A stretch of DNA of 64,000 nucleotides from Rhodobacterales bacterium 32-67-9 (lineage in GTDB: Bacteria > Pseudomonadota > Alphaproteobacteria > Rhodobacterales > Rhodobacteraceae): contig NCEA01000022.1 in NCBI GenBank assembly GCA_002280515.1, positions 1 to 64,000 on the forward strand. The letters are read 5' to 3'. The notes below the pieces were generated by a model. It was given only the letters and a program-made list of their open reading frames with translations. It was not told where the DNA came from and made no database searches. Positions 1 through 64,000 of this stretch are shown piece by piece (positions within the stretch are counted from its first letter, which is position 1; every line of letters begins with the position of its first letter). The translations under genes and the position numbers were made by a program.

Positions 1-858
1 ATGCTGACAACGAGCCCGATCGAACGCATCCTGCGCGGCCTTGCCATCACGCTGGTCTGCCTGTTCTTCATGTTCCCCATCGCCTGGATCTTCCTGATGA
101 GCTTCCAGACCAACGAGACGATCCTGCGGGTACCGCCGTCGCTCGACTTCATCCCGACGCTCGCCAACTATCAGGCGCTGATCACCGGCAAGCTGGAATC
201 GGCGGCCGGCACGCTCGAGATCAACTTCATGCGCAACCTCGGCAATTCGCTCTTCCTCTCGGCAAGCTCGGTGGCGATCGGCCTCCTGCTCGGCGTGCCG
301 GCGGCCTATGCCTTCGCGCGGCTCAAGTTCCGGGGATCGGAGGACATCGCCTTCACGCTCTTGTCGTTCCGCTTCGCGCCGCCGCTTCTGGTGCTGCTGC
401 CGCTGACGATCTACTTCCAGCAGCTTGGCCTTGCGAACACCTATGGCGGGCTGATCTGGGTCTACCAGCTGATCGTGCTGCCGCTGATCCTGTGGATCGT
501 GCGCGGTTATTTCGAGGATATCCCCGCCGATGTCGAATATGCCTACCGGATCGCAGGCCACGATTTCTGGGCGACGTTCCGGCGCATCGCCCTGCCACTG
601 GCGGGGCCGGGGATCGCGGCGGCGGGGCTGCTCGCCTTCATCTTCGCCTGGAACAACTTCGTCTTCGCGCTGGTGTTGGCCTCGGCCGACAAGCAGCCGG
701 TGACGGTCGGCGCGCTGGCCTTCGTGACCGCCAGCGGCATCCAGTACGGCCAGGTGGCGGCCGGGATCGTGCTGTCGATCGCGCCGACCTTCGCCCTCGC
801 CCTCTACGCCCAGCGCTACCTCGTCGAAGGTCTGTCGCTTGGTGCGGTCAAAGGATGA
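1..858 (+). CDS. carbohydrate ABC transporter permease (MalG type)
   Basis: A 285-residue inner-membrane permease of the binding-protein-dependent sugar importer family. The first transmembrane helix is near residues 14-35, and several more follow. The cytoplasmic EAA loop is visible near residues 180-200 (YRIAGHDFWATFRRIALPLA). The gene starts at the first base of the window, so its upstream partners (binding protein, second permease) are presumably just outside. Two ATPase genes follow, the first 4 bases after its stop. Together with eryA downstream, this suggests a polyol importer like the mpt system of Sinorhizobium meliloti. The substrate is inferred from context only. Confidence 0.85.
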   Translation: MLTTSPIERILRGLAITLVCLFFMFPIAWIFLMSFQTNETILRVPPSLDFIPTLANYQALITGKLESAAGTLEINFMRNLGNSLFLSASSVAIGLLLGVPAAYAFARLKFRGSEDIAFTLLSFRFAPPLLVLLPLTIYFQQLGLANTYGGLIWVYQLIVLPLILWIVRGYFEDIPADVEYAYRIAGHDFWATFRRIALPLAGPGIAAAGLLAFIFAWNNFVFALVLASADKQPVTVGALAFVTASGIQYGQVAAGIVLSIAPTFALALYAQRYLVEGLSLGAVKG

Positions 859-862
859 TACG

Positions 863-1975
863 ATGACCATAGTTCTGAAAGACATCGAGAAATCGTTCAA
901 GACCGACACGGTTCTGGACGGCGTCTCGCTCTCGGTCGATACCGGCGAGACGCTGGTCCTCTTCGGCCCGTCCGGAGCAGGCAAGACCGTTCTCTTGCGC
1001 CTGATCGCCGGGGTGATCGAACCGGACGCGGGCGAGATCGGGGTGAATGGCGTCAACATGGACGGGGTGGAGCCGGAGGACCGCGGCCTTGGCATGGCGT
1101 TCCAGAACTTCGCGCTTTTCCCGCACATGGACGCCTTCGCCAACATCGCGGCCCCGCTCACGGCGCGGCGGCAGTCGAAATCGGTGATGAAGCAGACCGT
1201 CGATCAGGTCGCCAAGCTTCTCAAGATCGACCACGTACTCCATCACAAGCCGAAGGAGCTGTCGAACGGCCAGAAGCAGCGCACGGCGCTTGCGCGCGCC
1301 CTTGCCGGGCAGCCGTCGGTGCTGCTGCTCGACGATCCCCTGCGTAACGTCGACGCCAAGCTGCGCTTCGAGATGCGGCTGGAACTGCCCCGGCTTCTGA
1401 AGGACCAGAACGCGACCGTGATCTACGTGACGCAGGACTACAAGGAAGCCATGGCGCTCGGCCACCGGATCGCGGTGATGAGCGGTCACGGCATCCAGCA
1501 GATCGGCACGCCCGAGGACATCTACCTGCGTCCCGCCAATGTCGAGATTGCGCGGCTGTTCGGCGACCCGGTGATCAACCTCCTCGACGTGCGGCCCGAA
1601 CGCAGCGCCGACGGCGTCGTGGTGCAACTCTCAGGTGCGCCGGTCGGCCTTGCCGCCGGGTTCGAGGCGACGATCGGCACCGACTGCATCCTGGGGCTGC
1701 GGCCCGAGGGGCTGCATTTCGTCGCCGAGGGCACGAAAGGGGCGATCCCGGTCGAGGTAGAGACCGAGACGCCGCTCAATGAAAAGACGGTGACGCTCGC
1801 CATGACCGTGCGCCGGCGCGAGATCATGGTGTCGCGCCCCGCCGGCACACCGGGGCCGAAAAGTGGCCGGGCGTGGCTCTCGGTCGATGCCGCACAGGCG
1901 CTGCTCTTCGACCGCGAGACCGGCGCGCGCATCACGCCGCGCATCCAGGACACCCGCAAGGAGGAGGTGGCATGA
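863..1975 (+). CDS. sugar ABC transporter ATPase with degenerate catalytic residues
   Basis: A 370-residue MalK/UgpC-type nucleotide-binding subunit with a C-terminal regulatory (TOBE-like) region. Walker A is intact (GPSGAGKT) and the Q-loop glutamine is present. The signature reads LSNGQ, the catalytic glutamate after Walker B is aspartate (LLLDDP), and the switch histidine is glutamine (VTQD). These changes predict poor hydrolysis at this subunit's own site. The start at 863 follows the permease stop directly, and an upstream in-frame ATG at 839 lies inside the permease gene. It overlaps the next ATPase gene by 4 bases, so the two are probably made together as a heterodimer. Confidence 0.85.
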   Translation: MTIVLKDIEKSFKTDTVLDGVSLSVDTGETLVLFGPSGAGKTVLLRLIAGVIEPDAGEIGVNGVNMDGVEPEDRGLGMAFQNFALFPHMDAFANIAAPLTARRQSKSVMKQTVDQVAKLLKIDHVLHHKPKELSNGQKQRTALARALAGQPSVLLLDDPLRNVDAKLRFEMRLELPRLLKDQNATVIYVTQDYKEAMALGHRIAVMSGHGIQQIGTPEDIYLRPANVEIARLFGDPVINLLDVRPERSADGVVVQLSGAPVGLAAGFEATIGTDCILGLRPEGLHFVAEGTKGAIPVEVETETPLNEKTVTLAMTVRRREIMVSRPAGTPGPKSGRAWLSVDAAQALLFDRETGARITPRIQDTRKEEVA

Positions 1976-3120
1976 GCGAGGCGATGCTGCGGCTCGACGC
2001 CGTCGACAAGTATTATGGCGCGATCGACCAGGGGGTCGCGGCGGTCAAGAACATCAACATGGACGTGGAGAAGGGTGAAATCATTGCGCTTCTCGGTTCC
2101 TCCGGCTGCGGCAAGACCTCGACCCTGCGGATGATCGCGGGATTCGAGGCGGTGTCGCGCGGTGTCATCCACCTGCACGGGCGCGAAGTGCAGGCCCTGC
2201 CGCCGGTGAAGCGCAACGTCGCGATGGCATTCGAGGGCTATTCGCTCTATCCGACCGTGACGGTGCGCGACAATATCGCCTTCGCGCTGAAGGCGGCGCG
2301 GCTGCCCGGCGAGGAGGTCAACCGGCGTGTGAACGAAGTCTCGGAAATGCTTGAGATCACGAGTATTCTTGACCGCTTTCCCTCGTCCATATCGGGCGGG
2401 CAGCAACAGCGCGCCTCGCTGGCGCGGGCGCTGATCCGCGACGCGGACCTGCATCTTCTGGACGAGCCAATGGGCCAGCTTGAGCCGCAGCTGAGAACCC
2501 TGCTGCGCGGCCGGATCAAGTATTACATCAAGGAACGCGGGCTGACCGCGATCCTCGTCACCCATGACCAGACCGAGGCGAATGCGCTCGCCGACCGGAT
2601 CGCGGTGATGGAGGGCGGTGTCCTGCAGCAATACGCCAGCCCCGACGAAATCAAGGAGCGGCCCGCCAACCTCTTCACCGGGACCTTCGTGGGCGAGCCG
2701 CCGATGAACGTCTTCCCGGCCTCGGTCACGGCGGCGGATGGCACGTTGCATATCGACCTGCGTGGCGAGGTGCGCGGCGACCTGCGCGCCGGGCTCGACC
2801 TGATCTATGCCGAGAGCGATTTCGCCCGGCCGGTGCGCGACCGGATGCTCGGCAAGCGCGACGTGGTGATCGGGGTGCGGCCCTATGCCGTCCACCGCGC
2901 CGCGAAAGGCGCCGCGGCGCAGGTCGTGGCCAACCAGTGGCTGGGCGACCAGAGCCATATCGCCGCCTCCTTCGCCGGCAAGTCGATCGTCCTCGTGGAG
3001 CATGACCGCGCCGCGCTGGCGGAAGGCGAGAACATCACGGTCGAGATCCGGCCCGACGACCTGCACGTCTTCGACGCAGAAACCGGCATGGCGATGAGCC
3101 ACGGGCAGGAGCTTGCCTGA
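1972..3120 (+). CDS. sugar ABC transporter ATPase (catalytically canonical partner)
   Basis: A 382-residue MalK-type ATPase. Walker A (GSSGCGKT), signature (SGGQQQ), Walker B with its glutamate (LLDEP) and the switch histidine (VTHDQ) are all canonical. The Q-loop glutamine is replaced by glutamate (MAFEGYSLYP) and the D-loop reads GQLEPQLR instead of the usual NLDA type. It pairs with the preceding degenerate ATPase; the composite site would combine this subunit's Walker motifs with the partner's LSNGQ. The gene starts inside the upstream stop codon (ATGA) and its own stop overlaps the eryA start. Confidence 0.85.
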   Translation: MSEAMLRLDAVDKYYGAIDQGVAAVKNINMDVEKGEIIALLGSSGCGKTSTLRMIAGFEAVSRGVIHLHGREVQALPPVKRNVAMAFEGYSLYPTVTVRDNIAFALKAARLPGEEVNRRVNEVSEMLEITSILDRFPSSISGGQQQRASLARALIRDADLHLLDEPMGQLEPQLRTLLRGRIKYYIKERGLTAILVTHDQTEANALADRIAVMEGGVLQQYASPDEIKERPANLFTGTFVGEPPMNVFPASVTAADGTLHIDLRGEVRGDLRAGLDLIYAESDFARPVRDRMLGKRDVVIGVRPYAVHRAAKGAAAQVVANQWLGDQSHIAASFAGKSIVLVEHDRAALAEGENITVEIRPDDLHVFDAETGMAMSHGQELA

Positions 3121-4694
3121 TGGGCGGTGCGGGGCACGACATCCTGATCGGGATTGATGCCGGAACCTCGGTCATCAAGTCTGTGGCCTTCGACCTCGCG
3201 GGCCGCCAGTTGGGTGTCGCCTCGCTCCCCAACCGCTACACGACCAGGGCCGACGGCGCGGCGTTCCAGCCGCTCGGCCAGACCTGGGCGGATTGCGCGC
3301 GAACCCTGCGCGACCTCGCCGCGCAAGTGCCGGACCTTGCCCGGCGCACGGCGGGCATCGCTGTGACCGCGCAGGGCGACGGCACCTGGCTTGTCGGGGC
3401 CGGCAACGCGCCGGTGGCCGATGGCTGGCTCTGGCTCGACGCGCGGGCGGCCGGGCTGGTGCGCGAGTTGCGCGGGCGGCCGACCGACCGCGCGCGGTTC
3501 GAGGCGACGGGCACCGGGCTCAACGCCTGCCAGATGGGCGCGCAGATGGCGCAGATGCAGGCGACGACGCCCGAGATTCTCGACCGGGCCGAGGTGGCGC
3601 TGCATGCGAAGGACTGGCTCTACCTCAACCTGACCGACCAGCGCGTCACTGATCCCTGCGAGGCGACCTTCACCTTCGGCAATTTCCGCACCCGGTCCTA
3701 TGACGACGCGGTGATCGAGGCGCTGGGGCTGACACCGCGCCGGAGCCTTCTGCCAGAGATCGCCGACGGCACGCAGGTGACCCACCCCCTGACCGCTTCG
3801 GCGGCGGCGGAGACCGGGCTTCTGGCCGGGACGCCGGTCAGCCTCGGCTATGTCGATGTCGCCTGCACGGCGCTTGGCGCCGGCATCCACACGCCGGGCG
3901 GCGGGGCGGCGGGCTGCACCATCATCGGCTCCACCGGCATGCACATGCGGGCGCGGCGCGCCGAGGACGTGCAGCTCAACGAGGACCGCACCGGCTATGT
4001 CATGCTGCTGCCGCTGCCCGGCATGGTCGCGCAGATCCAGTCGAACATGGCGGCGACGCTCAATATCGACTGGGCGCTGAGGCTGGCGGGCGAACTGATG
4101 GCCGACATGGGGCACACGGTGTCGCAGGCCGAGCTGATCGGACGGATCGAAGGCTGGCTCGCGGCGTCGGCGCCGGGACAGCTTCTCTACCACCCCTATA
4201 TCTCGGACGCGGGCGAGCGAGGCCCCTTCGTCGACAGCGCCGCGCGGGCGAGCCTCGTGGGCCTCTCCATCGGCCACCGCTTCCCCGACCTGATCCGCGC
4301 CGTGATCGAAGGGCTCGGCCTTGCCGCGCACGACTGCTACGCCGCGATGGGCGAGATGCCGGCCGAAGTCCGCCTGACCGGCGGGGCCGCCCGCTCCCCA
4401 GGCCTGCGCGGGATTCTCGCGGCGGCAATCGGCGCGCCCACGCGCATTTCGGCGCGCGAGGAGGCAGGGGCCGCCGGGGCCGCGATGATGTCGGCGGTGG
4501 CCATCGGCGCCTATCCCGACATGGAGGCCTGCATCGCCGACTGGGTGGTGCCGGAGCTTGGCGCCCCCGAAGAACCCGACCCCGCCGCCGTGCGCACCTA
4601 CGCGCGGCTTTACCCGGCATACCGCAAAACCCGGCTGGCCCTGGCGCCCGTCTGGGCCAATCTCGCAGAACGACAGGACAGGAATAATGGCTAG
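3120..4694 (+). CDS. eryA: erythritol kinase EryA (FGGY family)
   Basis: A 524-residue FGGY-family carbohydrate kinase that phosphorylates erythritol to L-erythritol 4-phosphate, the first step of the Brucella/Rhizobium pathway. The N-terminal phosphate-binding motif GIDAGTSVIKSVAFD (residues 11-25), the mid-protein GSTGMHMRA segment and the C-terminal LTGGAARSPGL adenosine motif are visible. Length and sequence agree with what I remember of Brucella EryA (about 520 residues). The neighbours eryB, eryC, eryH and eryI support the assignment. It starts within the preceding stop codon (TGATG) and overlaps the next gene by 8 bases. Confidence 0.88.
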   Translation: MGGAGHDILIGIDAGTSVIKSVAFDLAGRQLGVASLPNRYTTRADGAAFQPLGQTWADCARTLRDLAAQVPDLARRTAGIAVTAQGDGTWLVGAGNAPVADGWLWLDARAAGLVRELRGRPTDRARFEATGTGLNACQMGAQMAQMQATTPEILDRAEVALHAKDWLYLNLTDQRVTDPCEATFTFGNFRTRSYDDAVIEALGLTPRRSLLPEIADGTQVTHPLTASAAAETGLLAGTPVSLGYVDVACTALGAGIHTPGGGAAGCTIIGSTGMHMRARRAEDVQLNEDRTGYVMLLPLPGMVAQIQSNMAATLNIDWALRLAGELMADMGHTVSQAELIGRIEGWLAASAPGQLLYHPYISDAGERGPFVDSAARASLVGLSIGHRFPDLIRAVIEGLGLAAHDCYAAMGEMPAEVRLTGGAARSPGLRGILAAAIGAPTRISAREEAGAAGAAMMSAVAIGAYPDMEACIADWVVPELGAPEEPDPAAVRTYARLYPAYRKTRLALAPVWANLAERQDRNNG

Positions 4695-5727
4695 ACGCGT
4701 TGCCATCATCGGCGATCATTTCATGTTGCCGGAGGTGTTCGAGGAAAAGCTGATCGCGGCTTGCGGTCCGGCCATTGAAACGCGCATCCGGAAGGACAAC
4801 TGGCCCGACGAGCCGATGGAACACGGCTACGCGGTCGCGGGGATGGACGGGCTGAAGGAATATTTCGGCAGTGCCGACGATGTCTGCGATTTCATCGGCG
4901 ACGCCGAGATCCTCGTGACCCAGCTCGCGCCGATGTCGCGGGGCATGCTGGAACGGCTGCCCGGCCTGAAGCTGATCGCCGTGTCGCGCGGCGGGCCGGT
5001 CAATATCGACATGCAGGCCGCACGGGATCACGGGGTCCTGGTGGTCAACACGCCAGGTCGCAATGCAAGTGCCGTGGCCGAGTTCACCATCGGCGCGATG
5101 ATCACCCTCAGCCGCAAGATCACCGAGGGGCATGAGGCGCTCCGCCGGGGCGAGTGGCGCGGCGACCTCTACCGCGCCGACGTGACCGGGCGCGAATTGA
5201 ACGAACTGACCATCGGCGTCATCGGTTATGGCAATATCGGCACCAAGGTGGTGCGGCTCCTGCGCGCCTTCGGTGCCAGGGTGCTGGTCAGCGATCCCTA
5301 TATCCAGCTTGCGCCCGAGGACTCGGCCGGCGGGGTGGAACTCGTATCGCTCGACCGGCTGTTGGCGGACTCGGACATCGTCAGCCTGCATCCCCGCGTC
5401 ACCGACGAGACGCGCAACATGATGAACGCGGCGACGTTCGCGGCGATGAAGCCGGGGGCGCTTTTTCTCAATACCGCGCGCGGGCCGCTTTGCGACTACG
5501 ATGCGCTTCATGCCGCCTTGAAAAGCGGCCATCTGGGCGGCGCGATGCTGGAGACCTTCGCGGTCGAGCCGGTGCCCGCCGACTGGCCGCTCTTGCAACT
5601 GCCGAACGTGACGCTGACGCCGCATATCGCCGGCGCCTCGGTGCGCACCGTCACCTATGCCGCGGAACAGGCCGCCGAAGAGGTGCGCCGGTTCCTTGCG
5701 GGCGAACCGGCGAGGAACCCCTGCTGA
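4687..5727 (+). CDS. D-isomer-specific 2-hydroxyacid dehydrogenase
   Basis: A 346-residue NAD(P)-dependent dehydrogenase of the phosphoglycerate dehydrogenase family. The Rossmann motif GVIGYGNIGT is near residue 178. The catalytic arginine lies in SRGGPVNID and the catalytic histidine in LTPHIAGAS. The start at 4687 is inside the end of eryA, and the gene overlaps the following aldolase gene (TGATG). Its role in the polyol locus is not settled by sequence; an erythronate-type or other sugar-acid side reaction is possible. A dehydrogenase of this kind occurs, as I recall, in related rhizobial erythritol loci. Confidence 0.8.
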   Translation: MARRVAIIGDHFMLPEVFEEKLIAACGPAIETRIRKDNWPDEPMEHGYAVAGMDGLKEYFGSADDVCDFIGDAEILVTQLAPMSRGMLERLPGLKLIAVSRGGPVNIDMQAARDHGVLVVNTPGRNASAVAEFTIGAMITLSRKITEGHEALRRGEWRGDLYRADVTGRELNELTIGVIGYGNIGTKVVRLLRAFGARVLVSDPYIQLAPEDSAGGVELVSLDRLLADSDIVSLHPRVTDETRNMMNAATFAAMKPGALFLNTARGPLCDYDALHAALKSGHLGGAMLETFAVEPVPADWPLLQLPNVTLTPHIAGASVRTVTYAAEQAAEEVRRFLAGEPARNPC

Positions 5728-6377
5728 TGACCAAGCGCGAGGATATCTGCGCCGCGATGGTGGCGCTGGTCGACACCGGGCTGAACCGGGGGGCGTCGGG
5801 CAACGTCTCGGTCCGTGACGGCGACCACATGCTGATCACCCCGTCGGGCGTGCCGCCGCGCGACATCGCGCCGGGCGACATCGCGCGGATGCCGCTTGCG
5901 GGGGATGGCGAATGGGAGGGGCCGCTCGCCCCCTCGGTCGAATGGCGCTTTCACCGCGACATCCTGAACGCCCGGCCAGAGATGGGCGCGGTGGTCCACA
6001 CCCATGCGCCCTGGAGCACGGTGCTGGCGGTGGCGCGCCGGCCGATTCCGGCCGTCCACTACATGATTGCCGCGTTCGGCGGTGCAGATGTGCGCTGCTC
6101 CGACTACGCGACCTATGGCACGGCGGAACTGTCGGTTGCGGTTCTAGCGGCGCTGAAGGACCGCGCCGGCTGTCTCATGGCCAATCACGGGATGGTCGTG
6201 GGCGGCGAGAGCCTGACAAAGGCGCTCTGGCTTGCCAACGAGCTTGAGGCGCTGGCGCACCAGCATTACCACAGCGCCCTGATCGGCGGCGCCCATCTTC
6301 TCAACGACGCCGAGATCGAGGCGACGGCCCGGGGCTTCAGCACCTATGGCGCCAAGGCCAGGGGAGTGGATAGATGA
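5727..6377 (+). CDS. class II aldolase (L-fuculose-phosphate aldolase-like)
   Basis: A 216-residue class II aldolase/adducin-fold protein of standard FucA length. The zinc-ligand pattern is visible as VVHTHAPWS near residue 93 and MANHGMVVGG near residue 151, and the N-terminal phosphate loop as NRGASGNVSVR. The family cleaves ketose 1-phosphates into dihydroxyacetone phosphate and an aldehyde. Rhizobial polyol loci carry a homologue called fucA1, but the substrate here cannot be read from sequence. It is translationally coupled to both neighbours by 1- to 4-base overlaps. Confidence 0.8.
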   Translation: MTKREDICAAMVALVDTGLNRGASGNVSVRDGDHMLITPSGVPPRDIAPGDIARMPLAGDGEWEGPLAPSVEWRFHRDILNARPEMGAVVHTHAPWSTVLAVARRPIPAVHYMIAAFGGADVRCSDYATYGTAELSVAVLAALKDRAGCLMANHGMVVGGESLTKALWLANELEALAHQHYHSALIGGAHLLNDAEIEATARGFSTYGAKARGVDR

Positions 6378-7882
6378 CCGTCACGGTCGATCTTTTCGTC
6401 ATCGGTGGCGGCATCAATGGTGCGGGGATCGCGCGCGACGCGGCGGGGCGCGGCCTCTCGGTGATCCTCTGCGAGAAGGACGACCTAGCCGAGGGCACCT
6501 CGTCGCGGTCGGGAAAGCTGGTGCACGGCGGGTTGCGCTATCTCGAATATTACGAGTTCCGGCTGGTGCGCGAGGCGCTCATCGAACGCGAGGTGCTGCT
6601 GGAAAGCGCGCCGCACATCATCTGGCCGATGCGCTTCGTGCTGCCGCATTCGCCGCAGGACCGGCCCGCCTGGCTCGTGCGGCTCGGGCTTTTCCTCTAC
6701 GACCATCTCGGCGGGCGGAAGCGCCTGCCGGGGACGCGCACGCTCGACCTGCGCCGCGACCCGGAAGGCGCGCCGATCAAGGATGCCTATAGGCGCGGTT
6801 TCGAATATTCCGATTGCTGGGTGGACGATGCGCGGCTGGTGGTCCTGAACGCGATGGACGCCGCCGAGCGGGGCGCCGAGATCCTGACCCGCACCGCCTG
6901 CACCTCGGCCCGGCGCGAGGGCAATCTCTGGCGGGTGGAGATGACCGACCGCCGCACCGGCGCCACCCGCGCGGTGATGGCGCGGGCCTTGGTCAATGCC
7001 GGCGGGCCCTGGGTCAACGACATCATCCACCGCGTCGCCGGATCGAAGAGCAGGCGCAATGTGCGCCTCGTCAAGGGCAGCCACATCATCGTTCCGAAAT
7101 TCTGGGAGGGTGCGCAGGCCTATCTGGTGCAGAACACCGACAAGCGGGTGATCTTCATCAACCCCTACGAAGGCGACAAGGCGCTGATCGGCACCACCGA
7201 CATTCCCTACGAGGGCGCGCCCGAGGCGGTCGCCGCCGACGAGGACGAGATCGCCTATCTGATCGCCGTCGTGAACCGCTATTTCAAGCAGGCGCTCCGG
7301 CGCGAGGATGTGCTGACCAGCTTTTCCGGGGTCCGGCCGCTCTACGATGACGGGCAGGGGAACCCCTCTGCCGTCACGCGGGACTACGTGTTCGACCTCG
7401 ACACTACCGGGGGCGCACCCCTGCTGAACATCTTCGGCGGCAAGATCACCACCTTCCGCAAGCTGGCCGAACACGGCGTGCAGCGGCTGAAGGTGACGTT
7501 TCCGGGGATGGGCGCCGACTGGACGGCGAAGGCGCATCTGCCCGGCGGCGATATCGCCAATGCCGACATGCCGGCCTTCCTCGCGGCTTTGGCGCGCGAC
7601 TACCCGTGGCTGCCGCGCGATCTTGCCCGTCATTACGCCACGCTCTACGGAACCCGGGCGCGGACGCTGATCGGGGAGGCAAGGGACCTGGCGGGGCTCG
7701 GCCAGCATTTCGGGGCCGGGCTTTACGAGGCCGAGGCGCGCTATCTCGTGGAACATGAATGGGCCGAAAGCGCCGAGGATATCCTCTGGCGCCGGACCAA
7801 GCATCGGCTCCACCTGTCCGAGGCCGAGATCGCGGCCTTCGGGGTGTGGTTCGCCAAGGGGCAGGAGGCCCGCAGCGCATGA
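6374..7882 (+). CDS. eryB: erythritol phosphate dehydrogenase EryB (GlpD-like)
   Basis: A 502-residue FAD-dependent dehydrogenase of the glycerol-3-phosphate dehydrogenase family. The dinucleotide motif VIGGGINGAGIARDAAGRG is at residues 9-27 and the conserved SGKLVHGGLRYLE segment follows. In the erythritol pathway this enzyme oxidises L-erythritol 4-phosphate and passes electrons to the quinone pool. Length matches Brucella EryB as I remember it, and its position between eryA and eryC supports EryB over GlpD. It overlaps fucA-like and aldolase-like genes by 4 bases on each side. Confidence 0.85.
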   Translation: MTVTVDLFVIGGGINGAGIARDAAGRGLSVILCEKDDLAEGTSSRSGKLVHGGLRYLEYYEFRLVREALIEREVLLESAPHIIWPMRFVLPHSPQDRPAWLVRLGLFLYDHLGGRKRLPGTRTLDLRRDPEGAPIKDAYRRGFEYSDCWVDDARLVVLNAMDAAERGAEILTRTACTSARREGNLWRVEMTDRRTGATRAVMARALVNAGGPWVNDIIHRVAGSKSRRNVRLVKGSHIIVPKFWEGAQAYLVQNTDKRVIFINPYEGDKALIGTTDIPYEGAPEAVAADEDEIAYLIAVVNRYFKQALRREDVLTSFSGVRPLYDDGQGNPSAVTRDYVFDLDTTGGAPLLNIFGGKITTFRKLAEHGVQRLKVTFPGMGADWTAKAHLPGGDIANADMPAFLAALARDYPWLPRDLARHYATLYGTRARTLIGEARDLAGLGQHFGAGLYEAEARYLVEHEWAESAEDILWRRTKHRLHLSEAEIAAFGVWFAKGQEARSA

Positions 7883-8925
7883 TTTCCCGGCATCCCGAGC
7901 GGCCCGCGACCCTTATCCCGCTGGCCGAGCTTTCCGCCCGGATCGGGTCCGATCCGCTGCTGATCCAGGCGGCGGGGGGCAATACCTCGGTCAAGGCCGG
8001 CGACGTCATGTGGATCAAGGCCTCGGGCACGCTTCTGGCCGATGCGCTTCAGCGCGACATCTTCGTCGCCTGCGACCTGCCGGCGATGCGCGCGGCGCTG
8101 GATGCGGGGACGGAGCGGGCCGACCAGCCGGCCGAGTTCGCGCTGGTCGAGGGCGCCTTGCGCCCGTCGATCGAAACCTCGCTCCACGCTGTCTTTCCGC
8201 AGGCCGTGGTCGTGCATGTTCATTGCGTCAATACGCTGGCATTGGCGATCCGGGCGGATGCCGAAACGGCCCTGACACGCCGCCTTTCCGGGTTCGACTG
8301 GGCCTTCGTGCCCTACACCAAGCCCGGCGCCCGGCTTGCCGCACTCGTGCGCGCGGCGCGCGGGGAAATGACGGATGTCGTGGTGCTTGGCAATCACGGG
8401 CTGATCGTCGCCGCCGAAGGGGTGGCCGAGGCCGAAGCGCTCTTGCGCGCGGTGGTCGCCGCCGTCACGGTTGCCCCGACAGAGGAGCCGGAGGTGAACC
8501 ACACGCGGCTCGCCGCGCGGGCGGGCGACGGGTTCGAGCCGTTGCCGGAAGGACACCCGCTCCACCGCGTCGCGACGGAACGGCGCCTTTGCGACCTCGC
8601 GGCGGCGGGAAGCCTTTACCCCGACCATGTGATCTTCTGCGGGCCGGGGGCGGCGATCCTTGGCGACGACGAGACGCCCAAAATGGCCGTCGCGCGCCGG
8701 ATAGGGGAAGGGTTTCCGCCGCCGGTTTTCCTTCTGGTGCCGGGGATGGGCGCGCTCGTCCGGTCGGACGCCAGTTCCGGCGCGCGGGCGCTCGTGCGCT
8801 GCCTCGGCGACGTGCTGGCACGGCTGGAAGGTGGCGCCGCCGTCACGCATCTGACCGAAGCGCAGGACCGCGAGCTGAGCAACTGGGACGCGGAGAAATA
8901 CCGGCAGGCGCTCAATGCCGGCTGA
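7879..8925 (+). CDS. class II aldolase/adducin family protein
   Basis: A 348-residue protein with an aldolase/adducin fold, longer than FucA. It resembles the aldolase half of the RhaD-type proteins of alphaproteobacteria. The segment AAGGNTSVK near residues 31-39, HVHCVNTLAL near residue 112 and LGNHGLIV near residue 170 are the fold's phosphate and metal motifs. Gene order (this gene, FGGY kinase, HAD phosphatase, eryC) matches the lalA-rbtB-rbtC-eryC order I recall from the Sinorhizobium meliloti erythritol/adonitol/L-arabitol locus, so a pentitol role is plausible. That comparison is from memory. Confidence 0.7.
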   Translation: MISRHPERPATLIPLAELSARIGSDPLLIQAAGGNTSVKAGDVMWIKASGTLLADALQRDIFVACDLPAMRAALDAGTERADQPAEFALVEGALRPSIETSLHAVFPQAVVVHVHCVNTLALAIRADAETALTRRLSGFDWAFVPYTKPGARLAALVRAARGEMTDVVVLGNHGLIVAAEGVAEAEALLRAVVAAVTVAPTEEPEVNHTRLAARAGDGFEPLPEGHPLHRVATERRLCDLAAAGSLYPDHVIFCGPGAAILGDDETPKMAVARRIGEGFPPPVFLLVPGMGALVRSDASSGARALVRCLGDVLARLEGGAAVTHLTEAQDRELSNWDAEKYRQALNAG

Positions 8926-10177
8926 GGGGCTTTTCGTTGGGCTCGATCTCGGCACCTCGGGCGCGCGGGCGGTGGTGATCGACGGGGACGACAGGGTGCG
9001 GGCGACCGCGAAATCCGCGATGGCCGATTTCGGGGCCAATCACCGCGACCCCGCGATCTGGTGGCAAGCGGCCGAGGCGGCGCTGAACTGCGCGCTGGCA
9101 GGTGTCGCGCGCGCCGACGTGCGGGCGATTGCCGTCGATGGCACCTCGGGGACGATGCTGCCGGTCGATGCCGATGGCACTCCGCTCGCCGAGGGGCTGA
9201 TGTACAATGATGCCTGCGAAGACGCCGCGATCCTTGCCGCCATCGCCGAACACGCACCGGCCACCAGCGCCGCGCACGGGCCGACGAGTGGGCTGGCGCG
9301 GGCGCTGCTGTTCCAGCGTCTGAAGCCGGCGGCGATCCTGCATCAGGCCGATTGGATCGCCTTCCGACTGTCGGGGCGCTTCGCGAGCGATGCCAACAAC
9401 GCGCTGAAGTCGGGATACGATCCGGTCCGGGCGGAATGGCCGGTCTGGATCGGCGCGACCGGCCTTGACATGTCGCTGCTGCCGGATGTTGCCGAACCGG
9501 GTGTTCCGGTCGGGACGCTGACGCCGGAGGCTGCCGCCCTTACCCGCCTGCCGGCCGACACCCTTGTGGTCGCGGGCACGACCGACGGCTGCGCCTCGTT
9601 CCTCGCGACCGGGGTCGCCGAGGCGGGCGACGGCGTCAGCGCGCTTGGCACCACGCTGACGATCAAGATCCTCTCGGACCTGCCGATCTTCGCGCCGGAT
9701 TACGGCATCTACAGCCACCGCATCCTCGGCAAATGGCTCGCCGGTGGCGCCTCGAATTCCGGCGGAGCGGCATTGCTCAAGCATTTCACCGCCGAGGAGA
9801 TGGCGGCACTGTCGCCCGCCATCGACCCCGAAACCGATACCGGCCTCGATTACTATCCGCTGCCGAAACCGGGCGAGCGGTTCCCCATCGCCGACCCGCT
9901 ATATGCGCCGCGCACCACGCCCCGGCCGGAAAGCCGGGCGGAGTTCCTGAAGGCGCTTTTCGAAGGCGTCGCCGGGGTCGAGGCACTGGCCTATGCGCGG
10001 CTGGCCGAGCTCGGCGCACCGCCCCTCCGTTCGGTCCGGTCGGTCGGCGGCGGCGCCGGGAACCCGGTCTGGACCCGGATCCGGGCGCGCAGGCTCGGCG
10101 TGGCGATGGCCGTGCCGCGATCGACAGAAGCGGCCTTTGGTGCGGCCCTTCTGGCAAAGGCCGGGGCGGACAGATGA
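8915..10177 (+). CDS. FGGY-family carbohydrate kinase (ribulokinase-like)
   Basis: A 420-residue FGGY kinase, shorter than EryA. It resembles the compact D-ribulose kinase group. The N-terminal phosphate motif is GLDLGTSGARAVVIDG (residues 9-24), AVDGTSGTMLPVD marks the sugar-binding region, and the C-terminal VGGGAGNPVW is the adenosine motif. The start at 8915 lies 11 bases inside the previous gene. By position it corresponds to rbtB of the S. meliloti polyol locus, where it is linked to adonitol use. Ribulose phosphorylation is inferred, not shown. Confidence 0.75.
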   Translation: MPAEGLFVGLDLGTSGARAVVIDGDDRVRATAKSAMADFGANHRDPAIWWQAAEAALNCALAGVARADVRAIAVDGTSGTMLPVDADGTPLAEGLMYNDACEDAAILAAIAEHAPATSAAHGPTSGLARALLFQRLKPAAILHQADWIAFRLSGRFASDANNALKSGYDPVRAEWPVWIGATGLDMSLLPDVAEPGVPVGTLTPEAAALTRLPADTLVVAGTTDGCASFLATGVAEAGDGVSALGTTLTIKILSDLPIFAPDYGIYSHRILGKWLAGGASNSGGAALLKHFTAEEMAALSPAIDPETDTGLDYYPLPKPGERFPIADPLYAPRTTPRPESRAEFLKALFEGVAGVEALAYARLAELGAPPLRSVRSVGGGAGNPVWTRIRARRLGVAMAVPRSTEAAFGAALLAKAGADR

Positions 10178-11022
10178 TCGCGACGACCCTCGATCCTCTG
10201 GCAGAGCGTTTCGACGCGTTTCTGGTGGACCAGTTCGGGGTCATCCTGAACGGCACCGGCGCCTATGATTTCGCCCCGGCCGCGCTGGCGCGGCTTGGCG
10301 CCACGGGCAAGCCGGTGGTGCTGCTCTCCAATTCCGGCAAGCGTTCGGCCCCGAACGAGGCGCGCCTCACCCGGCTCGGCTTTGCGCGCGACAGCTACCT
10401 GACCGTGATGTCCTCGGGCGAGGCCGCCCATGCCGCGCTCCGCCGCCGCATCGGGGCCGAGATCGCCCCCGGCGCGCCGGTCTGGGCGCATGGGCGCGAC
10501 GACGACGCGAGCCATGTCGAGGGCCTCGACCTTACCCTTGTCGATCTGCCGGCGAAGGCGAGCCTGATCCTGCTCGCCGGCAGCCGGGGCGAAAGCCTGA
10601 CGCTCGACGACTACGCGGCGATGCTGGCGCCCGCCGCCGCGAAGGCGGTTCCGTGTCTCTGCACCAACCCGGACATGGAGATGCTGACGCCGAAGGGGAT
10701 CCGCTTCGGCTCCGGCGCGATTGCGCGGCTTTACGAGGATCTCGGCGGGCCGGTCGAATGGATCGGCAAACCGCATCCGCTGATCTACCGCGAGGCCGCG
10801 CGGCTCTTGCCCGGCATCCCGCCCGAAACTGTCCTCTGCATCGGCGACAGTCCGGCGCATGACGTGGCCGGCGGCCGCGCGGCGGGTCATGCGACGGCGC
10901 TGGTGCGAACAGGTCTGCACGAGGGTATTGACGACGCAGAGCTTGCCGCGCTTTGCCAGGAGGAAGGCGCCGTGCCGGATTTCGTGATCCCACGCTTCGC
11001 CTTCGCTGCCGAGGAGACGTAA
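10174..11022 (+). CDS. HAD superfamily class IIA phosphatase-like protein
   Basis: A 282-residue protein of the HAD-IIA (NagD-like) group. Motif I reads FLVDQFGVILNG: the nucleophile aspartate is present, but the second aspartate of the usual DxD is phenylalanine, as in the hypothetical-4 branch of this subfamily (typically DVWGV). LLSNSGKR is motif II, and WIGKPHP followed by CIGDSPAHDVAGG gives motifs III and IV. It would act on a sugar phosphate, but the loss of the general-acid aspartate makes activity uncertain. It is tightly coupled between the kinase and eryC (rbtC position). Confidence 0.75.
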   Translation: MIATTLDPLAERFDAFLVDQFGVILNGTGAYDFAPAALARLGATGKPVVLLSNSGKRSAPNEARLTRLGFARDSYLTVMSSGEAAHAALRRRIGAEIAPGAPVWAHGRDDDASHVEGLDLTLVDLPAKASLILLAGSRGESLTLDDYAAMLAPAAAKAVPCLCTNPDMEMLTPKGIRFGSGAIARLYEDLGGPVEWIGKPHPLIYREAARLLPGIPPETVLCIGDSPAHDVAGGRAAGHATALVRTGLHEGIDDAELAALCQEEGAVPDFVIPRFAFAAEET

Positions 11023-11954
11023 TGCCCTTTACCCTGTCGCTGAACACCAACCCGCTCGTCAACCGCTTCGCGGAGCCCGATGACCTGATCGGCACCGTGG
11101 CGCGCGACCTGCGCATTCGCGACCTGCAACTGACGCACGAGTTCATCAATCCGGGCTGGCCGGCCCATGTCATCCGCCGGCTGACAAGGCAGATGCGGGC
11201 GGCTTGCGCGCGGACAGGGGTCCGCATCACCTCCGGCATGACCGGCCCCTACGGCCGGCTCAACCATTTTGGCCATCCCGACGCCGAGGTGCGGCGCTAC
11301 TACATCGACTGGTTCAAGACCTTCGCCGAGATCACGGCCGACCTTGGCGGGCAGTCCGTCGGCACCCAGTTCGCGATCTTCACCTACCGGGATTACGACG
11401 ATCCGGCGCGGCGGGAGGAGCTGATCCGCATCGCCATCGACGGCTGGGCCGAGGTGGCGGAGCACGCGAAGGCGGCGGGCCTCGCCTATGTCTTCTGGGA
11501 GCCGATGAGCATCGGGCGCGAGTTCGGCGAGACGATCGAGGCCTGCCTTGCGCTGCAGGACCGGCTGACGGCGGCGAAGATGGCGATCCCGATGTGGATG
11601 ATGGCCGACATCGACCACGGCGACGTGACCTCGGCCAATTCCGACGACTACGATCCCTATGCCTGGGCGCGCGCCGTGCCGAAACTGTCGCCGATCATCC
11701 ACATCAAGCAATCCTTGATGGACAAGGGCGGCCACCGCCCCTTTACCGCCGCGTTCAACGCGCGGGGCCGCATCCAGCCCGAGCCGCTCCTCGCCGCGTT
11801 CCGCGCCGGCGGCGGCGCGGACAACGAAATCTGCCTGGAACTGAGCTTCAAGGAGCGGGAGCCGGATGACCGCGAGGTGATCCCGCAGATCGCCGAAAGC
11901 GTTGCTTTCTGGGCGCCGCATGTCGATACCGGGGTTCAGGACCTGCATATCTGA
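11022..11954 (+). CDS. eryC: tetrulose-phosphate isomerase/racemase EryC (TIM barrel)
   Basis: A 310-residue protein of the xylose-isomerase-like TIM barrel (sugar phosphate isomerase/epimerase) fold. The N-terminus LNTNPLVNRFAEPDDLI and length agree with EryC of Brucella and rhizobia as I remember them. In the current pathway EryC interconverts the tetrulose phosphates made by EryB, feeding EryH and EryI. Metal-ligand acidic residues are likely in FWEPMSIGREF, ADIDHGD and CLELSF. The Mycobacterium enzyme LerI, an L-erythrulose-1-phosphate isomerase, is the alternative comparison, and dhaK/dhaL directly downstream fit that too. Confidence 0.78.
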   Translation: MPFTLSLNTNPLVNRFAEPDDLIGTVARDLRIRDLQLTHEFINPGWPAHVIRRLTRQMRAACARTGVRITSGMTGPYGRLNHFGHPDAEVRRYYIDWFKTFAEITADLGGQSVGTQFAIFTYRDYDDPARREELIRIAIDGWAEVAEHAKAAGLAYVFWEPMSIGREFGETIEACLALQDRLTAAKMAIPMWMMADIDHGDVTSANSDDYDPYAWARAVPKLSPIIHIKQSLMDKGGHRPFTAAFNARGRIQPEPLLAAFRAGGGADNEICLELSFKEREPDDREVIPQIAESVAFWAPHVDTGVQDLHI

Positions 11955-11969
11955 CCGGAGGACGCCGCC

Positions 11970-12983
11970 ATGACCCTCACCCAGAAGCTGATCAACGACG
12001 GCAACGATGCCGTCGATGAAATGCTGGCGGGGGTGATCGCGGCCCATCCGGATCACCTCTGGCGCCCGGACCACGCGCCGCGCGCGGTGATCGCCCGGCA
12101 CGGCCCGCGCAAGGGCAAGGTCGCGCTGGTGATCGGTGGCGGGTCGGGGCATGAGCCGACCTTCCTCGGCTTCGTCGGCAAGGGCCTCGCCGATGCGGCG
12201 GCAATCGGCAACGTTTTCGCCTCGCCGCCGCCGCAGCCGGTGATGGATGCGGCGATGGCCGCCGACGGCGGGGCAGGGGTGCTCTTCATGTACGGCAACT
12301 ATGCCGGCGACGTGATGAACTTCGACATGGCCGCCGAGATGCTGGAGATGGAGGGGATCGAGGCGCGGACCGTGCTGACCACCGACGACATCGCCTCGGC
12401 CCCGCGCGAGGCGCGCGACACGCGGCGCGGCGTGGCGGGCAATGTCTTCATCTTCAAGGCGGCGGGGGCGGCCGCTGACCTCGGTTTCACCCTCGACGAG
12501 GTCGAGCGGGTGGCGCGGCACGCGAATGCGCGTACCTACACGATGGGCGTGGCGCTCTCGGCCTGTTCGCTGCCGCAGACCCGGCGGCCGAATTTCGATC
12601 TGCCGGCAGGCGAGATGGAAATCGGCATGGGCATCCACGGCGAACCCGGTATCCGGCGCGAGGCGCTGCGCCCCGCCGACGCGGTGACGGACGAGATCAT
12701 GGATGCGATCCTTGCCGAAATGGCGGCCAAGCCGGGCGATAGGGTCGCGGTGCTGGTCAACTCGCTCGGCGCGACGCCGCTGATGGAGCTTTACATCATT
12801 TACGCCCGCGTCGCCGTCCGGCTGGCGACGGCGGGGCTGACGGTTCACCATGCGCTGGTCGGCCCCTATTGCACCTCGCTCGACATGGCCGGCGCCTCGA
12901 TCACGGTGATGCATCTCGACGACGAGTTGCAGCGGATGATCGACCATCCCTGCGATTGCGCGATGTTCCGGCACGGAGGCTGA
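11970..12983 (+). CDS. dhaK: DhaK-type ketose kinase subunit
   Basis: A 337-residue DhaK-family subunit that binds its ketose as a hemiaminal on a histidine. IGGGSGHEPTFLGFVGKG (residues 55-72) is the family signature, and the substrate-binding histidine is His223 in GMGIHGEPG. A ribosome-binding GGAGG lies about 8 bases before the ATG. DhaL follows after 1 base, and no PTS-type DhaM is present, so the pair is probably ATP-dependent. In this locus erythrulose is a likelier substrate than dihydroxyacetone, by analogy with the mycobacterial L-/D-erythrulose kinases LerK and DerK; that is inference. Confidence 0.85.
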   Translation: MTLTQKLINDGNDAVDEMLAGVIAAHPDHLWRPDHAPRAVIARHGPRKGKVALVIGGGSGHEPTFLGFVGKGLADAAAIGNVFASPPPQPVMDAAMAADGGAGVLFMYGNYAGDVMNFDMAAEMLEMEGIEARTVLTTDDIASAPREARDTRRGVAGNVFIFKAAGAAADLGFTLDEVERVARHANARTYTMGVALSACSLPQTRRPNFDLPAGEMEIGMGIHGEPGIRREALRPADAVTDEIMDAILAEMAAKPGDRVAVLVNSLGATPLMELYIIYARVAVRLATAGLTVHHALVGPYCTSLDMAGASITVMHLDDELQRMIDHPCDCAMFRHGG

Positions 12984-12984
12984 G

Positions 12985-13611
12985 ATGGCGGAGCTGACGA
13001 GCGCCGGGCTGGTCGCCACCTTCGCCGTCCTCGCCGACCGGATGCGGGCGGAACGCGACGCTCTCTGCCGGCTCGACGGTGTGATCGGCGACGCCGACCA
13101 CGGCATCGCGATGGAGCAGGGGATGGCGGCGGCGGCGGGCGCCACGGCGGCGCTGACGCCGGACGCCACGCTTCAGGACGTGTTCAACGCGGCGGCGAAA
13201 GCCTTCCTCAACGCCGTCGGCGCCTCCTCCGGCCCGCTCTATGCCACCGCCTTCCTTCGGGCGGGGAAGGTGGCGGGGCCGCGCGCGGCGATCCCGGTCG
13301 CGGAAACCCCGGCGCTGATCGCAGCGATGGCCGAGGGGATCGCGGCGCGCGGCAAGGCTGAACCCGGGCAGAAGACAATGATCGACGCCTGGGCGCCCGC
13401 CGCCGGGGCCGCCTTGCGCGGCGCGGACCTGCGCGCCATCGCCGCCGCCGCCGAGGCTGGCGCCGCGGCGACGGCCGATATGGTCGCGACGCTCGGTCGG
13501 GCCGCGCGGCTTGGCGAGCGGAGCCGGGGCCACAAAGACCCCGGCGCGGTCTCGGCTGCAATGATCGTCGCGGTGCTCGCGGGGGAATGGTCGCCGGCAG
13601 GGGCGGCCTGA
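12985..13611 (+). CDS. dhaL: DhaL-type ATP-binding kinase subunit
   Basis: A 208-residue DhaL-family subunit, which holds the nucleotide and metal and transfers phosphate to the ketose on DhaK. The metal-binding motif is IGDADHGIAM (residues 33-42; the family pattern is GDxDHG), and ASSGPLYATAF and KTMIDAW are further conserved segments. It follows dhaK by 1 base and is the last gene of the plus-strand polyol operon. The next gene is convergent. Confidence 0.85.
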   Translation: MAELTSAGLVATFAVLADRMRAERDALCRLDGVIGDADHGIAMEQGMAAAAGATAALTPDATLQDVFNAAAKAFLNAVGASSGPLYATAFLRAGKVAGPRAAIPVAETPALIAAMAEGIAARGKAEPGQKTMIDAWAPAAGAALRGADLRAIAAAAEAGAAATADMVATLGRAARLGERSRGHKDPGAVSAAMIVAVLAGEWSPAGAA

Positions 13612-13626
13612 GGCCCCCGGTTGCGA

Positions 13627-13644
13627 GTCAGAGAATGCTCTGAC
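13627..13644. terminator. short inverted repeat between convergent dhaL and transaldolase
   Basis: A perfect 7-bp stem (GTCAGAG / CTCTGAC) with the 4-base loop AATG lies between the convergent genes and overlaps the last codons of the transaldolase gene. No T-run follows on either strand. It could act as a weak bidirectional terminator, but the stem is short. Confidence 0.35.
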
Positions 13645-14281
13645 CCGTCGCCGCCCAGTCCTTCGCGAACTGCGCCAGACCCTTGTCGGTCAGGACATGC
13701 GCGGCAAGCCCCTTGATTACCGCTGCCGGCACCGTCGCCACGTCGGCCCCGGCAAGGGCCGCGTCCTTCACATGGTTGGCGCTGCGCACCGAGGCGGCAA
13801 GGATCTCGGTCTCGAACCCGTAATTGTCGAAGATCACCCGGATTTCGCGGATCAGCTCCATCCCGTCGATGTTGATGTCGTCGAGCCGCCCGACGAAAGG
13901 CGACACATAGGTCGCCCCGGCCTTCGCGGCCAAGAGCGCCTGATTGGCGGAAAAGCAGAGCGTCACGTTGGTCTTGATGCCCTTCGCGGCGAAGTGGCGG
14001 CAGGCCTTCAGCCCGTCGAGCGTCAGCGGCAGCTTGATCACGACGTTCGCGGCGATCTTCGCCAGATGCGCGCCTTCGGCCACCATCCCGGCAAAGTCCG
14101 TCGCCGCCACTTCGGCCGAGACCGGCCCCTCGATCAGCGCGCAGATCTCGGCGACGACTTCCTTGAAGTCGCGCCCCGACTTGGCAATCAGGCTCGGATT
14201 GGTCGTCACCCCGTCGAGCAGCCCGTAGCTGTTCAGCTCCTCGATCTCGGCCACGACGGCGGTGTCTGCGAAGAATTTCAT
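13628..14281 (-). CDS. transaldolase / fructose-6-phosphate aldolase-like (small transaldolase)
   Basis: A 217-residue small transaldolase of the TalC/FSA subfamily. [11 protein letters not shown] (residues 26-36) and VVIKLPLT, which contains the Schiff-base lysine near residue 85, are visible. Family members either transfer a dihydroxyacetone unit between sedoheptulose 7-phosphate and erythrose 4-phosphate, or cleave fructose 6-phosphate. Erythrose 4-phosphate is the end product of the ery pathway, so this gene would link it to the pentose phosphate pathway. It is read in the same direction as the adjacent transketolase gene, 10 bases downstream of it. Confidence 0.85.
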
Positions 14282-14291
14282 GCCTGTCTCC

Positions 14292-16230
14292 TTACTTGCC
14301 CGTCAGCGTGCGGGCGCGGGCGATGATGGCGTCCTTTGTGATGCCGAATTTCTGGTAAAGCACCTCGGCCGGGGCCGAGGCGCCGAAGCCGGTCATGCCG
14401 ATCACGTCGTCCTCGCTGGCGACGTAACGGGTCCAGCCGAATTTTCCGGCCGCCTCGACCGCGAGGCGCGGCGCGGTTCCAAGCGTGCGGCGGCGGTACT
14501 CTGCGGGCTGTTCCTCGAAAAGCTCCCAACTCGGCATCGAGACGACGGCGACGCCGAGCCCCTCGGCGGCCAGCGCCTCGGCCGCCTCGACTGCGAGCGA
14601 CACTTCCGTGCCGGTGGCCAGCAGGGTGATGTCGCGCGCGGCACCGAAGGAGCGGATCACATAGGCGCCGTGGGCGGACATGTTCGGTGCATCGACAGCC
14701 GGCCGGCCACCCCGCAACTGCGGCACCGCCTGTCGCGACAGCGCCAGAACCGAGGGGCGCTTGCGGTTCCTGATCGCGATCTCCCAGCATTCCAGCGTCT
14801 CGACCGCGTCGGCGGGGCGGAACACCAGAAGGTTCGGGATGGCGCGCAGGCTCGCCAGATGTTCGACCGGCTGGTGGGTCGGGCCATCCTCGCCCAGGCC
14901 GATACTGTCATGCGTCATCACATGGATCGTGCCGACCCCCATCAATGCCGCCAGCCGGATCGCGTTGCGCGCATAGTCAGAGAAGACGAGGAAGGTGCCG
15001 CCGTAGGGGATGATCCCGCCATGGAGCGCCATGCCGTTCATCGCCGCCGCCATGCCGAATTCGCGCACCCCGTAGCCGATGTAGCGGCCGGGGTGGTCGG
15101 GGGTGAAGGCCGGCTCCACCGCCGGCACCCGCGTCAGATTCGACCCCGTGAGGTCGGCCGAGCCGCCGATGAGTTCCGGCAACGCCGCTGTGAGCGTTTC
15201 AAGCGCGATCTGGCTGGCGCGGCGGGTCGCGACGGTCTGGGGACTGGCGAAAAGCGCGTCGCGGGCGGACTTGAACGCGGGCTTCAGCCCGGCGGGCTCG
15301 CCGCCGGCAAGCCGGGCGGTCAGGTCGGCGCCCTTCGGGTCGGCCGCGAGGCGGTCTTCCCATGAAGCGCGGGCTGCCGCGCCGCGACTGCCGATGGCGC
15401 GCCAGCGGGCGAGAAGCTCTGCCGGGATCTCGAACGGCGGATGGGCCCAGCCGAGCGCCTCTTTCGCCGCCGCCGCCTCCGCCGCCCCGAGGGGGGCGCC
15501 ATGCGCGGCCGCGCTGCCGGCCTTCTTCGGCGCGCCGTAGCCGATCACCGTCTTCAGCGCGATCAGGCTCGGCCGGTCGGTGACCGAGGCCGCCTCGGCC
15601 AGCGCGGCGTCGATGGCGGCGAGGTCGTGGCCGTCCGCCTTGACCACATGCCAGCCGCAGGCGCGGAACCGGGCCGGGACGTCCTCGGAGAAGGAGACCG
15701 AGGTGGCGCCGTCGATGGTGATGGAATTGTCGTCGTAAAGCACCTTGAGCTTGCCGAGCTTCAGGTGCCCGGCAAGGCTGATCGCCTCTTGCCCGATGCC
15801 TTCCTGAAGGCAGCCGTCGCCGACGAAGACCCAGGTCCGGTGATCGACGAGACCGGCGCCGAACTCGGCCCCGAGAATCCGTTCGGCCATCGCCATGCCG
15901 ACCGCGTTCGCCAGCCCCTGACCCAGCGGCCCGGTCGTGGTCTCGATCCCCTTGGCATGGCCGAATTCGGGATGCCCGGCGGTGCGCGATCCCCATTGCC
16001 GGAAGGTGCGCAATTCGTCCATCGTCATGTCGGGCGACCCGGTCAGATGCAAAAGCGCGTAGAGCAGCATCGAATTTCAGGTGGCGGGCAAAGAGGATTG
16101 TGGCGGCATCAGCCATGCCCATCGGCGCGCCGGGATGGCCGGACTTCGCGGCCTCGACGGCGTCAATGGCAAGCGCGCGGATGCAGTTGGCGAGTGCGGT
16201 GTCGGGCATGGCGGGCGTTCGGTCGGGCAT
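14292..16230 (-). pseudogene. tkt: transketolase, interrupted by a small frameshifting deletion
   Basis: Thiamine-diphosphate transketolase in two frames. The first frame (from ATG 16230, preceded by AGGAGG) encodes the normal N-terminus through [12 protein letters not shown] to RHLKFD. The second frame resumes at [11 protein letters not shown] and runs to a normal C-terminus (592 residues from an ATG at 16070). About 20 residues that normally lie between them, including the DRDRFVLSxGHGS segment with its thiamine-site histidine, are missing. The joint at 16069-16074 reads TTCGAT on the coding strand, which suggests a deletion between short direct repeats. A sequencing or assembly error is the main alternative. 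All other motifs ([18 protein letters not shown]) look intact. Confidence 0.8.
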
Positions 16231-16263
16231 CGTGTCCTCCTCGGTGCCGGGATTGCCTATGCC

Positions 16264-16301
16264 AAAATCGGAAAAATCACAAGATTGAAACTCAAAATCA
16301 C
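16264..16301. promoter_or_regulatory. repeated AAAATC boxes, candidate DeoR-family operator
   Basis: Three AAAATC boxes (16264-16269, 16273-16278, 16294-16299) lie in an AT-rich stretch between the divergent transketolase and eryR genes. The last two are AAAATCAC and are spaced 21 bp apart, about two helical turns. Direct repeats upstream of the regulator's own gene are typical of DeoR-family operators. Binding is inferred. Confidence 0.4.
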
Positions 16302-16311
16302 ATCATAAATG

Positions 16312-16339
16312 TTGCTTTTGCGGTTGGACCTGTTATGTT
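16312..16339 (+). promoter_or_regulatory. candidate promoter of the eryR-eryH-eryI operon
   Basis: TTGCTT (16312-16317) and TATGTT (16334-16339) are separated by 16 bp and lie 24 bases before the eryR start, downstream of the AAAATC boxes. They resemble -35 and -10 elements of a housekeeping promoter. The spacer is one base shorter than optimal. Confidence 0.4.
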
Positions 16340-16362
16340 TTGCCCATCTCCAGAGGCTGGAC

Positions 16363-17133
16363 ATGAAGCTCGAAAACCGCCGCCAGCAAATCATCGACCT
16401 GCTGATCGAGCAGGGGACCGTCGGGCTCGACGATCTCGCGGCGCGCTTCGGCGTGTCGAAGATGACGATCCACCGCGACCTTGACGACCTTGAAGGCGCG
16501 GGGATGCTGCGCAAGGTGCGCGGCGGGGCCTCGATCGAGACCAGCCTGCAATTCGAAAGCGATTTCCGCTACCGCGCCCGCCGCGACACCGAGGCCAAGC
16601 GCCGGCTCGCCCGCGCCGCGCTGGAGATGGTGGAGCCGGGGATGACCGTACTGGTCAATGACGGCACCACCGCCAGCGTTCTGGCCGAGATGCTGCCCGA
16701 AAAGCGCCCGCTGACGGTGATCACCAACAACCTTGCCGCGATCGAGGCGCTGACCGACGCGCCCGGCATCACGCTCCTGGCGCTCGGCGGCACCTACAGC
16801 CGCAAGTTCAACGGCTTCTTCGGCATTGTTACCGAAGAGGCCCTAGGCCGGCTGCGGGCCGACATCGCCTTCCTCTCCACGCCGGCGATTTCCGGGACCG
16901 TGTGCTACCATATGGATCAGGAGGTCGTGCGGTCGAAGCGTGGGATGATCGACGGCGCCGCGCGGGCGGTGCTGCTGGCCGAGCGGCGGAAATTCGGGCG
17001 CACGGCCCTGCACCGGCTGAGCGATCTCGGCCGGTTCGATACTGTCATCACCGACGCGCCGCTTGCGCCCGATCAGGCGGCACCGCTGATCGACGCGAAG
17101 GTGCGCATCGTCGTCGCGGGGAACGGGGAATGA
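16363..17133 (+). CDS. eryR: DeoR-family transcriptional repressor EryR
   Basis: A 256-residue DeoR-family regulator. The N-terminal helix-turn-helix (residues 1-55) includes LDDLAARFGVSKMTIHRDLD, and a C-terminal sugar-phosphate-sensing domain with VNDGTTASVLAEML follows. The start at 16363 is preceded by AGAGG 6 bases upstream; an in-frame ATG at 16309 lacks this and lies within the candidate promoter. The order eryR-tpiB-rpiB is the one known from Brucella and rhizobia, where a DeoR protein represses this operon. The ligand is probably a tetrose phosphate. It overlaps the next gene by 4 bases. Confidence 0.82.
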   Translation: MKLENRRQQIIDLLIEQGTVGLDDLAARFGVSKMTIHRDLDDLEGAGMLRKVRGGASIETSLQFESDFRYRARRDTEAKRRLARAALEMVEPGMTVLVNDGTTASVLAEMLPEKRPLTVITNNLAAIEALTDAPGITLLALGGTYSRKFNGFFGIVTEEALGRLRADIAFLSTPAISGTVCYHMDQEVVRSKRGMIDGAARAVLLAERRKFGRTALHRLSDLGRFDTVITDAPLAPDQAAPLIDAKVRIVVAGNGE

Positions 17134-17900
17134 GCATGGAACCGCAGGTCTGGGTCGGCACGAGCTGGAAGATGAACAAGACGCTGGCCGAGGCAATGGC
17201 CTTCGCCGACGGTCTGGCCGGTGCCGAGACGGGGCGCGACCCTCGCATCCAGCGTTTCGTGATCCCGCCGTTTACCGCCGTGCGCGAGGTCAAGGCGCGG
17301 CTGGCGGAAAGCTCGGTCAAGGTCGGCGCGCAGAACATGCACTGGGCCGACAAGGGCGCCTGGACCGGCGAGATTTCGGCGCCGATGCTGGTGGATTGCG
17401 GGCTCGACATGGTCGAGCTTGGCCATTCCGAGCGGCGCGCGCATTTCGGCGAGACCGACGAGACGGTCGGCATGAAGGTCGAGGCCGCAGTGCGCCACGG
17501 ACTGATCCCGCTGATCTGCATCGGCGAAACGCTGGCCGACCGCGAAAGCGGCCGCGCCGACGCGGTGCTGGCGCGCGAAGTGGAAGGCGCCCTCGGCCGG
17601 CTGGGCGGTGCCCAGAAGGCCGCGCCGGTCCTCTTGGCCTACGAGCCGGTCTGGGCCATCGGAGAACACGGGAGTCCCGCGAGCGCCGACTATGCCGACG
17701 CGCGGCAGGCGAATATCATCGCGGTGGCGGAAGGGATTCTCGGCCGCCGCATCCCCTGTCTCTACGGCGGCTCGGTCAATCCCGGCAACGCGGCCGACCT
17801 GATCGCCTGTCCGCATGTCGACGGGCTTTTCATCGGTCGCTCCGCCTGGGATGTCGCCGGTTATCTCGATATCCTCGCGCGCGTCTCGGCGGCGCTTTGA
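17130..17900 (+). CDS. eryH: L-erythrulose-1-phosphate isomerase EryH (TpiB, TIM type)
   Basis: A 256-residue triosephosphate-isomerase-family protein. Lys14 lies in TSWKMNKTL, the catalytic histidine in ELGHSERR and the catalytic glutamate in [18 protein letters not shown] is the phosphate loop. In the erythritol pathway EryH converts L-erythrulose 1-phosphate to D-erythrulose 4-phosphate. The TSWKMNK form of the lysine motif and the eryR/rpiB context favour EryH over a housekeeping TpiA. The start at 17130 overlaps the eryR stop; a second ATG two codons later is possible. Confidence 0.85.
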
Positions 17901-17934
17901 CAGCAATATCCTCGGGCAAGGGAAAGGACATGAC

Positions 17935-18393
17935 ATGAAGATCGCAATTGCAGGGGACAGCGCCGGTGAAGGGCTGGCGGGCATTCTCGCCGACCATCTC
18001 AAGGGAAGGTTCGAGGTCGCGCATGTGTCGCGCACCGATGCGGGGCCGGACGCCTTCTACGCCAACCTCTCGGACCGCGTCGCCACGGCGGTGATGGCCG
18101 GCGAGTACGACCGCGCGATACTGGTCTGCGGCACCGGAATCGGCGTGTCGATCGCGGCCAACAAGGTGCCGGGCATCCGTGCCGCGCTGTGCCACGACAC
18201 CTATTCCGCCGAACGCGCGGCGCTGTCGAACAACGCCCAGATCATCACCATGGGCGCGCGGGTGATCGGACCCGAGCTTGCGAAAGCGATCGCCGATGCC
18301 TTCCTGAAGGAGACGTTCGACGAAAAGGGCCGCTCGGCCGGCAATGTGGCGGCGATCAACGAGGTGGATGCCAAGTACCACGGGCGGTCCTGA
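17935..18393 (+). CDS. eryI: D-erythrulose-4-phosphate isomerase EryI (RpiB type)
   Basis: A 152-residue RpiB/LacAB-family isomerase. The N-terminal GDSAGE and the active-site segment [13 protein letters not shown] carry the conserved aspartate and cysteine. In the erythritol pathway this enzyme makes D-erythrose 4-phosphate, which then enters the pentose phosphate pathway. The start at 17935 has a GGAAAGGA ribosome-binding site 6-13 bases upstream; an ATG 5 bases earlier is out of frame. It is the last gene of the eryR operon, with the cuyR-like LysR gene convergent downstream. Confidence 0.85.
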
Positions 18394-18432
18394 TCCGGCC
18401 GGATCGGGCACCGTTGTCCGGGGCGGGGCCGC

Positions 18433-19335
18433 TCAAGCCCCGCGATGGGCGGCAAGCAGATCCCAGACGCCGGCCTCGGTGGAACCCGACGCCCCGGCGA
18501 GCCGCACCGCCGTGATCAGGAGATCGCAGGCGGGCAGTTGGTCGGTAAGGTCGCAGAGCGTGCCTGCCGCCACGTAGCGACTGGACAGCGAGGCCGGCAC
18601 CCAGGCGACGCCCAGTTCCTCCGCCGCGAGTTCGACCGCCGCGAGAGTGAGCGCGGTTTCGACCTGCTGGTCGACGGCAAGGCCGGGATCAAGCTGCGGA
18701 AAGACCACCCGCTCCAGCACCTGGCCGAGAAAGACATTGGCGGGATAGGCGATGACCGGCAGTTCGCCCGCCTGGACGGCATGGCGCATCCGCCCGGCGG
18801 CTCCGGTCGCGCAGACCGGGATCAGCCGGTCGACCCCGAGAGCCGTGGCCTCGATATAGTCCGCCTCGATCGGATGGTCCTGCCCCGGTACCCTGTAGAC
18901 GATGGCGATGTCGGCCTGGCGCGACAGAAGCTGGGCGAAGCATTCGTCGAGATTGGCGGAACGCAGGCGGATATAGGTATCCTGTCGGCGGGCCTGGACG
19001 GCACGGATCAGGCCGGGGGTGAAGGCGGCGGTCAGCGCGTGCTGGCTGGCGATCACGATGCGGTTCAAGGCGCGCCGGTCGCCGCGCCTCAGATCCTCGA
19101 CCAGCTGGCGCAGCCCGGCCGCGAGCCGCGCGATCTGTTCGCGCTGGTCCCCGGTCGTCGCGCGAAGCTGCACCGGCTTGCGCGCGCGGTCGAAAAGCTG
19201 CACCCCGACATAGTCCTCGATGTTGCGGATCCGGCGCGAAAACGCCGACTGCGTCAGATGCCGCCGATCGGCCGCTTCCGAAAACGAGCCGGTTTCAGCG
19301 ACCGCGAGGATGTCTTCAAGCCATTCCAGACGCAT
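18433..19335 (-). CDS. LysR-family transcriptional regulator (CuyR-like)
   Basis: A 300-residue LysR regulator. The N-terminal helix-turn-helix covers about residues 1-60 (GSFSEAADRRHLTQSAFSRR), and a periplasmic-binding-protein-like effector domain follows. The start at 19335 (MRLEWLEDIL) is preferred; an ATG at 19350 would place the start inside the inverted repeat at 19345-19367. It is divergent from the cuyA-like gene and probably controls it. In roseobacters a LysR gene named cuyR sits beside cuyA, but the effector here is not known. Confidence 0.8.
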   Translation of the reverse strand: MRLEWLEDILAVAETGSFSEAADRRHLTQSAFSRRIRNIEDYVGVQLFDRARKPVQLRATTGDQREQIARLAAGLRQLVEDLRRGDRRALNRIVIASQHALTAAFTPGLIRAVQARRQDTYIRLRSANLDECFAQLLSRQADIAIVYRVPGQDHPIEADYIEATALGVDRLIPVCATGAAGRMRHAVQAGELPVIAYPANVFLGQVLERVVFPQLDPGLAVDQQVETALTLAAVELAAEELGVAWVPASLSSRYVAAGTLCDLTDQLPACDLLITAVRLAGASGSTEAGVWDLLAAHRGA

Positions 19336-19344
19336 TTGCGCACC

Positions 19345-19367
19345 TAACATGCAGTATGTGCATGTTA
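19345..19367. promoter_or_regulatory. perfect inverted repeat in the LysR/cuyA divergent region
   Basis: Arms TAACATGCA (19345-19353) and TGCATGTTA (19359-19367) are perfectly complementary around the 5-base spacer GTATG. The repeat starts 10 bases upstream of the LysR start codon and 80 bases upstream of cuyA, the expected place for a LysR autoregulatory site. It is the most regular palindrome I found in any promoter region of the window. Confidence 0.6.
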
Positions 19368-19446
19368 TATGGAGAATTTGGAATTTGCATTAGCTTTTCA
19401 TTCCCGACACCATATGAATAACGCAAGTTGTCGATAGGACCAGCCG

Positions 19447-20472
19447 ATGCATCTCGCCCGTTTCCCCCGCCATTTCCTCGCCCATCTGCCGACGCCGCTC
19501 GAACGGCTCGACCGGCTCACGAAAGACCTCGGCGGGCCGGAAATCTGGATCAAGCGCGACGATTGCACCGGCCTGTCGACGGGCGGCAACAAGACCCGCA
19601 AGCTTGAATTCCTGATGGCCGAGGCCGAGGCGATGGGCGCCGACATGGTGATGACGCAAGGCGCGACGCAGTCGAACCACGCCCGCCAGACGGCGGCCTT
19701 TGCGGCCAAACTGGGGATGAAGTGCCATATCTTGCTGGAGGACCGCACTGGGTCCAATGATGCGAACTACAACCACAACGGGAACGTCCTTCTCGACCAC
19801 CTGCACGGGGCCACGACCGAGAAGCGTGGGCCGGGTCTCGACATGAATGCCGAGATGGAGGCGGTGGCCGAGACCTTCCGCAAGGCCGGGCGCAAGGTCT
19901 ACACCATTCCCGGCGGCGGTTCGAACCCGACGGGCGCGCTCGGCTATGTCAATTGCGCCTTCGAGCTTGTCTCGCAGGCCAACGACCGCGGCCTCGTCAT
20001 CGACCATATCGCCACGGCGACCGGCAGCGCCGGCACCCAGGCCGGGCTGATCGTCGGGTTGAAGGCGATCAACGCCGGCATTCCGCTGCAAGGCTTCGGG
20101 GTTCGCGCGCCGAAAGCGAAACAGGAAGACATGGTCTTCGCGCTGGCCCAGAAGACCGCCGAGAAACTCGGCTGCTCCGGCGTGGTGAAACGCGAGGACG
20201 TGGTGGCCGACAGCGATTACGTCGGCGCCGGATACGGCATCCCGCGCGAGGATACGCTGGAGGCGATCCGCATGTTCGCGGAGCTGGAGGGCATCCTTCT
20301 CGACCCGGTCTATTCCGGCAAGGGCGCGGCCGGCCTCATCGACTACATCCGCAAGGGCCGTTACAAGAAGGGGGAGCGGGTGGTCTTCCTCCACACCGGC
20401 GGCGCGGCCGCGCTCTTTGGCTACGACGCGGTCCTCGAGGGTGACCGGGCGCGGGGGGCCAGTCAGCCGTGA
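19447..20472 (+). CDS. cuyA: L-cysteate sulfo-lyase CuyA / D-cysteine desulfhydrase family
   Basis: A 341-residue fold-type II PLP enzyme of the ACC deaminase/D-cysteine desulfhydrase family. The PLP lysine is in [13 protein letters not shown] (near residue 54) and the phosphate-binding loop is near GSAGTQAGL. CuyA of roseobacters, which cleaves L-cysteate to pyruvate, sulfite and ammonia, belongs to this family and has this length. The adjacent LysR gene, racemase and taurine-type importer favour the cysteate assignment. D-cysteine desulfhydrase cannot be excluded from sequence alone. Confidence 0.75.
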
Positions 20473-20533
20473 CGAGAATGCCGGGCCGGGACAGCGCAAG
20501 CGGACGGGGCCGGTATTCCGGGGCGGAAACGGT

Positions 20534-21262
20534 ATGAGGCGGGTCGGCATTCTCGGCGGCATGGGGCCGGAAGCGACGGTGCTTCTGATGCAGAAACTCA
20601 TCGCCGCCGTGCCGGCCAGGGATGACGCCGACCACATTCCGCTGCTCGTCGACCAGAACCCGCAGGTGCCCTCGCGCATCAAGTTCCTGATCGAGGGGGA
20701 GGGTGTCGATCCCGGCCCGGTTCTGGCCGCGATGGCCGTCCGGCTTGAACAGGCCGGGGCTGCGGCGCTGGCGATGCCCTGCAACACCGCGCATCATTTC
20801 GCGCCCGAGGTCCGCGCCGCCGTGCGGGTGCCGTTCCTCGACATGGTGGCGCTGGCGGTGGAGCGCGCCCGTGCCGAAGCCGGTGCAGAGACACGTGCCG
20901 GGGGCAGGGTCGGCATCCTCGCCTCGCCTGCCGTGCGCAAGGTCGGGCTGTTCGACACGGCTCTCGCGGCGGCCGGGCTGACGGCGGTCTATCCCGACGA
21001 CGAGGCGGCTATGCTGGGCGCCATCCGCCGGATCAAGGCGGAGGGGCCCGCCGATGCCGCCCGCGTGGTGCTGCGCGCCGCGTCCGCCACGCTTCTGGCG
21101 GAAGGGGCACGGGTCCAGATGATCGCCTGCACCGAGTTTTCCCTGATCGCGGACGCCATCGCGCCGGGGGCAGCGGTCTTCGACACGCTTGACGTGCTCG
21201 TGTCCGCGATAAAGGATTTCGCGCAAGGGAATGGCGCGGAAGGAGGAGCGGCGGCACCCTAG
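20534..21262 (+). CDS. aspartate/glutamate racemase family protein
   Basis: A 242-residue two-cysteine, cofactor-independent racemase. GGMGPEAT is at residues 8-15, and the catalytic cysteines are in AMPCNTAHH and IACTEFSL. The start at 20534 gives the normal N-terminus (MRRVGILGGMGPEAT); an in-frame ATG at 20417 lies inside cuyA. Lying between a probable cysteate lyase and a taurine-type importer, it may interconvert D- and L-cysteate; the analogy between aspartate and cysteate makes this chemically plausible. The function is inferred. Confidence 0.75.
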   Translation: MRRVGILGGMGPEATVLLMQKLIAAVPARDDADHIPLLVDQNPQVPSRIKFLIEGEGVDPGPVLAAMAVRLEQAGAAALAMPCNTAHHFAPEVRAAVRVPFLDMVALAVERARAEAGAETRAGGRVGILASPAVRKVGLFDTALAAAGLTAVYPDDEAAMLGAIRRIKAEGPADAARVVLRAASATLLAEGARVQMIACTEFSLIADAIAPGAAVFDTLDVLVSAIKDFAQGNGAEGGAAAP

Positions 21263-21303
21263 ACCGCTGGCCTCGAAACGCTAACAACAGTGAGGATACA
21301 AAG

Positions 21304-22290
21304 ATGAAACACAGACTGACCCATCTGATGGCCGGCGTCGCGACCTTCGCCATGATCGCCGGCGCCGCCTCGGCCGAAAAGATCATCATCGGCCATTTCG
21401 GCAACCCGACGCCGATGCAGCTTTTGGCATCGTCGGATTCGCTGCAACAGGAAACCGGCTGGGAGATCGAGTGGCGCAAATTCGCCGCCGGCACCGACGT
21501 CATCGCTGCGATGGCGTCGGGCGACGTGGTCCTGTCCGAACTCGGCTCCTCCCCGCTCGCCATCGCGGCGAGCCAGGGTGTCGATCTTCAGCTCATCGCC
21601 TACTCTGACGTGATCGGTCAGGCGGAATCGCTGATCGCCCACGACGGCTCGGGGATCGAGAGCGTGGCGGACCTCAAGGGCAAGCGCATCGCGGTGCCGG
21701 TCGGCTCGACGGCGCATTTCTCACTCATGGGGGCGCTTCAGCACGAAGGCATCGCCGAGGCCGACGTCACGATCATGAACATGCCGCCGGATCAGATCGC
21801 CGCCGCCTGGGAACAGGGCGTGGTCGATGCGGCGTGGATCTGGCAGCCGGTGCAGTCCGAGATTCTGAAGACCGGCAAGCTGATCATCGGCGCCGACCAG
21901 ACGGCGGAGTGGGGTTTCCCGACCTTTGACGGCTGGGTGGTCGACCGCGAGTTCGGCCAGGCGAACAAGGACAAGGTCGTCGCCTTCCTGAAGGCGATCG
22001 ACAAGGTGAACGCCGCCTATCTCGCCGATCCGGCCGCCTGGACCGTCGACAGCACCGAGGTGCAGACGCTCGCCACCGCGACCGGCGCCGATCCCGCGCA
22101 GGTGCCGGGCATCCTCGAAGGCTTCACCTTCCTGCCGATGGCCACGCAGGTGAGCGACACCTGGCTTGGCGGGGCGGCGGCGACCGTCAAGGGCACGGCC
22201 GAGTTCCTGAAGGCCGCGGGGCGCATCGATTCCGTCGGGGACGACTATTCCGGCTTCGTCAACGCCGAGTTCGCCGACGCCGCGAAGTGA
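21304..22290 (+). CDS. tauA: taurine/sulfonate ABC transporter substrate-binding protein
   Basis: A 328-residue periplasmic binding protein of the TauA/SsuA/NMT1 type. A Sec signal peptide covers residues 1-24 (cleavage after ASA) and the mature protein starts EKIIIGHFGNPTPMQL. SELGSSPLAIAASQGVDL and GKRIAVPVGSTAHFSLM are typical of TauA. It is followed by tauB and tauC after a strong intercistronic hairpin. Linkage to cuyA suggests the ligand may be cysteate or taurine. Confidence 0.85.
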   Translation: MKHRLTHLMAGVATFAMIAGAASAEKIIIGHFGNPTPMQLLASSDSLQQETGWEIEWRKFAAGTDVIAAMASGDVVLSELGSSPLAIAASQGVDLQLIAYSDVIGQAESLIAHDGSGIESVADLKGKRIAVPVGSTAHFSLMGALQHEGIAEADVTIMNMPPDQIAAAWEQGVVDAAWIWQPVQSEILKTGKLIIGADQTAEWGFPTFDGWVVDREFGQANKDKVVAFLKAIDKVNAAYLADPAAWTVDSTEVQTLATATGADPAQVPGILEGFTFLPMATQVSDTWLGGAAATVKGTAEFLKAAGRIDSVGDDYSGFVNAEFADAAK

Positions 22291-22297
22291 TCCGATC

Positions 22298-22330
22298 CGG
22301 TCCCGGCCGGCATGAGGCCGGCCGGGACCG
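22298..22330 (+). terminator. intercistronic hairpin between tauA and tauB
   Basis: A perfect 14-bp GC-rich stem (22298-22311 with 22317-22330) closes a 5-base loop. It starts 8 bases after the tauA stop and ends 21 bases before the tauB start. There is no T-run, so it is better read as a partial terminator or 3'-end stabiliser that lets the binding protein be made in excess over the membrane components. Confidence 0.65.
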
Positions 22331-22351
22331 AACCGATAAGGGAATCCGTGC

Positions 22352-23140
22352 ATGGGGCTGATTATCAGCGACGCCTCCGTCGTCTATCCCGCTGCCGATG
22401 GCCGCCCGCCGGTCGCGGCGCTCTCGAGGATAGACCTCGAGATCGAGAACGACGATTTTGTCGTGGCGCTCGGGGCGTCGGGCTGCGGAAAATCGACGCT
22501 GCTGAACCTGATCGCGGGGTTCCTCTCGCCAAGCTCGGGGGAAATCCTGCTGGATGGCCGCAAGGTGTCGGGGCCTGGAGCCGACCGGTCGGTGGTCTTT
22601 CAGAAACACGCGCTGCTGCCGTGGCTGAACGTCATCGACAACGTCGCTTTCGGGCTGAAGATGCAATCCGTGCCGGAGCGGGAGCGCTACCCGATCGCCG
22701 AGAAGTTCGTGGCCCTTCTCGGTCTCGACGGGTTCCAGAAATCGCCGGTCTACAAGCTTTCCGGCGGTATGCAGCAGCGGGTCGGCATCGCGCGGGCGCT
22801 GACCTGCGATCCGAAGGTCCTCCTGATGGATGAACCGCTTGGCGCGCTTGATGCATTGACCCGCGAAAAGGCGCAGGAGCTGATCCTGCGGATCTGGGAC
22901 GAGACCCACAAGTCGGTGTTCTTCATCACCCACAGCGTGGAAGAGGCGCTTTTCATGGGCACCAAGCTGATCGTGATGTCGCCGCGTCCGGGGCGTATCG
23001 CCCACCGCTTCGACCTGCAATTCTCACGCCAGTTTCTAGCCGGCGCATCGGCCCGCGCGGTCAAGGCCTCGCACGAGTTCATCGCGCTGCGCGAGGAGGT
23101 GCTGGGGATCATCTTCGCCGACGAGGAGGCTGTGGCATGA
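22352..23140 (+). CDS. tauB: taurine-type ABC transporter ATPase
   Basis: A 262-residue SsuB/TauB-type ATPase. Walker A is GASGCGKST, the Q-loop FQKHALLPW, the signature LSGGMQQR and Walker B LLMDEPLGALD, and the switch histidine is in FITHSVEEA. All residues look canonical. It pairs with the permease that starts within its stop codon (4-base overlap). Confidence 0.88.
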   Translation: MGLIISDASVVYPAADGRPPVAALSRIDLEIENDDFVVALGASGCGKSTLLNLIAGFLSPSSGEILLDGRKVSGPGADRSVVFQKHALLPWLNVIDNVAFGLKMQSVPERERYPIAEKFVALLGLDGFQKSPVYKLSGGMQQRVGIARALTCDPKVLLMDEPLGALDALTREKAQELILRIWDETHKSVFFITHSVEEALFMGTKLIVMSPRPGRIAHRFDLQFSRQFLAGASARAVKASHEFIALREEVLGIIFADEEAVA

Positions 23141-24009
23141 GCGACGGGACCGGGAAAACACCGGACGCGAAGACCGGCGGTTTCTTCGCATCGCTCGGCA
23201 AGAGCCGGCCGACGAAGCCCGGCGAGATCTACGGGGTGCCGGGGCAGGGCGATACGCTCTGGCTGTCGCTCGGCTCCATCGCGGTCCTGATCTTCATCTG
23301 GTGGCTGGTGACGGCGATGGGCTGGGTGAAGCCGCTCTTCGTGCCCTCGCCGGGGGCCATAGTGACGAAATTCTTCGAGATTGCCCAGAACGGCTTCACC
23401 AATACCTCGTTCTTCGACCATGTCGCGATCTCCACGGCGCGGGTCTTCGGCGCCTTCCTTCTGGCCTGCGCCATCGGCATCCCGCTTGGCCTCGCCATGG
23501 GGATGAGCCCGCTGGTCCGCGGCATCTTCGATCCGCCGATCGAGTTCTACCGGCCGATCCCGCCCTTGGCCTACCTGCCGCTGATGATCATCTGGTTCGG
23601 CATCGGCGAGACCTCGAAGGTGCTCCTGATCTTTCTCTCGGTCTTCGCCCCGGTGGCCCTCGGCGCGCGGTCGGGGGTGAAATCCGCCGCGATCGAGCAG
23701 ATCCACGCCGCCTATTCCTTCGGCGCTTCGCGCTGGCAGGTGATGCGGCACGTGATCCTGCCCTCGGCCTTGCCGGAGATCCTGACCGCGATGCGGATCG
23801 GCATCGGTTTCGGCTGGACCACGCTCGTCGCCGCCGAGATGGTCGCGGCGACCAAGGGGCTTGGCTACATGGTGCTGTCGGCGTCGCAGTTCCTGCAGAC
23901 CTCGACGGTGATCATGGGAATCGTGGTGATCGCCGCCATCGCCTATGCCTTCGACCTCCTGATGCGCTTCGTGGAACGAAAGGTGGTGCCGTGGAAGGGC
24001 CGGATGTAG
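23137..24009 (+). CDS. tauC: taurine-type ABC transporter permease
   Basis: A 290-residue permease of the TauC/SsuC family with about six transmembrane segments after a hydrophilic N-terminus of about 45 residues. The EAA loop (AAYSFGASRWQVMRHVILPSA) is near residues 190-210. It overlaps tauB by 4 bases and ends the operon. Confidence 0.87.
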   Translation: MSDGTGKTPDAKTGGFFASLGKSRPTKPGEIYGVPGQGDTLWLSLGSIAVLIFIWWLVTAMGWVKPLFVPSPGAIVTKFFEIAQNGFTNTSFFDHVAISTARVFGAFLLACAIGIPLGLAMGMSPLVRGIFDPPIEFYRPIPPLAYLPLMIIWFGIGETSKVLLIFLSVFAPVALGARSGVKSAAIEQIHAAYSFGASRWQVMRHVILPSALPEILTAMRIGIGFGWTTLVAAEMVAATKGLGYMVLSASQFLQTSTVIMGIVVIAAIAYAFDLLMRFVERKVVPWKGRM

Positions 24010-24113
24010 GCGGGCCGGCCCCGCAAGCGCCCCCGGCCCGCGCCGCATCTCGATAATCTGACCCACCTGTGCCGCCCGTCACAGCCGGACGCGGGCCGTC
24101 CCTGCGATCCTGT

Positions 24114-24154
24114 CCCTGTCGAAGAGCCGTTCGCTCTTCCTGCAATCGACAGGG
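24114..24154 (+). promoter_or_regulatory. long stem-loop covering the ribosome-binding site of the small exported protein gene
   Basis: CCCTGTCGA (24114-24122) pairs with TCGACAGGG (24146-24154). An inner perfect stem, GAAGAGC (24121-24127) with GCTCTTC (24133-24139), can form within it, with a one-sided bulge. The AGGG of the right arm is the ribosome-binding site of the gene at 24162. The structure could therefore limit translation of that gene, for example as a thermosensor or an attenuator. This is inference from base pairing. Confidence 0.5.
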
Positions 24155-24161
24155 TGAACAG

Positions 24162-24347
24162 ATGATCAAAGTCATTATCCTTGCAAGCATCGCCGCCGCT
24201 TCGGCGGCCCCCCTCCATGCCGCCCCCGACACCGGGATTTCGCCGCACCTGACCGGGGTGGACGAGGTCCAGCGCGTCGATCCCGGCAAGACGCTGAAGC
24301 TGATCAAGCGCATCAGGGACGCGGGCGGCGCCCGTATCGCATCGTAA
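24162..24347 (+). CDS. small exported protein with C-terminal DP-KTL-LI-RI-DAGG motif
   Basis: A 61-residue protein with a probable signal peptide (residues 1-21, cleavage after LHA). The mature part of about 40 residues ends in DPGKTLKLIKRIRDAGG and ARIAS. The same motif ends the small exported protein at 45843-46145, on the other side of the Tad/caspase island. The start at 24162 has AGGGTG 6-11 bases upstream; the longer in-frame start at 24069 lacks a signal peptide. The function is unknown. Confidence 0.6.
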   Translation: MIKVIILASIAAASAAPLHAAPDTGISPHLTGVDEVQRVDPGKTLKLIKRIRDAGGARIAS

Positions 24348-24502
24348 ACGACGCAGCCGCTGCCCTGGCGCGGCCGGGGTAGGCTCGTTCCGTCACAAAC
24401 GACGCCAGCCAGAGGAGATGACAGGATGTCCTGCCCCGTAATCGTGTCCGCCACGGCCCCGGAGCCGGCCACCGTCGCGACCACTGGAAGGAGGGCATCC
24501 AG

Positions 24503-26953
24503 ATGAGACGCCTAGGTTCCGGACTTCTCGCGGGCCTTCTCCTGTCCACTTGCCTGACCGGCGCAGGACAGGCGCAGGGCATGCGCGAACTAGACCGTTT
24601 GCTGGGCGGTGCCCCCGGTTTTCAGGCGCTTCGCGGCATCGACACCGCGACCCGCGCGGCGCGGCGCTATGCGATCGTGATCGGCAATTCCGACTATTCG
24701 GCGATCCCCGACCTGCCCAACGCCCATGCCGACGCGGGCGCCATGGCGGAGTTCTTCAAGGCGCAAGGCTATGAGGTGCATTTCCATCTCGACATCACCA
24801 AGCGCGGCTTCGAGGACACGCTCCGCCGGGTTCTCTTCGACGTCGACAAGGATACCGAGGTCGTCGTCTTCTTCGCCGGCCACGGCTTCCAGATCGGGTC
24901 GGAGAATTACCTCGTCCCCGTCGATGCCGATCTCGACACGATCTACGACGTGCCGTTCGAGGCGGTCTCGCTCGGCTCGCTCGTCGGCATCGTCGGCGCG
25001 CGGGCGCGGCTTCAGGTGGTGATCCTCGACAGTTGCCGCAACAATCCCTTCGCCGGGAAATCCGTCCTGACCCGCATCGGCAACGAGTTGCGCGAGGCGC
25101 GGACCGGATTTTCCTCGCAGGCCGCGCCCCTGAATTCGATGCTGATCTTCTCGACCGCGCCCGGCTCCGTCGCCTTTGACGGCGAGGGCACGAACAGCCC
25201 TTTCACCGCGGCGCTGATCGAAGAGGTCAGCGACGCGCCGGACGCGCTGGTCAAGGAGGTGTTCGAAGGCGTGCGGCGCATGGTGTTCGAGCGGACCAAT
25301 GGCCGCCAGGTGCCGTGGGACAGCTCCACCCTTGTCGAGCCGGCAAGCTTCGGCCTTGGCAACGCCCTGACCAAACCGATCCTCGTCAGCAGCACCGGCG
25401 GCGGGATCAATCGCGGTCTTGCCCGCATCGTGCCGCCGGAGGAGGCGAGCCAAGTGGTGCAGGTGGCCGAGACCCGCGCCGTCCTGGAGGCGGATTTCGT
25501 CCCCGAGGTGAAGATCGGCTTCGTCCTGCGCGACGGGCTTGATCTTGCGCCCACCGATACCGTGACGATCGTCAGGCAGCCGAAGACCGGGCGCCTGGTT
25601 TTGCCCGACGAAACCGGGTTCCAGCGCAACGTCGTGGGCGAAGCCCTGTCGAGCGCCGATGTCGACCGGCTGATCCTCGTCAACGATTCCGTGCAGGTGC
25701 CCGCGACCTCGCTCATAAACGGGGTGATCGAGGACGGCATCACCGTCAGCGTTGGCGGCGAAGAACAGCGCCTGCAACTGAACCTGAAGCCGAACCCTTG
25801 CGATTTCGAGGCGGGTGACCACCTCGACCCCGACGGCATGGGCCTCACGCGCTACGCCAACGAGATCCGCCCCGAACTGGCGCTGGAAGCCTGCCGCGCC
25901 GCCGTCGCGGCGGAACCCGACAACGGGCGCTTCCACTACCAGCTTGGCCGCGCGCTGATTTCGCTGCGCCAGACGGCCGAGGCGAAGGCCGAATTCGAGC
26001 GTGCAAAGGAACTGGGCCATACCCGCGCCTGGCAGGCGCTCGGCAACGCGATCCTGAACGAAGCGAAGGAAACCGGCGGCGTTTCCAATCCGAAGGCGTC
26101 CGAGGCGGTGCTTCAGCTTTTCGCGCAAGGTGTCGACAAGGGCGATCCTTACGCCTTCTACTCGCTCGGCCGGCAGTTCATGCGCTTCGGCGGCACCAAT
26201 GAAATCGAGATCGAGGGCTACGACCTGATGATGCGGGCGCTTGAGGTCGGCCATACCTTCGCGATGAACGAGCTTGGCTATTTCTACCTTCAGGAAGACG
26301 GCGAGTTCTACGACGCCGAGCGCGGACTGCGCTACCTGCGTGAAAGTGCCGCCCGCGACGACATCTACGGCTTCAACAACATGGGTCTTGTCTATCTGAA
26401 CGGCCTTGGCGGCACCGAAGTCGACGATGCCGCCGCCGTCGAGATGTTCCGCAAGGCGGCCGAGGGCGGTCACCCGAACGCGCCCTTCAACCTTGGCCGC
26501 ATGTACCGCGACGGCCGCGTCGCCGGCGGGCGCGACCTCAAGGCGGCGGTCGAATGGTTCAGCGAGGGGCTTGAGCGCGGCGACGCCAATTCCGGCGGCA
26601 ACGCGGCCTACCTGATTTCCAGCGAAGGGGTGGCGGGCTACGACCTTTTCGACGCCGCCGTCCTGGCCGCGAAAGCCGCCGCCCTCGTCAACCAGAACGC
26701 GGCGAAGCCGGCGCGCGAGTTGCTCGCGAGTTACAACGAGACGGCGCTGAACGGCGGCGCGCAGAAGCTGATCCGCGAGCTTGGCGGTGCGGTCGAGGCG
26801 GACGGTGCCTTCGGTGCGTCGAGCCAGGCGGCGATGGAGGCGGTTCTGGCCACGCATGGTGCCGGCCCCGCCAGGACCGATCCGCTCGACCGGATCGTCC
26901 AGCTTGCGATGCTGCGCTGGTCCACCTCTCCCTTCCGCGTCGATCTTTACTGA
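24503..26953 (+). CDS. exported caspase-family peptidase with Sel1/TPR repeats
   Basis: An 816-residue protein. Residues 1-25 are a signal peptide, and a caspase (peptidase C14) domain covers about residues 54-290. The catalytic dyad is visible: His127 in FFAGHGFQ and Cys178 in LDSCRNNPF. From about residue 430, helical repeats of the TPR and Sel1 type follow (for example MNELGYFYLQEDGEFYDA, FNNMGLVYLNGLGG, PFNLGRMYRDGRV). The start has GGAGG upstream. It is divergent in orientation from the main Tad operon but belongs to the same caspase-rich island. Substrates are unknown. Confidence 0.82.
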   Translation: MRRLGSGLLAGLLLSTCLTGAGQAQGMRELDRLLGGAPGFQALRGIDTATRAARRYAIVIGNSDYSAIPDLPNAHADAGAMAEFFKAQGYEVHFHLDITKRGFEDTLRRVLFDVDKDTEVVVFFAGHGFQIGSENYLVPVDADLDTIYDVPFEAVSLGSLVGIVGARARLQVVILDSCRNNPFAGKSVLTRIGNELREARTGFSSQAAPLNSMLIFSTAPGSVAFDGEGTNSPFTAALIEEVSDAPDALVKEVFEGVRRMVFERTNGRQVPWDSSTLVEPASFGLGNALTKPILVSSTGGGINRGLARIVPPEEASQVVQVAETRAVLEADFVPEVKIGFVLRDGLDLAPTDTVTIVRQPKTGRLVLPDETGFQRNVVGEALSSADVDRLILVNDSVQVPATSLINGVIEDGITVSVGGEEQRLQLNLKPNPCDFEAGDHLDPDGMGLTRYANEIRPELALEACRAAVAAEPDNGRFHYQLGRALISLRQTAEAKAEFERAKELGHTRAWQALGNAILNEAKETGGVSNPKASEAVLQLFAQGVDKGDPYAFYSLGRQFMRFGGTNEIEIEGYDLMMRALEVGHTFAMNELGYFYLQEDGEFYDAERGLRYLRESAARDDIYGFNNMGLVYLNGLGGTEVDDAAAVEMFRKAAEGGHPNAPFNLGRMYRDGRVAGGRDLKAAVEWFSEGLERGDANSGGNAAYLISSEGVAGYDLFDAAVLAAKAAALVNQNAAKPARELLASYNETALNGGAQKLIRELGGAVEADGAFGASSQAAMEAVLATHGAGPARTDPLDRIVQLAMLRWSTSPFRVDLY

Positions 26954-27055
26954 GGTTTCCCTCCCCCGTCCGACTTGCCCGTGTCCGCGAGGATGCGGGC
27001 ATTTTTGCGGTGGTGCGGGTGCGAGGACTGGTGATCGCACCGCGCAACAGAGGGC

Positions 27056-27079
27056 CGCGCCCACCCTCGGGTGGGCGCG
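27056..27079. terminator. GC-rich hairpin between convergent caspase and hypothetical genes
   Basis: An 11-bp perfect stem (CGCGCCCACCC with GGGTGGGCGCG) around a TC centre, about 100 bases after the caspase stop. The gene-free stretch 26954-27293 contains no convincing reading frame; apart from this hairpin and the two at 27154-27201 I see nothing in it. It probably ends transcription from both sides. Confidence 0.55.
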
Positions 27080-27153
27080 TCACACCTGTTGTGGTCGTCC
27101 TTTATCTCAAAGTCCCGGACGCCGGCCGAGCGGCGGGCGACATCGCCAATGCG

Positions 27154-27201
27154 CCCTCCCGGGGGGAGGGTCGGGCGCGGCCCGGGCTGGTCGCCCGGGC
27201 C
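27154..27201. repeat. two further inverted repeats in the same intergenic region
   Basis: CCCTCCC/GGGAGGG (27154-27160 and 27164-27170) with a 3-base loop, and GGCCCGGGC/GCCCGGGCC (27179-27187 and 27193-27201) with a 5-base loop. Both are perfect. With 27056-27079 they make three hairpins in 150 bases, more than a single terminator needs. Confidence 0.5.
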
Positions 27202-27293
27202 ATACAGGCGGATGGGTTTGCGCCAAAGTATCATTGCACAGCGCATCGGTCGACGGTGGCAAGGAGTAGACGCCACCTTCCCCTACGCCGCCT

Positions 27294-28076
27294 TCATCCA
27301 CGCGCGGCGGCGATCTCCGCGTCGCTCAGCCCGGCGGCGATCATCCGCCGCTGCATCAGGAGCGAAATGCGATAGGTATCCTCGAGGAACCCGTTCGAGG
27401 CGATGAGGATGCGCTTCTGGTCCGCCGACATCCGCTCGTCGATGCGCCGGTCGAGGAGCTTGCCGTAGCGCAGGTCCTCGATCAGCTTCTCGGTCGTCTT
27501 CGGCGACATGTCGTCGATCAGGAGATGCCCGTATTCGTAGATCGCGAAAATTGGTGCGTTGAAGGTGCGGATCGTGTCGAGGATCTTGGCCTGCCGCTCG
27601 GGCCGGATGATCGCCTTGCGGTATTCCTTTTCGCTTTTCGAGAAGTCCGGACTTCCGATCTGCTCTTCGAGCCGCGCGTTGTGCGAGCCGATGAAGGCGG
27701 CGATGTGGTCGGCGCTGGTGCAGTCGAGCGCCTTGAGGAAGAAGAGGAACTGGGTGAAGTGCAGAAGGTAGTCGTGGCCGTTCGCCCCCATGATCGTCGG
27801 AAATTCGGCAAGGGGTGCGGTTTCTTCGAGCTTCTTGCGCACCGTCTCGAAGAACCAGTTCTCGGATCTGAGGGCGATTTCAACCGTGTCGAAGGCGAGT
27901 TTCAGGCTCTCGCGCCCGTCCCCCCGCGCGCCGCCCGCCTCTGTCAGACCCGCCTCGATCATCTCCCGTCCTCCGGCGAGGATCGTCAGGTTTGCCTGAT
28001 GCCCTGTCAAGTAGCTGGCATAGGGGGCCTGGTCATTGACGATGACATGAAGCGGTGGGGGTCGCTTTGCGGACAC
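27294..28076 (-). CDS. hypothetical protein at the end of the Tad/caspase operon
   Basis: A 260-residue soluble protein that I do not recognise. It has no signal peptide or membrane segment and is rich in charged helical segments (FFETVRKKLEETAPLAEF, EKEYRKAIIRPERQAKILD). Codon use resembles the rest of the operon. It lies 23 bases downstream of cpaA and is the last gene of the minus-strand operon, so it is probably co-transcribed. No function is proposed. Confidence 0.6.
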   Translation of the reverse strand: MSAKRPPPLHVIVNDQAPYASYLTGHQANLTILAGGREMIEAGLTEAGGARGDGRESLKLAFDTVEIALRSENWFFETVRKKLEETAPLAEFPTIMGANGHDYLLHFTQFLFFLKALDCTSADHIAAFIGSHNARLEEQIGSPDFSKSEKEYRKAIIRPERQAKILDTIRTFNAPIFAIYEYGHLLIDDMSPKTTEKLIEDLRYGKLLDRRIDERMSADQKRILIASNGFLEDTYRISLLMQRRMIAAGLSDAEIAAARG

Positions 28077-28099
28077 GTCCGGCCTCCTTCAGTGCCGGG

Positions 28100-28759
28100 T
28101 CAGAAAACCGGTCCGCCCATCCAGATCAGAAGCTGTGCCGCCCCGAGTGCCGGGGCGAGCGGCAGGGTGCGATCGGTGCCGCGCGCCACCGGCACGCAGG
28201 TCGCCGGGCGCAGATCGACGAGATGGCCTAGGCCAAGCCGGCCAAGAAGGAGAAGGCCGGTCAGGAACAGAAGGTCGGGCAGGTTGGCGGGGCCGAACCA
28301 GGCCACCGCGCCGGAGAGGAGCAGCACGTCCCCTGCGCCGAGCCAGTCGGCGCGGTGCCGCAGTGCCAGATTCAGCGCCAGCGCGGCCCCGACGAGGCCG
28401 AGGATGGCGATGGCGAAGACGAGGCTGGGGGCCCCGTTCATCTGGGCATGGATCAACCCGAGAGGGATCAGCGGCAGGGTGAGGATGTCGGGCACCGTGC
28501 GGCTTGCCGCGTCGATGACCGCGAGGCCGCTGAGGCCAAGGATCAGCACCATGCTCCAGAGCGCGAAGCCGAGCGGTACCGGGCCGGGCACAAGGACGAG
28601 CGCCATGAGCGCCGGCGTCGCGGTCGCGCCGAGATAGGTGTTGGGCGCGACCCTGATCCCGTCGAACTGCGAGGCGAGCATCGCGCCGATCGTCGCCGAC
28701 AGGCTGGCGATGGCGACGAAGCTCCAGGCCGGCAGGTGCAACGCGGTGAGATCGGGCAT
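28100..28759 (-). CDS. cpaA: prepilin peptidase CpaA/TadV-like
   Basis: A 219-residue polytopic membrane protein of the A24 type IV prepilin peptidase family. The two catalytic aspartates are in VIDAASRTVPDIL and WLGAGDVLL (the GxGD motif). It would process the small pilin-like peptides and TadE-like proteins encoded upstream in the operon. It lies 3 bases after the caspase gene. Confidence 0.75.
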   Translation of the reverse strand: MPDLTALHLPAWSFVAIASLSATIGAMLASQFDGIRVAPNTYLGATATPALMALVLVPGPVPLGFALWSMVLILGLSGLAVIDAASRTVPDILTLPLIPLGLIHAQMNGAPSLVFAIAILGLVGAALALNLALRHRADWLGAGDVLLLSGAVAWFGPANLPDLLFLTGLLLLGRLGLGHLVDLRPATCVPVARGTDRTLPLAPALGAAQLLIWMGGPVF

Positions 28760-28762
28760 GGC

Positions 28763-30337
28763 TTACCCCCGGACGGTGTGGAACGGAAAGACGGCGACCC
28801 CGGGCGGGGTAGGCAGCGACCGGGCATAGGCGCGGAACCCGTCCCAGAACCCCGCCACGTCGCGCGACCCGTCAAGGCGCCGCAGCATCTCGCGCAGGTC
28901 CGGCGCCGGGGCGTCGGTCTCGATCGCGATCACGGTGTCGGCGCCGAACGGCGCGCCGACTTCCAGCGCAAGGCCGAGCTTGGAGTCGGCCACGATCTGG
29001 TCCGGGTCGCCGAGGTCGGGGCGCGGATAGAGAAAGGCGATCTTGCCGTCCGAGGCGATGTTGAGAAGCGTCAAGCCCGGGCGTTCGCGGCCCGTCACCC
29101 GCACCGTGACCACATCGCCGCGCCGGTAGGTCCCGTCGCCGCCGAGGAAGGTCACGTCAAGGCCGCCGGCCATCCCCGCGAGCGCGCCCCTCAGCCGCTG
29201 GGTGTCGGCCACCGCCTGTACATCGACCCGCATCGCCGGGGACGGCGAAGCGGCCACCTCGCGCACGACGTCGCCGACCATCGAGCGCAGCGCCCCCGTC
29301 GCCATCTCGAGGCGGAGGTCGGCGGCGGTACCGGGCGGCACCAGCGTCACCCCGCGGAGCCCGGCCAGAAGCCGGTCGCCCTCCGGCCCGCCATCGTGCG
29401 ACAGCGTGACGGCCGGAAGCGCGTCGAAACCGAGGTCCACGGGCCGGTCGCCGGCAACCGGCGTCGGATTGCCGCGAAGCGCGATCACCACCCGGTCGCT
29501 TTCGCCCGCCGGCGCCACCTGCGGGCGCTGCGAGCCTTGCGAGACGCTGCGGACCTTGCGGCGCACGAAGGTCTCGATCTCACCCTTGGTCAGGGCGCGG
29601 TCGCCGTCGGCATCGGCTTCGCCACGAAGGCCGGCCGCGAAGGCATAGCTGAGCGCGCCGCGCGGCTTGCCGTCGATGAGGAATTCCGGCGTCTTTTCGG
29701 ATTCGTCGACCGCCGCGAGAAAGAGTGCGGCCTGCTCGCGTCCTTCGGCCCCGGCGGCGCGGGGCGGTGGCGGCGGCAACGGATCGGCCTCGATCCGGCC
29801 GACCGAGACGTAGCGGAAGCCGAGCGCCGGGGACAGGTTGCGCGACATGGTGCCGGAATAGCAGGCATCGGCGACGAAGATTGTCTGACCGTCGCCGGCA
29901 AGCGCGATCAACTCGGCGATCTCGTCGTCGCGGATGCGTTCGGCGGCGGCGGCGCCATAGGGGGCGAAGCCGGACAGCAGCAGCGTCTCGTCGCGCCCGT
30001 CCGCCTCGCTGCCGGAAATATGCTCCGGCTCGTTGGAGCCGTGCCCGGCATAGCTGACGATCAACTGGTCGTCGGGCGCGAGCCCGGTGGCGAGCCGGTG
30101 CCATTCCGAGAGGATCGCAGCGCGGCTCGCGGCCCCATCAAGAAGCGTGGTCACCTCGGCGTCGAGCCCGGTCAATGCCGCGGCGATGTCGTTCGCGTCG
30201 TTCACCGCGCCGTGCAGGTCGGCGACGAAACGGTAATCGTCGATCCCGATGACGAGGGCATAGATGCGACCCGCCCCGGCCTCGGCCGGGACGCAGAGCA
30301 GGCCGGTGGAGAGAACGGACCAGAGGGGCGCGTGCAT
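28763..30337 (-). CDS. exported caspase-family protein with intact His/Cys dyad
   Basis: A 524-residue protein with a probable signal peptide (residues 1-22). A caspase-like domain covers about residues 24-275, with His99 in SYAGHGSN and Cys159 in ADACYSGT. A calcium-loop-like segment DADGDRALTKGE (242-253) follows. The C-terminal half (about 300-524) contains a DUF4384-like beta region (YRRGDVVTVRVTGRE, IASDGKIAFLYPRP). It is encoded between an OmpA-type protein and cpaA. It is likely periplasmic or surface-exposed; the substrate is unknown. Confidence 0.8.
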   Translation of the reverse strand: MHAPLWSVLSTGLLCVPAEAGAGRIYALVIGIDDYRFVADLHGAVNDANDIAAALTGLDAEVTTLLDGAASRAAILSEWHRLATGLAPDDQLIVSYAGHGSNEPEHISGSEADGRDETLLLSGFAPYGAAAAERIRDDEIAELIALAGDGQTIFVADACYSGTMSRNLSPALGFRYVSVGRIEADPLPPPPPRAAGAEGREQAALFLAAVDESEKTPEFLIDGKPRGALSYAFAAGLRGEADADGDRALTKGEIETFVRRKVRSVSQGSQRPQVAPAGESDRVVIALRGNPTPVAGDRPVDLGFDALPAVTLSHDGGPEGDRLLAGLRGVTLVPPGTAADLRLEMATGALRSMVGDVVREVAASPSPAMRVDVQAVADTQRLRGALAGMAGGLDVTFLGGDGTYRRGDVVTVRVTGRERPGLTLLNIASDGKIAFLYPRPDLGDPDQIVADSKLGLALEVGAPFGADTVIAIETDAPAPDLREMLRRLDGSRDVAGFWDGFRAYARSLPTPPGVAVFPFHTVRG

Positions 30338-30346
30338 GGTCCTGGC

Positions 30347-31249
30347 CTAGCGGGTCTGGAAGCCGACGCGGCGGGCGATGCGGTAATGTTCCTCCGACCC
30401 TTCCACCACGCCCGGCGGCGCCGGCGGCAACTGGCTTTCACCGAAGCCCTCGGTCTCGATCTCGCCGGAAAAACCGCGCGATTTCAGGTAGGTGCCGAGC
30501 GCATCGGCGCGGGCGAGCGACAGGGAGATATTGTAATCCTCGCTGCCGATCGGGTCGGTGTGGCCGCCGAGGATCACGTGGCGCGCGCCCATCCCCTTCA
30601 GGTGATCGGCGAGCATCTGCGCGTATTCGGCGCCGCGTTCGTCGAACTGGGTGCTGGCGAACTGGAAGGTGATCGGCAGTTCGACCTCCTCGACGCTGAA
30701 ACCGCGGATCGAGGTGGCGAAAACGCCGCCAATCTCGCCGCTGCGGGTCCGCGGCATCTCCACGGCGCTGTCGGCGAGCGCGAGGGATGCCGAGGCCATC
30801 TGGTAGACCTCGGCGATTTCGGAGGTCTCGGCGGCATGGGTCGGGTCGCCGTCGACAAGTTCGTTGATGGCAAGCTGGAAGTTGAGAGCGGCGGAGCCGT
30901 ATTTGTGATCCGACCAGTCGAGCCGGCCCAGCTCGGCATAGCTGCGCCAGTGCTTCTCGAATCCGAGCGCGCGGGTCAGCCCGGCGCGGCGGTCCCCCGG
31001 CGTCACCGAGGCATCCATCGCCTTCAGGAAGCTGTCGCGCGCGAGGTAATCGCCGAGCCATTCGCGCAAGGCGTCGTCGCAATCGGCGGCGACGGCGATG
31101 GTCTCGTACAACTCGGCCGCGCGGGGGGCGTCGTCGGCCTCGACGGCGGCGACGACAGCGTCATACTGGGCGCAGGCGAGGGCGCCGGTGGCGGCGAACT
31201 GGCAGAGCACCAGCGCGGGGGCGAGGCGGCGGCTAAGCGGAAACGGCAT
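30347..31249 (-). CDS. OmpA-family peptidoglycan-associated protein
   Basis: A 300-residue exported protein (signal peptide about 1-25). The N-terminal half is helical and repeat-like. The C-terminal OmpA domain is about residues 185-300, with the peptidoglycan-binding pattern GGHTDPIGSEDYNISLSLAR and the following RRV. It would anchor the system to the cell wall. It sits between the caspase and the pseudocaspase genes with gaps of 9 and 20 bases. Confidence 0.8.
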   Translation of the reverse strand: MPFPLSRRLAPALVLCQFAATGALACAQYDAVVAAVEADDAPRAAELYETIAVAADCDDALREWLGDYLARDSFLKAMDASVTPGDRRAGLTRALGFEKHWRSYAELGRLDWSDHKYGSAALNFQLAINELVDGDPTHAAETSEIAEVYQMASASLALADSAVEMPRTRSGEIGGVFATSIRGFSVEEVELPITFQFASTQFDERGAEYAQMLADHLKGMGARHVILGGHTDPIGSEDYNISLSLARADALGTYLKSRGFSGEIETEGFGESQLPPAPPGVVEGSEEHYRIARRVGFQTR

Positions 31250-31269
31250 CTGAGGTCTCCTTCGGTCGT

Positions 31270-32730
31270 CTAGGGGAGGATTTCGTAGGGCAGATAGGTC
31301 GCGGACCAGTCCGGCGCGGCGGTGCCGGCGCCATCGGCCTGTAGACGCAAGAGGTCCTGCGCGATCTCGTAAAGGTATTGCCCGGCATTCGGCACCGGCC
31401 CGCCGGCGAGGTTCTCGGGCAGGATGGCGGTAAGGCGCGCCAGATCGTCCTCGATGAAGAGACCGAGGAGGAAGCCCTTGCCGTGCGGTTCGGTCACGCG
31501 GATTTCCAGGGGCGCGCCGCTCTTGCCCTTGCCGTTCGGGATCGTCAGCGTCTCGCCCGCTTCCAGCCGCGTCGTGCCGGTTGCGGACAGGGAAGAAGGG
31601 AAGATTTGCGCCAGTTCCCCCCTCGGGTTGATGTCGAGAAGGACGAGCGTACCGGGCCGCTCCGCCGTGACCGAGAAGCGGACAGTCTCGCCGATCTTCA
31701 GCGGGCCGACCTCAGAGAGGCCGATCCGCAGATGCGCCGCGTTCGACGGGGTGAAGAGGTCGGTGACGAAGCCGAGCGTATCGGTGAGGTCGAGGTCCTT
31801 CGGCGCGAGCGTCGATGTTGGCAGCGGCCGGTCCTCGGGGACGGGGGCTGCGGACGGGGCAGGAGCGGGCGCGCGCAGCGCGAGGTCCTGAAGCGGCCCG
31901 GCGAAGTTCGGCGTCAGGCCGGCGCCGTCCGCCGTGCAGTCGGCGGTCGCCGCGCACCAGCCATCGGAACGGTCGCGCAGGAAGGTCAGAAGCTCGGCAT
32001 TGGTGATCGTGCCGTTGCCGTTGGCATCCGCCGCCCCGCTGCCGATCCCGTCGATCAGACCCTGGGTAAAGACCCCCTGGCCGCCGGATTCCCAGGCGAA
32101 CTGACCCGGTGCGGCGGCGTTCCAGACCGCGCGCCCGGTCGATCCGGCACCGAAGGGCGCGTCGGTCGCGGGGCCAGCCCCGGCCTCGGCCCGGTCGGCG
32201 GTGTCGAGCCGCAGGCTGCGCCCGGCCGCAAGGCTTCCCGCGAGGTCGCGGGCATCGGCACGGAACGAGGCGTCGACGATCACCGTGACCTGCTGGTCGG
32301 CCAGCAGATCGAAGATCTCGGCCAGCGCATCGCGCGGGATGTTGCCGAGAACCGAGGGCGCGTCATGGGCAAGCAGAACCTCGTTGATCCCGCCGCCGGG
32401 CCCGGCGAGGCGCGAACCGAGGCCGGCGAAGTAGAAGACCGCCCGGTCGCCCGCCGCTGTCTCGGCCACGAGGCGGTCGATGATCGCCGCCATGATCGCC
32501 GACGAGGTCGCGGCGGCGTCGGTCAGAAGCGTCACCTCGGAGGCGTCGAACCCCATCTCGCCGGTCAGGAAATCGCGGAAGCGTTCGGCATCGGCCCGCG
32601 CCCCGGTCAGGGGACGCGCGAGGGCGAGGTCGGGATAGGCGTCGATCCCGACGACCACCGCCCGGTCGCCCGCGAGTGCCGGGGTCGCCGCGAGCGCCGC
32701 GAGGACGGAAAGTGCCGCGCGACGGATCAT
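31270..32730 (-). CDS. exported pseudocaspase (both catalytic residues lost)
   Basis: A 486-residue protein with a signal peptide (1-20) and a caspase-like fold over about residues 21-260. The histidine position reads FAGLGS (Leu104) and the cysteine position reads VDASF (Ser155), so both catalytic residues are missing. A calcium-loop-like DANGNGTITNAE is at 235-246. A DUF4384-like region follows (residues about 330-430: IGETVRFSVTAERPGTLVLLDI). It shares overall architecture with the active caspase at 28763-30337 and may be its regulator or scaffold. It overlaps the upstream pseudokinase gene by 4 bases. Confidence 0.78.
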   Translation of the reverse strand: MIRRAALSVLAALAATPALAGDRAVVVGIDAYPDLALARPLTGARADAERFRDFLTGEMGFDASEVTLLTDAAATSSAIMAAIIDRLVAETAAGDRAVFYFAGLGSRLAGPGGGINEVLLAHDAPSVLGNIPRDALAEIFDLLADQQVTVIVDASFRADARDLAGSLAAGRSLRLDTADRAEAGAGPATDAPFGAGSTGRAVWNAAAPGQFAWESGGQGVFTQGLIDGIGSGAADANGNGTITNAELLTFLRDRSDGWCAATADCTADGAGLTPNFAGPLQDLALRAPAPAPSAAPVPEDRPLPTSTLAPKDLDLTDTLGFVTDLFTPSNAAHLRIGLSEVGPLKIGETVRFSVTAERPGTLVLLDINPRGELAQIFPSSLSATGTTRLEAGETLTIPNGKGKSGAPLEIRVTEPHGKGFLLGLFIEDDLARLTAILPENLAGGPVPNAGQYLYEIAQDLLRLQADGAGTAAPDWSATYLPYEILP

Positions 32731-35306
32731 TTCCAGGCCTCCAGGTCACGGGCGCAACGAATGCCGAAATCGACGCCGGGGGCGTTTTCCGGCACCGCGA
32801 GCCGGGCCGCGATCCTGAGGTCGGCAGGGTTCGCGGTGTTCCACGACCCGCCCTTCAGCACCGCGCCATCCTCGGCCAGCACCCATTCGCGGGCATTGCC
32901 GGAAAGGCCGATCAACCCGGCCGGATTGGCGGCGCCGGCGGCCGAGACCGGCTGCGGCAGGCGCATTCCGGCATCGCGTGCACCGCGCCAGACGAGGGCA
33001 TCGGGCGACCAGCCGGCGAAGGGGAAGGCCGCGTCACTGCCACCCCGCGCGGCGGTTTCCCATTCCGCTTCGGTCGGCAGCCGCCCGGAGGCCCAGGCGC
33101 AATATGCGGCAGCGTCTTTCATGGAGACATTGGTAACCGGCAGGTCGGGTGCCGAGCGGTATGTCGTATCTTTTCCGCCGGGCGTGCGCCAGGAATAGCC
33201 GCCGTCGATGAACCGCGCCTCGCCGCTGCTGGTCAGGGCGACGACGCGGGCTTTCGCCTCGGCCTCGCTGACATAGCCGGTCTCTTCGGCGAAGCGGGCG
33301 AAATCGGCGGCGCTGACTTCGGTCGCGTCGATCGTGAAGGGGGTGAGGGTCGCGGGTCGCGCGGCCTCGTCGGCGGGGCGCGCGGTCGGGCAGCTCGATG
33401 CCGGGATCGGTGCCGCGTCGAGGCAAAGCCGGACCGCCTCGGCCAGCCGCTCCGGCGGCTCGCCGATCGTGACCTTGCGCGCGGCTGCGTCGGCTGTGGG
33501 TTCGGCCTGATGGTCGGGGGCAGGCGAGGCCGCCGCGAAGGCCTGCTCGGCCGCCTTGAAAAGCTTGACCGCATCGCCAAAGGATTTGGCCGCGAAGGCG
33601 CCATCGGCCCGCCGTTCGAGCCCCAGTGCCAGCACGTAACCGGCGCTGCCCTTGGTGGCTTCGGCCCCGGCCTTCGCGGCCTTAGCGGCGCGTTGCGCCT
33701 CGGTCGCGGCGACCTGCATCTCGGCCAGCGCCTGGCGGAACCCGTCGGCGGCAGCGGTCCAGCGCCCGGAAGCGCGGTCGAGCGTTCCCGCCGCCAGCGC
33801 CTCGCGCGCGGATGCACTGTCGGAGGCGGCGGCGGCGAAAGGCTTCGTCCCCTCTGCACCGGCGCCCCGGGCGGCCTCTTCGGCGGCGCGGGCGTCCGCC
33901 TCGGCCGCAGTCGCGGCGGCGCGTGCCTCGGCAAGGGCGGTGAGCGCGCCAGAGGCGGCGTCGGTCGCGGCGGCGACGGCGGTGGCCACCGCGTCGGTAT
34001 CGTCGGCATTGAGCGCGGCTTCCGCCCCGGAATAGGCATCGCCGGCGTCGGAATAAAGCCCGGCCGCCGTGTCCGAGGCGACCGCGGCCCCGGTCAGCCG
34101 CGCCTCCGTCAGGAGCCGGTCCGGTTCGCGCATCGACAGGGCCGCAGTCTTGATCCGGCCATTGAGCGCGAGGCTTTCGTCGAGCTTTTCGGCCAGCGCC
34201 GCCCGGCTTTGCATCGCAAGGCGCAGTGTGTCGGTGGTGGCGCGGGTCTCGAAGTAGAAATAGACCGCCGCGGCCGTGGAGACGAGGAAGCCGCCGAAAA
34301 GCGCCATCGCCGTGACGCGCGAGATGCCGGCGGAGGCGCCTGCCGGCGCCATCGCCGCCGAGGCCATCGCAAGGTCGGGCGCGGGCGCGGTGCTGGTGCG
34401 CAGGGGTTCGGCGGCGATTCCGACATTGGGGTTTTCCACCACCGAGCGGAAGGCCTTGAGCGCGGCGGCGGCCGAACTGTAGGCCGTCGCATTGGCCAGC
34501 CGCCCGGTCATCCGGGCCAGAAGCCGGGTGATCTGCTCGGCACTCGCATGGCCTTCGGGGAAAAGATCGGCCGCCGTCGGTGCCGTCGGTTCCTCGCCGA
34601 GGATCGCCGAGACGACCTCGTCGTTCTCATGCGCCTCTGCCCGGCCGGTCAGCACCCTCTCGGCGCCGTGCGGGCCAAGGAGGATGCGGTAGCCGATCAT
34701 TCCCGCCGCGTGGATGTCGTCGACGAGCCGCGCCTGCGAGGTGTTGATCACGTGGCGCGACTGGTAAGCCGGCGGCAGCCGCGTAACCTTCGTCGTGCGC
34801 CCGCCCGCGAAGGTGAAGTCGCAAAGCCGCAGCGCGCCATCCGGATTCTCGCGCCGGACCGCGTCGGGGTTGAGGTTGCCGTGCACGATCTCGGCGCCGT
34901 GCAGCACCGCGAGCCCGTCGAGGATCTCGTCGAAGATCTGCAACTTGGCCTCGACCGCGCGGGTGTCGAACGCCTCGTCGAAGACCGCGACCGGACAGCT
35001 CAGGAGCGCCAGCGCCGGGGATTTCTTGAACCCGCGCGACGCCAGCAGCCGCTCGGCCGACTGGAGGCGCGGGCTGACGATTTTTTCGTAGCGTTCGAAT
35101 TCCTTCGCGATCGCCGCGCAGGCGGCGTCGTCGGAGGCCACGGCGAAACTCGGCGTGTAGATGTCGACCGGCGCGCCGTTCTGCTTGCGGATGCCCGAGA
35201 ACACGGCGCAATCGCCGATGGTCTCGCGCAGGGTCACGCCGTTGAAATACTGCGACAGTGCCTCTTGCAGGCGGGCGTCGATCACGTTGTTGGCGGTGTC
35301 GTTCAT
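32727..35306 (-). CDS. pseudokinase - transmembrane - coiled coil - FGE-sulfatase fusion
   Basis: An 859-residue protein in four parts. Residues about 20-290 look like a Ser/Thr kinase, but VAIK is VDIY (47-50), HRD is HGN (142-144) and DFG is DFT (163-165), so it should be inactive. A transmembrane helix follows at about 331-352. Alanine-rich helices, probably coiled coil, run to about residue 620. The C-terminal domain (about 670-855) has the FGE-sulfatase/C-lectin fold (GRLPTEAEWETAARGG, GLSGNAREWV, LKGGSW). The kinase-like part would be cytoplasmic and the FGE part periplasmic. It overlaps the pseudocaspase gene by 4 bases. Confidence 0.8.
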   Translation of the reverse strand: MNDTANNVIDARLQEALSQYFNGVTLRETIGDCAVFSGIRKQNGAPVDIYTPSFAVASDDAACAAIAKEFERYEKIVSPRLQSAERLLASRGFKKSPALALLSCPVAVFDEAFDTRAVEAKLQIFDEILDGLAVLHGAEIVHGNLNPDAVRRENPDGALRLCDFTFAGGRTTKVTRLPPAYQSRHVINTSQARLVDDIHAAGMIGYRILLGPHGAERVLTGRAEAHENDEVVSAILGEEPTAPTAADLFPEGHASAEQITRLLARMTGRLANATAYSSAAAALKAFRSVVENPNVGIAAEPLRTSTAPAPDLAMASAAMAPAGASAGISRVTAMALFGGFLVSTAAAVYFYFETRATTDTLRLAMQSRAALAEKLDESLALNGRIKTAALSMREPDRLLTEARLTGAAVASDTAAGLYSDAGDAYSGAEAALNADDTDAVATAVAAATDAASGALTALAEARAAATAAEADARAAEEAARGAGAEGTKPFAAAASDSASAREALAAGTLDRASGRWTAAADGFRQALAEMQVAATEAQRAAKAAKAGAEATKGSAGYVLALGLERRADGAFAAKSFGDAVKLFKAAEQAFAAASPAPDHQAEPTADAAARKVTIGEPPERLAEAVRLCLDAAPIPASSCPTARPADEAARPATLTPFTIDATEVSAADFARFAEETGYVSEAEAKARVVALTSSGEARFIDGGYSWRTPGGKDTTYRSAPDLPVTNVSMKDAAAYCAWASGRLPTEAEWETAARGGSDAAFPFAGWSPDALVWRGARDAGMRLPQPVSAAGAANPAGLIGLSGNAREWVLAEDGAVLKGGSWNTANPADLRIAARLAVPENAPGVDFGIRCARDLEAWK

Positions 35307-35327
35307 CGGTGGGTCCCGCGAATGAGG

Positions 35328-36164
35328 TCAGCGTTGCCCGTCCCTGAGTTCCAGGATCGCCAGATCGAGCCGGGCTGCGGAAAGGATAGGGCAGTCGCCA
35401 TTGCCCACGGGCAAAACGTATTCCAAACGACGTAAGGCGCGGGACGCGTCCAGCGGACGGTTCTCGTGCGCCAGAAGGTGGCTTTCGGCGATCAGGCCGC
35501 GCACCTTCGCGGCAAGATCGGCGCTGGCCGGACCGGCGGCCCCTTGGGCCAGCGCGGCGCGGAAGAGGGCGTCGGGTTCCGTGGCGGTTGTGCCGGTCGG
35601 CAGCGCCTTTGCCTCGGGGCTGAGGCCGGCGGCGAGGCAGGTCGCGAGCGCGGGTTCGAGTGCCGCGCTGCCGTCGAACCAGGGCGTCGTGCGCAGAGCG
35701 GCGCGGTCGGTGCCACCACCGGCGAGCGCGGCGATGTAAAGCGCGAAGCCGACAACCATCAGGCCCATCGCCGGCAGGGCGACCGACAGCGGCACGGTCT
35801 TGCCTTCGCCGGCCTTGGCGTCGGTCTTCAGATCGGCCGGCGCCTCGGTCCTGACGATGTCGATGCGGGTCTCGCCGCCGAGGACGAAGACCATGCCGGG
35901 TCTTACCGTCCCGGTGCGCGGATTGCCCTTGTCGATGGCGGTGTGGCCCCGGTCGGAGCTGAAATATTCCCACGCCCGCGATCCCTTCTGGCGCTGGAAG
36001 GTCAGGTGCCCGGCGACGACATTGCGCGCGCCGAGCCTGAGGCTGTCACTGGGGGCCGATCCGATCGTCACCCGCTCTCCGGTCAGCAGAACCCGGCTTT
36101 CGAGGTCGATGCCGCCGGTCACTTCGGCGCAGAGAACCTTCGGGGAGAAAAGCGAAAGAGCCAT
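35328..36164 (-). CDS. FHA-like membrane protein
   Basis: A 278-residue protein. Residues about 15-100 resemble a forkhead-associated domain (GERVTIGSAPSDSLRLG, then NVVAGHLTFQR), a fold that usually binds phosphothreonine. One transmembrane helix (about 125-147, LPAMGLMVVGFALYIAAL) and a C-terminal helical part of about 110 residues follow. It starts inside the tadC stop codon. The FHA call rests on pattern only. Confidence 0.6.
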   Translation of the reverse strand: MALSLFSPKVLCAEVTGGIDLESRVLLTGERVTIGSAPSDSLRLGARNVVAGHLTFQRQKGSRAWEYFSSDRGHTAIDKGNPRTGTVRPGMVFVLGGETRIDIVRTEAPADLKTDAKAGEGKTVPLSVALPAMGLMVVGFALYIAALAGGGTDRAALRTTPWFDGSAALEPALATCLAAGLSPEAKALPTGTTATEPDALFRAALAQGAAGPASADLAAKVRGLIAESHLLAHENRPLDASRALRRLEYVLPVGNGDCPILSAARLDLAILELRDGQR

Positions 36165-37084
36165 CAGAAGAACCCCTGACTGCGGATCGAGACGATGGTC
36201 GGCGCCAGCGCGGCAAGGATGATCGCCATCATCATCAGGAAGACCGGCAGCACGATGTTGGTCTTCAGGCGTTCCGCCGTGCGGTTGGCCATCTCTTCGC
36301 GCAGGTAGCGCAGTTCCTCGGCCTGGTCGGAATAGAACTGCTCGGCCTCGCCGCTGGATTTCTCGCCCTGCGCGAGGTTTTTCAGGATGGTCTTCACCGT
36401 GGCCGGCTTCACCCGCTCGACCATCCGGTGCAGCGCCTCGTCGAAGCTGGTGGAATCCGCGTCCTTGGCGGTGATCGCGATTTCGCGCGACAGCGGTGTG
36501 CCGGGCGAGGCCTCGACATATTTCGCCAGCGCCTTGCGCGGCGTGCCGCCGGCCTGAACCACGAGAACGGCGAGGTCGAGGAAGAAGGGAAACTCGCGCT
36601 CCAACTCGTCGGCATTGCGCTGCGCGGAGTTGCGAACGTCGAGAATGAGGAAGATCGCGATGAAGAGCGCCGCGACCACCCACCATTTCAGCGCCGCCGA
36701 CGCGGCGATGGCCGGGCCGGCGCCGTGAAGGGCGCGGTTCAGCCCGAAGAACACCGCGACCGCGCCGCCGATCAGCAGGCTGAGCACGATCACGGCGGCG
36801 AAATACTGGCGCCCGTCGACCCCGCCATAGGGCCGCCCCGCATAGGTCAGTTGCTGGTCGAGGTCGTCCGCCAGCGTCCCGAACGGGCCGGCCAGGCCGA
36901 TGAAGGCTGTGCCGATGGCGCGAATGACCCGTGCGGCCTGTTCGCGCTGCACCGGCTCGGCCTCCAGTTCCGAGCTGAAGCGCGCCGTCGAGGAGGTGAG
37001 CCAATCGGCGACGACGAGCCCGATCAGCAGGATGCCGAGGCCGGACAGGCCGGCGATGACGAGGGGGAGCATGGGGGCGGTCAT
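36164..37084 (-). CDS. tadC: Tad pilus inner-membrane protein TadC
   Basis: A 306-residue type II secretion F-domain protein with an N-terminal membrane helix, a cytoplasmic domain (about 150-260) and a C-terminal helix. FLDLAVLVVQAGGTPRKAL and SFDEALHRMVERV are typical of the family. It forms the inner-membrane platform with TadB. It overlaps tadB by 4 bases. Confidence 0.82.
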   Translation of the reverse strand: MTAPMLPLVIAGLSGLGILLIGLVVADWLTSSTARFSSELEAEPVQREQAARVIRAIGTAFIGLAGPFGTLADDLDQQLTYAGRPYGGVDGRQYFAAVIVLSLLIGGAVAVFFGLNRALHGAGPAIAASAALKWWVVAALFIAIFLILDVRNSAQRNADELEREFPFFLDLAVLVVQAGGTPRKALAKYVEASPGTPLSREIAITAKDADSTSFDEALHRMVERVKPATVKTILKNLAQGEKSSGEAEQFYSDQAEELRYLREEMANRTAERLKTNIVLPVFLMMMAIILAALAPTIVSIRSQGFF

Positions 37085-37953
37085 ACGTTGGCCTTTGTCA
37101 GAAGGTGGCCGATCACATGCGCGGCAAGGAAGGCGAGAATTGCGATGCCGACGAGCAACTGGCCGAGGCCGTCGTCGAGAACCGAGGTCTCGTGATCGAC
37201 GACAAAGCCCGAGGCGATGGCGACGACCGGGCCGATGAAGGACATCAGGTAAAGGTTGCGCCGACCGTTCTCGGACGCCGTGCGGATCTTCTTGTTGAGC
37301 CGCTCGATCTCGATCAGGGTCCGCGACAGGCTCTTCAGCGCCTCGATCAGCCGCCCGCCGCTCGACGTGCCGACGCGGACGACCGAGGCGGTCAGCGTGA
37401 AGCTGCGGGAGTCGAGCCGCCGCGCCATCTCGGCGAAGGCCTCGTCGATGCCCATCACCTCGACCCGGCGCTGGAGCCGCGCGATCTCCACGTCGGCCGG
37501 GGCCGGGGCAGAGCCCGCGACCTTCTTCAGCGCGGTTTCCAGCGTGGCACCGGCGGCCATCTCGTTGGCGACCTGCTGGAGCGCCAGCGGCAACGCAAGC
37601 TCCAGTTCGCGCGCCCGCCGGCCGGCGGCGCGGTAGTAAAGGAACACCGGCACGGCGAGGCCGGTGAAGCTGAGAATGAAGATCGACGGCAGTTTCAGCC
37701 CCGCCGCCGCCAACACCGCGCCGATCAGGAGATTGGCGAAGAGCAGAAGCGCCAGCGTATCGACCGGCGCGACCTTCGGCCCGAAGGCGAAGGCGAGGAC
37801 CGCCGACACCTTCTCGCGCAGGTCTTCGTCGAGCCGCGCCCAGATCCAGCCAAGCCCGTTCAGCGCGCCGATCTGCGCCCCGAAAAGCCCGAACCCGAGG
37901 GCGAGGGCCGCGAGCGCATTGGCGAGGGGGCCGGTTTCAAGCAGCATCGGCAT
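37081..37953 (-). CDS. tadB: Tad pilus inner-membrane protein TadB
   Basis: A 290-residue type II secretion F-domain protein with helices near the N- and C-termini. LPLALQQVANEMAAGATLETAL and RVGTSSGGRLIEALKSLSRT are the conserved F-domain segments. It is a platform partner of TadC. Its start lies inside the displaced 3' end of the broken tadA gene. Confidence 0.82.
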   Translation of the reverse strand: MPMLLETGPLANALAALALGFGLFGAQIGALNGLGWIWARLDEDLREKVSAVLAFAFGPKVAPVDTLALLLFANLLIGAVLAAAGLKLPSIFILSFTGLAVPVFLYYRAAGRRARELELALPLALQQVANEMAAGATLETALKKVAGSAPAPADVEIARLQRRVEVMGIDEAFAEMARRLDSRSFTLTASVVRVGTSSGGRLIEALKSLSRTLIEIERLNKKIRTASENGRRNLYLMSFIGPVVAIASGFVVDHETSVLDDGLGQLLVGIAILAFLAAHVIGHLLTKANV

Positions 37954-39729
37954 GATCGCCCCCGGTGTCGAAGAACCCTTCGATGTCGATCAGGCCGTGA
38001 TCGGCCATCTCCTCGAAAAAGCTCGGGATGTAGCCCGAGATGGCGAAGCGCAGGCGACCGGCGGTCTCGGCCGCTTCGTTCAGGCGGTGGGTCTCCAGCG
38101 ACAGGGCCTCTCGCAACAGGGACATGTCGTTGCGCGCCCGTTCGGCGGCGAGCGCCGCCTGATCGATGTCGTTGCGCAGGGCGTCATCGACCCGGAATGG
38201 CCGGTGTTCATCGCCTGCAGCATGTCGAGCGTCTCGCCGCCCCGGCATTCGCCGACGACGATCCGGTCGGGCCGCATCCGAAGCGCGTTGCGCACGAGAT
38301 CGCGGATCGAGATTTCGCCGCGCCCGTCCATGTTCGCCCGCCGGCTTTCCAGGGTGACGAGGTTGCGGTTGAGAAGCCTGAGTTCCGACGTGTCCTCGAT
38401 GGTGACGATGCGCTCGCCCTCGGGCACGAACATGGCGAGCGCGTTCAGCAGCGTGGTCTTGCCCGAACCGGTGCCGCCCGAGATCACGATGTTCTTGCGC
38501 GCCTTCACGCAGGCGCCCAGAAACCGCTCCATCGGCGGCGACATGGCGCGGTTGCGGCGCAGGTCCGCGACCGACCAGTGGCCCTTGCCGAATTTGCGGA
38601 TCGTCAGCGAGAGCCCGCCAAGCGAGGTCGGCGCGGCGACGATATTGGCGCGGCTGCCGTCGGGCAGGCGCGCGTCGGCCATCGGCGCGCCCTCGGTCAA
38701 CTGCTTGCCATCGCGCCCGGCGATCCGGGCGGCGACGGTGAACAGCTCGGATTCCGAGGCGAACGAGAGGCCGGTCTCGAACATCCGGTTGCCCTTCTCG
38801 ACGAAGATCCGGTCAAAGCCGCAGACCATGATCTCCGAGATCACCGGCACGTCGATCAGGAACTGGATCGGCCCGAGCCGGAAGAAGAGGCCCATGACCT
38901 TCTCGCGCACCGCGTCGCGGATCAGCGCAAGCTTGAAGGTCTCGCCGATCATGCCCGAGACGGTCTTGTAGGCGGCGTCGAAGCCTTCGTGCAGGCGCTG
39001 GAGGTCGGAGGCGGTCGAATGGGCGCTCATCTCCAGCCGGAGTTCCGATGCCAGTTCCTCGCGCAGCTCGATCGAGCGGGCGCGCTGTTCGGCGTTCAGC
39101 TGCGAGAACGACAGCTCGATGTCACCCCGCGTCCCGCTCATCAGGCAGGCGGAGATCAGCGGACGGCGCAGCGCCTCCTTGCAGTAGCGGTTGATCGTGG
39201 CGATCATGCCGGGCTTGCCGGCAAGGTCGAGTTCGACCGAGAGAAGCCGGTCAAGCTCGGCCGACAAGAGCGCCTCGCGCTGGCGGTCGTCGCCGTCGAA
39301 GAGGTCGCGGCGGCGGTCCTCGTAGTCGAGAAGCGCCTCGTTCATCATCAGTTCGATGTCGGAAAGCTCCGGCATCACGGCCTGTTCGGTGACGCTCTTG
39401 TTGAGGTCGAGAAGTTGCAGCAGGTTGTTGCCGAGCCAAAGCTCGGTCCCGTCGGTCAGCACCGTCGCCGCGTCGCGGGCAAGGTCATGGCGGCCAAGCT
39501 TGGTGCCCTTGGCAACCAGCGAGACGACCTGCCAGACCTCCTCGCCCGCCCGCTGCATCAGCCGGGCATGGCGCGCCTCGATGCCGCTGCCTTCAAGGTG
39601 GATGTAGCCCGGCTCTCCGCGCCGGGTGCGGTCGGCGCCCAGCTCGTAAAACGTCTCTTCGAGCGGGAGGACCGCGCGGCGGTTGCCGTAGGCGTCGCAG
39701 ATCCTGAGATGGGCGCGCGCCTTGCTCAT
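37937..39729 (-). pseudogene. tadA: FHA-TadA/CpaF-type ATPase with internal deletion and frameshift
   Basis: The first frame (from 39729) encodes an N-terminal FHA-like region (about residues 1-110) and a CpaF/TadA ATPase with Walker A GGTGSGKTT, RIVTIEDTSELRL and Walker B VVGECRGGE. It is normal up to NTGHSGSM, then reads out-of-family residues to an early stop at 38080. A second frame from about 38190 to 37937 ends in ISGYIPSFFEEMADHGL, which fits the usual CpaF tail. The His-box (TTxHA) and the following segment are missing. The joint (38184-38191) contains TCGATGAC on the coding strand. A deletion or an assembly error is likely; an unusual but functional short form is less so. Confidence 0.65.
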
Positions 39730-40439
39730 TGGCCGACGCTCTCGGCGATGCAGTCGTCGGCCCCTTCGCAGGGATTGCGCAGCACCAGCGTCAGCCCGCC
39801 CGAAGCATCCTCGGCCGCGGCGAGGAAGCTTTCCACCGCTGCCGCCGGCGCCTGGAGCGTGACGGAGTTGTAGTCCGGCCGGTCCTGGGTCTCATATTCG
39901 CCGCGGCTGTCGATCTCGCCCACCGCCATCACCTCGATATCTTCGAGCAGAAGCTTCGCGACCGACTGGTTCTGGCTGACCTCGAAGGTGCCGATCACGT
40001 CGACGCGGGCGCCGGGGGCGATGAACTTCTCGACCGCGCGCCGCGCCTCGACCGGGATCGAGAAGGCGCGGTTGCCGGGGCGGATGCGACGGGCAAATGC
40101 GTTTTCCGGGGCCACGAAGAACTGCGCGCGTTGCAGGAAGCTGCCCGAGGGCACGTCGGCCCCGAAGACCCGGCCGCGCAGGTTGATCCGGGTCGCGGCA
40201 TTGTCATCGAGCACCCATTGGAACTCGGCCTCCAGAAGCTGCGGCATTTCCTGCGAGACGACGTATTTCTCGATGAAGGCATCGTCGATCTTCGTGCCGG
40301 CGCGGATCACCAGCCCGTCCTCGGCGACCAGCCGGAGCTTGCGCACAGTTGCGGTCTGGGCGACGACGTCCTGATAGTAATAATAGGCCATGCCGAAGGC
40401 GAGCAGGGCGGCGAGGACATAGAAGATACTGCGCATCAC
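39726..40439 (-). CDS. cpaB: Flp pilus assembly protein CpaB/RcpC-like
   Basis: A 237-residue protein with an N-terminal membrane anchor (residues 4-20) and a SAF-like domain typical of CpaB/RcpC. It is shorter than usual. EDGLVIRAGTKIDDAFIEKY and GNRAFSIPVEARRAVEKFIAPG are characteristic. It is a periplasmic assembly component. It overlaps both neighbours by 4 bases. Confidence 0.75.
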   Translation of the reverse strand: MMRSIFYVLAALLAFGMAYYYYQDVVAQTATVRKLRLVAEDGLVIRAGTKIDDAFIEKYVVSQEMPQLLEAEFQWVLDDNAATRINLRGRVFGADVPSGSFLQRAQFFVAPENAFARRIRPGNRAFSIPVEARRAVEKFIAPGARVDVIGTFEVSQNQSVAKLLLEDIEVMAVGEIDSRGEYETQDRPDYNSVTLQAPAAAVESFLAAAEDASGGLTLVLRNPCEGADDCIAESVGQ

Positions 40440-41131
40440 TCCTCCAGGTACTTGACGATGACCGTGGACCGGCTCGCCGCTGCGGGGTCGGGCTGAACGT
40501 AAAGGAAGAGCGCGCAGTCCTGGCGTTGTCCGACAAAAAACGACGTGCTTGCATCCGAGGCATCGGTGATCTTGAACCCCTGCCGCGTCATCAGCTCGAC
40601 ATAGAGCGGTGCGGTCTCCGCGGGCGGTGCCGGTTGCGACAGGATCACCTGGCCTGCGCAGCCGCCGGTCGCGCCGTCGTTCATCAGGACCGAAGCCCCC
40701 TTCGGCAATTCCGGACCGAGTGCGGTGACAAGCGCGCCGGGATCGGCGAGGGCGGGGGAACTCAGCATCACCCGCATCTGGGTGCCGGTCTCTGCCGGAA
40801 CCAGCGCGAGGCTCAGGTTGACCTCGGCTCCGGGCGCCAGAAGGGCGGCGTCGATCTCAGGCACGGCGGCCAGCACGAAGCGGCGGAGCGGGTCGGGGAT
40901 CTCGTTGCCGGCATAGGCCATCATCAGCACGCCGCCTTCGTCAACGAGGTCGAGCGCGCCGCCGAGATCGGCGCTGAGCCGGGCGGCGACGATCTTCGGC
41001 GGCTGGTCGACGTCGGTGACGAAGGTCCGGAGCGGGCCGGGAAGCGTCTGGCCGACCGCGCCGATGGGCAGGAGGAAAAGCGCGGCCGCGCCGATCAGGC
41101 CGTGCCGGAGCACGCGAGGCAAAGGGGTCAT
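40436..41131 (-). CDS. hypothetical exported protein in the Tad operon
   Basis: A 231-residue protein with a signal peptide (about 1-28, cleavage after AVG) and no recognised domain. It contains cysteines in GGCAGQV and QDCALF that could form a disulfide. The start at 41131 is preceded by AAGGAA; the longer in-frame start at 41158 lies inside the upstream gene and would weaken the signal peptide. Its position between TadE-like and CpaB genes suggests a periplasmic assembly role. Confidence 0.6.
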   Translation of the reverse strand: MTPLPRVLRHGLIGAAALFLLPIGAVGQTLPGPLRTFVTDVDQPPKIVAARLSADLGGALDLVDEGGVLMMAYAGNEIPDPLRRFVLAAVPEIDAALLAPGAEVNLSLALVPAETGTQMRVMLSSPALADPGALVTALGPELPKGASVLMNDGATGGCAGQVILSQPAPPAETAPLYVELMTRQGFKITDASDASTSFFVGQRQDCALFLYVQPDPAAASRSTVIVKYLEE

Positions 41132-41132
41132 G

Positions 41133-41741
41133 TCACTTGTTCCTTGAGGGAAAGACATTGGGGAAAAGCTTGTAGGTGTTGCGCTGGCGCAGGGCCTGCC
41201 AGATCACCTTGTCGTGCGCCGCTGTGTAGGGTTTCGTGCCGTGGTCCCAGAACTTCGGTTCGGGGCTGATGTAGGTCTGGCGCGACGTGACGGCGCCTTC
41301 CTTTTGCAGGAACGATGGCTTGGAGAGCAGGAACGTCCCGCTCCCGTCGCCCTTCACGTCGTTCACCGGCTCCTTGCGGTCGACATCGCGCAGGATCTGC
41401 GGCCAGGCCCGGGCGCCGTCGCGCAGCGCGCGGAAAAAGGGTTTTTCGCGGCTCAGCCCCTGTTCGGCCCGGTAGCCGGCGCAGGTAACGTTGGCCGAGG
41501 CGCTGACCCCGGATTTCGCGCCGAAGGGCGTACGGTCGGCAGTGCAGCTGACCAGCCGGGGCAGGGTAGAACTGGCGGCGCTGACCGTGCTCGCCCGGGT
41601 GAAGACCGCGACCTGCTGGCGGGTCAGCATCCCTTCCACGACATAGCGCGCGGTCAGCATCACGATGATCGCGAAGGGGACGATCAGCACCGCTTCCAGC
41701 GACAGCGAGCCGCGGCGCCGGCGGTTAAGGTCAATGCGCAT
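41133..41741 (-). CDS. TadE-like minor pseudopilin
   Basis: A 202-residue protein with a basic N-terminus followed by a hydrophobic helix starting GSLSLEAVLIVPFAIIVML, the TadE/TadF pattern with a conserved glutamate for prepilin processing. The rest is periplasmic with several cysteines. The start at 41741 was chosen because it gives the expected short leader (MRIDLNRRRR). It overlaps the upstream gene by 11 bases. Confidence 0.7.
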   Translation of the reverse strand: MRIDLNRRRRGSLSLEAVLIVPFAIIVMLTARYVVEGMLTRQQVAVFTRASTVSAASSTLPRLVSCTADRTPFGAKSGVSASANVTCAGYRAEQGLSREKPFFRALRDGARAWPQILRDVDRKEPVNDVKGDGSGTFLLSKPSFLQKEGAVTSRQTYISPEPKFWDHGTKPYTAAHDKVIWQALRQRNTYKLFPNVFPSRNK

Positions 41742-43239
41742 TGACCCGCCCCCATGTGCCCCGGCTGGACACGGCGCCAAGCGCGGTGGCCAGCGGGCGG
41801 AACGCCGCCTTCGCCTGGCGCTGAAGATCGCGCGCCATCTTCGCGGGATCGTCCACCCGCGTCGCCGGCATCATCCGGTAGCGCCAGTTCTGCGAGAAGA
41901 GGTCGGCGCCGTCCGGGTTGTAGACCCCGACCTGACCATAGCCGAAATGGCTTTCCACCGTCTCGGTCAGCACCTGCGCGGCGAGCCTGCGGCCCTTGTC
42001 CTTCTGGGTCAGAGCCAGCACACGGAAGGCGTCGGGCATCCGGTCGGGCTGCACGATCGGCAGGGGGTTCAGCGGCGGGATGTCCTTGAGTTGCCAGAAG
42101 GTCGGCACCGGCGCCTCGATCTCCATCCGCACGAGCTGGTTGAGCGGCCCCGTCACCGCCTTGCCGACGAGGCAGAGGCTCGCGAACTTGGCGTCATAGC
42201 GGCGGGTGAAGGCGTTGTTGCGCGTCGCCTGCTGCGGGCCGAAGAGGTTCGGGGCGATGCCCTTCTTGTAGGGCACCCAGAGGTGGATGTATTCGCCGAG
42301 AAGCGTCGAGGGGCTGTCGTAAAAGTCCTTGAATTTCTTCAGGTCGCGGCCGATCCGGGTCGTGTCGTTGATATGGTCCTTCACCACGGGCCTCGACCGG
42401 GCGCCACCGTAGGTCATCGGCCCCTTGCCAAAGGGAAAGCCGCGCTGGCGGAAGGTAGTGAAACGGGCGGTTGTGCCGAACTGCATCGCCGCGCAGAACT
42501 GGCTCCGCGCTTCGAACTCACCCTTTTCCAGCGGCAATGCCATGCCGTCGCTGGTATTGGTTTTTGTGCAATTCTTGACCCCGTAGCCATTGCAGGGATC
42601 GGCGAAGTGGAAGGCTTCGATACCAAGCTCTTTGGCGTATTCCTCGCCGATCTCGCGCATCGCGCGGGGGAACCGTTCGACGATGGCGCGGTTCATCCCC
42701 TCGATGGCACGAAGCGCCTTGTGCGACACCTCGATGCCGTGGTTCGGGTCGTAGCGGGCCTCGGTGATGAAGGTCTGGGCGAGGGCGAGGTTCGCCGGAA
42801 TGGCCACGGCGCCGTGGTTGATCATGCACGGCGTGGTCCAGGCCGCCGCGATCGCCGCGGCCGAGATCGGGTCGGCGGTCCGGGGCGGGCAATGCAGCGC
42901 GCCATGCCCGATGATATAGGCGTCGACCAGACCGGCGGTGATGCGAATCTCCTGCAAGGTGCCGGCCAGCGCCTCGGACCCGATGGCGACGGTCAGGAGC
43001 TGCGTCGCGGTCACATTGTTCATCGAGATGACGTTGAGCGACCGCGCCGTCCAGGTGCCGTGCATCGCGGCCAGCGCATCGGCGCCGTCCTGGGTCATGC
43101 GGCGTTCGTTGACCATCTGGCCGCTGTTGGCATTGGCGGCGATCATCGCCGTGACCGGGATCATCGCGGCGACCGCGACGATGGCCACGGCGCCCCGGCG
43201 CCGGCGCGACAGGAGCGGTCTGAACGCCGCGCCGATCAT
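41731..43239 (-). CDS. TadG-like pilus-associated protein
   Basis: A 502-residue protein. A short basic leader (LLSRRRRGAVAIVAVAAMIP) and one membrane helix are followed by a large exported part. The segment NANSGQMVNERRMTQDGADALA is like TadG and other proteins with an N-terminal Flp-type helix. No von Willebrand factor A motif is evident. It overlaps TadE-like genes at both ends. Confidence 0.65.
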   Translation of the reverse strand: MIGAAFRPLLSRRRRGAVAIVAVAAMIPVTAMIAANANSGQMVNERRMTQDGADALAAMHGTWTARSLNVISMNNVTATQLLTVAIGSEALAGTLQEIRITAGLVDAYIIGHGALHCPPRTADPISAAAIAAAWTTPCMINHGAVAIPANLALAQTFITEARYDPNHGIEVSHKALRAIEGMNRAIVERFPRAMREIGEEYAKELGIEAFHFADPCNGYGVKNCTKTNTSDGMALPLEKGEFEARSQFCAAMQFGTTARFTTFRQRGFPFGKGPMTYGGARSRPVVKDHINDTTRIGRDLKKFKDFYDSPSTLLGEYIHLWVPYKKGIAPNLFGPQQATRNNAFTRRYDAKFASLCLVGKAVTGPLNQLVRMEIEAPVPTFWQLKDIPPLNPLPIVQPDRMPDAFRVLALTQKDKGRRLAAQVLTETVESHFGYGQVGVYNPDGADLFSQNWRYRMMPATRVDDPAKMARDLQRQAKAAFRPLATALGAVSSRGTWGRVNAH

Positions 43240-43892
43240 CGCAGCACCACCGTCGCCTCGCCCCAGCGCCAATAGGTGCCGTCGCCGCGCCTGCCGTCCA
43301 TGACGAAGCGCCGGAACGGGGTGGAAAGCGGATACTTGTAGCGCACGCGCGCCCGGATAGGGACCGAATCTGCGCTGGCCAGAAGCGAGAGGCCGGACTG
43401 CACCCATTCCACCTCGACCTCGACATTGCCGGGCTCGTAGGCGTAGCAGAGCGCGTTGGCGACGGCCTCGTCGTAGCCGCCGAGCTTGCCGGTGCCCCGG
43501 ATCACCTCCTTGCCGGCGGCGATGTCGGGGCAGGTGCCGCGCCCGCTTGCAAACCCGGAGGTGGAGGCGGCCGCGCCCAGCGCCCAGCGCGCGGCGTCCT
43601 GCCATTTCTGCGGCTCGTCGGTGCATTGAAACGTCGCCACGGCCGCGAAGGGCGAGCCGAAAGCCTGGGTCAGGCTGAAGGGTGGGCATTTGTAGACAAG
43701 AGCGCTGCGGGCGGCGGCATAGGCCGCCATCTCGACATAGGTCCGGGCCTGGGCGAGGATCAGGATCTGTGCGGCGCCGCCGAAGAGGACCAGAAGCGCG
43801 GGGAAGGCCAGCACCGCCTCGATCCCGATCGCGCCCCGGCGCCGGCGTGCCAGGGCGCGGGCGATTGCCCGATGAAGCGCCGCGCGGGTCAT
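43236..43892 (-). CDS. TadE-like minor pseudopilin
   Basis: A 218-residue protein with a basic leader followed by GAIGIEAVLAFPALLVLFGG, the TadE signature helix with its conserved glutamate. The exported part has four cysteines. It overlaps the third pilin-like gene and the TadG-like gene by 4 bases each. Confidence 0.72.
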   Translation of the reverse strand: MTRAALHRAIARALARRRRGAIGIEAVLAFPALLVLFGGAAQILILAQARTYVEMAAYAAARSALVYKCPPFSLTQAFGSPFAAVATFQCTDEPQKWQDAARWALGAAASTSGFASGRGTCPDIAAGKEVIRGTGKLGGYDEAVANALCYAYEPGNVEVEVEWVQSGLSLLASADSVPIRARVRYKYPLSTPFRRFVMDGRRGDGTYWRWGEATVVLR

Positions 43893-44038
43893 TTGAGCTT
43901 GTCCACGGTGGTCTGGACCTTCTCCTGATAGCCCTCGTAATCGGGTTTGCGGTCGTTCGCCATGTTGGTCGCGGTGAAGGCGAGCGCCGAGGCCACGGCA
44001 AGGCCGAAGCCGAAGATCAGGAGCTTTTCCAGGGTCAT
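43889..44038 (-). CDS. Flp-like mini-pilin or pilin-like membrane peptide
   Basis: A 49-residue peptide starting MTLEKLLIFGFGLAVASALAF. It has one hydrophobic helix and a charged C-terminus ending VDKLK. It shares the MTLEKLLIFGF start with the peptide at 44069-44218 and lacks a long leader. It is the smallest class of candidate major subunits in this operon. It overlaps the TadE gene by 4 bases. Confidence 0.6.
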   Translation of the reverse strand: MTLEKLLIFGFGLAVASALAFTATNMANDRKPDYEGYQEKVQTTVDKLK

Positions 44039-44068
44039 GACGGCATCCTTTCGGGGCCTTAGACGCGT

Positions 44069-44218
44069 TCAGAAGCCGGCGTTCTTCAGGCCGTCGACCT
44101 CTTGCTTGAACTCGTCGTTCGCGGTGCCACGGTCCTTCATCATGTTGGTGCCGACCGTGGTGATGGCGAAAAGGGCGGCGAGCGCGAAACCGAAGATCAG
44201 GAGTTTCTCGAGGGTCAT
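44069..44218 (-). CDS. Flp-like mini-pilin or pilin-like membrane peptide
   Basis: A 49-residue peptide starting MTLEKLLIFGFALAALFAI. It is a paralogue of the next peptide, with a single hydrophobic helix and a polar tail (ANDEFKQEVDGLKNAGF). A longer in-frame start at 44269 lacks a ribosome-binding site and would overlap the third peptide. Glu4 could be the helix glutamate of Flp pilins. Confidence 0.6.
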   Translation of the reverse strand: MTLEKLLIFGFALAALFAITTVGTNMMKDRGTANDEFKQEVDGLKNAGF

Positions 44219-44265
44219 GTTGCTTTTCCTTTTGATGAATTTGGGTAGATCCGGCATGGCTCGGG

Positions 44266-44385
44266 TCACTTCATGATTTCTTTGACTTGCGTGATGACGA
44301 AGTCGACGATCTCGTTCCCCATCGTCGCGAGAACCGTCGCGATGGCGAGGGCGAGCGCGAAATACAGCAAGTATTCCAGTGACAT
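44266..44385 (-). CDS. 39-residue pilin-like membrane peptide
   Basis: It starts MSLEYLLYFALALAIATVLA and ends ITQVKEIMK. It is a single hydrophobic helix with Glu4 at the same place as in the two following peptides, so it is probably a third paralogue. It is below the size of most gene callers, but gene order, an upstream AGGATCACC and the shared N-terminal pattern support it. Confidence 0.55.
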   Translation of the reverse strand: MSLEYLLYFALALAIATVLATMGNEIVDFVITQVKEIMK

Positions 44386-44489
44386 GAGGTGATCCTTTAT
44401 CCCGTGGCGGATCACGTATCCGCTGGTGCCAGAATAGATCGGGCAGGGGCCGGGCCGCGGCGCGTCGTTTTCAGTGCGACAGGTGCGGG

Positions 44490-45515
44490 TCAGGCGGCCG
44501 CAACCCGTTCCAGCGGGCTTTCAGGGCCGCCGGTTCCGCGCTGGAAGATCGGCAGGGTGGCATATCCTGCCGCCTCGGCGCCGGCCCCGGCCACTTCGGC
44601 GATCTCGACCACCACGCGCCGGCCGTCCTTGCGCCGGACCTGCACGATGAGGTCGATCGCCTCGATGATCTGGCGCCGGACCGCGATCAGCGGCACATCG
44701 ACATCGGACATGAGGCAGAGCGTCTCCAGCCGCGACAGCGCCCGCATCGGATCGTCGGCATGGACGGTCGAGAGCGAGCCGGCATGGCCGGAGTTCATCG
44801 CCTGGATCATGTCGAGCGCCTCGCCGCCCCGGCATTCACCGACAAGGATGCGGTCGGGGCGCATCCTCAGCGTGGCGCGGAAAAGGTCGCGGATCGTCAC
44901 GCCGCCGCGTCCCTTTGCATCGGGCATCTGCGCCTCGAGCTGCACGACATGCGGCATCCTGAGGTCCAGCTCGGCCACGTCCTCGATGGTGATGATCCTT
45001 TCTTCCGGCTTCATCATCCGGGCAAGAAGGCCGAGCAGCGTGGTCTTGCCGGTGCCGGTGCCGCCCGAGATGATGATGTTGCGATGGCCGAGAACCTGGG
45101 CGCGCAGATAGTCGATCGCCGCTTCGCTCAGCGACCCGCTGTCGATCAGGTCCTGAAGCGTCGGCGGCTGGCGCGCGAACTGGCGGATGGCGATGGTGAT
45201 CCCGGCCCGCGCCGCCGGGTCCTGCACGATGTGGACGCGCGAACGGTTCGGCATCCGCGCCTCCAGCGACAGGTTCTCGGGCGTCAGCCGCTTGCCGGAA
45301 TATTGCAGGATCACCCGGGCGAGGGCACGCAGGGCCGCCGGGTCGCGCATCCGGTGTTCGGTCCTCTCGATCCCGTTCCTGCCGTCGACGAAGATGTCGT
45401 CGGGGCCGTTGATCATGATTTCCGAGATCGAGGGGTCGTCGTAATAGGCGACGAGCGGCCCCATCAGGTGACGCACCAGCGCATCATATGCGGCCTCGGA
45501 TCCCATCGCACTCAT
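44490..45515 (-). CDS. tadA: Tad/Flp secretion ATPase TadA (intact copy)
   Basis: A 341-residue CpaF/TadA-type ATPase with Walker A GGTGTGKTT, Asp-box RIITIEDVAELDL, Walker B LVGECRGGE and an intact His-box GHAGSLSTVHADDP. The start at 45515 gives MSAMGSEAAYDALVRHLMG; a further ATG three codons on is possible. It lacks the FHA-like N-terminus of the second TadA (37937-39729). It powers pilus assembly with TadB and TadC. Confidence 0.85.
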   Translation of the reverse strand: MSAMGSEAAYDALVRHLMGPLVAYYDDPSISEIMINGPDDIFVDGRNGIERTEHRMRDPAALRALARVILQYSGKRLTPENLSLEARMPNRSRVHIVQDPAARAGITIAIRQFARQPPTLQDLIDSGSLSEAAIDYLRAQVLGHRNIIISGGTGTGKTTLLGLLARMMKPEERIITIEDVAELDLRMPHVVQLEAQMPDAKGRGGVTIRDLFRATLRMRPDRILVGECRGGEALDMIQAMNSGHAGSLSTVHADDPMRALSRLETLCLMSDVDVPLIAVRRQIIEAIDLIVQVRRKDGRRVVVEIAEVAGAGAEAAGYATLPIFQRGTGGPESPLERVAAA

Positions 45516-45646
45516 CCGAACGGCAGCGCGTAGATCAGCGTCTTGATCGCCATCGAGGTGACGAGGACGCGCTTGAGCAGAAGCAGAAGTCCCATGAACG
45601 CAGTGAGCGCGACCCCGGCGGTCAGGAGATAGTCGAAACTCACCAT
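45512..45646 (-). CDS. 44-residue membrane peptide, first gene of the Tad operon
   Basis: It starts MVSFDYLLTAGVALTAFMGL with one transmembrane helix, and its basic C-terminal half reads KRVLVTSMAIKTLIYALPFG. Its stop overlaps the tadA start (4 bases). GGAGG lies 7-11 bases upstream of the ATG. Together with the three pilin-like peptides it makes four tiny membrane peptides in this operon. Confidence 0.5.
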   Translation of the reverse strand: MVSFDYLLTAGVALTAFMGLLLLLKRVLVTSMAIKTLIYALPFG

Positions 45647-45842
45647 GTCGTAGCCTCCCTGTGGCTGGGGCGGACCCGGAAAGCACGGTATCCGCCCTAG
45701 TAATTCACAGGATTTCCAACCGGTTGCGGCGGCTTCGTAAGTTAAACGACGCCGACCCGGTTCCGTGGCGAGGGGCTATTCTCACGGCAAGTTGAACGGC
45801 AAGACGCCGCCCTTCCACCGCCCAGATGCCACGGAGTTCCCG

Positions 45843-46145
45843 ATGCGCCGCATGTTCCTTCCAGTCCTTCTCATCGCCGCCTCGAGCGGTGTGGAGGCCC
45901 GGGAATGCGCGGAGCTTGGTCTCTCGAACGACTACCTCTCGGCCATGTTCTGCGCCGAACTCAAGGCGATCGCCGGAGGAACGGTGTCGCGCGGCGTTGG
46001 TGACGGGGGCAGTGCGCAGGACGTGCTGCCTCTGCCTGAATGGCCCGAGGTCGAGATCCTCCAGGATGCCTTCCGCGCCGACCCGCGCAAGACGCTCGAC
46101 CTGATCCGGCGGATCAAGGATGCCGGAGGGCTTGCCTCCGAATGA
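45843..46145 (+). CDS. small exported protein with C-terminal DP-KTL-LI-RI-DAGG motif
   Basis: A 100-residue protein with a signal peptide (about 1-19). Cysteines are in ECAELG and FCAELK and may form a disulfide. The C-terminal DPRKTLDLIRRIKDAGG matches the small protein at 24162-24347 in 13 of 17 positions. It is divergent from the Tad operon, and the 196-base region between them (45647-45842) should hold both promoters, though I cannot name clear -35/-10 pairs. The function is unknown. Confidence 0.6.
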   Translation: MRRMFLPVLLIAASSGVEARECAELGLSNDYLSAMFCAELKAIAGGTVSRGVGDGGSAQDVLPLPEWPEVEILQDAFRADPRKTLDLIRRIKDAGGLASE

Positions 46146-46191
46146 CCTCCCCCGAAACCCTCAACCCAATCAAGCAGAAGTGAGTTTTGAC

Positions 46192-46521
46192 ATGTCTACC
46201 GATAGATTTTCCCTGACCGGATTGCTCGTTGTCGGATGCGCTGCCCTTGGCGCCTGTGTTCCGGTGCCGGCCCCGCAGCCCGAGCGGCAGGCGATGCCGG
46301 CCTATGCCCCGACCTATACGCCGAGCTACACGCCGACCTACACCCCGGCGCCCGCGCCGGCGCCCGTTCCCTCGGCCGCGCCCGCCCCGGCCCCGGCGGC
46401 ACCCGCCGCCCCGGCATCCTCGACGCCGCCGAGCTATTTCAACGGTGGTGGCGGCGACGGTGGCAGCGGCGGGGGTGGTGGCTCCGGTGGTGGCAGCGGT
46501 GGCGGCGGCGGCTGGGGCTAA
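46192..46521 (+). CDS. Pro/Ala-rich, Gly-rich small lipoprotein
   Basis: A 109-residue lipoprotein. A signal sequence ends in the lipobox LGAC (cysteine near residue 22). It is followed by TYTPSYTP-type repeats and a Pro/Ala-rich segment, then by a Gly/Ser tail from about residue 83 to the end. The start at 46192 was chosen because it gives a good signal. It lies 46 bases after the small exported protein gene and before a strong terminator. Confidence 0.7.
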   Translation: MSTDRFSLTGLLVVGCAALGACVPVPAPQPERQAMPAYAPTYTPSYTPTYTPAPAPAPVPSAAPAPAPAAPAAPASSTPPSYFNGGGGDGGSGGGGGSGGGSGGGGGWG

Positions 46522-46541
46522 CTCCCACACCCCCGACCGAT

Positions 46542-46574
46542 GAAGGCCCGGCGATCGTGCGTCGCCGGGCCTTC
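46542..46574 (+). terminator. strong hairpin terminator after the lipoprotein gene
   Basis: A perfect 13-bp stem (46542-46554 with 46562-46574) around a 7-base loop, 20 bases after the lipoprotein stop. A second hairpin (CCCGTGC with GCACGGG, 46574-46592) touches it. There is no long T-run. Confidence 0.7.
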
Positions 46575-46639
46575 CCGTGCCTGCCGCACGGGTGCCGTCC
46601 CATATTGACCGCGCGCCCGGTGGCGGGAGAGAGTGCGGC

Positions 46640-47332
46640 ATGGGGGAAAAGCCGCCTGACCGTCCGTCCGGGAGCGTTCTGCTCACATCGCTCACCGATA
46701 CCGATCGGGGCGATCTTCTGGCGCTTGCGCACCGCGCGTCTTTCCAATCCGGCCAGATGATCTTCAGCCGCACCGACCCCGGCGACACGCTCCTCCTGAT
46801 CGAGGAGGGGGTGATCGAGATTTCCATCACGTCGCTCTCTGGGCGGAAATCGGTGCTGAACCACATGGGGCCGGGCGAAGCCCTGGGGGAGATCGCGCTC
46901 CTCGACGGCGGCTTGCGCAGCGCGGATGCAGTGGCGACGACGCCGGTCCGGGGGCTTCTTCTCTATCGCCGTGACGTGACGGCGTTCCTGCGCGACCGGC
47001 CGCATGCGCTTTTCGCGCTGGTGGCGGAGCTTTGCGGCAAGGTGCGCAACGCCTCCGAGATGTTCGCGACGCAGGCGCAGACCGAGGCTCCGTCGCGGCT
47101 TGCCCGCACGCTCATCCGTCTTGGCGACCGCTGGGGGACGGAAGGCGCGGGGGGCGTTCTCTTGCCCTCGGCGCGGTTTTCGCAATCCGACCTTGGCGAA
47201 TATTCCGGCCTCTCGCGCGAGAACGTCAACCGACGCCTTCGGGCCTGGGCCGGTGAGGGCATCGTCGAGATCACGCCGGAGGGCATCCTGTTACGGAACA
47301 CCGGGGCGCTGCGCGATATCGCCGGGGACTGA
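46640..47332 (+). CDS. Crp/Fnr-family transcriptional regulator
   Basis: A 230-residue regulator with an N-terminal cyclic-nucleotide-binding fold (about residues 20-130). GEALGEIALLDGGLRSADAVA resembles the cNMP phosphate-binding cassette (GExxGExxLxxxxxRSAxAxA). The C-terminal winged helix carries FSQSDLGEYSGLSRENVNRRL. No Fnr cysteines are present. The cyclase gene converges directly behind it, so cAMP is a plausible ligand. Confidence 0.82.
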   Translation: MGEKPPDRPSGSVLLTSLTDTDRGDLLALAHRASFQSGQMIFSRTDPGDTLLLIEEGVIEISITSLSGRKSVLNHMGPGEALGEIALLDGGLRSADAVATTPVRGLLLYRRDVTAFLRDRPHALFALVAELCGKVRNASEMFATQAQTEAPSRLARTLIRLGDRWGTEGAGGVLLPSARFSQSDLGEYSGLSRENVNRRLRAWAGEGIVEITPEGILLRNTGALRDIAGD

Positions 47333-47334
47333 CG

Positions 47335-48117
47335 TCAGGTGAGAGACGTGGCCTCTACCGGCTGCGAAATCCCCTTGAGGTCGAAGCTCCGCATCGCACC
47401 GGCGTCGCCACCGGCCGCGTCGGTCAAGGCCTTGCTCGCCAAGGCCTCGCCGGCTGCGGCAGCGGCAGCAAGCCGGGCCGTGATATTGACCTCGACGCCG
47501 AAGATCGACACGTCGCGGAAAAGGCCGCGCGCGGCCTGCACGGTGCCGATGTAGACCTCGCCCAGATGCACGCCGACACCGACGGGCACCGCGCCGTCGC
47601 CGGCCCGGGCATCGGCCGAGATCGCGCGCGCGGCGGTCAGGGCGAGCCGTGCGTGGTCAGGCCCGGAAAACCCGGGCGGCCAGACCGCGACGATGCAGTC
47701 GCCGTAGAAGGCGAGGATGAATCCGTCATTGTCGGTGATCGCCTTCGTGGCGCTGTCGAGGAAGCGGTTCACCCGCTCCGACGCGGCCTTTGGCCCGGCG
47801 CTTTCGGCGAAGGCGGTCGAATTGCGGATGTCGGCGAACAGCACCGACATCCCGACCTCGGCGCCGCCGGGGAAGGCATCGAGAAAGCCGTCGCAGGCAT
47901 TGCAGTAATTCTTGTTCCGGCTTGACGGCGCCTTGCCGCGAAACCGCATGTAAAGCCCGCCGAGCCCGGCGAACGGGGCCTTGCAGAGCTTGCAGCGCGG
48001 ATCGCGCGGCAGCTTCGCATGGAAGGACTGCTGGGCGCTGAGATCGGGATGGCCGACGGCGAAGATCGTGTGCCAAAGCTCGGTGTTGCCGTCTTCCTTG
48101 GTATAGGTCTCGGTCAT
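47335..48117 (-). CDS. class III adenylate/guanylate cyclase with Cys4 motif
   Basis: A 260-residue protein. An N-terminal four-cysteine motif (CKLC near residue 42, CNAC near residue 72) could bind zinc or iron. The C-terminal class III cyclase domain follows from about residue 90. The two metal aspartates are in LFADIRNST and FYGDCIVAVW, and the transition-state region is VEVNITARL. It converges on the Crp/Fnr gene with 2 bases between stops. Whether it makes cAMP or cGMP cannot be settled from sequence. Confidence 0.78.
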   Translation of the reverse strand: MTETYTKEDGNTELWHTIFAVGHPDLSAQQSFHAKLPRDPRCKLCKAPFAGLGGLYMRFRGKAPSSRNKNYCNACDGFLDAFPGGAEVGMSVLFADIRNSTAFAESAGPKAASERVNRFLDSATKAITDNDGFILAFYGDCIVAVWPPGFSGPDHARLALTAARAISADARAGDGAVPVGVGVHLGEVYIGTVQAARGLFRDVSIFGVEVNITARLAAAAAAGEALASKALTDAAGGDAGAMRSFDLKGISQPVEATSLT

Positions 48118-48126
48118 GGTCCCCCC

Positions 48127-49053
48127 CTAAAGCCAGTATTTTTCGGGCATCGGCGAAATGATCATGCTCATGTTCGGGGTCACGGGAACCAGCGCCGGGC
48201 TGTTGTTGACGACGCTGGCCCAGAGGAAGGTCGGGCCGGCGCGGACGTGGCGCGGCGGCTGGATGCCGCGATACATCACCGCGAAGGTGTCGCCCTTGGC
48301 GAAGGGCGGTTCGGGCAGGAGGCAGGTGCGGAACCGGCCGGGATTGCCGGGGTCCGGCTCCTTCCGCGGGATCGACGGAACCGAGACGACAATTCCGGCG
48401 TTCAGCATCTCGCCCGAGATCCATTCCGGCGCCTCGGCAAGGCTCATCACATGGTCGTGGTCGAGACCGTAGAGCGGCGGCACATGCGGGCCGGTCAGCA
48501 GTTCGGCGGTCTGGAGGTTGGTCATGTGGGCTTCGTGCGTATGCCCGAAGCCGGGTTCCTTGTGGCCCCACATGAAATAGGACGCGGTATCGGGGGCGGG
48601 CTCATGGTGGGCGAAGGGCCGCCAGAGGACGACGCGCTTCACCGTGATCTCGATCTTGTCGATGACCGGCAGCGTCTCCCTGTCGTTCCAGGGAAACCAG
48701 CCTTCGGGCTCGGGGTCGGGGGGCGGGCGGAAGCCGCGGTAGATGGCGCCGGTGAAGGAGGTCCGGGCGAACCCGCCGAGCGACGGGATCGAGCATTTGT
48801 CCTCGATCCGGTTGCAGAGAATGAAGGTGTCGTCGGGGTAGAGGTCGCGCTGGCGCAGGTATTCGGCGCGCGCCTCTTCCGGCAGATCGACATGCAGGAT
48901 CAGCTGATACTTGTGCTTTTCGCAGTGATATTGCGTCATGTGGACGCCGTAGATCCGCTCCAGCCCGACAAGGATGAAGGCATGCTGGCAGGGCGGGTTG
49001 TCGACCTCGGGGTGGTCGTAGCTCATCTGCGGGGGAATGTTGAAATGGACCAT
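48127..49053 (-). CDS. hypothetical protein in the decarboxylase-cyclase operon
   Basis: A 308-residue soluble protein that I do not recognise. It has no signal peptide or membrane segment. It is rich in histidine and proline (RPFAHHEP, FGHTHEAHMT, YGLDHDHVM) and has several cysteines, so a metal site is possible. It lies 2 bases after the decarboxylase gene and 9 bases before the cyclase gene, so it is co-transcribed with both. Confidence 0.55.
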   Translation of the reverse strand: MVHFNIPPQMSYDHPEVDNPPCQHAFILVGLERIYGVHMTQYHCEKHKYQLILHVDLPEEARAEYLRQRDLYPDDTFILCNRIEDKCSIPSLGGFARTSFTGAIYRGFRPPPDPEPEGWFPWNDRETLPVIDKIEITVKRVVLWRPFAHHEPAPDTASYFMWGHKEPGFGHTHEAHMTNLQTAELLTGPHVPPLYGLDHDHVMSLAEAPEWISGEMLNAGIVVSVPSIPRKEPDPGNPGRFRTCLLPEPPFAKGDTFAVMYRGIQPPRHVRAGPTFLWASVVNNSPALVPVTPNMSMIISPMPEKYWL

Positions 49054-49055
49054 GA

Positions 49056-51257
49056 TCAGGGCTCCGTCCCAAGGTCGTATCTGGCGATGATCCGGCTCCG
49101 GACATCCTCGATCGTGGTGCGGAAAACCGTCATCAGCGTGGGAATGAAATTGCCGTCCGCCGTCGCCGTCAGGAACGGGTTCTGCATCGTAGAGATGAGG
49201 AAGCGCACAGGCTGGCCGGCCACGTAATCCACGCCGGCGCGCTCGGCGAAGCTTCGCACGAAGTCCGTGCCGTAAGTATCCGGGGAAAAAGCGGAACTCG
49301 TGACGAAAAGCGGCGTCGTCGGCACCTCGCCGGCCTTTTCCGGCACTTCGAGGCTCAGCCGGTGGAAGAGCGTGTTGTTGAATTCGTTCAGAAGCGCGAG
49401 GTCACGGTTGAGTCGGCCCTCGACCTTGAAGTTGAACGCATAGGCAAAGACCGTGAGGTCGGGGCCGAGCGACTGGAAGAGCGCGAGAAGCTCGGGGTTT
49501 GCCTTGAAGCGTGCCATCAGTTCGGGGTTGTCGCCGGGGACGATCCGGTCCCGGATCAATGCGCGTTCGGCCTCGATCTCGGCGGCGGTCTTGTGGGCCT
49601 TTTCCGACGGGAGCCGCTGGAACGGCACGACGATGAAATCGTCCTCGGGGGTGGCAAGCGTCGTCAGCGCCGCATAGTAGCGTTTGGAGTTGAAGACGCA
49701 GCGCCCCAGAAGCCGGCCATAGCCGAGCCTGTCGGGCGGCACGGTGATGTGCGAAAGTGCGACACCGACCGCCGCCGCGCCGGGTTTCGACCCCTCGATG
49801 CCGTAAACCCCGACGGTCGGCGCCTCGCCGTCATGGAAGACCACGGGCGAGGTCAGGGCGATCAGGAAGATCATGTCGCGGTTGCGGTAGCAAAGCGCGC
49901 CGGCCGGGTAGGGGACATAGCCCGACTTGTGCGGATCGACGGTGATCGTGTCGGCATGACGCAGCACGGCGAACTGGTCGCGGACATGGTCGCTCAGCGC
50001 CTCTTCCGGGGTGTCGTCGAGGCCGGTTTCCTCGCCGTCCGGGGTCAGCTTGTTCGTCGCGGGCTGGCGCAGAGTCGAGGCGAAGTAACCGCCCCAGGCC
50101 GCGTCGGCATGAAGCGCGAAGGTCAGGCCGCGCCCGGCGAACTGGTCGCGCAGGGCGAGGATGTCGGCCAGGGGATCGACCGCGCTTTCTCCGGTGGAGC
50201 CGATGACCGCGACCACCTGAACCACGGGGCGCTTTTGCTCGAGGCAGGCGTCGAGCGCCCGCGCGAGCGCGGCGACGATCATCCGGCCGTCGAGGTCGAC
50301 CGGGATCGGCTGCACCGCGTGGCTGCCAAGTCCGAGCAGCGTCGCGGCCTTGACCCAGGAATAATGCGCCGTGGCCGGCACCAGGATCGCCGGTGTCGCC
50401 GCTACCGCGCCGTGCAGCATCTCGGCATCGAAGGCCGCGGCACCCCGCGCCTTGATCGTATGGGTATCGAGCGCCGCCTTCACCGCCGCTTCGTCGACGC
50501 CGGCCTCTGTCACCAGCCGCTTTGGCAGGGAAAGCGTGTCGTCGGTGGCCAGGTTGAGCAGTTCCCAGAGTGTGAGGTCAAGAAGCCGCGCCCACTGGCC
50601 GTCGGGCTTGCGGATATTGATCCCCTGCGCTTGTGCAAGGCCCGGCTCCACCCGGATCGCGCGGGCCAGCGCCACCGCCTGATACTTCAGGTTCCGCGCC
50701 GCCCACATGCTTTCGATGTTCGCCACCGATCCGTCGCAGGTGATGTGGCCCCAGGGCACCGGCGTCGCGGCCATGTCGTAGCCGAGCATGGTACAGAGGT
50801 CGCGCGCCGCCTGGATCTCGAGGCTGGTCGTCACCGGCGAGGCTTCGGCGGCGACGTTGTTCTGGTTGAAGAGCATCCCGGCAAAATAGCCCGCCGCACC
50901 GGGCATGGTGATGTCCCAGTACATGTGGCTCTGGTTGCGGTGGCTCGACAGCGGGATCGAGCCGCGCAGTTCCGAGGTGATCCGCCGCAGGTTCTCCTTC
51001 ATCGCAGCGACGGTCGTCTCGTAGCTCGGGTCGCGGGCGGCGACCATGTTCGGGTCGCCCGTCATGTAGTCCTCGCGCGCCTTGGCGTGGTCGCCGAGGG
51101 CGATGGCGATCAGTTCGGTCATGATGTCGAGGTTCTCGGCGTTCGGCCCGAGGAACCAGGCCGAGGGCGTGTGCGTCTCGGGCGGGGTGAGACCCAGCGG
51201 TTTGTGCGCCTTCGCCGAATGCCGCGCCGAAACGACGCTGTCCCAATCCGTCCCCAT
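49056..51257 (-). CDS. large PLP-dependent decarboxylase (tyrosine decarboxylase-like)
   Basis: A 733-residue group II PLP decarboxylase. HADAAWGGY carries the aspartate that contacts the pyridine nitrogen, and VDPHKSGYVPYPAGAL carries the PLP lysine. NQNNVAAEASPVTT is like the enterococcal tyrosine decarboxylase group. The start at 51257 has GAGG 6-9 bases upstream; in-frame ATGs at 51299 and 51410 lack this. The substrate (tyrosine, another aromatic amino acid or glutamate) is not determined. It is the first gene of a three-gene operon with a hypothetical protein and a nucleotide cyclase. Confidence 0.8.
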   Translation of the reverse strand: MGTDWDSVVSARHSAKAHKPLGLTPPETHTPSAWFLGPNAENLDIMTELIAIALGDHAKAREDYMTGDPNMVAARDPSYETTVAAMKENLRRITSELRGSIPLSSHRNQSHMYWDITMPGAAGYFAGMLFNQNNVAAEASPVTTSLEIQAARDLCTMLGYDMAATPVPWGHITCDGSVANIESMWAARNLKYQAVALARAIRVEPGLAQAQGINIRKPDGQWARLLDLTLWELLNLATDDTLSLPKRLVTEAGVDEAAVKAALDTHTIKARGAAAFDAEMLHGAVAATPAILVPATAHYSWVKAATLLGLGSHAVQPIPVDLDGRMIVAALARALDACLEQKRPVVQVVAVIGSTGESAVDPLADILALRDQFAGRGLTFALHADAAWGGYFASTLRQPATNKLTPDGEETGLDDTPEEALSDHVRDQFAVLRHADTITVDPHKSGYVPYPAGALCYRNRDMIFLIALTSPVVFHDGEAPTVGVYGIEGSKPGAAAVGVALSHITVPPDRLGYGRLLGRCVFNSKRYYAALTTLATPEDDFIVVPFQRLPSEKAHKTAAEIEAERALIRDRIVPGDNPELMARFKANPELLALFQSLGPDLTVFAYAFNFKVEGRLNRDLALLNEFNNTLFHRLSLEVPEKAGEVPTTPLFVTSSAFSPDTYGTDFVRSFAERAGVDYVAGQPVRFLISTMQNPFLTATADGNFIPTLMTVFRTTIEDVRSRIIARYDLGTEP

Positions 51258-51392
51258 CCGAACCTCGCTTCTGCGCGGCAAACGGAAAATCGTTTGCATA
51301 CGGGTTAAATCCCGCGTGTTCGGTACAATGGTTAACAGCAAGAACCGGTTTGTGGAAAATAATACGTCATCGTGGTCCGCAGGCGGGAAGGT

Positions 51393-51419
51393 GCCGCCCC
51401 GGTGCCACACCGGGACGGC
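51393..51419 (-). terminator. hairpin terminator after the TRAP transporter operon
   Basis: A 12-bp stem with one mismatch (51393-51404 with 51408-51419) around a 3-base loop. It lies 25 bases downstream of the dctM stop, between dctM and the decarboxylase gene. It probably separates the two transcripts. Confidence 0.55.
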
Positions 51420-51443
51420 GGTCGCGCTTCCGGCGTGCGGCCC

Positions 51444-52799
51444 TTAGCGGTAGACGAGGTCCGGCAGCCAGGTGATCACTTCCGGCAGCAGCATGCAGAT
51501 CGCCAACCCGACCGCCTGCAGGAGGAGGAACGGGATCGCCGAGCGGAAGATGTCCGACATCGGGATCGACTCTGGCGCCACGCCGCGCAGGTAGAAGAGC
51601 GCGTAGCCGAAGGGCGGCGAGAGAAAGCTCATCTGCATGTTGACGAGATAGAGCACGCCGAACCACAGCACCAGATCGTCGGTATTGTCGAAACCGTAGG
51701 CGGCCGCGCCGAGCGACTTGATGATCGGCACGAAGATCGGCACGCAGAGCAGGAGGATGCCGACCCAGTCGAGGAACATACCGAGGACGATCAGGATGAT
51801 CTGCATCACGATCAGGATGCCCCACGGGCCGAGCCCGTAGCCCTGCATCGTCTCCTGCACGAATTGCTGGCCGCCTTCGAGGACGTAGAGACCGACGAAG
51901 ATCGTGGCGCCGAACATGATCCAGATGACCATCGCGCTGGCCTTCAGAGTGGTCAGGCAGGCCTCGCGGATCGTCGGCCAATCGAGCCGGCGGTGGATCG
52001 CCGCGACGATGAAGGCGCCGAAGGTGCCGATGCCGGCGGCCTCCACCGGGGTTGCCACGCCCGAGAAGATCACGCCGAGGACGACGAAGATCAGCGCGAT
52101 GGGGGCAGACATCTTGCCGAGAAGATGGATCTTTTCCCGGGTCGAGACGCGTTCTTCCATCGGGATCGGCGGGCCGAGGTCGGGGTTGATGTAGCAGCGG
52201 ACCGTAACATAGAGGATGTAGAGGCCGGAAAGCATCAGCCCCGGAATGACCGCGCCGATGAAGAGCTCGCCCACCGACTGTTCGGCGACGACCGCGTAGA
52301 TGATGGCGAGGATCGAGGGCGGAATGAGGATGCCGAGCGTGCCGCCTGCCATGATCGAGCCCATGGCGATCTTCGGATCATAGCCGCGCTTCAGCATCGC
52401 CGGCAGTGCGATGATCCCCATCGTGACCACGGCCGCGCCGATGACGCCGACCATCGCCGCAAGGATCGTCGAGGCGATGATCGTGGCCGAGGCAAGCCCC
52501 CCCTTCACGCCGCCAAGCACCTTGTAGATCACGTCGAACATGTCGTTGATGATGCCCGCCCGTTCCAGCATCGCCGCCATGAATATGAAGAGCGGGATCG
52601 CCGAGAGCTGGTAGTTCGTCATCAGGGGAAAGATGCGGCTCGGCACGATGTTGAGCGCCCGCGCATCGCCGAGGATGAAGAGGAAGACGCAGGCCAGCCC
52701 CCCCGTGACGAAGGCCAGTGGCAGCCCCGCCATCAGCAGCGCCAGAAGCGATCCGAACATGATGAGCGTCAGAAGCTCGATGGAAATATCAAGACCCAT
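51444..52799 (-). CDS. dctM: TRAP transporter large permease DctM
   Basis: A 451-residue TRAP large membrane subunit with about 11-12 transmembrane helices. LIPPSILAIIYAVVAEQSVG and GVIGAAVVTMGIIALP are typical of the family. It lies 3 bases after dctQ. It couples uptake to an ion gradient together with DctQ and the binding protein. Confidence 0.88.
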   Translation of the reverse strand: MGLDISIELLTLIMFGSLLALLMAGLPLAFVTGGLACVFLFILGDARALNIVPSRIFPLMTNYQLSAIPLFIFMAAMLERAGIINDMFDVIYKVLGGVKGGLASATIIASTILAAMVGVIGAAVVTMGIIALPAMLKRGYDPKIAMGSIMAGGTLGILIPPSILAIIYAVVAEQSVGELFIGAVIPGLMLSGLYILYVTVRCYINPDLGPPIPMEERVSTREKIHLLGKMSAPIALIFVVLGVIFSGVATPVEAAGIGTFGAFIVAAIHRRLDWPTIREACLTTLKASAMVIWIMFGATIFVGLYVLEGGQQFVQETMQGYGLGPWGILIVMQIILIVLGMFLDWVGILLLCVPIFVPIIKSLGAAAYGFDNTDDLVLWFGVLYLVNMQMSFLSPPFGYALFYLRGVAPESIPMSDIFRSAIPFLLLQAVGLAICMLLPEVITWLPDLVYR

Positions 52800-52802
52800 G
52801 CT

Positions 52803-54128
52803 TCAGGCTCCCCTCGCGATCGCGCGAATGTCTTTTGAGATTTTCGAGACGCCCTGAAGGACCAGCAGAACGCCGCCCACGAACATCATCCATTTCATTG
52901 GCCAAAGCGGCACTTCCCATTCGTTGAAGCTGATCTCGCCCCAGCGGATCGCCGGATCGGTCCAGTCTCGCAGCGATAGGCCGCCCAGCATCTCGCCGAA
53001 ACCGACCTGTCCGCGCGCCCAGTCCGAGATGACGGAATTGCCCGACGGCACCGCGATCGCGTCCATCGCGAAGATGTAGGAGGTGACCATCAGCGTGCCG
53101 GCGAAGATGAAGAAGAAGACCGAGGTGAGAAGATCGACCCAGGCCTTTCTCGGCCGGCTGAGCGGGGCGTAGAATATATCCACCCGCACATGGCTTTCGG
53201 TCAGCATCGCGTAGGCGCCGGCGATCAGGTACTGCATGCCGAACATCAGGTACATCGACTCGTGCGCCCAGCTTGTGGGCGAGTTGAAGACGTAGCGGCT
53301 GATCACCTCGAAGTAATAGACGAAGACCGCGATCACGGCCCAGTAGCTGACGAATTCGCCGGTAAAGAGCGACAGCCGGTCGATCCAGGTCTCGGCCCAT
53401 TCATGGTCGGGCTTGCGGGCGTCGGGGTCGATCTGCGCGGCCTTTTCGGCGGCCTCCGGGTCGATCAGGCTTTCCTCCGGTGCCTCATGCGCGACCAGCG
53501 CGTCGGCGCGCCGGACAAGGCCGGGGATCAGCACCGCATCTATGACCAAAAGCGCGAGGATCGCGTAGAAGGCGTATCGCGCGACATCGGCCCAGAAGGC
53601 GCGCTTGACCACCGCCGTCTTGGCGATGGGGTCGGCAGCCGCCAGTTCGGCTTCGGCAGTCGTGATGCGGTCGCGCCCGGTGACGATGGCGTCCTCGGTG
53701 CGTTTCAGCCGCCGCTCGGCGCTTTTCTTGGCGAAACTGTCCGGCTCCGCCGTCGCCACCTCGGCGCGGAGCTGGTCGATCTCGGCTTCCGCCGTGGCGA
53801 GGCGCGGGCGTTCCCGGTCCAGCGTGCGCTCGGCGATCTTGACGATATTGGTCGCATCCGACAGGGCCGAGCGCGCCTCGCGTTCCTGCGCGTTGCCCCA
53901 GAGGACGCAAAGGAAGATCGGGATATAGACGAGGCCGAGCAGGCTTTTCAGGTAGAACCGGTGCAGGCCGAGGATGCCGCCGGTGACGAGAATCAGATAG
54001 GCCAGCGGGACGCTGTAGCCCGGTCGGTCGGGTCGCGCCCGGCGGGCAAGGATCATGCCGGCGACGGGGAAGAGGATCAGGCCGAGCCAGTAGGCCCAAT
54101 GCGGCAGAGTGAAGTCGATTTGGGGCAT
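52803..54128 (-). CDS. dctQ: TRAP transporter small permease DctQ with enlarged N-terminus
   Basis: A 441-residue protein, more than twice the usual DctQ length. The N-terminal part has membrane helices with a TM2-like GLHRFYLKSLLGL (about residues 72-84). A long charged coiled coil (about 100-185) and another helix follow. The C-terminal 190 residues are a normal four-helix DctQ domain. The start at 54128 (MPQIDFTLPHWAYW) was chosen over 54185, which reads through the intercistronic hairpin. The role of the extension is unknown. Confidence 0.78.
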   Translation of the reverse strand: MPQIDFTLPHWAYWLGLILFPVAGMILARRARPDRPGYSVPLAYLILVTGGILGLHRFYLKSLLGLVYIPIFLCVLWGNAQEREARSALSDATNIVKIAERTLDRERPRLATAEAEIDQLRAEVATAEPDSFAKKSAERRLKRTEDAIVTGRDRITTAEAELAAADPIAKTAVVKRAFWADVARYAFYAILALLVIDAVLIPGLVRRADALVAHEAPEESLIDPEAAEKAAQIDPDARKPDHEWAETWIDRLSLFTGEFVSYWAVIAVFVYYFEVISRYVFNSPTSWAHESMYLMFGMQYLIAGAYAMLTESHVRVDIFYAPLSRPRKAWVDLLTSVFFFIFAGTLMVTSYIFAMDAIAVPSGNSVISDWARGQVGFGEMLGGLSLRDWTDPAIRWGEISFNEWEVPLWPMKWMMFVGGVLLVLQGVSKISKDIRAIARGA

Positions 54129-54169
54129 TGCGGGTTCCTGCGGGTGGGCCGCGTCAGCGGGGCGCAACT

Positions 54170-54196
54170 GCCCGCGCGGGCACACCCCGCGCGGGC
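54170..54196 (-). terminator. intercistronic hairpin between dctP and dctQ
   Basis: An 11-bp perfect stem (GCCCGCGCGGG with CCCGCGCGGGC) around the 5-base loop CACAC. It starts 22 bases after the dctP stop. As with the tauA hairpin, it sits just downstream of a binding-protein gene and may set the ratio of binding protein to membrane subunits. Confidence 0.55.
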
Positions 54197-54218
54197 CTGT
54201 CTTGGTCGGTCATGCGGG

Positions 54219-55319
54219 TCAGAGGTCGAGCGTCAGTCCCTCGATCTGCGCCTGCGTCACATAGCCGAGCGAGCCGGACATCATGTAGTCGAGCTGGATC
54301 TTGAAGACCCGCGCCGCGTCCTTGTCGCGGTTCGCGTATTTGAACCAGATCGGCACCGCGACCTCGGTCAGAAGCTCCACGTCGTCCTGGCTGAGGCGCG
54401 TGACCTCGGTGCCGTCGGCCGCGAACTTGGCCCAGGCCTCCTGGTCGGCCTTCTGGATCGCGGCATGGTGCATGTCGGAATAGACATGCGTCTCCATCTC
54501 GACGAATTGCTTCATCGCCGGCGACAGCGCATCCCATGCGCTTTGTGCCACGGTGATGTCCATGAGGTCGACCGGCTGGTAGACCGACATGAAGCCCGGC
54601 GGTCCCATCGAGATGTATTTGGTCACCTGGCTGAAGCCGAGCGCGTAGTTCACCGCCGGTCCGACATAGTCGGCCACGTCGATCGTACCCTTTTCCAGCG
54701 CCGGGAAGATCTCAGACCCCGGCAGCACGGTGGTCTCGGCGCCGATCTCGGTGAAGACGTCGGCCACCATGCCGCCCGGCAGGCGCATCTTGCGGCCGCG
54801 GAAGTCGTCGATCGAGTTGATCGGCACCTTCGAGTGGATGATGTTCGGGCCGTGGTGGACCGGGCCGACGTAATACATGCCCTGCGCCGCATAAAGCTCC
54901 CGCGCGATCTCGAGCCCGCCGAGGCCGTAGAAGAACACGTCGAATTCATGCGGATTGCGCAGCCCGAGCGGATAGGACGTGAGGAACGTCGCCGCCGGAA
55001 TGATGCCTTGCGCGTAGATGGTGAAGGGGTTCACCGCGTCGAGAACGCCGTTCTTGACGGCATCGTAAAGCTGGAAGTCGCCGACGACGTCATTGGCGCC
55101 GAACGGCTGGAAGGCAAGCTCGCCTCCGGTCTTCTCGGCGATCGTCGCGCACCAGTCCTTGAAGATCTGAAGCCCCGCGCCCCCCGGCCAGGACGTCTGG
55201 ATCTTCCAGGTCGTGCCAGCGGCCTGCGCCGAGGCGATATGAGGGGCCGCGAGCGTCGATGCGCCGGCCGCCGCGATGGTTCTGAGGGCGGCCCGTCGCG
55301 AAGTAGGTTTGATCAGCAT
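54219..55319 (-). CDS. dctP: TRAP transporter substrate-binding protein DctP
   Basis: A 366-residue periplasmic binding protein with a twin-arginine-like signal (SRRAALRTIAAAG, residues 7-19). WKIQTSWPGGAGLQIFKDW and the GRKMRLPGGMVADVF segment are typical of the TakP-like branch, which often binds 2-oxo acids. The start at 55319 gives a proper signal peptide. A palindrome upstream (55407-55425) may regulate the operon. Confidence 0.85.
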   Translation of the reverse strand: MLIKPTSRRAALRTIAAAGASTLAAPHIASAQAAGTTWKIQTSWPGGAGLQIFKDWCATIAEKTGGELAFQPFGANDVVGDFQLYDAVKNGVLDAVNPFTIYAQGIIPAATFLTSYPLGLRNPHEFDVFFYGLGGLEIARELYAAQGMYYVGPVHHGPNIIHSKVPINSIDDFRGRKMRLPGGMVADVFTEIGAETTVLPGSEIFPALEKGTIDVADYVGPAVNYALGFSQVTKYISMGPPGFMSVYQPVDLMDITVAQSAWDALSPAMKQFVEMETHVYSDMHHAAIQKADQEAWAKFAADGTEVTRLSQDDVELLTEVAVPIWFKYANRDKDAARVFKIQLDYMMSGSLGYVTQAQIEGLTLDL

Positions 55320-55406
55320 TGCTTTCCTCCCGAGGTTCGGCGGCCGGTCGTCTTGTCGCTGGATTGCCCGTGCCGCCGATGCGGGTAATCCCGTCTCCCG
55401 TGGTAT

Positions 55407-55425
55407 TGGTAACATTAACTTACCA
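55407..55425. promoter_or_regulatory. palindrome upstream of the dctPQM operon
   Basis: TGGTAACATTAACTTACCA has 6-bp perfect arms (TGGTAA and TTACCA) around a 7-base AT-rich centre, about 90 bases before the dctP start. It resembles operators of GntR-family regulators, which often control TRAP operons. No GntR gene is in the window. Confidence 0.45.
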
Positions 55426-55471
55426 GATGTCCACAATTGATATGGATCTGCCAGGTTTTTTTGGTCGCGCG

Positions 55472-56113
55472 TCAGCCGGCGAGGCGGAAATCGGGTTTCA
55501 GGCTCGCGGCCCGGACAAGGCGGGCGTTCGGCAGGTCGTTCTCTTCCAGCTTGGCGCGGATCGCCTCGGGCGGCAGGCCGAAATGCTGCCAGCGGGCGGT
55601 CAGCCGCGCGTGGAGCACCTCCTCGGCCACGTCGAGGAAGACGGTGAGGCCGAAATGCCGCTGCAACCGGCGCCAGGGTTCGGCATCGAGCAGGAGGTAG
55701 TTGCCCTCGGCGACGATGAGGTCGGCCGAGCGCGGGATGATCCGCGCGCCGGCGCGGGCGATCTCGATCGCGCGGTCAAAGACCGGCACGGCGACCTCGG
55801 CCTCGTCGCGGGCGGCAAGGCGGGCGAGCGCATGGTCGAGGCCGCCGGTATCAAAGGTCTCGGGCGCGCCCTTGCGCGGCCGAAGACCGCGCGCCTCCAG
55901 AACCCGGTCGTCATAGTGAAAGCCGTCCATCGGCAGAAGCGCTGCAAAGCCCGGTCGTGCGGCGTTCGCGCCGCCGACGAGCGCCTCGGCGAGGGTGGAC
56001 TTGCCAGACCCGGGCGCGCCGGCGATGGCGACGATCCGCCGCGCGCCATCCTCCGCCGCAAGAAGCCGCGCGAGAAGCGCGGCGGCGTCGATGAGCGGGG
56101 CGGGCCGGGTCAT
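55472..56113 (-). CDS. nucleoside/nucleotide or sugar kinase-like P-loop protein
   Basis: A 213-residue phosphoribulokinase/uridine-kinase-fold protein with Walker A AGAPGSGKST (residues 30-39), then LPMDGFHYDD and IVAEGNYLLLD, as in the FrcK/YfhF-type kinases. The start at 56113 gives the normal N-terminus; in-frame ATGs further upstream code for a low-complexity Arg/Pro stretch. The substrate is unknown, possibly fructose, a nucleoside or pantothenate. Confidence 0.72.
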   Translation of the reverse strand: MTRPAPLIDAAALLARLLAAEDGARRIVAIAGAPGSGKSTLAEALVGGANAARPGFAALLPMDGFHYDDRVLEARGLRPRKGAPETFDTGGLDHALARLAARDEAEVAVPVFDRAIEIARAGARIIPRSADLIVAEGNYLLLDAEPWRRLQRHFGLTVFLDVAEEVLHARLTARWQHFGLPPEAIRAKLEENDLPNARLVRAASLKPDFRLAG

Positions 56114-56231
56114 CGCCAGCCACCGGCGGCGCGGGATGGAATGCAGGAACGGTCCATGCGGCGGTCTTTTCCTGATCGCTGACTTGGCCAGACTTGCACG
56201 GAACCGGCCCGGATCAAAGGGCCGCCTTTGC

Positions 56232-56269
56232 GGCCGGGCCGCCGTCCGCAGGAGAACGGTGGCCCGGCC
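56232..56269. terminator. hairpin in the gene-free stretch before the PQQ-associated cluster
   Basis: A 12-bp stem with one mismatch (56232-56243 with 56258-56269) around a 14-base loop. The 297-base stretch 56114-56410 holds no convincing gene. This hairpin lies downstream of the ABC-2 permease on the minus strand and probably ends the PQQ-associated transcript. Confidence 0.45.
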
Positions 56270-56410
56270 CGATGCGGCAAAGCCTTGGCAGGGAGCGTGC
56301 AGCCTTGTTCCGCGACAGGGTCGCGACCGCATCCTTGGATGTACCGCGTCTCAGGTTCGGACGGATCCCCGCCCAACGCAATATAGCGGAAGGTCGGGGT
56401 TGGCAGAGGG

Positions 56411-57205
56411 TCAGTCGGCCCGCCGCCGGGTCATGCCGCGCGCCGGGTCGTAGCCCCAAAGTGCCAGCGCCATGAAGACCAGAAAGCTGAGCGCGGTCCA
56501 GAACAACGCCGGCCCGTTCCACTGCAGATAAAGCGCGAAGCGGATCGCCTCGACCGCATGGGTGAAGGGGTTGGCGGCGCAGATGTCGCGCAGGAGCGGC
56601 GAGCTTTCGGCCATCTTCCAGAGCGGGTAGAGCGCGGACGAGAGGAAGAACATCGGGAAGATGACGAAGTTCATCACGCCGGCGAAATTCTCGAGCTGCC
56701 GGATCGTCGAGGAAATCAGCAGGCCGAGCGCGCCGAGCATCAGCCCGGTCAGCACCAGCACCGGCAGGACGGCGACATAACCCCAGGGTTCCATCTCGAT
56801 CCCGAAACCCCAGGCGATGGCGAGAAAGACGGCGATCTGGAGAATCGAGACGGCAGTGCCGGCAAGGAGCTTGGAAAAAAGCAGCCACCAGCGCGGCATC
56901 GGCGAAGTCAGGAGAAGCCGCATGGAACCCATCTCCTGATCGTAAACCAGTGAAAGAGACGATTGCATCCCGTTGAAAAGCTGGATCATTCCGACAAGGC
57001 CCGGGACGATGTAGACCTCATAGGTGATATAGGTCTGGTAGGGCGGCACGATGGAAAGGCCGAGCGCCGCCCGAAACCCCGCCGCGAAAACCAGAAGCCA
57101 GACCAGCGGCCGCACGAGGGCGGCGAGGAACCGGCCGCGCTGGCTGACGAAACGCAACGCTTCGCGCAGGACAATGGCACGGAGCGCAATAAACCAGGCG
57201 CTCAT
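56411..57205 (-). CDS. ABC-2 type permease, PQQ-dependent dehydrogenase-associated
   Basis: A 264-residue ABC-2 family membrane protein with six helices. QLFNGMQSSLSLVYDQEMGSMRLLLTSP (two adjoining parts) is typical of the exporter permeases found beside PQQ alcohol dehydrogenases (PedC-like). It overlaps the ATPase gene by 4 bases. The exported substrate is unknown. Confidence 0.75.
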   Translation of the reverse strand: MSAWFIALRAIVLREALRFVSQRGRFLAALVRPLVWLLVFAAGFRAALGLSIVPPYQTYITYEVYIVPGLVGMIQLFNGMQSSLSLVYDQEMGSMRLLLTSPMPRWWLLFSKLLAGTAVSILQIAVFLAIAWGFGIEMEPWGYVAVLPVLVLTGLMLGALGLLISSTIRQLENFAGVMNFVIFPMFFLSSALYPLWKMAESSPLLRDICAANPFTHAVEAIRFALYLQWNGPALFWTALSFLVFMALALWGYDPARGMTRRRAD

Positions 57206-57726
57206 GCGGCCGCCTCCTGCGTCAAGGTATCGAGCCCGACGGTCGGTTCGTCAAGCAACAGCACCGCCGGATCGTGGATCAGCGCCCGCGCGATCTCCAT
57301 CCGCCGGCGGTGTCCGCCGTTCAGGGCGCGGACCTGCTCTCCGGCGCGCTCGCGCATGCCGAGCCGGTCGAGGGCGGCGTCGATCGCCGCCTCGGCCCGG
57401 CGCCCGGCCATGCCCTGAAGCCCGGCGAAATAGCGCAACGACCGGCGCACCGACAGGTCGAGGTCGAGCGTCGGCTGCTGGAAGACGACGCCGATCCGCG
57501 CCAGCGCGGCGCGCGGTGTCCTGGCAAGGTCGTGCCCGGCGATCGTGATGCGCCCGCCGGGCGCCACGAGCAGCCGCGTCAGGAGCGAGAAGAGCGTCGA
57601 CTTCCCCGCGCCGTTCGGGCCGAGAAGTGCCATGAAATCACCGGGTTCTACGGTGAAGCTGACATGCTCCAATGCCGTCTTCGCGCCGTAGCGATAGCTT
57701 ACGTCCTCGACCACCAGCCCGTTCAT
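57202..57726 (-). pseudogene. ABC exporter ATPase lacking its C-terminal third
   Basis: Reads as a normal PQQ-associated ABC ATPase: Walker A GPNGAGKST, Q-loop FQQPTLDLDLSV, signature LNGGHRRR and Walker B LLLDEPTVGLD. It then stops after only 174 residues (LTQEAAA). The usual 55-65 residues after the D-loop, including the WATH switch histidine, are absent. The last residues resemble the normal extreme C-terminus of this group, so an in-frame deletion is more likely than a nonsense change. TCGAT (57229-57233, read on the minus strand) lies at the apparent joint. An assembly error is possible. Confidence 0.6.
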
Positions 57727-58331
57727 CCGGCCTCCTTGTCGGGCCGGATGGTCGCAGGCCGTCCGCCGAGGCGCAAGATGCGTGTCGCAAGCCGCGCGGC
57801 CTCCGGTTCGGAATGGGTGACGAAGATGGTCGCGGGCCGGCTCCCGGCGATCAGCCCTTCGGTCAGCGCCAGCATCTCGTCGGCGGTGGCCGGATCGAGC
57901 GAGGCGAAGGGTTCGTCGAGGATCAGCGCTTCGGGATCGCCGGCGAAAGCCCGCGCCAGCGCCACGCGGCGCTGCTGGCCGAGCGAGAGCTGGCGCGGGA
58001 AAAGGTCGGCCCTGTCTTCGATGCCGACGCGGGCGAGCGCGGCCACAGCACCTTCGCGGCCGAGACTAGGGTGAACCAGGGTCAGGTTCTCCGCCACCGT
58101 TCGCCACGGCAGCAGCGTCGGTTCCTGAAACGCCATCGACAGGCGTTCGGGGCGCGCCACGGTGCCCTCGAACGCGCTGTCGATCCCGGCGACGATCCTG
58201 AGAAGCGTCGACTTGCCGATGCCGGACGGGCCGAGGATCGCCAGAACCTCGCCGGTCGCGACCCGGAAGCGGATGTCGCGCAGCACCGGCGCGCCGCCGA
58301 AGGACTTCACGCGGATGTCGGCCTCGATCAT
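57723..58331 (-). CDS. nitrate/sulfonate-type ABC transporter ATPase
   Basis: A 202-residue SsuB/TauB-like ATPase, compact but complete: Walker A GPSGIGKST, Q-loop FQEPTLLPW, signature LSLGQQRR, Walker B LILDEPFASLD and the switch histidine in FVTHSEPEA. The signature has Leu in place of the first Gly. It starts inside the stop codon of the permease gene. Confidence 0.82.
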   Translation of the reverse strand: MIEADIRVKSFGGAPVLRDIRFRVATGEVLAILGPSGIGKSTLLRIVAGIDSAFEGTVARPERLSMAFQEPTLLPWRTVAENLTLVHPSLGREGAVAALARVGIEDRADLFPRQLSLGQQRRVALARAFAGDPEALILDEPFASLDPATADEMLALTEGLIAGSRPATIFVTHSEPEAARLATRILRLGGRPATIRPDKEAG

Positions 58332-59089
58332 GCGCCCCTCCAGCGCCGGACGCGGGATTCGAAGGGTTGCAGGATCAGCCATTCGACGCAGAGCATCACC
58401 GCGATGAACGACAGCGCGTAGACCAGCACCATCGCCACGTCGAACTGCTGGAAGTAGAGGTGGATCTGGAAGCCGATGCCGTTGGAGCGGCCGAGGAACT
58501 CCACCACCAGCACGATCTTCCAGATCACCGCGATCCCCGACCGGGCGGCGGCGGCAATGAAGGGGGCAAGCTGCGGCAGCACGACATGGCGGAGCCGCCG
58601 CAGCGGGGGCATCCGGAACACCGCCGCCATCGCCGCGAGGCCGGGGTCGAGCGCGCGCGCGCCTTCGCGGATGATCGTCGTGACGGACGGGATCTTGTTC
58701 AGCGTGACTGCGGCGATGGCGGCGGTCTCGTTGAGCCCGATCCAGAGGTAACAGAGCACGATCAGCACCAAGGCCGGCAGGTTGAGGAACACCACGAGCC
58801 AGGGGTCGAGCCAGCGGTCCACCGCCGGCAGCCTGCCCATCGCGAGCCCGAGCAGCAGCCCCAATGACATCGCAAGGATGAAGGCCCAGAGGACGCGGGT
58901 CAGCGTCATCCACAGATGCCAGGGCAGCGTGCCCGACTGGATCGCCTTCCAGAACGGGCCGATCAGCGCCCAGGGCTGCGGCAGGATCGTCGCATCGGCC
59001 GAGATCGCCGCCGCGATGATCCATAGTCCGAGGAGCGCCGTCAGCGAGAGGATGCGGATCGTCGCCGGATGGATCGGGGCCTTAGTCAA
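58328..59089 (-). CDS. nitrate/sulfonate-type ABC transporter permease
   Basis: A permease of the SsuC/TauC family with six helices; the EAA-type loop is near AVFRMPPLRRLRHVVLPQL. The start is uncertain: a TTG at 59089 overlaps the stop of the binding-protein gene by 8 bases and gives 253 residues, while the longer ATG frame (59149) runs into that gene. I prefer the TTG. Confidence 0.75.
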   Translation of the reverse strand: MTKAPIHPATIRILSLTALLGLWIIAAAISADATILPQPWALIGPFWKAIQSGTLPWHLWMTLTRVLWAFILAMSLGLLLGLAMGRLPAVDRWLDPWLVVFLNLPALVLIVLCYLWIGLNETAAIAAVTLNKIPSVTTIIREGARALDPGLAAMAAVFRMPPLRRLRHVVLPQLAPFIAAAARSGIAVIWKIVLVVEFLGRSNGIGFQIHLYFQQFDVAMVLVYALSFIAVMLCVEWLILQPFESRVRRWRGA

Positions 59090-60056
59090 GGGACAGGAAC
59101 ACCCCCTCGGGCAGGGTCGTGGCCTTGCCGACAAGCTCCTCCCCGCCAAGTTCGGCCATCAGCCGCAGGAAGCGGTCGGCGGCGGCGGTATCGACCGGTT
59201 TGCCGCTCGGGATGCCGGCGCGGTAGCCGTCGCGCAGGGCCTCGAACTCGGCCTCGTCGCCGGCGTTCATTGCGGCGCGCAGCCCCTCCCAGGCGCCGTC
59301 GTCGGTCAGGAGCTTGTCCTTGGCGGCGCGCGAGGCCCGCTCCAGGCCCGCCGCCACCTCCGGATGGGCGGCGACGAAGTCGCCCTTCAGGACATAGCCG
59401 AGGAGCGGCGTGTCGGGATCGAGCCCGAGTGCCGCGGCCGCGTCCGAGACGGAAATCAGGTCGTGCATCCCCTTGGCCTTCATCTTTGCGAGGAAATGCC
59501 AGAAGTTGACCGCGCCGGCGGTCTCGCCCTCCAGCCCGGCCTTGAAGATCAGGGGTGGCGCGCCAAAGACCTGCTCGGTCTCGTCCTTAAGGTCGAAGCC
59601 GTATTCCTTCTGCGCATAGGCGCGCAGGATCAACCAGCTCTTGTCGAGCGGCCCGCCGGCGATGCCGATCTTCTTGCCCTTGAGGTCGGCCAGCGTCGCG
59701 ATGCCGCTGTCGTCCTTGACGACAAGGCCGCCCACGGCGCGGGAATAAGGGATGAAGACGTAGTCGCGCCCCTCGGCCCGCATCCGTGCCACCCAGATCC
59801 AGTCGGCGACGACGACATCGGCCTCGCCGCCTTCGAAGGCGATCCGGGTGGCGGCATTGTCGGCATAATCCTGGACCACCAGTTCGAAGCCGTTGCCGGT
59901 GTCGAAGCCGCTGTCCTTGATCGTGGCGATTTCCCAGTTCACGGTGCCGGTCGCCAGCATCGCCGCACGCAGTTCGGGCAGATCCTGCGCCAGTGCCGCA
60001 GTAACCAGTCCGGCGACCGTCGCGGCGCCAAACACGAGGTTTCTCAACAATCCCAT
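59082..60056 (-). CDS. ABC transporter substrate-binding protein (NMT1/SsuA type)
   Basis: A 324-residue periplasmic protein with a signal peptide (1-23). VVQDYADNAATRIAFEGGEADVVVADW and LKGKKIGIAGGPLDKSW (in separate parts) are typical of nitrate/sulfonate/aromatic-compound binding proteins. It starts the ABC module embedded in the PQQ cluster. The ligand is unknown. Confidence 0.82.
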   Translation of the reverse strand: MGLLRNLVFGAATVAGLVTAALAQDLPELRAAMLATGTVNWEIATIKDSGFDTGNGFELVVQDYADNAATRIAFEGGEADVVVADWIWVARMRAEGRDYVFIPYSRAVGGLVVKDDSGIATLADLKGKKIGIAGGPLDKSWLILRAYAQKEYGFDLKDETEQVFGAPPLIFKAGLEGETAGAVNFWHFLAKMKAKGMHDLISVSDAAAALGLDPDTPLLGYVLKGDFVAAHPEVAAGLERASRAAKDKLLTDDGAWEGLRAAMNAGDEAEFEALRDGYRAGIPSGKPVDTAAADRFLRLMAELGGEELVGKATTLPEGVFLSLD

Positions 60057-60099
60057 TTCATCCTCCCTGGCTTGCGGGTCTCACCTCTCCGGCCCGCCC

Positions 60100-61062
60100 T
60101 CAGTCCGGTGCCACGACGACGCCCCAGGGCTGTTCGCCGACCTGTACCGACTTGATCACCTTCTCGGCCTTCACGTCTATGATACTAACGTCGTTGGAAT
60201 TTCCGTTGGTGGTGATCAGAAAGGCCTCGTCCGGGGTAAGGGCCATCTGCCAGACCCGTTGGCCGACAAGCAGATAGTCGATGACCTCGTCGGTCGTGCC
60301 GTCGATGACCGCGACGCGGTTCGCCGGCCCGAGCGCCACGAAGACCCGCGAATCGTCGGCGGTGATCCGCACGCCCACCGGCTGGAGCCATTCTGGAAGG
60401 ACGCCGGGAACCTCGAAGGCGATCTTCTTGGCGACGACCGGCTCGGAGCCGGTCAGGTCCACCACGGCAAGCGTGCCACCGATCTCGGACGTGACGTAGA
60501 GCTTGGTTCCGTCGGCGGTGAACTCGGCATAGCGCGGGCGCTGGTCGACGAGGATGTTGTGGGTGATCTGGTAGCTCTCGGTATCAATGAAATGCGCCAT
60601 GTTCGTCGTCTCGGACGTGTTCACCAGCGTCTTTCCATCGGGCGAGATGGCCATGCCCTCGGGCTCCACCCCGACCGGCACCTCGGCGAGGACGGCGCGC
60701 GTCTCGACATCGACGACGGTGACGAGGTTGTCGTCCTCGTTGGCGATGTAGAGCGGGTTGCCGCCGGGGCCGAGCACGAAAAGCTCGGGGTCGGGGCCGG
60801 AGGGCAGGGTGCCGATCTCCTCGTAGGTCTCGGGGTCGAAGACCCGCACGGTGTCGTCGTCCGAGGCGCAGACATAGAGCTTCTTGCCATCGGGGCTGAT
60901 GGTGATGCCGCGCGGCCGGTTGCCGGCGGGAAATTCGGCGATCTTCTCCCAGGTCGCGCTGTCGAGCACGCTGACCGAATTGCCGCGTTCATTGGTGATG
61001 TAGATCTTGTTCGCGAAGGCCGGCGAGGCCATGAGCGGCAGCAGGAAGAGGGCAAGGCGCAT
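60100..61062 (-). CDS. PQQ-associated YVTN beta-propeller protein
   Basis: A 320-residue exported protein (signal about 1-17) made of about seven beta-propeller repeats, each with the pattern ISPDGKKLYV or similar. The start at 61062 is preferred because GGAGG lies 7-11 bases upstream; an ATG two codons earlier touches it. Propellers of this type accompany PQQ-dependent alcohol dehydrogenase ABC clusters. It overlaps no gene but lies next to the binding-protein gene stop. Confidence 0.78.
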   Translation of the reverse strand: MRLALFLLPLMASPAFANKIYITNERGNSVSVLDSATWEKIAEFPAGNRPRGITISPDGKKLYVCASDDDTVRVFDPETYEEIGTLPSGPDPELFVLGPGGNPLYIANEDDNLVTVVDVETRAVLAEVPVGVEPEGMAISPDGKTLVNTSETTNMAHFIDTESYQITHNILVDQRPRYAEFTADGTKLYVTSEIGGTLAVVDLTGSEPVVAKKIAFEVPGVLPEWLQPVGVRITADDSRVFVALGPANRVAVIDGTTDEVIDYLLVGQRVWQMALTPDEAFLITTNGNSNDVSIIDVKAEKVIKSVQVGEQPWGVVVAPD

Positions 61063-61064
61063 GG

Positions 61065-62252
61065 TCATCCTCCGAAGGCGGTGCAGGCGGTTTCGGGGCG
61101 GTCGCGGCCGAGCGTGTCGAGCGGCGAGACCGGATGCAGGTATCCGTCCTGCGGCGAGACCGAGACCATGACATGGCGGTCGGTCAGCATGATCGGCTGG
61201 CGCAACTGGCCGTTCCAGGGGCGGAACGTCACCTTCTGGCCCTTGAAGGCGGCGAGTTCGAAAGCCTCCGACAGCGCATAGTCGCGGATCGCCGCCGGAT
61301 CGGCGCTGCCTGTACGCGTCACCGCCTCGCCGACGACGCGCAGGGCGAGCCAGACCTGATAGTCCTCCTCGCGCATGCCGCGTCCGGTCAGATTTTCGAA
61401 CCGGCGCTGAAACTGGGTGGCGCCCCAGGCCTCGAGCGCCGGCATCCAGGTGACGGGGATGAGACCGGCAGAGCCGACGACCGGGCGCGGCGTCCAGGTG
61501 TGAAACGGCAGGTAGGCCGCGAAGACATCGGATTCGTCGGCGGCGACGACGACGTCATGGTCCTCGGTGTCCTGGGTGAAGACCGGAATCTGGCGCTGGA
61601 CGAGGACATGGCCGGTATCGGTGCGCCGCGCGCCGCCGGTATCCTCGAACAGCCGTTCCTCTACGATTTTCGCGCCGAACTTCTTCGCCGACGCACGGTA
61701 GGCATCCGCCAGTGCCGCGTCTTCGGGATGCGACCCGTGGATCAGGAGGAGCCGCGCCCATTTCTTCCAGATCAGGAATTGCACGACCGCATCGGTGGTC
61801 ATCTGCCGGCTCGGTGCGACATGGAGCATGTTGGCGCGACAGTCCTCTTCGCGCAGCGCCTCGTCGCGGGCACCGGCATTGAGGATCAGCACCTCCGGTC
61901 CGGCCCGGTCCGCCAGCGCCAGCGTGGTCGGACCGTCGCCCAGTACCACGATCAGCCCGATCCCCTCGGCCTTCAGTGCGTCGAGCGCGTCGCCCGCCGC
62001 CTCGGGCGCCACCGCCCGCGTCTCCAGCGAGAATTCCATGCCGATGAAGCGGCCGGTGGTCTGGTTGTCCTCGGTCGCCAGCTCCGCGCCGGCAAAGCCG
62101 AGGTCCCCGGGTGGAATGTCGAGCCGCGAGATCGGCAAGGGCAGGGTGCGGTCGATCCGGAGCACCGCCGCCTTCACCTCGACCGCCGCCGCCGGCAGGG
62201 CGAGCGCGAAAAGCGCGGACGCGGCGGCGATGAAGGTCCGCAAGAGCGGCAT
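61065..62252 (-). CDS. ABC substrate-binding protein, PQQ-dependent dehydrogenase-associated
   Basis: A 395-residue exported protein (signal about 1-23) of the branched-chain-amino-acid binding fold. It resembles the PQQ_ABC_bind group (ADESDVFAAYLPFHTWTPRPVVGS, in two adjoining segments). The start at 62252 gives the signal peptide; the longer frame begins inside the divergent promoter region. It precedes the beta-propeller gene. Confidence 0.78.
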   Translation of the reverse strand: MPLLRTFIAAASALFALALPAAAVEVKAAVLRIDRTLPLPISRLDIPPGDLGFAGAELATEDNQTTGRFIGMEFSLETRAVAPEAAGDALDALKAEGIGLIVVLGDGPTTLALADRAGPEVLILNAGARDEALREEDCRANMLHVAPSRQMTTDAVVQFLIWKKWARLLLIHGSHPEDAALADAYRASAKKFGAKIVEERLFEDTGGARRTDTGHVLVQRQIPVFTQDTEDHDVVVAADESDVFAAYLPFHTWTPRPVVGSAGLIPVTWMPALEAWGATQFQRRFENLTGRGMREEDYQVWLALRVVGEAVTRTGSADPAAIRDYALSEAFELAAFKGQKVTFRPWNGQLRQPIMLTDRHVMVSVSPQDGYLHPVSPLDTLGRDRPETACTAFGG

Positions 62253-62305
62253 TCGCGGGTCAACCTCCCAATTTCCCTCGAATCTCATGGTCAAGGATGC
62301 GCTGC

Positions 62306-62319
62306 CACGACTGGTCGTG
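62306..62319. promoter_or_regulatory. palindrome in the divergent promoter region
   Basis: CACGACTGGTCGTG is a perfect 6-bp inverted repeat around TG. It lies 54 bases upstream of the minus-strand binding-protein gene and 58 bases upstream of the plus-strand gene at 62377. It is a candidate operator shared by both. Confidence 0.35.
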
Positions 62320-62376
62320 AAACCGATACTTATGGTGGAGTTGTCGAACGGCCGGCGGGCGCTAGACTTTTGCCCC

Positions 62377-62889
62377 ATGAAACCGGGACTGCTCCTTGCG
62401 TGGCTGCTCTTTCTGCCGCTTGCCGCCGGCGCGGCCGGCTATGGCGACCCGCTGCGACCCGCCGCCCGGGTCGCCTTTTTCGGGATCACCTTCATCGACA
62501 CCTCGACCGAAGGCGCCTATGACGGCGAGCGCCCGGACCAGACCGCGCGGATCGGGCTTCTGGAAGCGGCGGTGCGCGACCGCTTCGTCGCCGAGGGATT
62601 CGAGCTTCTCGCCAACCTCCCGGTGGCGGAGGACCTCGCCGGTACCGTCAATCCCGCCGATTGCAATGGCTGCGAGGTGCGGATGGCCGCGAAACTCGGC
62701 GCCGATTACGTGCTTGTCGGCGAGGTGCAGAAGGTCTCGAACCTGATCCTCTCGATGAACCTCGTGATGCGCGAGGTCGAAAGCGGCGCGATGATCCGCG
62801 GGCAGAGCGTCGATATCCGCTCGAACACCGACGACAGCTGGCTGCGCGGGCTGAACTACATCCTGAAATACAACTTCTTCAAGGCATGA
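62377..62889 (+). CDS. DUF2380/DUF3280-type exported protein
   Basis: A 170-residue exported protein (signal about 1-19). AARVAFFGITFIDTSTEGAY and LGADYVLVGEVQKVSNLIL are typical of a small domain found beside PQQ-dehydrogenase ABC systems. CNGCEVRMA carries two cysteines. The start at 62377 gives the signal peptide. It overlaps the next gene by 4 bases. Confidence 0.65.
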   Translation: MKPGLLLAWLLFLPLAAGAAGYGDPLRPAARVAFFGITFIDTSTEGAYDGERPDQTARIGLLEAAVRDRFVAEGFELLANLPVAEDLAGTVNPADCNGCEVRMAAKLGADYVLVGEVQKVSNLILSMNLVMREVESGAMIRGQSVDIRSNTDDSWLRGLNYILKYNFFKA

Positions 62890-63431
62890 GGCTGATGATG
62901 CGTTACCTCCGACCGTTCTGGATCCTGCTCTTCCTCGTCCTGCCGGCCCTGGCCCTGGCGCACGGGCCGTCGCGGCAGAAGCTGACGCTTTCGGTCGACG
63001 TGGCGGCCGCCCCCGCCGATGTCTGGGCGGTGATCGGCAACTTCCAGGACATGAGCTGGCATCCGGCGGTCTTTTCCACCACCGGCGAGGGCGGCAACGC
63101 GATCGACGCGACCCGCGTGCTTACGCTCGGGCAGGAGGGCGGGCCGACGATCTCTGAGGTGCTTTACAAGTACGATGCCGAGAAGATGTCCTATTCCTAC
63201 CGGATCACCGATGTGAAGGTGGAAGTGCTGCCGGTCACCAATTATTCGAGCCACCTCACCGTCACGCCGACGGCGACGGGCGGCAGCCATATCGAATGGC
63301 GCGGTGCCTTCTACCGGGGCTATCCGAACAACGACCCGCCGGCAGAGCTGAATGACGAAGCCGCCATCGCGGCGGTGACGGGCGTCTATCAGGCCGGGCT
63401 CGATGCGCTGGCCGCGCGCTTTGGCCAGTAG
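62886..63431 (+). CDS. SRPBCC-fold exported protein (MxaD-like)
   Basis: A 181-residue protein with a signal peptide (about 1-23, cleavage after ALA) followed by an SRPBCC ligand-binding domain (VDVAAAPADVWAVIGNFQDM, then ITDVKVEVLPVTNYSSHLTV). Proteins of this kind (MxaD) occur in methanol and other quinoprotein dehydrogenase clusters. The start could also be an ATG 3 or 4 codons later. Confidence 0.72.
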   Translation: MRLMMRYLRPFWILLFLVLPALALAHGPSRQKLTLSVDVAAAPADVWAVIGNFQDMSWHPAVFSTTGEGGNAIDATRVLTLGQEGGPTISEVLYKYDAEKMSYSYRITDVKVEVLPVTNYSSHLTVTPTATGGSHIEWRGAFYRGYPNNDPPAELNDEAAIAAVTGVYQAGLDALAARFGQ

Positions 63432-64000
63432 GGCGCGCGCCGTCCTTCTGCTTTGCCTCGCCGCGTTGCCGGGCGCGGCGGCCGAGACCGCCTTCGTCAC
63501 CAACCAGTCGTCCTCGGACCTGTCGGTCATCGACCTTGCGACGCTGGAGGAGGTGGCGCGGCTGCCGGTGCCGGGCAACCCGGCCGGCCTCGCCGTCGCC
63601 GACCGGCTCGGCGCTGTCTTCGTCGTCAGCCCGGAAACCAAGACCGTCAGCCGCTTTTCCCTGAAGGACGACAGCCTGACCGGCAGGCTCCAGCTCGACG
63701 GCGGCCCGATCGGCATCGCGGTGGACGAGGGGCGGGGGCGGCTTTTCGTCTCCGACTGGTTCAACGCCCGCGCCTGGGTGATCGACGCCCTGACGCTGAC
63801 GGTCAGCGGCACCCTGACGACCGGCTCCGCGCCGGCCGGCCTCGCGCTTTCGCCGGACGGGCGGTTTCTCGTCACGGCGGACCGCGATTCCGACCGGCTT
63901 TCGATCTTCGACGCCGCGACGCTGGCACCGCTCCGCCGGATCGCCACCGGCGCACGACCCTTCGGGGTCAGCTTTTCCCCCGACGGACGGGTGTTTTCCG
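63403..64000 (+). CDS. exported beta-propeller repeat protein, truncated by window end
   Basis: The open frame runs off the window. The ATG at 63403, 29 bases inside the previous gene, gives a signal peptide (ARAVLLLCLAALPGAAA); a TTG at 63421 is the alternative. Repeats such as ALSPDGRFLVTADRDSDRL and SFSPDGRVF are YVTN/YncE-type propeller blades. It is a second propeller of the PQQ-associated cluster. Confidence 0.7.
   Translation, partial: MRWPRALASRARAVLLLCLAALPGAAAETAFVTNQSSSDLSVIDLATLEEVARLPVPGNPAGLAVADRLGAVFVVSPETKTVSRFSLKDDSLTGRLQLDGGPIGIAVDEGRGRLFVSDWFNARAWVIDALTLTVSGTLTTGSAPAGLALSPDGRFLVTADRDSDRLSIFDAATLAPLRRIATGARPFGVSFSPDGRVFS

What the first reader, a model, noticed from the sequence alone, without database searches (positions are those of the whole stretch)
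24114..46145. Tad-type machine fused by operon structure to exported caspases, a pseudocaspase, a pseudokinase-FGE fusion and FHA-like proteins
About 20 genes on the minus strand (45646 to 27294) are joined by overlaps or gaps of mostly under 50 bases. They combine a reduced Tad/Flp apparatus with a His/Cys caspase, a catalytically dead caspase, an OmpA anchor and a membrane-spanning pseudokinase-FGE protein. A third caspase is encoded just beyond on the other strand. Established knowledge covers Tad pili and bacterial caspases separately; I know of no described system that joins them this way. A surface-exposed or periplasmic protease/signalling device assembled or displayed by a Tad-like platform is my inference. 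Defence or kin discrimination is possible but not shown.
Basis: partly seen in the sequence, partly recalled or inferred. Interest (0 to 1): 0.88.

Follow-up and report, generated by a model that had tools for sequence, protein, structure and literature searches.

The report
Tad pilus with periplasmic caspases
A conserved block of about 20 bacterial genes couples a pilus-building machine to exported caspase-type proteases and catalytically dead kinase and caspase relatives, and it looks like an undescribed contact-linked protease device at the cell envelope.

Summary
On the minus strand (45646-27294) a Tad/Flp pilus machine with two motor ATPases runs in one tight gene string into an FHA-like membrane protein, a pseudokinase-TM-FGE protein, a dead caspase, an OmpA protein, an intact caspase, a prepilin peptidase and an unknown; a third, intact caspase follows on the other strand. 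Related modules sit on Rhizobium plasmids, strain 3841 included, where the pseudocaspase carries an active-looking trypsin beside a serpin gene. No secretin lies in the module. Closest in kind is the Myxococcus Kil system (FHA-fused Tad ATPase), described without caspases. Most likely function (inferred): a contact-linked Tad pilus whose envelope arm holds and releases proteases, for surface or host colonisation; a gene that I map into the 3841 module was reported as needed for lentil-root colonisation. New variant of a known kind; mechanism unproven.

The parts
45843..46145 (+). small secreted protein (about 100 aa), divergent from the module; two invariant Cys and a C-terminal DPxxTLxxIxRIxxAGG motif; start codon uncertain
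   Evidence: aligned in 8 genomes; motif search
45512..45646 (-). 44-aa membrane protein before TadA1
44490..45515 (-). TadA1, first Tad-type ATPase, no FHA part
   Evidence: Pfam T2SSE E 1.7e-49; 13 module TadA1 rows on one side of a branch
44069..44218 (-). Flp-type pilin
   Evidence: 49 aa, hydrophobic N-terminus; recurs in the same place; no Flp Pfam match
43889..44038 (-). Flp-type pilin
   Evidence: paralogue of the first
43236..43892 (-). TadE-type minor pilin
   Evidence: Pfam TadE E 2.9e-4, just under cut-off
41731..43239 (-). TadG-like large minor pilin, candidate tip; Ala-His at the C-terminus in 8 of 8
   Evidence: no Pfam hit in the window copy; Rhizobiaceae homologues annotated or matched as Tad domain; alignment
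41133..41741 (-). TadF-like minor pilin
   Evidence: one N-terminal hydrophobic segment and position; no Pfam match
40436..41113 (-). probably exported protein of unknown function, fast-evolving
   Evidence: hydrophobic N-terminus; 27-45% identity outside the closest genome
39726..40439 (-). CpaB/RcpC
   Evidence: Pfam RcpC 1.6e-19; TIGR03177 over its cut-off
38080..39729 (-). TadA2, second ATPase with FHA-like N-terminus; frame broken after residue 522 in this assembly
   Evidence: T2SSE 5.7e-44; intact 647 aa in a same-genus genome; FHA weak
37081..37953 (-). TadB platform
   Evidence: T2SSF 3.9e-10
36164..37084 (-). TadC platform
   Evidence: T2SSF 7.3e-8
35328..36164 (-). FHA-like domain, one TM, helical C-terminal part (SctD-like layout)
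   Evidence: Pfam in relatives; model; PDB profile match to FHA and T3SS ring protein
32727..35306 (-). pseudokinase, one TM (about 331-352), helical linker, FGE-like C-terminus without the FGE cysteines
31270..32730 (-). exported pseudocaspase with DUF4384
30347..31249 (-). exported OmpA-type protein
   Evidence: Pfam OmpA 1.1e-10; N-terminus
28763..30337 (-). exported caspase, His and Cys intact, weak DUF4384
28100..28759 (-). prepilin peptidase (CpaA type)
   Evidence: Pfam Peptidase_A24 2.1e-12
27294..28076 (-). conserved protein of unknown function, no hydrophobic segment; last gene of the string
   Evidence: aligned in 7 genomes, 51-91% identical to the window copy
24503..26953 (+). caspase with TPR and Sel1 repeats, His and Cys intact, signal-type N-terminus; lies at either end of the module in different genomes
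24162..24347 (+). 61-aa paralogue of the small secreted protein at the other end
   Evidence: shared C-terminal motif
46577..47332 (+). Crp-type regulator, possible regulator of the module
   Evidence: beside the module in 4 loci: window, G013, R2Bin84, Silicimonas

Best explanation
This is a self-standing genetic module: a Tad (type IVc) pilus machine with two motor ATPases, built together with an envelope protease arm. Shown: gene content, order, conservation, and which catalytic residues are present or lost. Inferred: a pilus with a TadE/F/G tip is extended and pulled back by the two motors; the FHA-like motor and the FHA-like membrane protein dock on the cytoplasmic pseudokinase by domain contacts rather than phosphate signalling; the pseudokinase's FGE-like periplasmic part and the OmpA protein hold the complex on a ligand and the cell wall; the dead caspase pairs with the active caspase and holds or activates it (as dead relatives do in other protease systems, recalled); contact or pilus load releases proteolysis in the periplasm or at the surface, which cuts a module protein (tip pilin or small secreted protein are candidates) or a neighbour's surface. 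In Rhizobium the dead caspase carries a trypsin and a serpin gene lies beside it, which fits a restrained protease switch. Biological use: attachment to surfaces or hosts. I put 0.97 on the conserved association, 0.9 on the string's caspase and pseudocaspase being exported, and 0.4 on this mechanism.
For: Order kept wherever genes match in 11 family genomes (two of them fragments), 10 with TadB/TadC and pseudocaspase on one contig. Rhizobiaceae plasmids carry both halves: serpin and TadC 6.0-30.2 kb apart and convergent in 56 of 56 records present in both 60-row lists (60 of 102 and 60 of 89 records were listed). Profile matches across orders without shared rows: pseudokinase-FGE against a Rhizobium kinase E 4.9e-12, probability 97.5, part of it low-complexity linker; TadA2 N-terminus E 5.6e-11, probability 97. 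Module TadA1 forms one side of a branch, 100/100. Catalytic loss is consistent: pseudocaspase Cys 10 of 10 and also G156; kinase Asp 11 of 11; while the partner caspase keeps GHG and DxC in each complete copy read: window, 6 more family genomes, G156 and Rhizobium. Hydrophobic signal-type N-termini (11-residue mean at least 1.8, my threshold) in 8 of 8 partner caspases, 10 of 10 pseudocaspases, 8 of 10 OmpA, and in none of the rows tested for the two ATPases, the last-gene protein, the pseudokinase and the FHA protein. Trypsin and serpin in Rhizobium. Root-colonisation phenotype for pRL110591 (PMC11103875, section 21 read), which I map to RL_RS32735 or RL_RS32740, both in the module.
Against: No functional data on any of these proteins in the window's organism. 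No secretin in the module, so how a pilus would leave the cell is open; it may borrow the canonical Tad secretin. Rhodovulum 12E13 lacks the active caspase of the string, and in G341 the Tad-FHA-kinase part stands without a caspase match in the 37 kb fetched, so the caspases are not needed for the core. In Azospirillum an OmpA-caspase-caspase trio stands without Tad within 18 kb and its pseudocaspase relative looks intact. The Rhizobium pseudocaspase has lost the His but keeps a Cys, and its FGE match is poor in WSM1325 (E 0.0077). FHA assignment of the motor is weak. For the third caspase only 3 of 7 copies passed the N-terminus test, the other starts being uncertain. TadA2 rows group only weakly in the tree (75/55). 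The N. galegae copy is broken in several frames. Rhizobium counts are not independent. The lentil phenotype came from pooled samples without independent replicates, by the paper's own words, and touches one plant of five.
Confidence: 0.4

Rival explanations
1. A Kil-like contact-killing machine: the pilus grips other cells and the exported proteases are its weapon or arm it.
For: Kil also has an N-terminal FHA on the ATPase, many FHA proteins and TadE/F/G-type tips, and works with a T3SS-like basal body (PMC8460266 passages; PMC12075869 abstract and sections 8 and 16). The module's FHA membrane protein is SctD-like in layout.
Against: No secretin in the module; the Kil paper's main text has no occurrence of caspase or kinase; the carriers are Rhodobacteraceae and legume symbionts, not known as predators (recalled); no immunity-type gene was recognised, though several proteins have no family match.
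Confidence: 0.17
2. A specialised adhesion pilus; the caspases are only processing or quality-control enzymes for its pilins and secreted proteins.
For: Prepilin peptidase and minor pilins lie in the same string; between window and Litoreibacter the TadE, TadG and TadF proteins are 38-56% alike against 80-86% for the ATPases and TadB, as expected of exposed tips.
Against: The 13 kb and 18 kb fetched around the two other Tad loci of the same genome show no caspase gene; conserved dead enzymes, FGE part and, in rhizobia, serpin and trypsin are more than processing needs.
Confidence: 0.25
3. A self-killing or defence device: phage or damage at the pilus triggers periplasmic caspases and cell lysis.
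For: Caspases and FGE-type domains recur in bacterial conflict systems (PMC7159879 and PMC9612521, passages). PADLOC matches: caspase E 1e-14 and MkoA kinase E 3e-10 in window proteins; MkoA E 3e-16 and MAD6 E 2e-15 in the Rhizobium kinase.
Against: Matches are partial; known systems act in the cytosol (recalled); no gasdermin or nuclease match in the string, though several proteins have no match; flanks are transport, metabolic and regulatory genes.
Confidence: 0.13
4. Chance neighbourhood of a Tad locus and a caspase operon.
For: Patchy spread: 4 module carriers among 295 family genomes.
Against: Order kept across genera, at 27-63% identity in G156, with different flanks, and a related pairing in another order.
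Confidence: 0.02

Closest known systems
Canonical Tad/Flp (type IVc) pilus
   Same: TadA, TadB, TadC, CpaB, CpaA, Flp pilins, TadE/F/G-type minor pilins
   Different: two ATPases, FHA-like motor, no secretin and no TadZ or TadD match in the string; protease arm attached
Myxococcus Kil system
   Same: FHA-fused ATPase, extra FHA proteins, TadE/F/G-type tips, link to a T3SS-like ring
   Different: Kil has its own secretin KilC; caspase and kinase do not occur in the 2021 main text; no sequence comparison with Kil proteins was made here
[quoted passage not shown] 2012, PMC3501461, section 13 read)
   Same: probably the protease half of the Rhizobium module (I did not see its figure 5)
   Different: that paper's main text has no word beginning with 'pil', so the Tad half and the wider module are not described there
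Bacterial caspase-gasdermin and conflict systems
   Same: caspase fold, FGE/C-type-lectin domains
   Different: here exported and joined to a pilus; no gasdermin or vWA-MoxR match in the string
CpaF class III (FHA-fused) motors (PMC12019362, passages)
   Same: FHA N-terminal to a CpaF ATPase
   Different: that paper finds alphaproteobacterial CpaF almost exclusively in class II; this would be an alphaproteobacterial exception

Membership tests
Tad/Flp pilus | TadA-type ATPase with TadB and TadC platform | tested here: met
Tad/Flp pilus | Flp pilins and A24 prepilin peptidase | tested here: met
   peptidase by Pfam; pilins by size, hydrophobic N-terminus and place, without a Flp Pfam match
Tad/Flp pilus | outer-membrane secretin in the locus | tested here: not met
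   in 10 of 10 carrier genomes searched the secretins lie outside the module
Tad/Flp pilus | TadZ/CpaE in the locus | tested here: not met
   no such match among the 20 window proteins scanned
Kil system | FHA fused to the Tad ATPase | tested here: inconclusive
   Pfam FHA in 4 of 5, best E 0.0019, under cut-off in the window copy
Kil system | further FHA proteins in the cluster | tested here: inconclusive
   Rhizobium copy FHA E 5.2e-11; window copy has no Pfam match, a beta-rich model domain and a profile match to FHA structures E 4e-4 helped by a Rhizobium-type row
Kil system | own short secretin | tested here: not met
Kil system | contact-dependent killing | not testable with these tools
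   needs experiment
Kil system | sequence kinship with KilF, KilG, KilH | not tested
   no Myxococcus sequence was fetched
active protein kinase | VAIK Lys and HRD Asp (motifs recalled) | tested here: not met
   HGN, HGG or HNA in 11 of 11; no VAIK-type Lys in 7 of 7 aligned by my reading
formylglycine-generating enzyme | catalytic cysteine pair before the C-terminal RCA (recalled) | tested here: not met
   none in the KGGSW...LR stretch, 7 of 7; fold by Pfam 6e-39, best PDB match SUMF2
active caspase (28763-30337 and 24503-26953) | His in GHG and Cys in DxC | tested here: met
   Pfam C14
caspase-gasdermin defence | gasdermin gene beside the caspase | tested here: not met
   no match
T3SS ring protein SctD/YscD | FHA-like cytoplasmic domain, TM, periplasmic ring-building domains | tested here: inconclusive
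   layout fits; the C-terminal part is modelled as helical and was not tested for ring-building motifs

The most novel reading that the evidence does not exclude
A pilus-gated extracytoplasmic protease relay: pseudokinase, pseudo-FHA and pseudocaspase scaffolds hold active caspases (and, in rhizobia, a trypsin restrained by a serpin) at the foot of a two-motor Tad pilus, so that touching a surface or another cell fires proteolysis, a bacterial parallel to clotting-type cascades built from enzyme look-alikes.
Probability: 0.3. Interest if true: 0.93.

Novelty: new variant of a known kind. Interest (0 to 1): 0.82.

Why it matters
It joins two fields that I did not find joined in print: Tad pili and bacterial caspases. 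Most bacterial caspases have no known purpose (recalled); here one class gets a conserved physical context, a dead partner and a likely compartment. Rhizobium johnstonii 3841 carries a version on plasmid pRL11, so the question can be tested in a well-studied legume symbiont.

Tried and rejected
Chance neighbourhood: rejected by synteny. Active kinase-FHA phosphosignalling: not favoured, because the kinase Asp is lost in 11 of 11 sequences read and the Arg after the first Gly of the FHA-like domain is missing in 10 of 10 family FHA-TM proteins, though present in the Rhizobium copy. Catalytic FGE: rejected. Plasmid copies of the family module: the TadA2 N-terminus has no plasmid match at E 1e-5. 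Insertion at a simple empty site: not resolved. The transporter gene on the right is followed by genes without a window match in 4 same-genus genomes; the left neighbour (48127-49053) matches 6 of 22 genus genomes, 81-100% alike only in the three carriers and 30-38% in three others. Conserved small secreted protein in Rhizobium: only suggestive, hhalign probability 7.5. ARAGORN's tRNA at 35582 lies inside a gene, with no assigned amino acid: rejected. The comparison of A8 with the Rhizobium FHA protein is circular, since A8 holds a row (L081) of the same kind, and is not used. The family search hit G191 is not a module. The cleavage-box part of my signal test was true for nearly all rows, exported or not, and is not used. 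In the first hydropathy scan, set for TM segments, the caspase N-termini did not stand out; the shorter-window test is.
Full report
What is there. A codon-usage gene caller and Pfam scans confirm the string of 19 minus-strand genes at 45646-27294, with a third caspase on the plus strand at 24503-26953. In order of transcription: 44-aa membrane protein, TadA1, two Flp-type pilins, TadE, TadG-like, TadF-like, a probably exported unknown, CpaB, TadA2 with FHA-like N-terminus, TadB, TadC, FHA-TM protein, pseudokinase-TM-FGE, pseudocaspase-DUF4384, OmpA, caspase, prepilin peptidase, and a conserved unknown. Of 18 junctions, 16 are overlaps or gaps of at most 30 bases. The 126-base gap after TadA2 goes with a frame break: the window copy matches its 647-aa relative in G013 over residues 1-522, and another frame matches residues 602-647. 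Whether that is a real mutation or a fault of this 60-contig draft I cannot tell. A small protein with a signal-type start lies at each end, and the two share a C-terminal motif.

Conservation. In the same genus G013 is fully syntenic, flanks included, and G006 holds the module on two contigs. A pattern scan of genome contigs (one genome for each of 84,980 species, by the tool's description) with the TadA2 N-terminus found 8 loci, all alphaproteobacterial: Litoreibacter, two Rhodobacteraceae MAGs, a Paracoccaceae MAG, Kangsaoukella pontilimi, Silicimonas, Rhodovulum sp. 12E13, and an unnamed MAG whose contig has the length and gene matches of the G006 contig. The scan used two short peptide patterns, so it will miss relatives. 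tblastn of the window genes shows one order wherever genes match. Counting the window, G013, G006, six named or MAG genomes, Rhodovulum and the distant G156, that is 11 family genomes, of which G006 and the Paracoccaceae MAG (G603) are fragments. In 10 of them TadB/TadC and the pseudocaspase lie on one contig; in G006 the break falls inside the pseudokinase gene. Rhodovulum lacks the active caspase of the string. In MAG-191 no prepilin-peptidase match was found. The third caspase is next to the string in the window, G013, Litoreibacter, R2Bin84, Kangsaoukella and Silicimonas, at either end; in MAG-191 it is on another contig, and in Rhodovulum the nearest caspase is about 8 kb off and only 34% alike.

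Depth. G156, a distant member of the family, has the same order at 27-63% identity, without matches to the exported unknown, the prepilin peptidase, the last gene or the small secreted protein, and with two caspases whose His and Cys are intact. G341, from another family of the class, has a 44-aa protein with TadA1, and about 8 kb off TadE, TadG, TadF, CpaB, TadA2, TadB, TadC, FHA-TM and a pseudokinase, but no caspase match in the 37 kb fetched and no FGE match. G641, by its ATPases a near copy of the Rhizobium type, has the Tad and FHA-TM part in the piece fetched.

Rarity. The TadA2 N-terminus matched 5 of 295 family genomes, of which 4 are module carriers, 2 of 289 and 2 of 385 in two class draws, and 3 of 398 in the phylum draw, the window's own genome counted each time. 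In the genus, the full pseudokinase-FGE protein is in 3 of 22, once split over two contigs.

Rhizobium. tblastn of plasmid records with the window TadG and TadC gave 89 records each, 88 Rhizobium and 1 Neorhizobium. In R. leguminosarum WSM1325, R. ruizarguesonis TP15 and R. johnstonii 3841 a Tad half (TadA1, small proteins, peptidase, TadE, TadG, TadF, an unknown, CpaB, TadA2, TadB, TadC, FHA protein; TadA2 is not in the table for TP15) faces a protease half: kinase, serpin, trypsin-like protease, caspase, DUF4384 protein, and further on another caspase. Pfam on the WSM1325 copies gives trypsin plus caspase plus DUF4384 in one protein, serpin, OmpA with DUF4384, caspase with Sel1, and a poor FGE match on the kinase (E 0.0077; 5.7e-9 in N. 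galegae). The trypsin triad motifs are present by my reading; the caspase part has Gln in place of His but keeps a Cys; the neighbouring caspase keeps both. In 56 of 56 records present in both 60-row lists, serpin and TadC are 6.0-30.2 kb apart and convergent; these are close relatives and not independent. In 3841, IS elements sit between the halves. The N. galegae copy is broken in several Tad genes. Profile comparisons without shared rows tie the Rhizobium kinase (E 4.9e-12) and TadA2 N-terminus (E 5.6e-11) to the family proteins. In the ATPase tree the 13 module TadA1 rows form one side of a branch (100/100); the 12 TadA2 rows group weakly (75/55), with long-branch warnings.

Dead enzymes. 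The pseudocaspase lacks the Cys in 10 of 10 and the His in 8 of 10 family sequences, and both in G156. The kinase Asp is lost in 11 of 11 sequences read. The FGE part lacks the cysteines of the enzyme in 7 of 7 and matches SUMF2 best among solved structures. The FHA-TM protein has no Arg after the first Gly in 10 of 10 family members, while the Rhizobium copy has GR. Motif knowledge is recalled. A ColabFold model of the FHA-TM protein (mean pLDDT 77.9, pTM 0.45) shows an N-terminal beta-rich domain at 9-107, a long helix at 126-148 and a helical C-terminus; a profile of eight relatives, one of Rhizobium type, matches FHA proteins (E 4e-4) and a T3SS ring protein (E 0.004) among solved structures. 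The TadA2 N-terminus has no convincing solved relative.

Compartment. No signal-peptide predictor was on hand. A hydrophobic core near the N-terminus (my threshold) is present in 8 of 8 partner caspases, 10 of 10 pseudocaspases and 8 of 10 OmpA proteins, and in none of the rows for TadA1, TadA2, the last-gene protein, the pseudokinase and the FHA protein; of the third caspase 3 of 7 passed, the window copy included, with starts uncertain in the others. The pseudokinase has one TM at about 331-352. In 10 carrier genomes searched, secretins lie outside the module, one per genome and two in G604. The window's genome has two other Tad loci; in the 13 and 18 kb fetched, gene calls show no caspase, FHA or pseudokinase match, apart from one 37-residue match of a pilin to the caspase linker and an OmpA-type gene 31% like the module's.

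Function. [quoted passage not shown] PMC5118466 (passage) names pRL110625-32 as the eight-gene cobalamin operon, which is RL_RS32910 to RL_RS32945. Counting back gives RL_RS32735 (OmpA-DUF4384) or RL_RS32740 (small protein with a signal-type start) for pRL110591, within about one gene; both are in the module. This mapping is mine.

What is known. [quoted passage not shown] its main text has no word beginning with 'pil'. PMC8460266 (passages) describes Kil, with FHA on the ATPase and no occurrence of caspase or kinase; PMC12075869 (abstract, sections 8 and 16) its tips. PMC12019362 (passages) says alphaproteobacterial CpaF are almost exclusively of the class without FHA. PMC8383342 (abstract and passages) treats Tad in Rhodobacterales with no occurrence of caspase or FHA. 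PMC10934763 and PMC2275737 (passages) treat rhizobial Tad or secretion; in the passages seen this module does not appear. PMC3333776 and PMC5758756 (passages) showed nothing on it. PMC7159879 and PMC9612521 (passages) give the conflict-system context. Literature searches behind the statement that I found no description of the joined system; the library lacks most subscription papers.

Verdict. The association is real, conserved and rare, and by its depth probably old (inference). The mechanism is inference. I rate it a new variant of a known kind (Tad systems), with a fair chance that the protease arm makes it something new.

Noticed in passing
window 46577-48117; L084 18210-20138; L086 16347-18275: A Crp-type regulator lies beside the module in 4 loci and a nucleotide cyclase beside it in the window and G013; in two of three Rhizobium plasmids read in detail a cyclase gene lies between the two halves. 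Cyclic-nucleotide control is possible.
   Followed up: partly
window 24162-24347 and 45843-46145: Two small proteins with signal-type starts at opposite ends share a conserved C-terminal motif; substrate or ligand of the device is a guess.
   Followed up: partly
window 37937-39729: TadA2 frame is broken after residue 522 in this assembly but intact in relatives.
   Followed up: partly
L082 15212-19389 (Azospirillum sp. TSA2s plasmid p2): OmpA-caspase-caspase trio without Tad within 18 kb, near a VirB-type T4SS and beside a tubulin-like gene; here both caspases keep His and Cys.
   Followed up: partly
L085 4818-5492; L083 5318-5965: Gene annotated as tail fibre domain protein next to the caspase-Sel1 gene; the Neorhizobium copy has an S74 chaperone domain by Pfam, the WSM1325 copy no match.
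   Followed up: partly
L083 20029-24564 (N. galegae pNgVX): Several Tad genes of this copy are split over frames; the module seems to be decaying there.
   Followed up: no
L086 21655-24869 (R. johnstonii 3841 pRL11): IS5, IS91 and integrase genes sit between the Tad half and the protease half.
   Followed up: no
L074 2352-10715 (G000 C24): A further Tad locus of the same genome; the genome's only secretin match lies elsewhere, on contig C1.
   Followed up: no
window 41731-43239: The TadG-like protein ends in Ala-His in 8 of 8 aligned copies; reason unknown.
   Followed up: no
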